64,000 nucleotides of DNA from Mya arenaria (lineage: Eukaryota > Mollusca > Bivalvia > Myida > Myidae), in NCBI RefSeq assembly GCF_026914265.1, contig NC_069124.1, positions 12,417,723 through 12,481,722 of the forward strand. The letters run 5' to 3'. The position numbers were made by a program, and so were the translations under genes. Below, in pieces: positions 1-64,000 of this stretch. Positions within the stretch are counted from its first letter, which is position 1; each line of letters opens with the position of its first letter. Below the pieces are notes generated by a model. That model had not been told where the DNA came from and made no database searches. It worked only from the letters and a program-made list of their open reading frames with translations.

Positions 1-453
1 TCAAAGTACATCGCATGCTTCCCTGCGATGAAAAACTTCTAGGATACTGCAAGATTAAGATATTCCGTGATAATCCGCAATTATTGCTCATCTGTAGGCG
101 ACGTGCGCACGCACCTTTGAAGTCTCCACTCTTTTCTCTGCTTCCACGGGTTGTCCGTCCTGTAACTTTTTCCCGCCCCCAGGTTTCCCAATCTCTGTCA
201 AATCAAACGTCCCCTCCCGGTCTGGTTTTTCCCGTTTAAACGGTTTATATCTGAGTGACCAGAGCAAGTAAATAAACGACGTCGAAGTAAAGAAATATGC
301 TTTTGAATATTTACGTTTTGAAGGTTTTTTGACTACTAGTTAAAAAGATTTTAATAATATACAGTATGCGTTTTTTAATTTTTAACCATGCTGTTTATTC
401 CAAAAGGCTGCTGAACAGCATAAAGATGTAAAGCAGGTATATTATTGTCAAAG
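1..453. other. left edge, no supported gene
   Basis: This AT-rich stretch lies downstream of the first minus-strand gene. The short open frames on either strand show no recognisable domain, no convincing splice sites and no compositional contrast with the surroundings, so I call nothing here. It may contain the 3' UTR of the neighbouring gene. Confidence 0.5.
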
Positions 454-3400
454 TTAAATTGTAAATGACAAATGGTTATGCAAAAAGTATGCGTTATCGG
501 AATCAAAAGCGTTATTTCTTACGCTGGGTCCTTCCCGTGCCTGATGTTTTTTATGGCCTCCCTTTCTTTCTCCCCATACCCAGCCAGACTGTCCGGGGTC
601 GATTGCCGGGAACCCTCTGGAATTTAACCAAACGATTAATACGAGTGATGAACATTCTGTACTATACCTCGGATTTTCATCAAAACGAAACACTTGAAGT
701 TACTGCTGTTCCATTCTTACGGATGCATTGATCCTATATTTAATACCAAATTTTCTCATTTCAATCCCGTGACTTGAAAATACAGCCTATTGGAACACTT
801 CAACACTTATATTCTATGCAAAACCTGACAAACAGACGAATACAATTATTAATCTGATGCATCTCACCTTTCTTAAGCATCTCCTCATCATCCAAGGACG
901 CGACGGTCTTGCGCATACAAATGAAGACAATAATGATAGCAACAATCAGGATTAGCGCCAAGATACCAAGGACTATTAGTGCGATCACCCAGCCCGCCAG
1001 ACCACCAACGGCCTCCTCCTCTGGGCCTGGAATCGGAGTTCATAGATAAGCATTTATATAATCATACATGTATATGATGACGAGGATGATAACGACGACT
1101 GATACCAACGATTCTTAACGAGGATACCAACTGACCAACCATACAAGTCCACCTACCGCATGTGAAATATGGGGTCATGGTTAACCTCTGTCCGCCACTG
1201 GTCACCGCCGTGGATGTCTGAGAGCCCTCGCACTGTTCCGGAAGTACCGTCGCTTGCAACGTCCCGTCGGAATAAAGAAGCGCCTGAAATAATATATAAA
1301 TACCAGTTACAGTTTCAGAAACGAAATGTGATGATTCAAGTACATGTATATGGTATTTGGCTAAAGAAATCCGTGTGGAGACTGGCCACTTTTCAATTTA
1401 CTCATATAAATAGTTGTTCACTGCACTCAAATAGTTCGAATTTACTTGCTCTTAAGCGTTTAAAATTGTCTCTATTTTCCATCGAACATTTGACAAATGT
1501 TTTAACACAATCTGTACCCTTTTATTTATCAAAAATGAAGCTTGAAAAATAATCAAATCACCCAGCATGCAAAGCGATGAGTGTTGATCCCATCCGGACT
1601 GACGTCCGCGTTGTACGTTAACGTGAAGGTGTCAGTCCCAGAAGAGTCCGTGTAGATGGAGTACATCTGACCACCACCTTGAAATAATTCACAATGCTGT
1701 CGTAAATCGTAATTATCAGAATTCCAAAAAATATAATGCAAATGATGACACCACAGAAAATCAGGAAGTGGGTTGCTTCCACCTACTAGAAACTGTCATA
1801 TTATAAGCGTAATATTTTTTACATAATAGTCAGAAATTTCCACATCTGTCACTGAAGAGACCCGATTCTTACTTGTAAAGCCGAGGTACTGAGTTGGGTC
1901 AGAGTTGCCGAACTCCATGAGTGTCTTGTTGGTACACGTGTCAAGTGTACAGTTCTCCACGGTAACCGCTGACAACAGCACCTCGTATGTTACACTATAG
2001 TTCCCCAACGCAAGGTTCGGCAGTTGCATCGCCGCACTCGCCACAAAACCTGGTTGAAGACGAAGTTGATTACTAGTTTGCAGTTGACTTTATTGTCCTG
2101 TCGGGCGGGGAGCCAATATTTATATTTACATGTAACGCATGATGCTTTAGTAAGTTACTTTTGCACTCACCACGGGTAAAATTGCGTTTTGTTTAAATAG
2201 TCATGGCGATTCATGGTTATTCTGTATGCAGTAAGAGTATGAACACTGATTTCTTTTATATCTGTCTGCATAAAAAGTGCATTTATTACAAATGGGGACA
2301 TATATTATGACACCCTCTGCATAGAGAATTTCTGGCTGAATAGAAAGAAAACTACTGAACATTGTTCGCAACAACATCAATTCAAAATAAAACGTACCAT
2401 CTTTGACGAGGATTTGGACGTTCGCGACTGTTTCGTATCCGATCTCCGAGCACGCCCCGTCAGTGTTACTGGTGAACCGCTCCCCGGTAGCATCATCAAC
2501 AGCTGAAAATATATAGTTCCATTCTCAGATATACGCAGGGCGCCGATTAGAAAATGAGTAACAATCAAAGAAGAAGAAGAAGAAGAAGAAGAAGAAGAAG
2601 AAGAAGAAGAAGAAGAAGAAGAAGAAGAAGAAGAAGAAGAAGAAGAAGAAGAAGAAGAAAGAAAAAGAAAAAAGAAGAAAAACATAGAAAGTTGTAAAAA
2701 GGACATATAGTATAAAAACAACAAAGAACATACATAGTTTATATATAATCATACGGTAGCTGTGACACAACAGTTTATCATAAAATATTTGTTTCTAACT
2801 TCCAAACAGACTGGTTATAATGCTTTTATGGACGTATACCTGTGGCGAAGTAGAATATGTAGCTGTCTGTGTTCTCGTCACTGATTGTCCGTATGTCCAG
2901 GCACACGGACACGTTGATAAACACTTGGAAAAATATCTCAAAATTCGTCCTGAAAATACAAATTGCTTAAATTCGTACGGGGCTTCTTTTAAAGCAAAAC
3001 AGGAGAAATAGCGGGTACATTTACAATACTTGTTAACAGTTCTTGGGTTCTTTTTTACCCATTCAACAAGTGAAGACTAGTCGGTACACAACACTTTAGG
3101 CCCTATAATAAAAGCCATGCACTCACCCTAAAATGTACTGTGTCCCTGAACTCTGTTGACAAGTAAGCGTCGCCACGTTACTTGAGTAGGACAGTGCCGC
3201 CTCGAAGTTGGAGACCTCGGTTGCTCCGCCGCTCGTAGCCACTGTCCACGTGCCGCGCGTACTCGAATGCCACGTGCCGTCACTTAGCGGCAAGGTACAT
3301 TGGCCGTCTGGGTTTTGGAAGGTGATTTTTTTAAATTATTTACAGATAAAATGAATTGCCTATAAAATGATGTATAATAGATTGTTATATTAAAAGTATG

Positions 3401-3943
3401 TATTAATTTTGTTAAATCTTATTTGGGAGAAAGGCTGCATTTTAAAGTAATGTAATTCATGTCCTTTTGACAAAGTTGTGGAAACCGCACCAGTTGTATT
3501 TTTGTCGACAAGTAACAAATACCCCTAAACAATCAGAATGAAATAATGTCGAAAACAATGGTTCTTATGAAGGATACCAAGTTTATTTTGAACTAAAGGT
3601 GCAGAAAACACGATATTTCTACTTTATGAGACGATAGTAGATCACAGTAGGTCAACGATAATGTTTGTCATAAATGTGTATGCATTGCTTTTAAATAAGA
3701 GTGTCATTTTAAAAGAATATGTATAAATTCTAAAGTTTTTTTGTAACATGCTATTTTAAATAGTGATAACGATACAGTAAAGCCTGTCTAGTAAAAAGAA
3801 AAAAACTACAAACGTTTTCCATATCGGGATTTGTTATTTAATAATGCGACGTGAAACAGAGAAAATATGTGCTTACCTGTTAACACAAAGAAAAGTCCAA
3901 AACAACATAAAAATAAAACTGCCGAAGACATAATTGTAGCCAT
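454..3943 (-). CDS. unrecognised type I membrane glycoprotein, nine exons
   Basis: Exons joined by hand, in coding order: 3877-3943, 3127-3307, 2840-2949, 2398-2502, 1873-2049, 1562-1677, 1157-1283, 868-1026 and 454-614, about 1203 nt or 400 residues. All junctions are GT..AG and all phases agree. The start ATG opens a hydrophobic signal peptide (MATIMSSAVLFLCCFGLFF). The ectodomain holds several cysteines (C.LPLSDGTWHSS, NVSVCLDIR, HRFACW, PEQCEG, YFTCG) and N-glycosylation motifs (NVS, NYS, NCT, NKT). Exon eight encodes one transmembrane helix (GWVIALIVLGILALILIVAI) after an acidic stalk, then a basic cytoplasmic start. The last exon gives a short hydrophilic tail ending HNHLSFTI; its acceptor is weak, so it is the least certain part. 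The pattern of spaced Cys and Trp motifs is reminiscent of the invertebrate DUF7042-7045 surface proteins, but that is a memory-based guess and no function is claimed. A long TTC tract lies in the intron before exon four. Confidence 0.72.
2566..2660 (+). repeat. (GAA)n microsatellite inside an intron
   Basis: About 30 uninterrupted AAG/GAA triplets, then an impure purine tail. Because the host gene is on the minus strand, the transcript carries the complementary (UUC)n tract about 65 nt upstream of the exon-four acceptor. The long poly-Ser and poly-Phe open frames over this tract are repeat artefacts. Confidence 0.95.
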
Positions 3944-4324
3944 TCTGGAACTTGAAGATTACTTAAGTATGCTTATTTTTTTCTCATTTTGTCTTTAAAC
4001 ATTATTACTTACACCGTCAGCCATTTTGTTTCTAAGTTAATTAAGATCTTTGTTTTAACAACGATCAAATATCTGTTGAGATTTTGGGTCATTGTTTGTG
4101 GAGTTTCTCCCCTATTGTTCTAAACACAAAGGCACCGTCACGCACATACGCACGGACTCTCTCAATCTGAAACCTAAACCCTACCACATTAATTGATTTA
4201 AAGACACTGCGATTATAATGAACCAAAACGGGAAAATGGTTAAATAGCTAAGCAGTTGATATATTGTTTGTATTTTCAGCAGAATGATTTAACATGAAGC
4301 TCTTAATTTAGCCTTGCTCTTTGA

Positions 4325-4640
4325 TAAGGCCTAGAAAAAAAATCGTTTGGTTAGGGTAACATCCTTTTCAAAAATAGGTAGGGTAGGTAGGCATTTTTTT
4401 ATATTTTTTTAAATTATTATTTGGTTTATATAATAACGTCATTTTTTATCCTAGCGGAATAGTGTTAAAGATATCTTCTGTACAAGCATTTAAGGTTTTA
4501 AACTACATATTGAAAAATAATTCAATAATAATTATTTTTTTAGTGTTTTCATTTTTTTTCAAAGTGACTGTAACAACGGTAGGGTCGGCGCCTATTCCGT
4601 AGGTAGGGTCGGGTTACCCGATTTTTTTTATTAGGCCTAA
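4325..4640. mobile_element. MITE-like element with inverted ends
   Basis: The left end reads AAGGCCTAG, a run of A, then ATCG and TTAGGGTAAC. The right end is the approximate reverse complement: GTTACCCGATT, a run of T, then TTAGGCCTAA. The interior is AT-rich with short TAGGGTAGG and TAGGGTCGG motifs and no coding sequence. This fits a non-autonomous DNA transposon of about 310 bp. The family was not determined. It lies between the two left-hand genes. Confidence 0.5.
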
Positions 4641-5045
4641 TGTTGCCGATTGTTTTGTACTGCGTTAAAGTTAACAACGTTGTAAACGTAATAGTTGTTT
4701 GCTTTTAAATCTTTACTGCAATAAAGATTTGGTGGACACAGTTGTGATCTGCTGTATTTCACAGGATTTGAGACAAATGTTTAGTTGTAATTGAATATTA
4801 TCCAACTATGGTAGCACATCATCAAATATTTCATCTTTGAAAGTGAACAGCTGATGTCGTTTATCACGTTATCAACATCCATCAAGTTCTGAACAATCAG
4901 CCCAATATCTCGAAGGTGATAGAAGCCTGGATGCATGCAGTCATAACTATATTAATTACAAATACATGTTAACTAAAGCACAAGCATTGAATTACGCAAC
5001 ATTTGTGCGCACCGAACACAAATTGCAATACATGTACACAGTTTA

Positions 5046-5278
5046 TGCACCAGTCAATTGTAACCATGCCCCCATGGGGAAAAGCGGGGACTTTTCGTTT
5101 GACTGTCGGTTCAGCAAGTCACGGGTAAAATCCCCGACAAATGCCCCCGCACCCCGGGATACCTAGGCAAGGCCCATTTCCCTCTATTTTAGGCGCGAAA
5201 ACAAAAGCACCGCATCCACTATGCACTGCGGGGCTACCTGGAAGGTAATACACGGCCCTTTTACAATTGATTGGTGCA
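5046..5278. mobile_element. Harbinger-like MITE, copy 1
   Basis: The terminal inverted repeats are TGCACCAGTCAATTGTAACC on the left and the near reverse complement ending CAATTGATTGGTGCA on the right. A TTA target-site duplication flanks both ends (5043-5045 and 5279-5281). The GC-rich interior has no gene. It is the same family as the copies at 8181-8454 and 19397-19694. The 3-bp TWA duplication points to PIF/Harbinger. Confidence 0.75.
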
Positions 5279-5564
5279 TTAAATAAATGAGTCTGTGTCA
5301 ATAAATAATGAAGTTTTTCATAGTTTATTCCGTAATATAATTTGTTACATTAGGATAGATATTCTTCACACATACATGTATGTATAAACGAATCTATCAT
5401 TTGCCTTTTTAGCACATTAATGTATAACAGTCGATTTAAGATAACATATCAAAATCATAGCACCAGTAACACAATGAAATGTCCATGGTTACTTAGTATC
5501 GTGTTTCAAAAGCTTGCAAATGACAATAAATGTTTTATAGTCTCACAAACAACAGTTATACAAC

Positions 5565-5622
5565 ACACAAACACAAACACACACACACACACACATACAC
5601 ACATACACGCACGCACGCACGC
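5565..5622. repeat. (CA)n microsatellite
   Basis: A CA dinucleotide run with interspersed CACG and CATA units, just downstream of the GH13 gene. No other signal was seen. Confidence 0.9.
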
Positions 5623-5802
5623 ATACACAATGAGGTAGTGACACATTCTTTTTACTTTTAAAATCATCCGTACTCTATCAAATGTTGGATATAATTATAT
5701 AGTTATCTAAAACACACCCACACACCCACCTCGATAATCCATCAATCTACACACAACACAACTCCACTAGCCATCAATCGGCACAGCCCTTCTTTCAATA
5801 TT

Positions 5803-13527
<7,725 letters not shown>

Positions 13528-14237
13528 TTAAAGAGTATCACTAAAATCTTGCATTAGATTCAAATAACAAGGAACAAAATGAAGTATGAAAAAGTTATTC
13601 CATGTTTAATTCCAGGCGAAGAACAATCGAATGCTTCTCTCGAATTGCAAAGAACGTCGAATTTTCCAATTTATTTCAATTATTTTTCAGCTTTTAATTT
13701 CTATTAGAACCTTTGATAGAGATCTTTGATGATCAAATAACAGCGATTTAGTACTTTCATTCACAGAAAAGACGTGTTGTTCTTTTATATACATACATTT
13801 ATCTATCCGTATTTACTTATTCGCTAGGCGGGAGATAAGATGGACGGGATTTATAACATTAATTCCTTGGTTTCTATGCAAAAACTTAAAGATCAGCATA
13901 GGGGTGGATTTACTCTCGTAATAAGTGTGGTGATAAGAAAAAGCGTTTAAAGTGTTAAAATGGGATGTTAATGTCCAATGGTAAATAATATGACTTGCCT
14001 TAGTAATTGGGTGAGTTTGCTTTGACAGAGAATCAAGCTCCAATTATCGAAACTTCTTGATATTAATCAGATTTGTAGCTTATTTAATTTATCCATTTAT
14101 CTAACTTGACCTTGATTTTTCGAAATAAAAAGTAGCTAATCGTGATTATCACAAAAAAAATTCATTTAAAGTCTAAAAACACTTCAGATTGTTATTATAA
14201 CACAAAATTGTACTAAAACAAAAATAGTGAGCTTAGC

Positions 14238-14581
14238 TAAAGCTGCATTCTCACAGATTGAACGTTTTGACAACTTCTTTATTTTTTTGTCTTGGAACGA
14301 GCCAATTTACGCCAGTGATAACTGTGATATAAAACTGCTGACAAAAGATCAGATCGCAGATTTTCTTATTTATATAAAAAAAGATGTTTTATGCATTTTT
14401 CTTAAATCGTTAGTAACTCTTTTAGCCATAAAACAATAATTTTCGAACGGGAATATGAAAATCTGCAATCTGATCTTTTGTCAGCAGTCTTATATCACTG
14501 GTTTGCAGATATTTACGCACAACTGGCTCATTACAAAACAAAAAATAAAAAAACGGTCTATCTGAGGGAGTGCAGCTTTAA
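14238..14581. mobile_element. long palindromic MITE, copy 2
   Basis: The ends are TAAAGCTGCATTCTCACAGA and a closing GTGCAGCTTTA, flanked by TA. The two halves are inverted versions of each other through GATCAGATCGCAGATTTTC and GAAAATCTGCAATCTGATC. It lies between the GH13 gene and copy A. No coding capacity. Confidence 0.8.
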
Positions 14582-14601
14582 TCCTGTAAAAAATGATTTA
14601 A

Positions 14602-14882
14602 GATGATTCGAGAAACTAGGACCAGATCATTGAGAAACTAGGACCAGATCATTGAGAAACTAGGACCAGATCATTGAGAAACTAGGACCAGATCATTGAG
14701 AAACTAAGACCATATCATTGAGAAACTAGGACCAGATCATTGAGAAACTAAGACCAGATCATTGAGATCATTGAGAAACTAGGACCAGATCATTGAGAAA
14801 CTAGGACCAAATCATTGAGAAACTAGGACCAGATCATTGAGAAACTAAGTCCAGATCATTGAGAAACTAGGACCAGATCATT
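14602..14882. repeat. 22-bp tandem repeat, about 12 units
   Basis: The unit is AGATCATTGAGAAACTAGGACC (first 20: AGATCATTGAGAAACTAGGA), repeated head to tail with few substitutions and one partial unit near 14760. High unit identity means recent amplification. There are no spacers, so it is not CRISPR. The stretch just after it (GGCGGGGC) matches sequence at 22360, where the array is absent. Confidence 0.95.
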
Positions 14883-17039
14883 GGCGGGGCAAACGAGTAA
14901 TGCAATAATTCAAAAACAAAAAAATACCGTATTTTTTTCTGATTTTCTTTACCGTTCAATGCTATCAAGTTTGAAGTTTTTAACAGTACACATAATATTT
15001 CTAAAGTTCAAAATATTGGATAGCCTAAGATCATTATGAACATGTTTACGTGTATAAAATGATTTCATTTAAAAATATAATGAAACTCGCGATCGTCGCC
15101 TATTTCTTGTCTATTTAATACTTTGTGTACTCAGTTTATATCAAATACCATAAAAGCAATCGAATTTTCTACTGGTAAATTAAAATTGTTGAAGGTGTTT
15201 AAATTCACAAGAGCAATAGCCAGGTGTATCGGAAAACATTTTAGATACTTATCTTATTAGTTATTTTCGCAATCCATTCACAAAGTAAAATACCTGTGAA
15301 TTTTTATATAGTTCGATATCAGAGTGAATTTATGCTATTTCAATACCAACATAACGTACAATTATTACTGTACAGTGTCCTTTAAATGTGTATTAATAAA
15401 GGAGTTCGTTCCCTTAGTTACTATAATCAATTGTAAACAACAGGTGTGTTCCACACGTTCGCTTGATTAGTAAGTATTTCTTTGTTTTATTTGCTTTTTA
15501 AAACATAGTTTAAGTCACGAATTATGTTTTCACATAATTCGGACACATTATATCTAATTTGTTTCAGTTAATTTCACACGAAATTTACAATGAATATAAT
15601 ACAGGTAAAGGGAAAACAGTGAATTATGTCAGTTTGTCAGTGTATTGGTAATGTCGGTATTGATTCAATGATTAACGAACTATTTCTTTCGAACATGGTT
15701 GTCGCATTATATTATTTATACCATATAAACTTAGAGTTAAGGCAATTGGCTTTTCTATTTTGTAGCTAAAAGGTTTGTGATTTAAAGAGTTTTAACTACT
15801 TAATCTTTTTCTAATTGTTTTACATGTTATCGCATCGTCTTTACTCCTACGTGGCGTGAATATATTATGTGTATGTTGTTATTTGTTTAGTACACAAGTG
15901 GAACGTTCATCATATACTATATGACGTGTTGGGGTCGTGAAACACTAGACAGCAGTATTATTTCCCAAGCTCAAGTGCAATTCGGAAAATTAACTATATA
16001 ATATATAGAAGTTTAGAACACTTATATAGTGGTCTTAAATCTTCGAAGGATGAAAATATGAAGACAAAGTATATTCTTGATTCAACTGGTTCAATTTTCT
16101 TAGCCTCTTCATCGCTCATATTCTTTTCTTTCGCGTCATTCGAGGCCCAGTTCTGGCCCGCTGGTAATTCTAATATACATAAAGAGTATTTTTTCATAAA
16201 AACACCTCATTTGCTGGTGAGAGTAAATGTGTTATTTGTTACCAGCTATTTTAATCATAGATCAACTCACACAGCTATTTTTGTTTTTGTCACAAGATAA
16301 CGACTACGTTTTAGTGTCTACCTAACCATTCTCATGATTAAATTATTGGTCATTTTCACTCCAAACGTTGAAAATAAATTTGAAGATCGATGAAGGATGG
16401 GACAGGAAATGCATTTCTTATTTCATATCCCCGTTACCCGCTTTCTTAGTCTATGCCGGTACCCAGTCCCCTCTCCAGTGTGTCTTTGCAGCCTACGTTT
16501 ATACATGTACTGTTATACAGTTATATTTAGATTAGTGAATATGTAAGTATACAACAGCTAATTTAAACAAAAATATTTGTGGTGGAAAAAGGCCTTGGTT
16601 TTCAATGTAAGTTATTTAATTCTCCCTACGAGGCATTCCATGTACATGTACCAGTACATATGTGAAGCTTTCTGGCGTCATGGTCATTCAGACGTATTAA
16701 TAATTGATAACACACTAAACAAATGCATATAAGCTTTTCCGCAGTGATTTTACACCTTAGCCATTCAATGATTCGACCTATCGAGATAGTTATACATAAC
16801 CTGATAAGTACAGATAAATCACTGTAAGTAGGCATAACAGAAATACCTCGCACGAATTTGAATGTCACATATAGTTATCAAGAGAAACTTAACTAAGTAC
16901 TATTCAAGCTGCATATGTTTTAGTTTCAAACAATGCTCAACTCTGGCATGTTGGACCGGGAACTGACGTGAAGAAAGAATCACACACGTGTTTAGTTAAC
17001 TTAGCTAGTGTTTCAACAGACGTTTTAACAGACAGAAGG

Positions 17040-20000
17040 ATGGCCTTACCATGTGGAGAAGTAAACAGACAACTGCTTCCGGTCAAACTGATGTATTTCT
17101 TCTTTATGGCAGGTTGGTGTTAATTATATTGTTGATTTTAATTTTCTTTACGTCAATAGTCTATATACGTTATCTAAATGCAAATATTTGCATTTTATTG
17201 TCTGAAACTATTTTATATTACTTATCCGAGACGCCCCTCGAACTAAGAAACTTAGGTGTGATCTTTATTTGTCTGTCAAGGTGTAGGTACCCTACTTCCC
17301 TTCATCCCGGTATACATGCGCCAACTGGGACTGTCTGCGGAGGAGACTGGAATAATCTACGGGGTCATGCCCTTCGTCGCCTTCTTCGTGCGGCCCCTTA
17401 TTGGGGTTCTGGCTGACAAGATACAACGCCATAAGGCTGTGCTTATTGTATGTGTGTTACTAACTGGAGTCATGTACGATCTTCTGCTTTTGACACCCGC
17501 GAAGCAAACGCATGATAACTCGGCTCTCGCAATAACGGTCCACATGCAGTGTTCACAAGCCGATTCTTTTATCAGGGATTGTAATTTTGCTGACGATGGT
17601 TGTGAGATGGGTTTAAAACAAGCTCTAGTCGCCAATAATCTTACTGGTATTTCAAGAAAATGTGAGTTTCAGTGTTCTGTGAGTAGGATGTCGATTAAGG
17701 CAGGAAACACGTGCTTCACAGCCGATGTCGGGACGTTGAGTGAGGTAACGTGTGATAGTGTTGTGAATACCGGTCATGACGTCATGTTTCAAAGTGACGT
17801 TAAGGGTATACTCGAAAATGAAATTCAGATGGGAAACAGCTCATATAGCGGCCACACATGCACAGATTATGATCTCAAGAATCTGACTTTCAACGGCACA
17901 AATTACTGGCAACTTTTATGTGAATCCGAAACAGTGTTCAACTGCAACTTACACTGTACACCAGAAATCAGCCAGAAATGTATGGGCACTATCAGTAGTG
18001 ATGACAAACTAAGCGAGACATTTTGGATCTTTTTCGTAATATTTTTGTTCTGCAACATCGTGTTTGCCCCTGTGATCAGTCTTATCGATGCTATAGCATA
18101 CGATATTCTCGGTGAAAAACGCGGATTGTGGGGCCGTCAACGCCTCTGGGGGACTTTAGGCTTCATCTTCTTTGCCGTCGCTTCAACGTTCATCATGGAC
18201 GCTATCAGTCAAAAGAGCAACAACGTTGACTATTCAGTCTCATTCTATATTTTTATGGCTCTAACAATATGTACGTGCGTGGTCGGGTACTTCTTAAAAC
18301 TGTCGGAGAACATCCACTGTGGACAATTTTTGAAAAACATCCTAGGATTGTTAAAATATCCCAAAGTCGTTGTGTTCCTGATAGCTATGGCATGTTACGG
18401 TATTATGAACGGTGTTATCGAAGCATTTCTATTCTGGTATCTCATGATGTTAGGCGCATCCCAAAAAATCCTAGGACTCTGCATTGTATTCCAATGTGGG
18501 CCGGAAATAATCATGCTACAATTCGCCGGCAAAATCATCAAGCGTATCGGTCACATATCTTGTCTGCACATCGCCTGTCTTGGCTACGCCATTCGTTTCT
18601 TCTGCTACTCCATAATCCCGGGACCGTGGTACGTACTTCCGGTTGAGCTGCTACACTGCCTTACGTTCGCACTCATGTACGCCGCCGCCTCCTCCTACGC
18701 CAGCGTGATAACACCAGAAGGGATGTCCGCCACCGTCCAGGGACTTGTCGGCGGGCTACTATTCGGATTTGGTATGATATTCGCTTATAAACCATACACT
18801 ATATTAATGATTTTAAGGGTACGCTCATGTTTTCGTACAATGCATTTTTTGTATGACGAAATAAAGTGTGGCAAATCATTAGGAATGTTAAAACTAAGAT
18901 ACCAAAAGCTGGAAACCTTTAGCAAATGTTGATATATTCTCAAGTATCCTCTTTAAAGACCACACTATCCATTATTCTTTGGCGTTTACCCAGTGCCATT
19001 AAACCGGGTTTATGTTTAAACATTTTGCTACTGAGCTTGTTTCTGTAGTTTTTCGCATAAATATTAACAACAATATTAATCACTTACAGCTTTATTATCA
19101 CGTGATGTAATCAATGAACTGTAAAAATATCTACCTCTTTCATTTTTAAAGTTTCGCTGGCCTTGTGATATCGGGGTCGGTTTTCTTTTTTACTTTACCG
19201 GCGTGGATTCACAAACCACTAAAATGAAAAAAATATTTATACTATAACTGTATTTTTCCGACATTTTCGATATCATAGAGTTTAATAATGATAAAATTAT
19301 TGTTTTTAGATGCATAACCGAGATCCTTTAAATCTGTGAACACTGATTTTACAAAAATAAACATACATGTACAGATCTTGTACGGTGTTCTGTTAATGCA
19401 CCAGTCAATTGTAACCACGGCCTCTCCAGGTCCGGGGAATAGCGGGGACTTTGACTTTCGGTCAAGCCAAGCCCGGGTAAGATTCCCGCCTTGCGGGAAC
19501 GAACTGCTGGTAAAATCCCCGCCAAATGCTCCCGCACCCCAGGCCCATTCCCCGCTATTTTGGCGCGAGGACAAGACCAATGCATTCACCGGCACTGCGC
19601 GGCCACCTGGACGGTAAAAACACGGCCCATTTCCCCAGCTATCCCCGGTGTTCCCACGGATCTGGGGGTTCCGTGGTTTCAATTGACTGTTGCATTATAT
19701 CTTGAAACTAATTCATATAACGGAGCACCTGCCTATCACGTACTTCACGCTCCATATAACAACTTTCAGTCAACGTCTTCTTTTTGTATTTAATTCAAGA
19801 AAATGTAGTCTCATTTGATGTTGATAGTTATTGTTAGTTTTACTATGTTTCAATTTAAGGCAAAGGAATCGGAAGTTTGGTGACGGGGCAGTTGTTTGAC
19901 GCCAGGACGGGCCTCGGGCCGGTGTGGACATTTCGGGTTTATGGTTTTTTTGCCATCGCGGTGCTGCTGGTGTACGGGGCCGTCCATTTCGCCTTTTTCC

Positions 20001-20410
20001 GGGACGCATCTTCCGACAAGGATATTGTGTCAGATGAACAGGCGGGAAAAGGTATGTGATGGAACAACGTAATAAACTGGCTTCTTTACGTTTTGTCTAA
20101 ACTGATTTGCCATCGAGGTCAAATTAAGCAAATATCATGTTTCATTCATATAATTGAAAAGTTTTTCGATTACTAGTAGTTTAAAGCAATTACAGTGTAC
20201 ACATCGTGAACGTTTATAAAATAAAGTAGTTGTTTTCAATAACAATAATTGATTCAGTATCCTTGCATGAACAAGCCTTATTTGAGTTCATAGTGTATTC
20301 TTTTCATAACAGCTATTTCAGAGGAGAGTGCTAAAGGCGTGGCGGAGAAGCTGTTAGGCGCAGAGGAAGGTGCAGTCTTGGAGCAACGGGACCGGACTGA
20401 ACCTTGCTGA
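17040..20410 (+). CDS. MFSD6-like: MFSD6-like transporter, copy A, intact
   Basis: Four exons: 17040-17112, 17281-18771, 19860-20051 and 20322-20410, together 1845 nt or 614 residues. Every intron is phase 1 with GT..AG. The protein starts MALPCGEVNRQLLPVKLMYF, continues LLPFIPVYMRQLGLS and has the MFS loop motif RPLIGVLADKIQRHK. A large Cys-rich extracytosolic loop (roughly residues 97-265, with CSQADSFIRDC and several N-glycosylation sites) follows TM3. Further membrane helices include a stretch ending IDAIAYDILGEKRG and the WGRQRLWGT block. Exon three carries the last helix (GFFAIAVLLVYGAVHFAFF), and exon four a hydrophilic tail ending RTEPC. The layout matches MFS_1-like/MFSD6 proteins. 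The substrate is unknown. Intron 2 carries a Harbinger-like MITE. Copies B and D are close paralogues. Confidence 0.93.
19397..19694. mobile_element. Harbinger-like MITE, copy 3
   Basis: The ends are TGCACCAGTCAATTGTAACC and a closing CAATTGACTGTTGCA. The flanking trinucleotides are TAA and TTA, a slightly mismatched TWA duplication. It has the same GC-rich interior as the other two copies (GTCCGGGGAATAGCGGGGAC). It sits in intron 2 of copy A and is absent from that intron in B, C and D, so it arrived after the gene duplications or in one lineage. Confidence 0.75.
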
Positions 20411-20660
20411 GGTAGGGGGATGTTGGCGAATTGATAGGGTCGGGGGTTTGGCCAGTCTTGGAGCTGCTGAACCGGACTGAACCCCGCTGAGGTAGGCGGA
20501 TGTTGGCGAATTGGTAGGGTCGGGGGTTTGGTCAGCTTGGAGCTGTGGGACCTGACTGAGCCCTGCTGAGGTAGGGGGATGTTGGCGAATTAGAAGAGTC
20601 GGAGGTTTGCCCAGTCTTGGAGCTGCTGGACCGGACTGAGCCCTGCTGAGATTTAGGGGG
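20376..20660 (+). repeat. 80-bp minisatellite overlapping the stop codon of copy A
   Basis: About three and a half units of roughly 80 bp. Each contains GTCTTGGAGCTGCTGGACCG, then GACTGAGCCCTGCTGAGGTA, then GGGGGATGTTGGCGAATT. The first unit overlaps the last exon: its coding part spells V-L-E-x-x-D-R-T-E-P-C-stop. Later units repeat the coding end and stop codon in what should be the 3' UTR. Confidence 0.85.
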
Positions 20661-22419
20661 AGTTGGTAGGGACGAGGTTGGGCCGGAGCTGCATTACGTA
20701 ACTGAACCCTGCTGGGGCGGGACAAGGTGCGGAGCAAAGAACTGACAAGAGTGGTGATGAAACTCGTGGCCGAATAGAATTATGCCGAGGACCATGCCGG
20801 CTCTTTCTGAATGTTTGTGTTAATGCATATCAATGTGAAGCCAAAATACGACAATATGATCTCAAGATATAACCTCAGTTTTACACATTCCTCCGATCAT
20901 TCCTTTACTATGTTATTTTTTAAAAGGTTTTAGTGAGACCAAAAATGAACATTACCGACAAGTATTTCAGGTTTTATAGTGTTCATGTTCCGATTTGTGT
21001 TTAAAAGCCATGTTGTTGTTTATTGTTGATCCACGACTTATATAGAGTTGATGAATTTCTAAATGAGCTGTCCATGATGGGGTTTTTTTCTGACATTTTT
21101 TTATAATTTTAATTTGCTCAATTGTCATTTTTCCTATATTTGTAAAACTGTGTAAATATTGTGTTATTTTCGGCCGTTGATAATAATATCTTATAATTTT
21201 AAATTGCCTTCTTATAATATTATAGCATTTTTTGGATTTTCTCTAATTTGGTTATATATTTGCATATGGAGACTTCAACATTTGATTCAACCAAGGGATT
21301 CATCTTTAACGTGTTTACATTTAGTTTGTGTTTAATAAGTATAAAATTATAATTGTTTATTATGATGATTATCTTTTGTTCTATGACTTATTTTTGGTTC
21401 ATCATTTTCAGATTTTTAACTGAACTGTGCATGGTGGGCATTAATGACGTTTTATTTATAATTCTATTTTATTGATATATATTTTCTGTATTTATATGAG
21501 CGTTTATACATTAAGGTTTTCTTTGTTATGTGGGGTCCTTGATTATATACAACCGTACATTTGTAAAAATTTTTTTAATGTTTTTGCGTTTTGATTTGAT
21601 TTTCATTCGGAATATCTGAATAAATCCTTACATTATAATTGTTCTTATTGTTTACAGTTTTACATCTAGGAAAATGAGTAAAATGAATAGGAAATTTGAT
21701 TTTATTTCCAAACGGTAAATTGAGTGATAAATTAATTATATACAATTATAAAGCATGATAAAATAAATATGCATAATTATACGAAACATGAAAAATATAA
21801 TGGTAAGTACCGAAGTTGCATATATTTAAAACCACCTTCACCTTGGTTGAAAGACAGAGGTTGAAAGACAGAGGGGTTTTTTTAAGTTCCGGTGGCTGGG
21901 GACAGTATTCAATAGCATTCTCATTCTTATCCCTAGATAATAGATATGCCTAAGTCATTCAGACTATTGGCCAGTATTTCATAGATTAGTTCAATCGAAA
22001 CTCCTAAACGTAAGTTAGATACGTCATGGTTATTGATAAAGGTACAAGGGGCTGTATTCAATTACCACCTTAGACCTCATTTTATTTTAAGATTATAATC
22101 CAAGCGTGATTGGACTGTAAAAATAACTAGTCAGTTGACTGAATGGCTTTGCTAATGCGTGTCTAAACAGACAGTGATAAAAACGATATTGCATACGGCG
22201 CTGGAATGTCCTTCTATGTCCGTGGTCAAGGTTATACTTCTTACAAGAACGTTTAAAGTATTAACATGGGATATACATCTCCAATGATAAATAATATGAC
22301 TTGCCTTACTAACTGTTTGATTCTTGTTGAATTCTATCAGACGGCAAGTCAGATCTTCGGCGGGGCGGTCGAGCAATGATATCAATGGCATTTAAAAATA
22401 GTTTTTACCGTATCACAAC

Positions 22420-23090
22420 TCTTTTTCCCCCCGATATTTTTAGCCGCGCCATGCATATCAAGTATTAAGTTTTAACAGTACACATACCATTAAAAATGTT
22501 TGGATAGCGATAAAGATTATGATGAACATGATTAAGAATTTCATGTATGAAATTATTATATTTAAAAAGAAAATGAAACTCGTCGCCTATTTTTTGTCTA
22601 TTACATATTGAACACAGTCTCTTTCTTCATTACCAAAAGAGAAACCCTTTTCTACTGGTTAGTTAAAATTCAGGCATTTAAATTCACAAAGAGCAATAGC
22701 CAGGTTTTTCGGAAAACACTTAAGATAATTCTCCTATTAGTTATTTTGGAAATCCATTCACAAAGTAAATACATTTTTCAAGTGAATTGCACACAATTTG
22801 ATATAAAATTGAACTAATACTCAATTATCTTCAATATCAACTAAGCGTACAACTATACTGTACTGTATCCTTTGTATTATTGAAAGAGTTCCTTCCCTTA
22901 GTTCCTGCAATCAATTGCAAAACAACAGGGGTGTGTTCCACACGTTCGCTTCAATAGTAAGTATTTCTTTGATTTATTTGCCTTTTAAAAAGTAATTTAA
23001 GTCACGAAAATTGTTTCAGATCTTGTGGACACATTCTGTCCACTTTATTAAGGTTTATTTCATATCAATTTACGATGTTTTCCTATAAAG
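22420..23090 (+). repeat. duplicated upstream block, unit 1 of 2 before copy B
   Basis: Clearly similar to 23975-24520 and to 14930-15620. Shared phrases include GGAAATCCATTCACAAAGTA, GTTCCTTCCCTTAGTT, TTCCACACGTTCGCTT and GTAAGTATTTCTTTG. This points to a local duplication of the 5' flanking DNA of an MFSD6-like gene. Confidence 0.75.
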
Positions 23091-23974
23091 TGTTACCTTC
23101 ATGTATGCACATAGTCGGGATTCTTCCAATTTCTTACGTCTAAACGGGTTTATGCAAAAACGGGGGGGGGGGGGATATTGAAATTGTATTAAGAGAAGTA
23201 CTTTATGTTTGAAGTAAATAATAAAGGTTATACACATAATTATTTTAACGTGTTAGTGCAAATTTATTTTGCACAAAACAAGCATTAAACTATTAAATGC
23301 ATTAAAACACAGGATTTACCTTCCAATAAAACGAACCTTGACTGACACAGGCAACAATTATACCAAGCGTAAAAACTCGACCATCTCCGGAAAGCTTCGC
23401 GATAGACCTCGTAACTACAATCGTAACAACTCGGCCATGGCCGAAGTGTTCCGATCGTTGTAAAACTGTGAACCGCAGCCTTGCAGGTGCCGTTCATGTA
23501 TATATCGTTGTGTTTTGCCAGTATGAAATGAAAAAAACCCGCACCAAACACATAATAATTCGTTGGATATTTCTTTTGTGTGTGTAAGGAACTAATTTAA
23601 AATAACATTATCTGGTAATATTTCTTGTTTTTATGATATTTATAGACGCATCATGCTTAAATTCGTAATCCCGATCGGAATATATAACTACCCACTTTTG
23701 GTACAAAACAATGTGTACCTCAAGGATTTGCCATATCTAAAATCGTAAAAAAACGTCAACGTACAATTATTTGGACAAGTATGCACAATACAGGTAAACG
23801 AAAAACCAAGATTATGTAAATGTGTTAGTGTTTTGGTCCTGTTGATAGTGAGGTCGTGATTAACATCGAATTGAATTTTAAGCCACATAACTTATAAAAG
23901 TTAAATCAATTGGCTACTTTCCTTTTTTGTAGCTAAACAGTTTGTGATAAACATAATCTTGTAAGTATTTCAGG

Positions 23975-24520
23975 TATAAAATTATTATATTTAAAAAGAT
24001 AATGAAACTCGTCGCCTATTTCTTGTACACAGTCTATTTTTATTTTCATAAGAGCAACTCTTTTCTACTGGTTAGTTAAAATTTAGGCATTTAAAATCGC
24101 TAAGAGCAGTTGCTAGGTTTTTCGGAAAACATTTTAGATAATTCTCCTATTAGTTATTTTGGAAATCCATTCACAAAGTAAATGTGAATTGCACAGAGTT
24201 CTATGTAAAATTGAACTTAAACTATCTTCAATGCCAACTGTGCGTACAACGATTACTGAACTGTAGCCTTTTAATGTATTATTAAAAGAGTTCCTTCCCT
24301 TAGTTACTCCAAACCATTGCTAACGAAAGGGGTGTGTTTCACACGTTCGCTTCAATAGTAAGTATTTCTTTGTTTTATTTGCCTTTTAAAACATAATTTA
24401 GGTTACGAAAATTGTTTTCAGATCTTGTTGACATATTCTGTCGACTTTATTTAAGTTTATTTCATATCAATTTACGATGTTTTCCTATATAATGTGTTAC
24501 CTTCATTTATACATAATACA
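23975..24520 (+). repeat. duplicated upstream block, unit 2 of 2 before copy B
   Basis: Second tandem copy of the block at 22420-23090, with the same order of phrases: AAAATGAAACTCGTCGCC-like start, TTTCGGAAAACATTTTAGAT, then GTTACTCC-type and CACACGTTCGCTTCAATAGT. It ends with TTTACGATGTTTTCCTATA, present in both. Confidence 0.75.
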
Positions 24521-25609
24521 ACTGAAAGGAAAACGCAGGATATGTAAGTTTGTCTGTGTACTGTATTGGTTCTGTCGGTGGGAAAGTCGTGATTAACGCC
24601 ACATTTTACTGTTAATGCCATATAACTTATAACATGTTAATCAACTGGCTTCTTTTCATCTTTGTACCTGAACGATTTGTGATTTAAAGAACTTGATCTA
24701 CTTGATCTACTTTTCACTGCATTACATCCCATACACCAGTGCATGCGTGTAGCCTTCATGTGTCATGTTCATAGACATAAATTAGAACGATCGTATAAAT
24801 GAATAATGACCGACATACTACACGAAGGAATATCTTTTCCGCAGTGATTTTAAACCTTAGGCATTGATTCTGTCTGCTATCATATTTTGTCAACATGGGG
24901 TTCAACATTTGTAGCACAGTAGCTGTAAATAAACATAACAGAAATACTTCGCACAGATGGAAATGCCTCTGATATTAAATGAAACTAACATTAGTACTTT
25001 TCAAGCTGAATATGTTTAGTTTTCTAAACATTACTCGACACTGGCATTTACGACTGGAAGCTGGAGGGAAGAAAAAAATCAAACACGGTTTTATTTAAGG
25101 GCCTTCCACAGTGCAAAAGGCGTCTGAAAGCCCAAAACATAAAATGTTTAAAAAAAACAAAAACATTCTTATTTAGTTTTAAGGTTCAATATTTAACAAG
25201 CATAATTAAACATACATCATTTGCAACATGTGTAGGTGTTAAAACTAATTAGAAGTTAAGCCGATTTTACGATAGAATATTTTATCAGAATTTAAAAAAA
25301 AAAAGCATTTGCATTTTTTTTCTTAACAAAATGTCTTTAAACAAAATGATTATGTTTTAAGTGTACATGTAGTCTACATTACCCTATCAAAAATGTATTG
25401 CGGCTTTGTGGTGATTGCTTGTAATTAAAGAAAGGTATTTGCATTTTTGTAACCAGGAAATGAATTTAGTCCACCATTTTTCACTTATTTTTTTAAATAG
25501 CTTTCTTATTTGAAAACATATCAGTAAGAAACTCCAAGACATTGTTGATTGGGTAGTCTGGAGCATTTGATACAAAAATGTACTTATTTTGTCAGATTGT
25601 TCTTCAAAC

Positions 25610-25965
25610 TTAAAGCTGCACTCTCACAGATTGAACGTTTTGACAATTTTTTTTATTTTTGTCTTGGAACGAGCCAAGTTTTGTCAAAATCCATGGACAC
25701 CAGTTATATAAGACTGCTGACAAAAAAAAATAGATCGCAGATTTTTAAATTTAAGTTCAAAAAATGATGTTTTATGCATTTTTCTTAAACCGTTAGTAAC
25801 CGTTTAAGCCATAAACATTAATTTTCGAACGGAAATATGAAACTCTACGATCTGTTTTTTTTTTGTCTTATATCATTCGTTTACAGATAATTACGCAAAG
25901 ATAGGCTCTTTCCAAGACAAAAAATAAAAAAAAGTTGTAAAAATGGTAAATCTGTGCAGCTTTAA
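25610..25965. mobile_element. long palindromic MITE, copy 3
   Basis: Starts TTAAAGCTGCACTCTCACAG and ends GTGCAGCTTTAA. TTAA is present on both edges. Both halves contain the GTCTTGGAACGAGCCAA or inverse motif. It lies about 120 bp before the transcribed start region of copy B and could lie in its promoter. Confidence 0.8.
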
Positions 25966-26080
25966 ATTAAACATTCACGTTTAATACATTTTAACTTTTT
26001 CCCTTCCCCACTCACTTTTGTACTGTTGAAGGTCATTAACTTTAACTATCGTATCAAGTGACGTTGTTTCAGGCAGAAAG

Positions 26081-29000
26081 ATGGCCTCTCCATGTGGAGA
26101 AGTAAACAGACAGCTGCTTCCGGTCAAACTCGTGTATTTCTTCTTTATGGCAGGTTGGTGTATATTATTATTTTTATTTTACATTTATTCTGAAGGACTG
26201 TATTTGTTATTGAAATGAATGAATTTAATATCGTTATGAAAAGTCGTCCATGCATAAACTTACAGAGCTGAAATAGATATTTAGATTTTGATGTGAAGTA
26301 GATTATAATTATGATAGAATTAATAATATGATTATATAATTAAACACCATTTATTCTGTTTTATAATAATCATCTCACACGCTCATCCCCTCCAGCTTAG
26401 TAAAAGTAAATGTTATCTTTATGTGCCTGTCAAGGTGTGGGTGCCCTACTTCCCTTCATCACGGTATACATGCGCCAACTGGGACTGTCTGCGAAGGAGA
26501 CTGGAATCATCTACGGGGTCATGCCCTTCGTCGCCTTCTTCGTGCGGCCCCTTATTGGGGTTCTGGCTGACAAGATACAACGCCATAAGGCTGTGCTTAT
26601 CGTCTGTGTGTTACTAACTGGAGTCCTGTACGATCTTCTGCTTTTGACACCCGCGAAGCAAACGCATGATAATTCGGCTCTCGCAATAACGGTCCACATT
26701 CAGTGTTCACAAGCTGATTCTTTTATCAGGGATTGTAATGTCGCTAACGGTGGTTGTGAGATGGGTTTAAAACAAGCTCTAGTCGCCAATAATCTTACTG
26801 GTATTTCAAGAAAATGTGAGTTTCAGTGTTCTGTGAGCAGGAACTCGATTAAGGCAGGCAACACGTGCTTTACAGACGATGTTGGGACGTTGAGTGAGGT
26901 TAAGTGTGGTAGTGTTGTGAATACCGGTGATGACGTCATGTTTCAAAGTGACGTTAAAACTTTACTCGCAAATGAAATTCAGGTGAGAAACAGCTCATAT
27001 AGCGGCAACACATGCACAGAATATGATCTCAAGAATGTAACTTTCAACGGCACAAATTACTGGCAACTTCTATGTGCATCCGAAACTGTGTTCAACTGCA
27101 AATTACACTGTACGCCAGAAATCAGCCAGAAATGTATGAGCACTATCAGTAGTGATGACGAACTAAGCGAGACATTTTGGATCTTTTTCGTAATATTTTT
27201 GTCGTGCAACATAGTGTTTTCCCCTGTGTTCAGTCTAATCGATGCGATTGCATATGACATTCTTGGTGAAAAGCGCGGCTCGTGGGGCCGTCAACGCCTC
27301 TGGGGGACTGTTGGCTATATAACCTTTGCCGTCGCTTCAACTTTCATCATGGACGCTATCAGTAAAAAGAGCAACGTTGACTATTCAGTCTCATTCTATA
27401 TTTTTCTGGCCTTAAATATATGTACGTGCGTGGTCGGATACTTCTTAAAGCTATCGGAGAACATCCACTGTGGACAATTATTCAAAAACATCCTAGGATT
27501 GCTAAAATATCCCAAAGTCGTTGTGTTCCTGATAGCTATGGCATGTTACGGTATCATGAACGGTGTTATCGAAGCGTTTCTATTCTGGTATCTCATAATG
27601 TTAGGCGCTTCTCAAAAAATCCTAGGACTCTGCGTAGTATTCCAATGTGTGCCGGAAATAATCATGCTGCTATTTGCCGGCAAAATCATCAAGCGTATCG
27701 GCCACATGTCTTGTCTGCACATCGCCTGTCTTGGCTACGCCATCCGTTTCTTCTGCTACTCCATAATCCCGGGGCCGTGGTACGTACTTCCGGTTGAGCT
27801 TCTACACTGCCTGACGTTCTCCCTCATGTACGCCGCCGCCTCCTCCTACGCCAGCGTGATAACACCAGAAGGGATGTCCGCCACCGTCCAGGGACTTGTC
27901 GGCGGGCTACACTTCGGATTTGGTATGATGTTATTATTGATGTTTGTTTATGCACCATACATTATCATTATGTTTTTAGTCTGTTCACTCTTTGAGTTTA
28001 CAAAATCGAAAAGGCATGAACAGACCTGGAACAGATGTTTATTTTTATTTTAAAACGTATTCACATTACGGAGTAGCTGTCTGTTGCTTACTTCAAGCTC
28101 CATAAACAACTTTCAGTCAACGTTTTCTTTTTGTATTAAATTTAAGAAGATGTTATCACTTTTGATGATGATAGTTATTCATTTTACTGTTTTAATTGTA
28201 GGCAAGGGTATCGGAAGTTTGGTTACGGGACAATTGTTTGACGCCAGGACGGGCCTCGGGCCTGTGTGGACATTCCGGGTTTATGGGTTTTTCGCCATCG
28301 CGGTCCTGCTGGTGTACGGGGCCGTCCATTTCGCCTTCTTCCGGGACGCCACTTCCGACAAGGATATTGCGTCAGACAGACAGGCTGGAGAAGGTACGTA
28401 AAGAAACAAAGTACTAAAATGGCTCCTTTACTTTACGCTTTTCTAAACAAAGTTATCATCCACTTCATATTATGCATATAAGATGCTTCATTTTTAGCTC
28501 TACTGGCCAAAGGCCAGAAGAGCTTATGCGATGGTAATGTGTACGTAGTATGTGCCACCGTGCGTTCGTGCGTCCGTGCGTCTGTAAACAATTGCTTGTG
28601 AACACGATACAGTCTTCAGTTTTGATTGTATCTCGATGAAACTTGTACAGTATCTAGATATCCATTAGAGCTGGGTTCCTTTCGAAAACCAGCCAGATCC
28701 GCCCATGAATGCCTAGATTATGGGCCATGAAAGTTTTAAAGAAATGCTTCCTATTTTTAGCCAGGTCTGCATGAGCGAATTCTATTTTTAGCCAAGTTTA
28801 CATGTACATGTAAATTCAAGTCTAGAGTTAAGGGAGACAATTTGCAAGTGTAGGATTTTTAGAGACAATTTGCTTTTTGCTTCTGCAGTTGATTTTGTGA
28901 ATTACTCTGCCTTGTTCTTGTTGAAAGCCCAAAGGCCATTTTTTAGCTTTAAGTTCTGTAGTTTGTGCATTCATCTTAACAAAATTGGTTGTGAATGTTT

Positions 29001-29726
29001 AAGTTATGCACCTGGTGTCATTACTGGCCACACCCAGGGTTCACAGGTTTGGTAAACATAAATCTGGAATGGTTTGAAAATCTTTTTGTGTGTTCGTGCA
29101 TCCATCTCAGCACAATTGATTGTGAATGTTTGTTCAAATTGATAAATGTTGTCCTAGGATGCCCTTGACTTTGACCTTTTGACCAACTTTTTTTAACTTT
29201 TAAAACTACAGAAAGTTTTACTATGAGAACAGTTTTGAAAGCATTTTTTTGTCAGATGACTTTTACTTGGCACATATTAAAATAGTTCATGCAACTAATC
29301 TGCTTACAGTACTTTCTGGGCTCAGATGTTGAACGTGCTACGTTTTCAGGTAACCCAAACACAAAACATAAACTATATGTCTGTTGCCTTTTACCCATAC
29401 ATACATGCTCTGGATTGAGATGACCACAAAAGCCATGCCAGTAGAGCATAGGCCCTTTTGGGCCTCTTGTGTTAATTAAAATATTGTTTTGAGTTTTCTG
29501 GAGGAAAGAGTGCAAAGATCGTTAACGTTAATACAATAAGGTAGTTTTCTTCAATATTATTAATTCACTCAGTATTCTTATATGGACAAGCCCTATTTGA
29601 GCTCATAGTGCATTACTTTGATAACTGTTCATTTTAGAGGAGAGTTCGAAAGACGCGGCGGAGAAGCTGTTAGGCGCAGGGGACGGAGCAGCCGTGGAGC
29701 TGCAGGACAGGACTGAGCCCTGCTGA
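26081..29726 (+). CDS. MFSD6-like: MFSD6-like transporter, copy B, intact
   Basis: Exons 26081-26153, 26435-27922, 28202-28393 and 29638-29726 total 1842 nt, or 613 residues. Junction positions and phases are identical to copy A, with one Asn codon missing in the SKKSNVDY segment. It starts MASPCGEVNRQLLPVKLVYF and ends LQDRTEPC. By eye about nine residues in ten of exon two match copy A. Changes cluster in the extracytosolic loop (for example NVANGGCEMG against NFADDGCEMG), while transmembrane parts and the MFS motif RPLIGVLADKIQRHK are unchanged. Intron 3 is enlarged by a 1-kb repeat (28495-29470). The ATG context and the preceding pyrimidine-rich DNA match copies A and D, so the same start is chosen. 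The substrate is unknown. Confidence 0.93.
28495..29470 (+). mobile_element. 1-kb non-coding repeat element in copy B intron 3
   Basis: Begins TAGCTCTACTGGCCAAAGGC with a local hairpin (CTGGCCAAAGGCCAG) and ends near GCCAGTAGAGCATAGGCCCT then TTTGGGCCTCTTGT, so CTCTACTGGC appears inverted at the two ends. Near the left end are GTGCGTTCGTGCGTCCGTGC repeats. No transposase-like frame is present. Copies A and D lack it, so it inserted after duplication. The family is not certain; a non-autonomous element is likely. Confidence 0.6.
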
Positions 29727-30504
29727 GATTTAGGGGGAGTTGGTAGGGACAGGGTTGGGCCGGACCTGCATTACGTAACTGAACTCTGCTGCCAGGGGCT
29801 GGACAAGGGGCGGAGCAAAGAAATAACAAGAGTGGTAATGAAACTTGTGGTCGAATGGAACCATGCCGAGAACCATGGCGAGGACCATGCCGGTTCCTTC
29901 TTAAGAGTGTGTGTTAATACATATTGCATATGAATGTGAAGCCAAAATACCACAAAATTATCACTTATTACATAATAGTCAGCGCATTCTTTTACTAGAT
30001 TATTATAGAACCACACTTTAACATTACAGTCAGTTATTTCTAGATTAATAGTCTACATGCACCGGTTTGTGTTCATAAACCATGTAGTTGTTCATTGACG
30101 ACATATATGGAGTTTAGTAATTTCTAACTGAGCTGTCGATCCATGGTGGACATTAGGACAATGTGTTTGTTAATTTGAATTTGATCAATTGTTTTTGTCT
30201 AAGTTTGTACCCCTGTGTAAATATTGTGGATGCCTTTGTTATGTTCGGCCTTTGATAAGATACAGGGTAATATTTGTTAGTAATAATTGCCTACTTATAA
30301 CATTATAACATATTTAGGATTTTTTGAATTTGGTTTAAATCTTTACCTGATAAAAGCCCGATGCCTCTGTTTCTGTAGAGGTTTCGGTCGTATTATATAA
30401 AAACACGATCCTGAGTAATGTGGCACTTGTCTTTATTAAAACATGACAAATGAAACATTTTAATACAAGCTTAATATAATTATTGTAACAAACACCCACT
30501 GACT

Positions 30505-30795
30505 GTTACGTTTTGACAACTGTTTTTTATTTTGTCTTCGACAGCATGGAAACCAGTTAAATAAGACTGATGAAAAAAAATGATCGCAGGTTTTCATATT
30601 TAAGTTCAAAAATTGATGTTTTATAAAACATTAATTTTCTAACAAAAAAAGGAAAATCTGCGATCTGATCTTTTGTCAGCAATCTTTTATCATTGGTTTG
30701 CAGATATATATGCAAAAATTTTCTCCTTCTAAGACAATAATTTAAAAAAGATGTTGTAAAAACGGTATATCTGTGAGAGCGCAGCTTTTAAGGGC
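30505..30795. mobile_element. palindromic MITE, copy 4, left end lost
   Basis: Retains TTTTGACAACTGTTTTTTAT at the left, then the inverted halves (GATCGCAGGTTTTCAT and AAATCTGCGATCTGATCTTT), and ends GAGCGCAGCTTTTAA. The outer left terminus seen in other copies is missing or diverged. It lies downstream of copy B. Confidence 0.65.
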
Positions 30796-31301
30796 ATGGT
30801 GATATATACGTGCACAATCAAAACATAAGTATGAACTAGAATGTGAAAATTAAATACAGCCAACTTCTACATCTTCAACTTGTCTACATGCAGAAGTTTT
30901 TGTTTAAATTTTATAGAAGTGTCTATCATATTCATCTTTTGCGTTCATCATTTTCGGATTTCCTACTCAGCTGCACATTCTAGACATTTATGACATTTGA
31001 CTTATACATGTTCATGGTGGGCATCAATGACAAATTAATTATAATTCTATTTCAACGATACAGTGTTTCTTAATTGCAACGAGCGTTTATACAATGCGCT
31101 TTTCTTTGTTATGTTGGATCATTAATCATATATAACCATACATTTGTAAATTTATAAATGTCGTTGTGGTTAGATTTGAATTTCATTAATTTTGGTGTTT
31201 CTGAATAAATCTTACCATATTTATTGTGCTGATTGGTAACAGTTCTCGACCTTTATATCTGGAAACATGACTATAATTAATAGAACATTATTACGAAGGT
31301 G

Positions 31302-31985
31302 CAAGCATTCTTGAGTAATCCAACGAAAACCTTTTTCTCACCTCAAGGTCACCACGACCTTGACCTTTGACCAACTGATCCAGAAACCAATAGGGATCAT
31401 CTACTAGTCATTACCGAGTGGAATACCAAGTATGAAGTTCCTGGGTGCAAGTGTTCTTTAATTATTCAACGGGAACTATTTTTTTCACCTCAAGGTCACC
31501 TTAACCTTTTGACCTTCTGATTCCAAAATCAGTAGGGGACATCTACTAGTCATGACCAACTGGCATACCAAGTATTAAGATCCTGGGTGAAAGTGTTGTA
31601 AAGTTTTTGAGCGAAACCCGTTTTATACCTTAAGGTCACCGCGACCTTGACATTTGAGGTCACCAATAAATCGTTTTTCATCTGAAGGTCACCGCGACTT
31701 TGACCTTCTGATCTCAAGATGATGTTATGACTTTCTTGCATATGAAGCGTTAAGTTACTTGACCAAAATTATCTTAAGTTATTGAGCCAAACACGTTCTT
31801 CATCTCAATGTCACCGTGAACTAGACCTTTGACCTTTTGATCTCAAAATCAATAAGGGTCATCTACTGATGATAACCATCCTGCATACTTAGTATGAAGT
31901 TTCTTTGTCTTAGCGTTCTAAAGTTATTGGGTGGAAACGAAGTGTGACGGACCGACCGACCGACCGATTGACCGACTGACTGCTT
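31302..31985 (+). repeat. repeat with tandem GACCTTGACCTTTGACC motifs, copy 1
   Basis: Five or so loose units of about 130 bp. Each has CACCTCAAGGTCACC..GACCTTGACC and a CTACTAGTCAT..CCAAGTAT(G/T)AAG segment, ending with GACCGACCGACCGA runs. The second copy is at 55330-55945. No coding sequence. The motif TGACCTTTGACC reads on the other strand as a direct repeat of AGGTCA spaced by one base. Confidence 0.75.
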
Positions 31986-33249
31986 AATTTAATGTTTTTA
32001 CATCAATAAATAATAACTTATTCAATGGCATTGTTAAACATACAGTTTGAAACACACATATTGTTTAAAACATGTAGTAACATGGTTACGGACCTTTGGT
32101 TTATATGTGCGTGCCATGGTGAACCACCCGGTATTCCGGATCAGTAACAACTTTTGCATATTATTTGTTCAAATACATTGTTATGAATAATATCTTTAAA
32201 ATTAGTGAAAGAAAAATAATTCCTAATTTGAACCGAACTGTCGGGCAATTGTAAATTGTCGCGACTTTGCGAATATAAAATTATGTTATAAAGGTAAATA
32301 AAATTGATGTTTGTACGAAATGGAAAAGCACCAAAACACGAACTTTTATGAAACTGTTCGTTTGAAAATAAAATAAAAGTTGATAGTTTGATTATTTGAA
32401 TTACTTAGGCATGTTTGCATAGTACAGAACTTTTTAGGGATGACCTCGTTAAGGTTTTTATTAATAATGATAAAAAACAGTCTGCACATTTTGGTACTTA
32501 TTTTGTTTGATTGGTTGTATATTATAAAGAGCATTTTAAAGGAAGAAAGGGAAATGAGATTTGTATTTGAATATTGCAGAAAACGGCACCCTTTACTGTC
32601 AATCAGAGATACTTTGCATTGGCGCAGAGGACATAGCGATCTATGGAAAATGGACGACTTTACCAACTCGTGTAGGTCGCCAAAATAACAGATTCTTCTA
32701 TTCTACAAAACTAGAGAAAATATAGTTTACATTCACAGTCAAATCTGCTCTACGTGATATGGAGCGGCAGTTAAAAGGAAAATTCCTCGATTGACGTTTG
32801 CCCACAATTTTCTAATATGTGCGAAAACCAGTTTATGTTGGAGTAATAAACCGTCAATGTATTCGATGGAAAATGGCGAGGAGTTCTTAGACGAATGCAT
32901 CCGTAGAAATAACACGCCTTTCAATTAACACGTGACAAAAACTGCCAAAATCAAGTTTTGAAATGGCCATGGTGAGACAAACGTTCTCCCCTATGCTTTT
33001 TATCGTAGATGTTTTTTATAATGAGTTAAACGCAGGTATGCCCAGTTCCCTGAATACCATTATATAGCCTCCTCAAGAACGCAACACAATCAATACTTTT
33101 CAATGGTATTAGTGAAGCTCTTGGGAAACACATACAGAAGTAACTTTCAACACTAGCAAAGTTTGTCTAGATAACAACATGCCTGACAACAAAAGAAGCT
33201 TACAGACGTGGTCGACTGGCCGTGGAAAAACTGAGATCAAACCCTCCTT

Positions 33250-35365
33250 CTGCGAGCAGGAACTCGATTAAGGCAGGCAGCACGTGCTTTACAACCTATG
33301 TTGGGACGTTGAGTGAGGTAACGTGTGATCGTGTTGTGAATACCGGTGATGACGTCATGTTTCAAAGCGACGTTAAGGGTATACTCGAAAATGAAATTCC
33401 GATGGGAAACAGCTCACATAGAAGCCACGAATGCACAGTTTATAATCTCAAGAATTTGACTTTCAACGGCACAAATTACTGACAACTTCTATGTGAATCC
33501 GAAACTGTGTTCAACTGCAATTTGCTTTGTACGCCAGAAATCAGCCAGAAATGTATGAGCACTCTCAGTGGTGATGATGAACTAGACAAAACATTTTGGA
33601 TCTTTTTGTAATATTTTTGTTCTGTAACATAGCGAATTCCCCTGTGATAAATCTTATCGACGCTATAGCATACGATATTCTTGGTGAAAAGCGCGGCTCC
33701 CGGGGTCGTCAACGCCTCTGGGGGACTGGGGGCTACATTACCTTTGCCGTCGCTTCTACCTTCATCATGGACGCTATCAGTCAAACAAGCAACAACGTTG
33801 ACTATTCAGTCTCATTCTACATTTTCCTGGCTATATCAGTATGTTCTTGCGTCGTCGGCTACTTCTTAAAGCTATCGGGCAACGTCCACTGCGGACAATT
33901 ATTCAAAAACATCCTAGGATTGCTAAAATATCCCAAAGTCGTTGTGTTCCTGATAGCTATCATATGTTACGGTATGATGAACGGTGTTATCGAAGCGTTT
34001 CTCTTCTGGTATCTCATAATGTTAGGCGCTTCGCAAAATATCCTAGGACTCTGCTTAGTATTCCAATGTGTGCCGGAAATAATCATGCTACAATTCGCCG
34101 GCAAAATCATCAAGCGTATCGGTCACATATCGTGTCTGCACATCGCCTGTCTTTGCTACGCCATCCGTTTCTTCTGTTACTCCGCCATCCCGGGGCCGTG
34201 GTATGTACTTCCGGTTTAGTTGCTACATGGCCTGCCATTCGGACTCATGTATGCCGCCTCCTCCTCCTTCGCCAGCGAGATCACAACGGAAGGAATGTCC
34301 GCCACCGTTCAAGGACTCGTCGGCGGTCTTTCCTTCGGATTCGGTATAGTCTTTAAGTTGATGTTTGTTTATACACCATACCTATTCAATTTGCTTTAAA
34401 TAAAAAAAAAAATATATTCTTTTTGATTTAACAAACTTGAACATGCTAAAGATATTAAGCACTGATTAATATTTATATTTTAAATATATTTCTTAGACCT
34501 AAGCTCATGCCTATCAATTTGCCTATCAAGTCATTCACGTATAAATGAATTGTTTCGCCCGTAAAACAAGATAAAATTAACGTTTTACTTTTTGTTAAAA
34601 ATTAAAAAGTATCTTGTTTCATTTGATGTTGATAGTTATGCATTTTACTGCATGTTTCAAGGCAAGGGTATCGGCACTTTGGTGACGGGGCAGTTGTTTG
34701 GCGCCAGGACGGGCCTCGGGCCTGTGTGGACATTCAGAGTGTTTGGATTTTTCGCCATCGCGGTCCTGCTACTGTACGGTGCTGTCGATTTCGCCTTCTT
34801 TCGTGACGCCACTTCCGACAGGGAGATTGTGTTAGAAGTACACACTGGAAAAGGTACGTACAGAAGCAAAAATAAAATGGCTCCTTTCATTTACGCGTTT
34901 CTATACTACTCATGTCGGAAAATAACTCAATGGGCTAACGTTTCTTGTTAAGATATACCCGACATTAAATTAAGATTAAGGTTCTTGTTTCTTGTATCTT
35001 GTAATTTGTTATCGCTTTCATACTCAGTATTTAACATGTTTCATTCTTTCATTAGAAATGATGGTTTGCGTAAACAAAAGTTACCACAGTGTATACATCG
35101 TTTAAACGTTTAAAACTAAGTAGTTGTCTTCAACAGCAATTATTTAGTCGGTATACTTACATGAAAAAGCCATATTTGAGTTCATAGTGTAATCCTTTGA
35201 TAACTGTCTATTTAAGTGGATAGCGCTAAAGTCGTGGTGGAGAAGCAGCTAGGCGCATTGGACGGAACAGCCGTTGATATACGGGATCGGATTGATGTTT
35301 GTATATCATATAGGGCGGGGGCTTGGCCAGTCTTGGAGTTGCTGGACGGGACTAAGCTCTGCTGA
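33250..35365 (+). pseudogene. MFSD6-like copy C, 5'-truncated and broken
   Basis: Homology begins abruptly inside exon two (the AGCAGGAACTCGATTAAGGC point, about 140 codons in) and follows A, B and D to the exon end at 34343. Exon one and the first part of exon two are absent. A Trp codon has become TGA near 33480, one base is lost near 33608, and a Glu codon has become TAG near 34218. Exon three (34662-34853) is intact with both splice sites. Exon four (about 35215-35365) lost the GAG at its start, and its reading runs on into the minisatellite before stopping. The shared upstream block joins directly to mid-exon, so the 5' end was removed by a deletion. It is unlikely to make a transporter. 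Confidence 0.88.
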
Positions 35366-36130
35366 GATAGGGAATGTTTGTAATTGCTAGGGGCGGGGGC
35401 CTACCTAGTCTTGGAGCTGCTAGACGGGACTGAGCCCTGCTGTGATAGGGGGATATTTGTAAATAATGAGTGGCGGGGGCTTGGCTAGTCATTGAGCTAC
35501 TGGACGGGACTGAGCGCAGCAGAGGTATGCGGGTGTTTGTAAATCGCTAGGGGCGGGGACTTAACCAATCTTTGAGACGCTGGACGAGACGGAGTCTTGC
35601 TGAGATACGGGGATGTTTGTAGATCGCTTGGGGTTAAGAGCTACTGAACGAGACTTTGCTATGGAAGGGGGATGTTTATTATTTGTTAGGGGCAGATACG
35701 GGTAAGTCTTGGTGCTGTTGGACGGGACTGAGTCCTGCTGAGATAGAGGGATGTTTGTGAATCGTTAGGGGCTGGGGTTTGGTCAGTCTTGGAGCTGCTT
35801 GGAGGGACAGATTTCTGCTGAGATAAGGGATGTTTGTGACTCGTTAGAGGTGGGAGCTTGGCCAGTCTTGGAGCTGCTTGACGGGACTGAGCCGTGCTTT
35901 GATAGGGTGTTGTTTGTGAATCGTAGGTGTCGGGGGATTGCCCAATCTTGGAAGTGCTTGACGGGACAGATCCCTGCTAAGATAGGGTTTGTTTGTGAAT
36001 TGTTAGGGTGGGGCTTTAGCCAGTGTCGAACCTGCTAGACGGGACCTAGCCCTGCTGAAATAGGGGATGTTTGTGAATCGTTTGGGGCGGCTGTTTAGCA
36101 AATCTTTGAGCTACGGCATCGAAATGAGCC
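35260..36130 (+). repeat. expanded terminal-exon minisatellite behind copy C
   Basis: Ten to eleven diverged units of 66 to 84 bp, each with CTTGGAGCTGCT.GACGGGAC, TGAGCCCTGCTGAGATAG and GATGTTTGTGAATCGTTAGG. The same unit overlaps the stop codon of copies A and B. Here it has spread to nearly 900 bp, with unit-to-unit differences that imply age. Confidence 0.85.
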
Positions 36131-36899
36131 TAGCTGAGATTTTGGCATTGGGTGAAATTACAGTTGTGCCGAAACAGCATTTCGTGACTGATCCCTGCTG
36201 GTGCGGGGCAGAGGACTGAGCAAAAAACTGAAAAGAGCAATCATGGAATGGATGGAGCCCTGCTTAGGTCCATGTCGACGATTATGTTATACTGGTGAAA
36301 CTGTAAATTGCATATGAATGTTCTGCCAAAATCACTATTTGATTATCTCAGTTTATATGGAATATTAAACGTCAACACATGCATTTACTTGTTTTTTCGT
36401 TCAAAGGTTTTAGTGGGACCAAACTTTGACATTTAGTCAAGTTCTTCAAGTTGTATAGTCTACATGCAACAGTTTGTGTTTAAAAACAAAGTTATTGTTT
36501 ATCGTTGACATATATGGAATTTTCAGACTGTCCTTGATGTGTTTTATGGCATTTTAAATATAATTAATGTTGTTGTTTTTTTAAAGTATATATTTGTATC
36601 CCTGTGTAAATATAGTGGTTGACTTTGTTATGTTCGGCCTTTGATAAAATACAACGGCATTTTTGTAAATTGCCTATTATTAACAGTTGTGGGATGTTCT
36701 TTTGAGGTTTGTCTGAATTTTGATTTTGGATTTTCTGAATTATCTTTACCTGATAATAGTCCCGTTTTGTTTTTATGTGAGCCCGTAAATTACCTAAATT
36801 ACGAGTGTAACAATCATTAAATCAAAATTAACTCGGTAACAGTTTTAACAAGTAATTTATGGATAATAGAATTCAATATAATTCGCTTTGTAAAGGCTT

Positions 36900-38800
36900 G
36901 GTGACAGCGAACTCACGAAGCACTTTTGCAACGACACGATAGAACATTTTGGTAAATCGGGGGTCATCGGTGGTCGTCACAAGACATTCCTGCGAATTGT
37001 TTAGCAACGTGGCATCGTCATGTTGTTGTGAGTCAGAATGGTACATGCATCTTTATTGTTATACGATTTTGTATGGTATCTATGTCTTGTTGCTGTCGAT
37101 AGTCTGTCCTACGACATTCTAACGACAGTCCTATGACTGGCTGGGATAGTTATATTTCGTGGGTAGCAGAATAATATTTTAAGTCAAATAGTCTAAGACT
37201 GTATCACGACTGTCACAGGGAAATCGTGAGACAGCAAAATTTAATCATAAATAATAATATTTTCGTAAGTGCCTCGCACAAAATCGCAAGTAAGTCGCGC
37301 GGTAGTCTTCATACGTTAGTCTCTCAAAAGTCTCTCTATAAACCACAAACGAATGATAAGAGTGGAAGGATATTCTACCTGATACCACGTTATTCACATT
37401 TTTGGATACAAACTTGATTTTTATTGCAAAATGATATACTAGTATGTAATATTTTTTGTCTAAAATTCGGTCAAAACTTGGAAGCTTCAATTTCGAGAGC
37501 AAGTCGCTGGCAACACAACGGGTTTCATTTTAAAGTCGGTTGACGGACGTCCATGGGTGACCAATTACTGTTTGCGCCACAACAACGATTATAACCACGA
37601 TTTTTTTTCTGTCGCGCCTCCATTGCCAAACCATCGTCAATGTTTCTTAGCCCTTGTAACCACCCACGATATGTTTCGGGCATCTTGGAAGATTTTGAAA
37701 TGAAAAATATTTTATGAATGTGCCACGAGAGGATTTCGTACGATCCGTTGTTACCCTGGGCTTAACAGTACCTTTCTTTGTACTCATTTAGGCCATACCA
37801 ATTTATTGTTGTGTTTGAAGGATTATGGTGAATGGCTTGGATGAAAATTAAATTCCAAACCAAATTTTCATTGTTATTAAAAATGAGAGTTGGCGAAGGA
37901 GAAGCCATATTCTTAAACATAATTAATATTGATATGGATAATCCTTAGCAATCATAAATGTATTCACCCTTCTAAATGTAAGTTAAGCTTATCCAACAGA
38001 AGTAGTTAAGGCTTCCGGAAGTTTTAAAAACTTTAAAATAAAACCTGTTACCTTAAAAAAAATTCCTAACATTACATGAGACATGTATCAACTACATAAA
38101 AGAAAAGCAGCGTGTTGTGGGTCAAGCCGGATATCCACCTCGTTCATCTCCCCTCTGCATATCAAAGACCTATGCACGGGTTTTATAAACGCCGCTCTCG
38201 ATGACACATTGACTCCGTGCACATGTCTTCCTAAGTAGAATCCTATGCAGAAATTCCTCGTAATCGATCGATATTTTTTACGTATTATAAACATTGTGTA
38301 CTTATTATAACAAAGGCATTGCCGTGTTTGTTATATGGATTGAAATGATCTGTTCTGTGGTGAAGAAATGATTACATAAGTGATATTATATTTTTCTAAA
38401 ACCAGAAACAAATAATACAAATATAAACGCACATTTGGATGACAAAAACCAATACATGCCACGTATTTATTTTGGTGGAGTGTGTTCATGCTTCGAAAAT
38501 AAATTTTCAAATACAAACATTAAATTTGGTTTGATAAAGATAATTATATGTATTGCACATTTGGTTGAGCACATTTTGTATCTATGCAAAAAACTAGACT
38601 AAGCACGAACGTACAAAAAAAACTACTTCATTGTTCGCGGGATATATTCATGTGGGAGAAAACATAAAGGTCTCATAGGAACACATAAACTTCCAATATA
38701 CCAACAAAAGCTCAACCTTTCATCCAGGTCCGGTATTCAAAATACATATTCAGTCACTTTCCTAACTGGGATATATCCTTGGTCGTTTAGTATAATAACC
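36900..38800. repeat. duplicated 3' flank, copy C unit
   Basis: Matches 47640-49480 (behind D) and 59460-61400 (behind E) in order. Shared phrases include AACGACACGA.AGAACATTTT, GGTCATTTGG/GGTCGTTTAG.TATAATAACC, CTATGCAGAAA and CATTAAATTTGGTTTGATA. No gene is seen. The sequence marks the shared duplication unit that ends at the chloride-channel terminal exon. Confidence 0.75.
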
Positions 38801-39039
38801 TAATACAATCTGAAATTCTATTTTTTTCCGAAAATAAAGTGTTGTTTTGTTCAAATTTATACGATAACACCTTAGGTTAATCGACATAAGATGAGAAAGT
38901 ACATATTACGTTTTATAAGTACCGGCTCAGATTGGTAGCTCTGAATCTAAAGTCAATCGGTCGAGATATATAGCTCTCGTGAAAGTAGGTCCGAACGTTT
39001 GGGACAAAAAAACAATAATGATTATTTAAACAAAATTTA

Positions 39040-40180
39040 CATTCTTTGAACGGGCCTCAACTGCTACTGGTAGGATGGGTGAGTAGTAGATCAAGAACAC
39101 GAGGTAACACGAAGAAGGCGGCCGGAAAGAGAAGACGAGATGGTTTGTCCACCATCCGGGCTGTAATATTACCGACGCTCTTTCCAGCCGGGCCACCCTG
39201 CCTAACATTTTCCTGCAATACATTACAACATGACGTCATTTCGAAGTCAACTCTATCAACACAATCTACTCATATATTGACGTACAAAAATATTTTCAAG
39301 CGTTTAAGCAGTTAAAATATTTGTCAGCATACTATGTCCCCAGAGCCTGTTATAAAGTCTTTGTAGGATGTTGTAAACCAGGTGCTATAGAGCACGGTGA
39401 CGTTCTTGTAGAGATGCATTATCATGTTTGGAGCTGTCATTGTCCACTCTCGCCTTCTTCTCGTTCGGGAAGAAAGTTTCTGAAACCTGTAACGGATAAA
39501 TCAAATCATGATACGGCTATAGCTAAAATAAATGTTTATCTGTTAACAACTGAAGATTACTCTTTAATTTTTAGAGTGAGGATGATTATGATGCAAAGAA
39601 GGCTATAAATAACAAATACAAAGAAGGTAAAACATGCAACCGTTTTGAAAGGAAAAAAGGAAAAAGAAAGGGAAAGTGTATGAGAAGATGATAGCAATTA
39701 TTTAAAAAAAGAAGAGACGTATTCTGATAATATTAGCCATATAAAAAGGAAGAAAGAAGAATGGCATGCATACTATGTTGAAGGGACGGTAAATGAGATG
39801 AAAAAGGTAAGATAGGACGGTATATCTACATATTGCCTGGTGGGTATTTTGAATAATAAGACAGGAAAGGAAGAAGTAGTTAAGAAGCTAAGTTTGCTGT
39901 TATGATGAGAAGAAAAAGGGATTATAATTTCAGGTTTAGATATCGTTAATCTTATCGTGTAGATGAGTAAGAGGAGGAAGGACTTCTAACGACAGTAGCC
40001 TCCTACAGATGCGGAAAATGGTCGAGTAACATGGGGGCTATATATTTATTTCCAGGCACATACACGGAACCAGACTCTGCTCATCATTTTGTTGGACGGT
40101 TCAAGCCAGGGTAGCTCGAACGTGTTCCAGTATCGCAGCTTATCCTCCCACTTCTGATGAATGTATTGTTGTTGTTGTTG
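39040..40180 (-). pseudogene. Cys-loop chloride-channel-like gene remnant, three exon pieces
   Basis: Minus-strand pieces, in coding order. First, 40046-40180 has QKWEDKLRYWNTFELPWLEP and a GTATGT donor, matching the W.D.RL..DP segment of the ligand-binding domain. Second, 39350-39486 has SETFFPNEKKARV, after which the remaining family sequence (NMIMHLYKNVTVLYS) continues in another frame. Third, 39057-39220 has GKSVGNITARMVDKPSRLLF, matching the TM4 terminal exon of the gene at 61526, with its reading frame lost before the end. The exons for the Cys-loop and TM1-TM3 are missing between pieces two and three, where only about 130 bp remain. It is a degenerate partial duplicate of the chloride channel at the right edge. 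Confidence 0.8.
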
Positions 40181-40189
40181 GTGTTTTGT

Positions 40190-43170
40190 TGTTGTTGTCA
40201 CGATGTTGAAAGATTGCCCACAAAATGATAATATGACAGGATATACACGGCAATCGCAATGGGCAAGAAAGCTTTTCTGCTTGGGTGAAGGATGCAATCA
40301 CTACTGAACATGGATGACAATAATGTCGCTTTGCTTTATATCAGTTTAATAACAGGCTTTGAATAGCTGGGCGTTCTCGACGATGGCATTTCTCGTTCGA
40401 ATAAAAAAATCATTATATTCATTTGCATTGTTGCTAATACTCTAGAGAGTATCAAACATATTTACATATAAATAAAGAAGTACGTGATCGTGACATTTCT
40501 CCTTGTAAGTATTGTGCTAGAAACGAGAAAAGTTAAATGATCAAAATAAAAAAATAAATATATTTTTTCTAGACATTGATGTTTGTGCCATATAACTATT
40601 ATCTGCATGTTGTATGTCTAGGGGTGAATGTGAAAAGGTTCTATGTGACACTAAGTAAAGAAGAAGATAGAACCTTTTTGCTTTCACCCCTCGATTTGTA
40701 GCATACTAGGCGTATTGCGGGGGTTTCCTGGGGTTCACGTCCATTATTTAAGTCACATTATATTAAGATCATGTGAATGTTGGTCACAATTCCAAGGTCA
40801 ACACCGTCAAGTTTTCTTTCGCGCGAGTCTTTGTGACATTTTTAACAGCTAGGTAAAGGTCGATCAAACGTCAAAAACATGATCAGTGTCTTATACCTGT
40901 CCATACATGTGTTTTTTAAGGAAGACTATGTTTAGACAGTGTTTTTGTAGAATGATACTGTCACAAAGTTTACAGTTGAATCCTTAGACTCAAGTGTTTC
41001 TACAACATATCAGCTGCAAACAAGATGAATAACCTGCGCTTATGTAGACTGTGACTGAACATTCAGCCTTTATTGTATTAAGGAAAGGAACTCTTCGCAA
41101 GAATTGAGTTTGAAACTCTCTGTGATTTAAAAAAGGGTGTGTGCTATTTAAGACGTTCCTTGATAGACAACGTTAACTAAGATCGTCTTGCAGATATTTA
41201 CACTGGATTTGCGGAAATTTGTTTCTCTTGCCATAGAAAACTGACAATCTGTGGGGAAGAACACTTAAAATACTATCGAGTTTGTATTTGCCTAACTAAA
41301 ACCCTTGTATTTAACAGTGGTATAGACATTCTAAATACATCCATCACCGCTTTTCAGGATTCACTTTTAGTTGACACAGAAATCGCTGTTTCACTGTTAA
41401 AAAATAACTGATTAATATTGAAACATACATTATAAAGCTTGTGTTTATATTTGATACAATGTTAAGTTATTGTTAATTTTGATTTTTGATATAATTCATA
41501 ATTATAAAAAAATAATAAAATAGCTACACATATTCTTTCGTTGTTTTTGTTCATAGTTGGGCTGCTTAAATCAGTTTCAATGCCATAACAACTACCATAA
41601 CCTTGATTCGCAACATTCTCCTAAAGAAAACCTCGTTAATGGTTCTAAATGGGTCACATATTTACCGCTTGCTTTATAAATGAGAGGAATGGTAATTGAT
41701 CTTATCCTTCCCGCCTGCACTACATATACAGATAAAATCAAGTGAACTGTAACAGCTAAATAATTAAGTAACCTTGTAGGTTACATTGTATATCTGACAT
41801 TCGTTAATGTAAATTTAATTAACTCAAAATTGTACATAGTTTAAGGTATGTACTATTTTGACACGTCACAAATAGTTACTACTATTTTGCATAGTTAATA
41901 AAACAGCATAATATGAAACTCAAATAACGAATTTAAAATAACGAAATACATGCGAAAAATGAAAGAAAAAAACAACATTAATCTTAGTAATTCAAATTGT
42001 TACAATTGATACCTGTTAAGATTATTTTGTTTCATTTAAATGTAATTGATATAAAACGTAGTATACATGTGTTTATGGACCGATATCTGAGTAAAAAAGG
42101 GTTCATGACGTAAGCTTCAGCTGCTTCCAGAAAACGACACTCTTTACCAAGGGGGAGGACGTAATTTCGTTTCATGCAAACATTAAGTGAAAAAAAAATG
42201 TTTCATGGCAAACAAAAGTTTGCCTGGTAAGTGGACTTTTTCTTTAAATTTTGAAAAATGTATGCGTCCAGTATGTGGCGAAAAACATATTCTTCGATCG
42301 ACTTCTTAGTTTGGTATCATAATTATAAAGATAAAAAAAATATTGAACAGATTGTGGCTTAGGCGGCAATGTTTAAAAATAAACGTGTTGATTTTATCCA
42401 CATTTTTTCATATTTTCTCGGCAAATATGGCATATCTGTGTATGTTGTAACTGTGCTTGCATGTATATATTCCTATTTTCCAAACTTCATGGTTATTTAG
42501 AACACATGATTTTGTTAAGTCGTCTATTTTCCATAGATCGCTATGCCCTCTGCGCCTGCGCGAAATTTCTATGATTGACAGTTAAGCAAGGGGGAGGACT
42601 TAATTTCGTTTCACATCAAAGATCCCCAAACTATTTCTCTACGAAAGTAAAGAAAACATAGTTTATACTCGCAGTGAGACCTGCACTACGTGATATGGAG
42701 CGGCAGTTAAAAGGATAAATCTTCGATTGTCATTGGCCCACAATTTTTTAATGTGTGCAAAAACCATTTTATGCTAGAATAATAAACCGTCAATGTATTC
42801 GATTGAAAATGGCCGAGGAGTTCTTAGACGTATGCATCCGCAGAAATGATACGCATTCACTTCGCCTTTCAGGTATCAAAATCACGTGACAAAAACTGTC
42901 CCATTTAGTTATTTCAAGTGGATGACCTTATCTATAAAGAGTTAAACGCAATTATGCCAAGTTACAGTAGATAAGCTTAACAGACATGACATACAGTAAA
43001 ATACAACGGACATTTATGAAAACAAACTTAATATCATTCAAATTGAATACGGTTTAGTTTTCAAACAATCCTCGACTCAAGCATGTCAATTGAAACTGGA
43101 TGGAAGTAAGATCAAACACGGATTCAATTAGCTTAACATTTTATCAACTGACGTTGAAACAGACGAAAGG
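40190..43170. other. intergenic region before copy D
   Basis: AT-rich, no supported gene. It contains the perfect-looking hairpin at 40621-40690. From about 42530, a block shared with 32600-32920 and 56940-57260 reads CTGCACTACGTGATATGGAG, AATAAACCGTCAATGTATTC and GAGGAGTTCTTAGACG. It lies a few hundred bases before exon one of copy D and may be part of its promoter region. Confidence 0.5.
40621..40690 (+). ncRNA. 70-nt hairpin, pre-miRNA-like
   Basis: The left arm GGGGTGAATGTGAAAAGGTT plus CTAT pairs with the right arm ATAGAACCTTTTTGCTTTCA plus CCCC. The stem is about 24 bp with one mismatch and two G:U pairs, closed by a loop of about 22 nt. The size and near-complete pairing resemble a metazoan miRNA precursor. 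No expression evidence is available, and a small fold-back repeat would look the same. Confidence 0.35.
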
Positions 43171-45772
43171 ATGGCTTTACCATGTGGAGAAGTTAACCGA
43201 CAGTTGTTTCCCGTCAAACTGATGTACTTCTTCTTTTTTGCGGGTAAAAAGCATTTCATTTTTCATTTTTCAATTATTCTTATAGTCTTTATATGTAATA
43301 AAAGTTAATGGATTGAGTGATATTGTGAGAGGTATACTCGAGATAAACTGAGAGTGCTTCAAGCAGATATTTGCATTTTAAAGTATATAAAACTCACGCT
43401 GTTTTTAATCATGACTTATCAGACATGGCCACTAGCTTAGAAAAACAAGTTAATTATTTATTTTGTTCTGTACAGGACAGGGTGCCATTCTTCCCTTCAT
43501 CCCGGTATACATGCGTCAACTGGGACTGTCCGCGACAGAGACGGGTATCATCTACGGGGTCATGCCCTTCGTCGCCTTCTTCGTGCGGCCCCTTATTGGG
43601 GTTCTTTCTGACAAGATACAGAACCATAAGGCTGTGCTTATCGTATGTGTGTTACTAACTGGAGTATTGTATAATCTTCTACTTTTGACGCCAACAAAGC
43701 AAACGCACGACAATTCTGCCCTTGCAATAACGGTCCATATGCAGTGTTCACATGATGATTCTTTTATCAGGGATTGCATGGTCGCTCATGGTGGTTGTGA
43801 GATTGGTTTAAAACAAGCTCTAGATGCCACTAATCTTACTGAAATTTCGAAAACATGTGTGTTTCAGTGTTCTGTAGAAAGAGACTCGATAAAGGCAGGC
43901 AGCACGTGCTTTACAGCCGATATTGGGACGTTGAGTGGCGTAACTTGTGGAAGTGTTTTGAATATAGGTGATGACTTCATGTTTCAAAGTGACGTTAAGG
44001 GTATACTCGCAAATGAAATTCAGATGGGAAATAGCTCGTATAGAAGCCACGCATGCACAGATTATGATCTCAAGAATCTGACATTTAACGGCACAAATTA
44101 CTGGCAACTTCTATGTGAATCCGAAACTCTGTTTAACTGCAAATTACACTGTACGCCAGAAATCAGCCAGAAATGTATGAGCACTATTGTCAGTGATGAC
44201 AAACTAAGCGAGACATTTTGGATCTTTTTTATTATATATTTGTTTTGCAGCATAGCGATATCCCCTGTGACAAATCTTATCGACGCTATAGCGTACGATA
44301 TTCTAAGTGATAAACGCAGATCATGGGGCCGTCAACGCCTCTGGGGGACAATAGGCTATTTCATATTTGCCGTTGCTTCAACGTTTGTTATGGACGCTAT
44401 CAGCCAAAACACCAACAGCGTTGACTATTCAGTTTCATTCTACATTTTCCTGGCCCTATTAGTAAGTTCGTGCGTAGTCGGATACTTCTTAAAGCTATCG
44501 GAAAACATCCACTGTGGACAATTATTCAAAAACATCCTAGGGTTGTTAAAATATCCCAAAGTCGTTGTGTTCCTGATAGCTATGGCATGTTACGGTATCA
44601 TGAACGGTGTTATCGAAGCGTTTCTATTCTGGTATCTCATAATGTTAGGCGCTTCTCAAAAAATCCTAGGACTCTGCTTAGTATTCCAATGTGTGCCGGA
44701 AATAATCATGCTGCAATTCGCCGGCAAAATAATCAAGCGTATCGGTCACATGTCTTGTCTGCACATCGCCTGTTTTGGCTACGCCATCCGTTTCTTCTGC
44801 TACTCCATAATCCCGGGGCCGTGGTACGTACTTCCGGTTGAGCTACTACACTGCCTGACGTGTGCACTCATGTACGCCGCCGCCTCCTCCTTCGTCAGCG
44901 AGATCTCACCGGAAGGGATGTCCGCCACCGCCCAGGGACTCGTCGGCGGGCTATACTTCGGATTCGGTATGATGTTATTATAGGTGTTTATTGATACGAC
45001 GTACACCTATAATGTTGAGTCATTATGCTTTTAAACTGTATTCTCATTGAACATGCCTATGCATATCAAGCACGGATTTATGTTTATATTTTGAGCAACT
45101 GCCTATCTATTACTCACGAATGACGAATCTGTTTCGCCCCTAATTAAAACTTTTAGTTTTATTTTGAAGTAAATGTGGTCTCATTTGATGTCAATAGTTA
45201 TAGTTAATTTTACTATGTTTCAATTTTAGGCAAGGGTATCGGAAGTTTGGTGACGGGGCAGTTGTTTGACGCCGGAACGGGCCTTGGGCCGGTGTTGACA
45301 TTCCGGATTTATGGGGGTTTTGCCATCACTGTCCTGCTGGTGTACGGGGCCGTCCATTTCGCCTTCTTCCGGGTCGCCACTTCCGACAAGGAGACTGCGT
45401 CATACAGACAGGCTGGAAAAGGTACGTAAAGAAACAAAGTACTCAATTGGCTCATTTACTTGACGCGTTTCAAAACAAAGTTATCATCCACTTTATATTA
45501 TGCATCTAACATGTTCCATTCTTATAAGTGAAGTGATAGTTTTAGTATGATATAGCAACAACAGTGAATACATCGTAAACGTTAATAAAATAAATTTATT
45601 TGCCTTAATAACAATAAACTATTCAGTATTCTTACAACAACAAGTCCTATTTGAGTTCAAAGTGTTTTTTTTTGTTGTTAAAGAGAAGAGTGCTAAAGGC
45701 GCAGCGGAGAAGCTATTATGCGCAGGGGACGGAGCAGCCGTAGAGATGCGGGATCGGACTAAGCCCTGCTGA
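43171..45772 (+). CDS. MFSD6-like: MFSD6-like transporter, copy D, intact
   Basis: Exons 43171-43243, 43476-44966, 45230-45421 and 45684-45772 total 1845 nt, or 614 residues. All introns are phase 1, in the same positions as copies A and B. It starts MALPCGEVNRQLFPVKLMYF and ends MRDRTKPC. It is the most divergent of the intact copies: GQGAILPFIP replaces GVGTLLPFIP, LSDKIQNHKAV replaces LADKIQRHKAV, and the loop reads CSHDDSFIRDCMVAHGGCEI. Exon three has Gly for Phe (YGGFAI) and Val for Asp (FRVATS). The Cys residues of the extracytosolic loop are conserved. The exon-four acceptor (GTTAAAG) is weaker than in A and B. The tail minisatellite is not expanded here. Confidence 0.92.
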
Positions 45773-47639
45773 AGTATGGGGATGTTGGGTGAGGGATTTG
45801 AAGCTGATGAGATAGGAGGATGTTTATTTAAGGATCAAAATTCGACATGTTGCATTTTATTGGGGTATGGTATGCAATGGGGCTGTTCAAAATGGGTGGA
45901 GTCCGAAGGACTCCACCAATATTCTGGACATGATTCCATTACGTCGTATGCAATGAACAAAGAAATTTCAAATATGTTTTCTCTGATGCTGAAGATGCTG
46001 TTCATTTTATCAAGAACATGTTTACCAAATTTTCAGTCAGGCTTAAATTAGTTATCAAAACAAACAATGGTTAAAGTATGACTGAATAGGTAAGTAATTG
46101 ATTACCCAATAGGCATTGCGTGTAAATAATCCCAGTAATCCAGTCAATTTTCGAAAAAACAACACTTTCAAAACGAATGAACACTGCAAAAAATGGCGTC
46201 GAAACAAAATGCAGCTGCCGAGTTATGTTGCGGCCCGAATCGAGCTTAATGTAAAACTTTTTCAATGACATCACTCATGACGTCATACAAGCACCCGTCA
46301 TAGAGGTTATTTTGAACTAACTGTTTTTGCATTTTCGTGACATTTAACAGCCTTTTTAAACACCAACGTTTCTTCAACTGTTCCATCCATCATGAAACCA
46401 TCTACATTAAAATCAATCAAATTATCGTTGCTTATCTTTTTTTAACTGCTTTACTGCAGATTACAGTTTTGCATGTTGCCAATATTGGCAAAAAATTTAC
46501 TACGATTTCATTGAAAAAAATAGTTCCGTAGTAAATATGCCCCGCTCCTCGGTATTATTGCGCCCAATGACAGGACAGAAGTATCGAACAAACGCACGCG
46601 ATATCGATGGGAAATGCCATTGCACTTTATACAGAAATAAAGTGCAATTGATAAACAACAACCATCGTTTAGGAATGAAGTGTGAAAGTAAATATGATTA
46701 GTTAGAGTCGAGGACTTGGCTAGTCTTGGAGCTTTTGTACAGGACTCAGTCCTGTTGAGGTAGGGGGATGTTGGTGAATCGTGAATCGTGAATCAAGCGG
46801 TGGCTTGGCCGATTTTAGAGCTGCGAAACCGAAATTAACCCAGCTGAGGCTCGGAGATTGCGGCGGAGATGTAGTTGTGTCGGAGCTGCATTGCGCGACT
46901 GATCCCTGCTGGGACGGGGCAGGGGACGAAAACCCGAACAGAGCGATGATGGAACACGATGCCGGATGAAGTCATGCCGATAGCCGAGGGCCATGACAGT
47001 TCTTCCTTAATACTTGCGTTAATGAGATTGCATATGAATTGAGATATGAATCAAAATTATCCCAGTCGTATATGGAATACTCAACACATTCGTCAGCGCA
47101 TTCTTTTACCTGGTTTTATTTCAAGGTTTAAGCGGGAACAACATTTAACATTACAGTTATTTAGTCTACTGTTTGAAAGCCATGTAATTATTTTTCGTTG
47201 ATCCACCACATACATGGAGTTTATCAATTTCTTACTGATCTGTCCATAATGGGGTTTTATGTCATTTTCGCCAAAAGTCTATATTTCTTTGTCTGTGTAG
47301 ATATTGTAGTTGACTTTGTGATGTTTGGCCGTTGATTAGATACAACGCCATCTTTGTAAAATGCCTAATATTAACAGTTGTAGAATGTTCTTTATAGGTA
47401 GGTCTGAATTTTGTTTGGAGTTTTGTATTCCGATTAAGTCCAATACATTCATTTATTTAGAGGATTCAGGCAAACATATCGTATAATTACATAGAAACAC
47501 GATCATGAAGAAATGTGACACATGTTTTTATTACAATTATGATAATAAAAACAATTTAATACAGGTTTAATATATTATAAAACAAAATAGAGTTCCTTCT
47601 TCGCTCGTGGTCAGGTGTATTATTCTAACCAGACCCACC

Positions 47640-49480
47640 TACATGCTGGCCATGTGTTAAGGCATGGTCACAGTGAACCAACAATGAATTCATGCAACGA
47701 CACGACAGAACATTTTGGCAAATCGGGGATCATCGGTGGTCATCAGAAGAGAGTCCTACGAATGTGTTTAGCAAGGTGGCATCGACGTGTCGTTGTGAGT
47801 TAGAATTGGACATGCACCTTTTTGTTCGATGATTTGGTGTGGTATCTATGTCTTGTTATTGTCGTGGGTCGGTCCTACGATATTCTTGCGACTATCGTGC
47901 GATACATATTTTGTCGTGGGTATTTCTTTTCTTTTTAGTCAAACATCTACGACTTTCATGAAAGAGTTGCAAAATTGTCACACTAATATTATATTTCCTA
48001 AGATGCTCCCACAACTTCGCAATTCTGTCGTGCGGTGGTCTTGCGTTAGTCTCTTAATGTAATTTTGTTTTAAGGGGTATTAACCTCAGGCGAAAGAATG
48101 CATGGAAATAAAATATGTGTATCGTCGCTGAAACAGGGTGGATTTTCGACCTGTTACCAGAGTTCTCGCACTTCGAATACAAACTTGAATTGAATTTGCA
48201 GAATACAATAAATTTTCAAAAATTGGTTTAAAATTAGGTCAGAACTCGGATGATTCCATTTTAAGAGCAATTTACAGGCAACAGACACAACAACGACATT
48301 ACCATAACATTGTTTTTTCTGTCGCGTCTACATTGCCAAACCATCGACAATGTTTCGTAGCACTCGTGACCACCCGCAATAGATTTCGGGCATATTACAA
48401 GATCTTGCCATGACATACAATTTATGGGTCTGCCACGTCAAGACTTCGGACGATCCGTTGTAACCCGGAACTTAACAGTGTCTTTCTCTGTATTCATTTT
48501 TGCCACATCAATTTTTCATTTTTAATTTAAAATAAGAGTTGGCGAAGGCGAGGCCACATTCTAACACAAATTGAATATTAAGAATGATAATCCTTAACAA
48601 TCAATTAACTTTAATCTACCTTCTCAATGTAAGGTAAAAAATATCCAACATAATTATTTTAGTCTACCGGAAGTTGGAAAACAAATATAACCTTATACAT
48701 TAATGGTTTATTTTATACATTATTCTAAAGGCCTATGTCCGGGTTTCATTGAACACCGCTCATAATGACACATGAATCTCGTGCACTGGTCTTCCTTAAG
48801 TAGAATGCTATGCAGAAAGACCCCGTACTTCATATATATTTCTAATGTATTAAAACAACTACATTGCATTTCTTGTAAAATGGATAAAATTGATATGCTC
48901 TGGGATAAAATAAGTGAATTTATATCTTTTTAAACAAATATTACCAGAAACAATTATTACAAGTAAAATAAACCATTTGGATGAAAAAAGCCATGTATGC
49001 CACGTATACATTCGAGAAAAATGTGTTCATGCTTCTCAAATAAGAATTCAAATACAAACATTAAATTTGATTTATTTATTTTGTTGTATTGCTCATTTGG
49101 TTCAGCATGTTTTGAATCTATGTAGCACACTAGACTATACACGAACATACATGAAACAACTATACAACCAAGGTCTAAAACTCGGTCCTATTACAGAAAG
49201 CACGAAAAGTCATTTCATTGTTCCGGGATATATTCAAGTGGGAGAAATAGCTGAACCTTTCATCCAGGGTCAGTATTCATAAAACATCTTAAGTCATTTT
49301 CTAACTTAAGTCATTTTCCTAATTGAGGTTTAACCTTGGTCATTTGGTATAATAACCTAATACATTCTGAAATACTTGAGTATCATTGATTCTATTGAAT
49401 TAACTATTTTTTTCCGAAAATCACTTCTTGTATTGTTTAAACTTACCCTAAGTACGACAATTTTAAGTAATCGACTTAAG
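47640..49480. repeat. duplicated 3' flank, copy D unit
   Basis: Matches 36900-38800 and 59460-61400. Examples are ACGACACGACAGAACATTTT, GGCAAATCGGGGATCATCG, AAAGCACGAAAAGTCATTTC and GGTATAATAACCTAATACA. It is closer by eye to the copy E flank than to the copy C flank. Confidence 0.8.
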
Positions 49481-49562
49481 ATAAGAAAGGATTTGATGAT
49501 GTTTTTATGAATTCCGGCCCTAAACTGTAGCACAGAATATGTATGTGGCTTTTACATGATTC

Positions 49563-49645
49563 TTTGGACGGATCTCAAATGCTTCTGGTAGAATTGGGCA
49601 CAAGTCGCTAGTAGATCGAGAACGCGAGGTTAAACACGAACAAGA
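49563..49645 (-). pseudogene. chloride-channel terminal-exon remnant
   Basis: The stretch TTCTTTGGACGG..CTCAAATGCTTCTGGTAG, GTAGATCGAGAACGCGAGGT and TAAACACGAA matches the last 80 bp of the coding end and start of the 3' UTR at 61511-61590. It encodes part of TM4 and the PTSSS end. The rest of the exon is gone. It marks the edge of the duplicated unit behind copy D. Confidence 0.7.
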
Positions 49646-49778
49646 AATATCTTAGAAAAAGAATGACGGCGATTAATTTGTAAACAAGGTCATGGAACGT
49701 GTATGAAAGTATTATAAACATAACATGTGCCTATTTATTGTTTGTTTTGAATATCAAAAATAATCTAAGGTCAGGAAC

Positions 49779-49880
49779 ACGTTTTGCCCGAACGAAAAGA
49801 AGGCGTGAGTCCATGACTTTAGAGTTCCGAACTAGATTATGCATCTCTTTAGAAACGGCACCCTTCTCTATAGCACGAGG
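49779..49880 (+). pseudogene. chloride-channel ligand-domain exon remnant, inverted
   Basis: On the plus strand the frame reads TFCPNEKKA, then VHDFRVPN, then IMHLFRNGTLLYSTR, with two stop codons between these parts. This is the pre-Cys-loop exon of GluCl/glycine-receptor-like channels (family pattern TFF.NEK.A..H...VPN....I..NG.VLYS.R). At the nucleotide level it matches the second piece of the remnant at 39350-39486. Its orientation is opposite to the terminal-exon remnant 140 bp to the left, so an inversion or separate insertion took place. Confidence 0.75.
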
Positions 49881-52402
49881 TATAAAAAGAATGCAATACG
49901 AATGGATATACTGTACAGTTAAAAACCTAATTAATGGTAACCTAAACAATTATCAATTAATTCAAAACAAAATCTGAATTGTTTCTTTTGACGCATATTC
50001 TGCTTGTTATGAATAGAACTAAATTAGAAAAAAAAGTTAAACTGAAAAAACGTTTTCAATATAATTAAAATTTCCCACAAGAATGCATTTCAATATTATT
50101 TTTACCAAATAAAGTTAACATTATTTAAGATCAAACTTTTTATAACTAGCCATGGGATACTGTTTATCTGTTAATAATGAACATTCGACCAAAGTTCAAT
50201 ATTGACTCAGGGCCTTACAGTTTGCGGAAGTCACTATGAAAACCGGTATAGGTTTTCATGTCTTAACACTTTTGTGCGAGCTTGCAAATGTTTTGTATCA
50301 ATAATAATATATCAATTCTGACAATATATTTCCGAAAAACGTTTTAAAATTGCGATGACGTCAAACACGATGTAAACAAGACCATTTTTGCTTAACAAAA
50401 ATATTATCATTGAGTGGTTAGTAAATACAATCGATACACAGCAATATCAATACAGATATATAAAAAGAAGGAATAACAAGTTGCATTATCAGTTAGCACA
50501 TTTGAAAAGAAGGAAATGGTAGTGCGTGAAATTGTTTCAGAACTATTTTGTGTACGAGCACGAGACCAAGGATGCAATACAAAAGACGTTACTTTCACCT
50601 TACCCTGATCATCTCCGCGTATGGGATTCTTATCTTCGTCACCAGATGGACATTTCTTGCACAAGTAAGATATTTTGTGAAAGGATCATATTGCATTCGT
50701 ATAATATCATGTTGTTGTTGTTGTTTTATACTATATTTAACGTCCAGGTAATATTGAACCTTTTGTTGTATTTGTAATATTGTATGTTCATGTCATCAAC
50801 GAAGTTGAATATGATTAGGATTGCAAGTCATTTTTGATTAAATGGGCCCAAGAGAGTATTATTTTACTTTTGTGGACAAGAAGAAATTCTGAAAGAAATG
50901 ATTTTAGAACCATATTTTAAAAATGCCCTTTGAAGCACTGGTGACGTTGATGTGTTTACTTTAACTCCGTGCTAACAGTTTATCAAAACTGTTTTCACAA
51001 CTAGTAATAGCAAACACATGGTAAAAAATATTTGATGATATATACACTAGCATATACAAATTGATTTATGTTTCTTTTCCGTTTATCTACAAAGCTTATG
51101 ATGGTGCTTCATGAAACCTCTTCAACAACAACGGATCGTACACAATTCAGTATACAATATATATAAATAAATGGCTCCCTGGCGGTCCGCCATCAAAGGG
51201 ACCCTAGGTATGAACCTTCTAGTTTTAAATTTCCGTCGAGTCGGATGGACCACAAGATCCGATCTCTGACTATGAGGTCAACAAGGAAGAACCGACAAGC
51301 GTTGTTCATAAACTTTCTGCACTCTTGAAGTTAAGTGTGGGGAAATGCACTGAAAGTTTAATTTACAGTGGAAGTGTCATTTTTAGCGAATTATTTTTTT
51401 TTTGAGCAGAAAAAACAACACGTCTTAATATATATCACGGAGAGAATATAATTATGGTTATACAAGGTTAAAACAAGCGTAAACAGTTGTCAGGAATACA
51501 ACAATACGAGGATACAACACTGCAATACGTAAATATTATAATGTTATCAAATAGTTGATTTCATATTATTCGGGTTATTTGTCCGAGGTCTGCTATGGCG
51601 AAGGCAAGTACTGCTGACTGATTGCGAATAACTCGGCCACTATGAAATCACCATATTAATAAGCATTTTATTAATGAACTATTACGTATGCTACGATATT
51701 TGGTTGAAAACATTATAATACCTTACTTTATTATTGAAGATTATTTCCGTTTTTCATTTATGATTTCTGATTTTCTAGACTAATGCTTGCTGATTTTACC
51801 ATGCATCATTAGTAATGACATTGCACTGACTTTTAAAAATGCCAATTGCAGTGTACAGCCTAAGGAAGCATACTTATCGTGATTATTTCGTAAATCGTTT
51901 TCCAAAAGCTAAAAATTGTTTTCACTTTGTTTTCAGATATGTTTTAAACTAGGCACACACTTTTCAAAACAGTCGGCAAAACGGAAAACAAAATGGCTGC
52001 CTTTTCAAAATAATTTACAGCATTCTCATATTAGGGAGAGTTTCAACAGCCAATGAAAATGGTCGCCTGAATTTGGCGAGTGAGGTGGCCAATCAAAACG
52101 GCAGAAACTCGAATTTGCCGACTTCGGTCGATATTGGGCGATTTTTGGCATATATTGCTGTCAGTTGTCAAGTATTCGTACTACGATTGTCCCGGTATCA
52201 CGTTAAAATCGTAATGGTTGATTAGTCATACACGATCATAAGCTTTTGTGATTTCGATTGATTCTTTGCTCAAAAAAGGGAAGGGCACGTTTCATGACCC
52301 AAATAAAGAGTTTGAAATCCACATTGTGACATTGGATAGGGTAGTTTGATTCAATTCATTCAAATGTTGTTTATAATCATGTTACCGCCAATGGTTTTAG
52401 GT

Positions 52403-54536
52403 TTATTTCTTTAACCCCTCTGCGTATCCTTTACAGACGAGAGGCCCATCCTTGTGTAAGCGCAGAGGAGGCCAGACCAGGTACGCCATGGTGGGTCCGC
52501 GCGTAGAGAAGGCGTCCAGTGCGTCCGTGTGAAAGACATCACCGCACCGGAAGGAGAAATCCAATACCATGGGCGGGTACTGAGCCTGCATCAAACAACA
52601 TAGACGCAGGCATTGGACAACTAAAATGGTTATTTCCTTGTGATTCAGAAGGGCCTTTTGAAACTTTAGGTTCCGGATGATTTTCCGAACAATTGACTGG
52701 AATGCAAAAGAAATAAGTTAAAGAAGTTTGTTTTGTTTTTAAAAAAGAAATTATTTTCAACATGCAAAATTTTATTTCAAACGTTACATTCACTCTGTGT
52801 GTTTATAGTTGCAATAAATAAAGGTTTTAAAGGTATATATTTTTCTTTTGCAAATCGCTCTAAAATAGGTATGTATATAAGCCATAGGGTCAATTACTCC
52901 ATCGACCCCTCCCTTCCTTTCTTTAAAGTAAACGCTGACAATATGATAATTTAATACCAAACGCATTCATAAACAAACCTCTAATTGAACGTTTTTTAAA
53001 CACTTCCTGCGCAGAATATTTGCAAAAGTCTCGAATGGGATTTTCTAAAGTAGATCTGATTCCTCCTCTCTAAAATATATGTACACCTACATGTAGAACA
53101 TTACAAATGTATAAACATATTGAGTTTCAAAACTTTAATGTAGGAACTAATACAAAAATGCAAGTATTCAGTATTATGAATTTTTTTTTGAATATATTAC
53201 CTTGCCCATTTCATCGTGTCCATCATGTTCCTGGTGTTTTTGTTTCTTTTGTTCTTGCTGCTGCTGAAGACATAATTGTTGTTTCTGATCCACGGCCTTT
53301 GTCGAAGGATTCCCAGCGAGGTTTTGCTGGACAGCTTCTCGAGAAACATGTGACTGGCCGACCTTGGGGTCACCTCCACCCCGGGACCAGGCAGGTGCAC
53401 TAAGAGTAGGTCCCGATTCATCATCTGTCGCCTTAAAAGAGTAGTGGTATATCGCATACATTTGAGCTCACACAAGCCACATGCTACTAAGATTCTCCTA
53501 TAACATTACAGTAAACATTTAGATTTTTGTATATACGGTACTGCTAAACTCAACAATGGACTCTGATAATGTTACCTCAGCCCACGGGTTGCTTTGGGTG
53601 AGATAGGTCGGATGTGTCACGATCCTCTCAATACTTGACCTCATGTTAGCCGACGCCTCCTCACAGAGGGAGTTACTGTCCTGTGAATAAGGGAAATAAT
53701 GACAATATATTGAATTTAAAAAATACTACTGTTTCCAAATAAGCCTAGAGAAACGTGCTCGTCAACAATGTTTTTGATCGCAATGCCTTTTTGCACTGAA
53801 GAGAAGGTCAAGTTGTTAGGTCACTGAGCTGTTCTCGTGAGCGCTACTATTTATTTAGTCTGTAAGAGCGAAACTGATGCAAATTTTACATATATAAATG
53901 CATTGCGGATGTATAAGCACACCTCTTTGGTGGTTAGTTCCATGTGATACGTAAAATACACGCCAAATCACCGATGCCGGTGTCATTGATGCGCGAGGTC
54001 GATCAACATGATGCACTTCATGATTCAATAATTCGAAAACTAACTTTATTAGAAAACAGTAGTTATCATAACAAGGGTGATGTTGTACCATGTTATCATA
54101 TATAATTTATTTTCATATTGAGCTCGTTTTCTGTGTGATACCCGAGTTTTAATATTTAGTAGGTTATTAGAAAAGTTGCTTGGTTGAGTTACCTCATGTC
54201 GTCAAAACTTCGAAAACAACAGTGAAAAACACACACAACTGCAATCAGTCTTCATAACAGGCTTAAAACCATCTTTCAAAAACATGATTGTTATATACAT
54301 TATATCATATCATTGATATGCATGATGTAAACACCTTTAGCAATTTGAGCAGTATTTCAATCCCTTCATCGTCTTTCAAGCCTTTACTGGCAGTAAGAAT
54401 GCTGAAGGCGTCTGTCCACTTATCCTCAAACAACTCTTTGAATTTCATTCCAAGGTTTGTCGGGCGGTTTTCGTCAGAGAGGAACGGTATCTTCGTTGTG
54501 TCTTGCTGCAGTACCCGTGTTTGTAACTCGCCCAAT
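52403..54536 (-). CDS. MIEAP (SPATA18-type) C-terminal domain gene or fragment
   Basis: Exons in coding order: 54335-54536, 53576-53680, 53201-53431 and 52403-52585, all GT..AG with agreeing phases and ending in TAA. The first has DENRPTNLGMKFKELFEDKW followed by TDAF, the second LCEEASANMRSSIERIV, the third is a hydrophilic Gln/Lys-rich linker (CLQQQQEQKKQKHQEHDGHD), and the last is MAYLVWPPLRLHKDGPLVCK then GYAEG. The NRPT..EWTDAF start and the VWP...LH..GPL..KG end are hallmarks of the mitochondria-eating protein C-terminal domain as I remember it. No upstream exon with an ATG or coiled coil was found before copy E begins at 54778, so this may be a 5'-truncated fragment, or its first exons may lie beyond copy E. 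Vertebrate MIEAP acts in mitochondrial quality control; in molluscs the role is unknown. Confidence 0.62.
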
Positions 54537-55329
54537 CTTGTTAAACATTAATTGGAAAATGTTGACCAGCTTGCGTTGGAATTGAGAGGACTTACTGAAC
54601 TTTAACACTATAATTAAATATAAAATATACTTTTGCTCTGAATACGGTTATATTTTTAAACGTTTTTGCTCGACTCTTGCATGAGGCTTGAAACTGGAGT
54701 GAAGAAAGAATCGAACACGGATTGAGTTAATTTAACTACAATATATTGTATAAATTGATGTTGTAACAGACGGAAGGATGGCCTTACCATGTGGAGAAGT
54801 GAACTGACAGCTGCTTCCGGTCAATCTCATGTATTTCTTCTGTATGGCAGGTTGTAAATACTTATCGTATGTGTGTTACTAACTGGAGTATGGTATGATC
54901 ATTTTCTTTTGATGTCCGCGAAGTAAACGCATGGGAACTCGGTTCTCGCAATAAAGGTCCACATGCAGTTTTCAAAAAGATACTATTTTATTAGGGATTG
55001 TAATGTCGCTAACGGTGGTTGTGAGATGTTTTTAAAACAAGCTCTAGTCACCAATAATCTTACTGGTATTTCAAGACAATGGGAGTTATGTGAGCAGGAA
55101 CTCGATTAAGGTAGGCAGCATGTGCTTTACAGCCGATGTTGGGACGTTGATTGAGGTAACGTGTGGTCGTGTTGTGGAAACCAGTGATGACGTCATGTTT
55201 CAAAGTGACGTTAAGGGTATATTCGAAACGAAATTCAGGTGGGAAACACCTCATATAGTGGCCACACATGCACAGATTATGATTTCAAGAATGGTACTTT
55301 CAACGGCACAAATAACTTCTATATGAATT

Positions 55330-55945
55330 TAATGATGTCCTCTACTAGTCATGACCAACTGGAATATCAAGTATGTAGTTCCTGAGTTCAAGTGATCTTT
55401 AATTATTCAACGGGAAAACGTTTTTTCACCTCAAGGTCACCTTTAACCTACTGATTCCAAAATCAAAAGGGGTCGTCTACTAGTCCTGACAAACTGACAT
55501 ACCAAGTATGAAGATCCTGGGTGCAAGTGTTGTAAAGTGTTTGAGCAAAATCCGTTGTTTACCTAAGGTCGCCGCGACCTTGACATTTGACGTCACCAAT
55601 ATATCGTATTTCACCTGAAGGTCACCGCGGCTTTGACCTTCTGAAATCAAGATCAATAGGGGCCATGTACTTGTCACGACAAGCTTGCATATTAAGCATT
55701 AAGTTCCAAGCGGATCTTAAGATATTGAGCGGAAATCGTTGTTCAACTCAATGTCACCGTGAACTTGACCTTTGACCTGTTGATGTCAAAATCAATTAAC
55801 ATCATCTACTGGTCATGACCATCCTGCATACTGAGTATCATGTTCCTTGGTCTTGGTGTTCTCAATTGAATGGGCGGAAACGAAGTGTGACTTACCGACT
55901 GACCGACCGACAGACCGACTGACTGCTCATTTCAATGTATTTACA
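55330..55945 (+). repeat. repeat with GACCTTGACC motifs, copy 2
   Basis: Matches 31302-31985 unit for unit: CACCTCAAGGTCACC, GTCGCCGCGACCTTGACATT, GAACTTGACCTTTGACCTGT and terminal GACTGACCGACCGACAG. It lies inside the composite copy E. Together with 55950-57620 it forms the same block that lies upstream of copy C. Confidence 0.75.
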
Positions 55946-55949
55946 TCAA

Positions 55950-57620
55950 AAATTAATTTAATGGCATTATAAAGCATACAGTTCAAAACACCCATATTGT
56001 TAAAACGTGTAGTTACAAGACCATGTTCATGTAAACATGGTCACGGATCTTTGGTTTATATGTGCGTGCCATGGTGAACCACTCGGTATTTCGGATCAGT
56101 AAAAACCTTTTCGCATATAATTTGTTCATGAACATTGCTATGAACTATATTTTTTAAAATGAGTGAAAGACAAGTTATTCCTTACTTGAACCGAACTAAT
56201 TTGTAACAAAATGTTGAGGCTTTTATTAATATCTACAAGTTTGACTAAATGTGACGATGTTTGGTTGCAGTTGAAGCTTACGTCATCGACACGTATTGAC
56301 AACTATTCACTTCACATTTATATAATGTATATGTAAGAGTTCATTTTTGCGATCTGCAGAAAATGGATTGAGCGCAGCATATTTGGTGGTAGCACGAAGT
56401 TGACCCGCTAGCACCGCCCTCTTTGTAGTCACGGGGTATTTTGGCGCTAAAGTTAAACCACCAAGACGGTAGTTTCATTAACGGAGTGTCGGGCAATGGT
56501 AAATTGTCTCGACTTTGTGAATATATTTTATAAAAGCAAAAAAAAGATTGATGTTTGTACAGAAATTGTAAAGCACCGACACACGAACGTTTATGATACT
56601 GTTCGTTTAAAAGAATGTTGATATTTAAATTATTATAATTTCTTAGGTATGTCTGCATAGTACATAACCTCACTGGGATGGACTCGTTAATGGGCATTTT
56701 TCATTATAATCAACAACAGTTTGCACACACATTTTAGTACTGAATTTGTTTGACTGGTTGTAAATTATGAAGAGCATTTTAAAGGAAGAAATTTCTATTT
56801 GAATATTGCCGAATAAATATTGAATTGTGCACTGAGTAGATGTCAGTACGATTTTACAGCTGATTACAGATCTATTTCCGAGATCGGGTTCATGAGGTAA
56901 GCTTCAACTGCCTCCAGAAAACGGCACCCTTAACTGTCAATCATAGATACTTCGAGCAGGCGCAGAGGGCATAGCCATCTATAGGAAATAGACGACTTGA
57001 CCAAATCATGTTTATCGCCAAAATAATCTGTACAAAAATAGAGATAAATATAGTTTATATTCGTAGTCAAATCTGCTCTGCATGATATGGAGCGGCAGTT
57101 AAAATGATAATTCCTCGATTGACGTTGGCCCACAATATTCAACTGTGTGCGAACACCAATTTATGTTAGAGTAATAAACCGTCAATGTATTCGATGGAAA
57201 ATGGCGAGGAGTTCTTAGACGAATGCATCCGTAGAAATGACACGCACTCACCTTTTCCCGCCTTTCAATTATCGTGACAACAACTGTCACAATCAAATTT
57301 TGATATTGCCATATCGAGACAAAGGTTCTCCCCTATGCTTTTTATCGTAGATGTTTTTATCTACAATGGGTTAAACGCAGGTATGCCCAGTTCCCTGAAT
57401 ACCATTATATAACCTCCTAAAGAAAACAACAAAATCAATACATTTCAATGGTATTATTTTGGAGAAGCACTTGGGAAACTGATTGACGCATACAGCATGA
57501 ACTTACAACATGAGCAAAGTTTGTCTAGGTAACAACATGCCTGACAAAATTGGAGCTTACAGACGTGGTCGACTGGCCGAGGAAAAACTGAGATAAAACC
57601 CTCCTTCTGGGGAAAACTCT
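55950..57620 (+). repeat. shared upstream block, second copy
   Basis: Matches 32000-33245: TTTATATGTGCGTGCCATGG, TGATATGGAGCGGCAGTTAA, AATAAACCGTCAATGTATTC and TTACAGACGTGGTCGACTGG. Both copies stop at the same CCCTCCTTCTG point and are then joined to different interior points of MFSD6-like exon two. Confidence 0.75.
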
Positions 57621-58158
57621 GAACACCAGATATCGTGCCACATCACCAATAAGCTCCTTATCAAAGAAGTATTGGAAACATATAATTTTAATGATTCATG
57701 TATACATACTATATCAAGTTGTACAAATGCATATGCATCGATATGTTCTTTTAAAACAAACGAAAACAAATTGATCATTCATATGATGATATTGCATAGT
57801 AACAACGAAGCGTTTCTATTCTGGTATCTCATAATGTTAGGCGCTTCGCAAAAAATCCTAGGACTCTACATAGTATTCCAATGTGTGCCGGAAATAATCG
57901 TGCTGCAATTCGCTGGCAAAATCATCAAACGTATCGGCCACATGTCTTGTCTGCACATCGCCTGTCTTTGCTACGCTATCTGTTTCTTCTGTTACTCCGC
58001 CATCCCAGGGCCGTGGTACATACTCCCGGTTGAGTTGATACAAGGCCTGACATTCGGACTCATGTACGCCGCCGCCTCCTCCTACGCCAGCGAGATCACA
58101 ACGGCAGGGATGTCCGCCACCGTTCAAGGACTCGTTGGCGGTCTTTGCTCCGGATTCG

Positions 58159-61100
58159 GTATGGTCTTTATAAGACAATGTTTATTTATACACCATACCT
58201 TATCATACTTTGGACGGGACTTAGCCCTGCTGAAATAGATGGTGTTTGTGAATCGTTAGGGGCGGGTGCTTGGACAGTCTTGGAGCTGAGGCATCGAAAT
58301 GAGCCAAGCTGAGATTTTAGGAATGGGTTGGTAAACAGTTGTGCCGGAACAGCATTACGTGACTGATCCTTGGGGCCGAGGACTGAGCGAAAAACTGAAA
58401 AAAGCATTGATGGAATGGATGGAGCAATGCTTAGGTCCATGCCGATTCATATTTAATACTGGTGTTAGTGTAAATGGCATTTGAATGTTCTGCCAAAATC
58501 ACTATAAGGATACCTCAGTTTTACAGTCAAGTTCTTCAAGCTGTATTGTCTATATGCAACAGTTTATGTTTGAAAACCATGTAATTGTTTATCGTTGATC
58601 AAACACATATATGGAATATTCTAACTGATCTGTCCAAGCTGTGTTTTTATGGCATTTTTTTTAATATTCCCCATTTTCAAAAAAGTCGGTATTTGCTTGT
58701 CTGTGTAAATAGTGTGGTTGACTTGTTATTTTCGGCCGTTGATTAAATACAACGCTATCTTTGTAAATTGGCGCATTGGCGCAAAACGCTACTTGACTAG
58801 GAATGCATCTAATTTTACATTGTTTACAAATATAAAGGCAGTGGGATTGAAATTATTTGATTTTGTTGTTTGTCTGTTTAAAATGTACTGTTTTTTTACT
58901 CCTGAAAATATCGAGTTTCAAAGGGAAAATAAGAGTCCAGCGCGCGTACTGGCTACGACAAAGTAGGGTAAAATTGCCAGGGTTAATACTTAAGCGAATA
59001 ATAATAGTAGTTTACTACATCTTCCAAAATATGTATTTCGGTAATATAATATTCGAATATTCGATCGAAAGAATTACGAAATATTCGAATATCAATTTTG
59101 CCATTCGTTTGCATCGATAGTTATTACATAGAAACACGATACTGAACAATGTGATTCTATTTTTATTCCAATTATGACAATTAAAACAATTTATTACAAG
59201 TTATATATATTATAAAATAAACAATTACTGACTGAGCATAATAGCAAATACGTGCACAAACAAAATAGAGTTCTTTCTTTGCTCGTGGTCAGGTTACAAT
59301 AGCGGGTTCATTTGGCGATTCTGTGAGCTCATAAATTACCTCAACTTCGAGTGAGACAAACATCATGTCAAATTCAACTCCATAACATTTCTTACGGGTA
59401 ATCTATCGAGTTATTTCCTTTGAAATTAAGTGATAATATCGTTCATGAAAGTGTCAAGTTATTTCATAATTCGCTGTGTTAAGGCATAGTCACAGCAAAC
59501 CAACAATGATTTTATGGAACGACACGACAGAACATTTTGGCAAATCGGGGATCATCGATGGTCGTCACAAGACAGTCCTGCGAATGTTTTTGGCAACGTG
59601 GCATCGACGTGTCGTTATTAGTCAGATTTGGACATGCACCTTTTTGTTCTACGATTTTGTGTAGTCTCTATGTCTTGTTTTTGCCGTGGAAGCGACTATC
59701 GTGCGATAAATATTTTGTCGTGGGTAGCAGAATATTTCTTTTTTTCTTTTTAAATAGTCAAACAATCTACAACTGTCGCACGATTGTATCACAACTGTCA
59801 CAGGGCAGTCGCGAGAGATTTGCAAAATTGTCTCACTAACAGTAAATTTCGTAAGAGGCTTGAACAACATCTATATGTAGGTCGTGCGTAGGTCTTGCGT
59901 TAGTCTCTTAATATAATTTCGTTTTTAAGGGGTATACACCCCAGGCAAATGAAAGATTTGAAATAAAAACTGTTTATCGTCGCTGAAAGAGTTTTAATTT
60001 CTAGAGCAATTTACAGGCAACATACCAAGTCGTGTTTTATAGTCACTTGATGAACGCGCAGGCGTCCGTGGGTGAACAAAGACTGACTTGCGACACAAGA
60101 ACGACATAACCACGACATTTTTTTTCTGCCATTGCCAAACCATCGTCAATGTTTCGTAGCCCTTGTAACCACCCGCAAATGATTTCGGGCATGCTACAAG
60201 ACCTTGCCATGACATACAGTTTATGGGTCTGCCTCGTCAATATTTCGTACGATCCGTTGAAACCCGTAACTTATTACTTAAAGTGTCTTATTCTGCATTC
60301 ATTTTTACCACACCAATTTAATGTTGTGTTTGACGAATTATGGCTGAGAAAAATTAAAGCGAGTGGGTGAAATAAAAATAAAATTCCAAATCAAGTTTTT
60401 CCTTTTGATTTAGAAAAAGATTTAGTGACGGCGAAGCCACATTCTAACAGAGTGAAGATTATTTTTAAATAAAACCTCATACCGTAATAGTTTATTTTTC
60501 CCAACATTTCGTAAGACGTGTACAGATTTACAAACAGTTTGTGATGTGTTAAGTCGGATGTCAACCTCGTCCATCATCCTTTCTGCGTAGCAAAGACCTA
60601 TGCACGACTCTCGATGGCACATGAATCCCGGGCACAGGTCTTTCTTTCCGAGAAACCTTTTGCAGAAAGACCTCTTACCCGATCGATGTTTTGTATGTAT
60701 TATAACATTTAATACATTGCATTTCTTGTTCAATTGATTAAATTGATCTGCTCTTTGATGAAAAAATGATTGAATAAGTGATTTGATTTTTTTTAAAACA
60801 AATACTACCACAAACAATTAATACAAGTAAAATAATCCATTTCGATGACAAAGTTCAATGTATACATTCGGGAAAACTGTGTCCATGCTTCCAAAATAAA
60901 TATTCAAAAACTTACATTAAATTTTGTTTGATACAGACACATGTTTTGCAGATTTGGATGAGCATGCTTAAAAACTACGCAATACACAAGACAATACACG
61001 TACGTCCATGAAACAGCAATACAATTCCGTCTGATTACAGAAAGCACGAAAAGTCCTTTCATTGTTCCATGGACTTAATCATGTGGGAGAAAATGTATCA

Positions 61101-61525
61101 TAAGAACACACAAACTCCCACTATACCAGCAATAGCTAAACCTTTCATCCAGGGTCAGTATTCATAAAACATCTTAAGTCATTTTCTAACTTAAGTCATT
61201 TTCCTAACCGAGGTTTATCCTTGGTCATTTGGTATAATAACCTTATACAATCTGAAATACTTGATTGTCATTGATTCTATTGAATTGACTATTTGTTTTC
61301 GAAGATCACTTATTGTTTTAATTCAATTTATATTGTGGTATTTTTTCGCCTTAAAACAAGAAATGACTTACAATGTTTTATGAATACCGGCCGGTATTTT
61401 TAGCTCGGAACCTAAAGTCACTCGGTGGAGATCTTGAGCTCCGATGAAAATAGGTCCGAGCACTCGGGACCATGAGCCCAGTTATGATTATGTTACGAGG
61501 TTATACATGATTCTTTGGACGGGCC
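58159..61525. other. region between copy E and the chloride channel
   Basis: 58200-58440 carries diverged terminal-exon repeat units (GACGGGACTTAGCCCTGCTG). 59460-61400 is the third copy of the duplicated 3' flank (AACGACACGACAGAACATTT, AGACCTATGCACGAC, TAAGTCATTTTCTAACTTAA). 59040-59100 has ATTCGAATATTCGATCGAAA, a short palindromic stretch. No supported gene. Confidence 0.6.
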
Positions 61526-63606
61526 TCAACTGCTACTGGTAGGATGGGGAACAAGTGAGTAGTAGATCCAGAACACGAGGTTAAACACGACGAAGGCCGC
61601 CGGAAAGAGAAAGCGAGAGAGTTTATCCACCCTCCGGGCAGCAATGTTACCGACGCTCTTTCCAGATGGGCCGCCGTGCTTAGCATTTTCCTGCAAAACA
61701 TTCCAACATTCCATAAAAAAGACCAACCATGTTATCCTGTGTGATAAGTAGCAATGCATTGCAAAGTAAATGATCTCGGCATGTTAATTCACTTACTGTA
61801 TTGCTGTCTTGGCGTTCTTTTGTCAACTGCAAAGTAAGATAAATAACTATTTCATGCGACGTATACACTTCAGCTAACGTTCTGTGTTAATAAGAAAAAT
61901 ACTTTTAACAGGAATATACGTTTACAAAAACTGATATTCAGGCTACCATGGAAATAAACACGAGTGACTACTTAAAATGGAAGTGGTTCAAAGTCGCCAT
62001 CGCCTGCTATCCCCAACCCTACGTTGACGTACTGGTTGTAGTTCTATGGGTCTATCCCGTGCATGTGAGTTCCCCTTCTGTGCGCCACGAGCCACCACGT
62101 TAACGTACGAGTATTCGATCAGCGCCACGAAGACAAATATCAGACAGGTAAACATCCATACGTCTATAGCCTGCAAATGGTAAAATAAGCATTCACACTT
62201 CTATAGGTTGCATAGGATAAGTTGACTTAAACACGTAAACTTAAAGTTTGTTAAAATTACTATGTCAATTATAAAGTATATCTCCAGATACATCAGTTTT
62301 ATCCGTATGATTCGTTGTAGCTCCTTCAGCATTTTCCATTTAATAAGATGGTGCTCCAAACAGGCGGCATATTATATTTGCGTTTCCACGATTGAAAGAG
62401 TGCGACACTCGGTGATCTATAGACAAATATACGAAGACAACAAGAATTTGTACCATCACGAAATAAGCAACACAACCACTACCTTCACATATGACACCTG
62501 CGGGAGCGACTGGCGCGCGCCCGAACTCTGAGTCGTCATGGTGAGGACAGTGAGGACGCCAAGTGAGATGCGGGCGGGGACAGCGTCGTGGTCCACCCAG
62601 AAGGAGACCCAAGAGAGCACCACGATCAATATTGAGGGCACGAACACCTGGACAATATAATAACCCACCTTTCGGTTCAGCTGGACGAAGCCCTGGATAC
62701 ACGCGAACTGGTCTGGAATACGTAAAGTCAGGACTATTTAACTTATATTTCAATCTATTTGTTTTTTTAAGACAGTCCATGTAGACTGTTTAAAGTAACA
62801 GTTTCTTTTGTAACCTTTTATCTATTATAACCTTCTCCGACGTCTTAAAATCAAATATCTGCTTGCGATAGGTATGGGACAATGTCAAACCTGCCGCACC
62901 TATTCCCCGCGGCCAAAGCGTTTTACTTTATTGACATTATAACATTGAACTGAAGCGCTCTGATTACTTTCTCCATAGTTTTCCAGGCAAGACTCGCTGA
63001 AGGTGTTGTCAGCTACTTCAGCACCAAACTGTGGCATTTCCACGTGATTTAGGCGCACAGGGTGAGGCCCGTCCCATCGGTAGATTACGTTCTCTGTTGT
63101 GTATCCGTCTTGAATAGAAAATATATTTGCTGGTTATCAAAAACCTATTTATTTTAAGTAGTCTGGTGAATTTGAAAGTTATAACTACTATTCAGAATGT
63201 CTCATCCTCGCTCGATTCTATATTGATGTGAAGGGCTTAGAGAATTTAGAACTAAACTTTAGATGCAAAATGCTCATGGGTTGGCACACCTTGGTTTCAA
63301 TCAAAAGTATAGACGCTTTTATTGGATAGACTGTAAATAGGACATTCTCTCTATCATGCTGATATGAAAGGCTGTGGATCACTTAAAGGAAATTACTAAA
63401 AGCCGAGAGACCATGGTTAAGCTCATATGACATCTTCGCTTCGATAGAAACGAAAATGCGCATTATATGTTAAATGCCGTACTTATTTTTGATAACTGAA
63501 ACACAGGACATTCCACCAGACTTACAGCTAGCCAGGACAATAGGACAGGTCTGGACGTCCATGGGGTATTTCTGTAACTGCATAGAACAACTCAGCGTCA
63601 GAGACA
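61526..63606 (-). CDS. glutamate/glycine-gated chloride-channel-like subunit, 3' part
   Basis: Exons in coding order: 63526-63606, 62968-63108, 62483-62712, 62033-62170, 61797-61826 and 61526-61690; upstream exons lie beyond the window. All phases agree. Features in order: the Cys-loop [49 protein letters not shown] leading into TM1; TM2 after [21 protein letters not shown]3 in [20 protein letters not shown]; a basic intracellular loop; and TM4 in [20 protein letters not shown] ending HPTSSS. The PAR motif before TM2 is the anion-selectivity signature of GABA-A, glycine and GluCl receptors. The 30-nt exon ([10 protein letters not shown]) in the TM3-TM4 loop could be skipped without frame change. 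Agonist identity cannot be told, as the binding exons are mostly outside. It is convergent with the transporter array. Confidence 0.9.
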
Positions 63607-64000
63607 ACCTGAAATATATCATGTTTTTTCGTGTGAAAACACCCTAATGTCCTTTAAAAAAATACGGGAATACGTATCGTAACAAAGTGTTCTGTTCTGC
63701 TCTTACAAAAGAAATCATTTCGATGTTTTCACTTGGTGTCATTGACACTTATTTAGAGTCGTTGGTACAGATGCGGTTGCGGGTCTATAGTCAGTATAAA
63801 TATATAATTAAAATTCATTCCTGTTCGTTTTTAGCTTTATGAAATAACAGATGCACACCCAGTGTCCCAAGTTAACAGTTGTGTCATAAACTGCCTCTGG
63901 CTTTATCACGAAATCAGATTTTTCGTATTGTCATGAATAACATTTGGAAACTTAGCTTGAATTGTGCCCTAAAGATATTAATAATGGGGTGCGGGTCATT
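63607..64000. other. right edge, intron of the chloride-channel gene
   Basis: AT-rich sequence upstream (in coding sense) of the Cys-loop exon acceptor. I see no further exon in these 394 bases; the next coding piece should lie past the window. Confidence 0.6.

Follow-up and report, generated by a model that had tools for sequence, protein, structure and literature searches.

The 64,000-nt window analysed here (C3:12417723-12481722, in a genome of 1.216 Gb on 18 contigs) contains an array of MFSD6-like transporter genes, which raises the question of whether these copies form a repertoire diversified for recognition outside the cell, as the first-pass annotation had suggested, or a gene family that expands and decays in the usual way. 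Our preferred answer, to which we give a probability of roughly 0.75, is a tandem MFS_1_like (MFSD6-like) array evolving by birth and death under purifying selection, with inferred gene conversion among its copies and with a second version of the region, downstream, that probably represents the other haplotype. The array is an ordinary kind of gene birth and death, well displayed, and what its copies would most likely contribute is gene dosage or slight subfunction differences, not a repertoire diversified for recognition.

The tandem array of MFS_1_like genes is real. It comprises six units in the window, all on the forward strand, three of them intact (A, B and D) and three broken (C, E1 and E2). 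Four-exon gene models were obtained for copy A (614 aa; exons 17040-17112, 17281-18771, 19860-20051 and 20322-20410), copy B (613 aa; exons 26081-26153, 26435-27922, 28202-28393 and 29638-29726) and copy D (614 aa; exons 43171-43243, 43476-44966, 45230-45421 and 45684-45772). Each intron of these models has a GT donor and an AG acceptor, and the translations run from ATG to stop without interruption. The exon lengths of 73, 1491 (1488 in B), 192 and 89 bases place all introns in phase 1, so that the common intron phase and the frames open throughout, both noted at the outset for A, B and D, were borne out. Exon 1 encodes ~24 residues and already reaches into TM1, exon 2 encodes ~497 residues and exon 4 encodes 29. 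A suspected break of D by a TAA codon was rejected, the codon lying upstream of exon 2 (the PF12832 match begins at window position 43451 and exon 2 at 43476). Exon-2 identity among the copies was 80.6-93.3% in 14 pairs, over 243-1491 aligned bases, the fifteenth pair (E1-E2) being without overlap. This identity, together with a best PF12832 E-value of 2.5e-71, excludes chance resemblance and upholds the MFSD6-like array initially proposed. An Rfam scan of the window returned no matches at gathering cut-offs.

Copy C (33248-35365) is a pseudogene. Its start at 33248 corresponds to position 17675 of A, exon 1 and the first ~390 bases of exon 2 being gone, and the remainder consists of exon 2 from the loop on (33249-34345), interrupted by a frame change and by two in-frame stops, part of exon 3 (34661-34852) and an exon 4-like frame (35217-35365). 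The sequence previously taken as a single copy E proved to be two separate fragments, which brings the array to six units. Fragment E1 (54778-55328) carries exon 1 with an in-frame stop followed by a disrupted part of exon 2, of which 54861-55317 aligns to A 17442-17907; fragment E2 (57806-58160) holds only the 3′ end of exon 2. We count E2 as a unit of its own because the sequence between the two fragments (55338-57609) matches the 5′ flank of C (31397-33252) in three pieces and forms the 5′ flank of another unit. The original tally of three intact and two broken copies thus stands for A, B, D and C and fails for E; likewise, the loss of parts holds for C, which lacks its 5′ part and contains stops, and has to be divided between E1 and E2. 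Birth and death, as first described, are in view here, with intact genes beside C, E1 and E2 in decay.

The exon-2 ORFs of A, B and D matched PF12832 (MFS_1_like) at 240.9, 247.8 and 244.4 bits against a gathering cut-off of 25.2, with E-values of 2.4e-73 to 3e-71, and covered positions 14-351, 15-352 and 10-352 of the 373 profile positions; two of the five proteins searched, one from an ORF in exon 3 of C and one from a 5′ ORF, gave no profile match. Genome-wide, at least 18 PF12832 matches were found (18 of the 62 candidates scored), five each in the window array and in a second array, one each on C2 and C7, and three each on C5 and C12. Since matches also occur on C2, C5, C7 and C12, PF12832 is multi-copy in this genome, and its characterization as a normally single-copy family does not apply here. 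Human MFSD6L belongs to PF12832, a Pfam family that the array proteins share with it. Protein A was 25-38% identical to the C2 and C7 genes in aligned pieces (25-30% to the C2 gene). The C2 locus, whose open frame of 687 aa matches PF12832, is presumably the likelier MFSD6L counterpart, and we assume that the C7 gene resembles MFSD6 more than the array proteins do; the latter would seem fairly labelled as “MFSD6-like”. The best remote matches among solved structures were the bacterial MFS symporters or exporters NorA (E = 8e-5, from a search with protein A by itself), YegT (E = 0.0003) and LacY (E = 0.001, both with the profile). These matches are distant and partial, and the substrates are not transferable. 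The PDB sequence matches included no MFSD6 entry, NCBIfam transporter models were matched only far below their cut-offs, and an AlphaFold model of exon 2 (A, B, D) with a mean pLDDT of 31.4 was discarded. Judging from what is known of the family, the array proteins would be secondary transporters of 12 helices, in which TM3 and TM4 are separated by a glycosylated ectodomain rich in disulfides.

The PF12832 matches repeat 280 kb downstream of the window array, on the same scaffold and in the same orientation. The two arrays align in blocks of 23.8 kb at 98.9% and 17.3 kb at 98.1% identity, with shorter pieces at 91.9-96.7%. About 30 kb further down, 12790001-12794000 aligns to 12505385-12509362 over 4 kb at 97.4%, and 12580000-12580700, ~10 kb before a gap in the scaffold, has a 701/701 copy at 12864877, an offset of 284,877. 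At these sampled points, order was preserved over ~159 kb (12421150 to 12580700), with the intervening sequence covered in part. The segment 12580000-12580700 is also a dispersed repeat whose next best copy is 94% identical, and a ~343-bp repeat dominated the matches of a 10-kb query on the extent of the duplication.

Most likely, the second array stems from the other haplotype, retained in the same scaffold. A 99-N gap (C3:12590847-12590945) separates the two versions and is followed by a restart with window-upstream sequence, and the collinear pieces are 91.9% to 100% identical, a range like that of haplotypes in a variable species, both of which argue against a true recent large segmental duplication. 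Such a duplication, which would raise the genome copy number about twofold, is in our view a possible but doubtful alternative; it would agree with the location of both versions on one scaffold in the same orientation, with the different deletions in E1 and its counterpart E1′, and with the presence of more copies of the upstream region past the gap. Shortly beyond the gap, the window-upstream region occurs in two tandem copies ~37 kb apart, mostly at 97-98.8% identity but falling to 91% in short pieces, and the second array is preceded by the end of another copy. A plain haplotype pair does not predict these several copies, which therefore count against the haplotype reading. The doubling is apparently not genome-wide, because the relatives on C2 and C7 are each found in one place. 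The presence of the region in this second version, probably a haplotype, inflates raw copy counts from the assembly.

Comparison of the two versions (primes denote copies of the second) showed open coding sequences for A′ and B′ and the stops of C shared by C′. D′ showed a frameshifting 2-bp gap where exon 2 encodes the loop and, in exon 3, a 6-base gap that keeps the frame. Unlike E1, E1′ consisted of part of exon 1 joined to the 3′-terminal ~30 codons of exon 2, plus exons 3 and 4. With non-aligning stretches excluded from all figures, between-block substitutions at window 4954-45827 affected 94/4467 sites in exon 2 of A, B and D versus 284/33948 non-coding sites (p = 6e-13), an exon-2 divergence 2.5 times that of the non-coding DNA in this 41-kb core; for A and B alone, the figures were 41/2979 versus 122/20152 (p = 1.8e-5). 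By copy, exon 2 differed at 24/1491 sites in A (1.61%), 17/1488 in B (1.14%) and 53/1488 in D (56 with another aligner), and the dead C remnant at 9/1098 (0.82%). Non-coding divergence was 0.61% around A and B (window 4.9-28.7 kb) and 1.17% around C and D (28.7-45.8 kb), and higher outside the core, at 2.40% (21/876) above and 3.08% (111/3602) below it, so that the exon-2 excess of A and B is valid only against their near surroundings.

Exon 2 of D and D′ was identical at 213/250 sites in columns 651-900, a tract with borders taken from the data, versus 584/593 in columns 1-595 and 582/591 after the tract. The donor of this tract was not A, B or C, to which D′ is 87-89% identical there. Both states of the between-block sites were present in other copies at 6 of 24 sites in A (2.3 expected, p = 0.02), 5 of 17 in B (1.7 expected, p = 0.02) and 11 of 56 in D (4.1 expected, p = 0.002), and at none of the nine sites in C. 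These shared states fit exchange between the live copies.

The proposal of a recognition repertoire concerns the large extracytosolic loop that connects TM3 with TM4, located in copy A at 17493-18011 of the forward strand (aa 96-268, derived from the exon coordinates). The loop spans 173 residues with 12 Cys and four N-x-S/T sequons, all kept in A, B and D. With helix borders placed by eye from hydrophobic stretches, 44 of the 173 loop residues varied among A, B and D, compared with 44/318 in the helices (Fisher p = 0.002) and 37/123 in the other non-helix parts, which were as variable as the loop. The concentration of changes in the loop described earlier is thus found relative to the helices, is only mild, and extends to the non-helix remainder. 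We read this pattern as probably reflecting weaker constraint outside the helices.

Overall pairwise dN/dS (NG86) was 0.24 for A-B, 0.24 for A-D and 0.27 for B-D; in the same order, it was 0.43, 0.22 and 0.33 in the loop and 0.20, 0.25 and 0.25 outside it, with overlapping bootstrap ranges for loop and rest in all three pairs. Purifying selection is thus shown to act on intact A, B and D. Diversifying selection on the loop, resulting in a set of distinct recognition specificities, appears improbable. As pairwise averages, dN/dS exceeded 1 in no region and was 0.22-0.56 in the loop in all seven comparisons, and mean dN was lower than mean dS in 14/14 windows of 60 codons. The equal variability of the other non-helix parts, the retention of every loop Cys and sequon, and the lack of a loop excess in A-D (0.22 versus 0.25) also speak against it, and the diversified recognition initially suggested was not borne out. 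In its favor, beside the higher residue variability of the loop relative to the helices, were several results from a large number of uncorrected tests: loop dN compared with helix dN (p = 0.04 in A-B, 0.06 in A-D, 0.01 in B-D and 0.03 in A-A′); loop dN higher than in the rest in B-D (p = 0.04), in A-A′ (p = 0.02) and in the three block pairs taken together (OR 2.1, p = 0.009; p = 0.048 without D-D′); and a loop N/S ratio raised in A-B (p = 0.02), in A′-B′ (p = 0.005) and in the block pairs when pooled (p = 0.048; p = 0.26 if D-D′ is left out). Given the loop excess in A-A′, B-D and the pooled block pairs and the N/S ratios in A-B and A′-B′, a weak loop effect may still exist.

Silent divergence among the intact copies was patchy. 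In A-B, dS was 0.167 in exon 2 versus 0.337 in the other exons (p = 0.014), a contrast absent in A-D (p = 0.35) and B-D (p = 0.89); intron identity was 73-81% in all three pairs (141-250 aligned bases, gaps excluded). In B-D, a tract at aa 358-458, picked after viewing window identities, had a dS of 0.113 versus 0.358 in the remaining exon 2 (p = 0.0015), with a drop at p = 0.065 in A-D and none in A-B (p = 0.45). After exclusion of the B-D tract, dN did not differ significantly between loop and rest (p 0.40-1.00). The helices, which had been called almost unchanged and are indeed variable at only 44 of 318 residues, owe part of their sameness to this tract of low silent divergence. Longest-run conversion tests gave p-values of 0.016-0.026 in three of six pairs and 0.20-0.27 in the other three, weak and uncorrected, and the p-values of the tracts are too small, because the tracts were chosen post hoc and the sites within a tract are not independent. 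We infer that this patchiness probably results from interlocus gene conversion, mainly in exon 2. A much bolder view would make conversion aimed at exon 2, the exon encoding the ectodomain, the engine of allelic diversity, keeping the exon variable between haplotypes and the old paralogues alike; the surface transporter would then belong to a small MHC-like system, perhaps driven by a pathogen or toxin via the loop. This we consider a long shot.

In the reading that we prefer, unit duplication would have generated the array, whose units are now ~6-13 kb apart; birth and death would have left three intact genes and three decaying fragments or pseudogenes; interlocus conversion, mainly of exon 2, would have made silent divergence patchy; and in the other haplotype D would have been frameshifted and the E region deleted differently. 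That the window copies are assembly artefacts of one locus is practically excluded, as their exon-2 sequences diverge at 7-19% of aligned sites and their introns at 19-27%, and intron lengths and breakages also differ; the early worry about artefacts is thus unfounded for copies A-E, with their introns 73-81% identical, and pertinent to the second array.

Tandem birth-and-death families with conversion combine intact genes, pseudogenes and homogenised tracts. The array resembles them and is set apart solely by the family concerned; it displays in compact form how genes of a transporter family that includes the virus receptor MFSD6 arise, decay and probably evolve in concert. Human MFSD6 is a receptor of enterovirus D68 via its second extracellular domain, of which K153-D280 takes part in binding (PMC12452593). 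That domain would be the counterpart of the array loop. MFSD6 has a long extracytosolic TM3-TM4 loop, and the array proteins are alike in this respect (173 residues, 12 Cys). They differ from human MFSD6, a 791-aa protein with an exceptionally long N-terminus, in having ~614 aa and a short N-terminus. In Caenorhabditis elegans, mfsd-6 is an orphan transporter associated with the activity of the motor circuit and with the regrowth of axons (PMC6281318). A literature search on titles and the beginnings of abstracts, as well as PMC7736800 and PMC11985324, yielded no MFSD6 expansion, which leaves its absence unproven; an apparent expansion in vent snails was rejected, the gene being BTBD6 (PMC7736800).

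Finally, a ~80-bp tandem repeat overlaps the end of copy A (20373-20666, forward strand), its unit including the 3′ end of exon 4 and the stop codon, and has a counterpart at copy C (35294-36112, same strand).

A second version of the tandem array of MFSD6-like transporter genes, collinear with the whole array of the window, was found about 280 kb downstream on the same contig (C3:12701723-12761722, covered by the numbered genome stretches L029-L034, and also in L035). Identity between the two arrays was mostly 97-99%, and the second array is probably the other haplotype. A 99-N gap at C3:12590847-12590945 (L021) is preceded by a 359-bp satellite with identical copies, and the sequence found upstream of the window restarts shortly past it. 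This upstream region occurs after the gap as tandem copies (C3:12590971-12619170 and 12628026-12656017; L021-L028), spaced ~37 kb apart and showing 99.0% identity over 16 kb; the number of these copies may not be the same in both versions of the array. An open reading frame of a retroelement (L028:8005-9999), in which a reverse transcriptase domain and an aspartyl protease domain were recognized, lies ~40 kb ahead of the block carrying the second array.

Within the window, a tandem repeat of ~80 bp is present at copy A (20373-20666) and at the pseudogene copy C (35294-36112), and its unit contains the end of exon 4 together with the stop codon. The repeat is a minisatellite made from the coding end of this exon.

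A profile search of the genome for the family of the array genes (PF12832) revealed three weaker matches, ~9.4 kb apart, on the minus strand of C12:49706367-49725931, perhaps representing a second tandem cluster. Two similar matches located 169 kb apart, at C5:19021096 and C5:19189943, perhaps mark another doubled region.

Four self-inverted elements of ~250-360 bp in the window (10551-10905, 14238-14581, 25607-25968 and 30547-30793) resemble each other in both orientations, a sequence organization suggestive of MITE or foldback-like elements. Long repetitive open frames run within a ~3.5-kb satellite of 42-bp units at C3:12487639-12491120 (L011). A ~343-bp repeat at L013:3828-4170 has at least 38 relatives of 79-81% identity, spread over many contigs.
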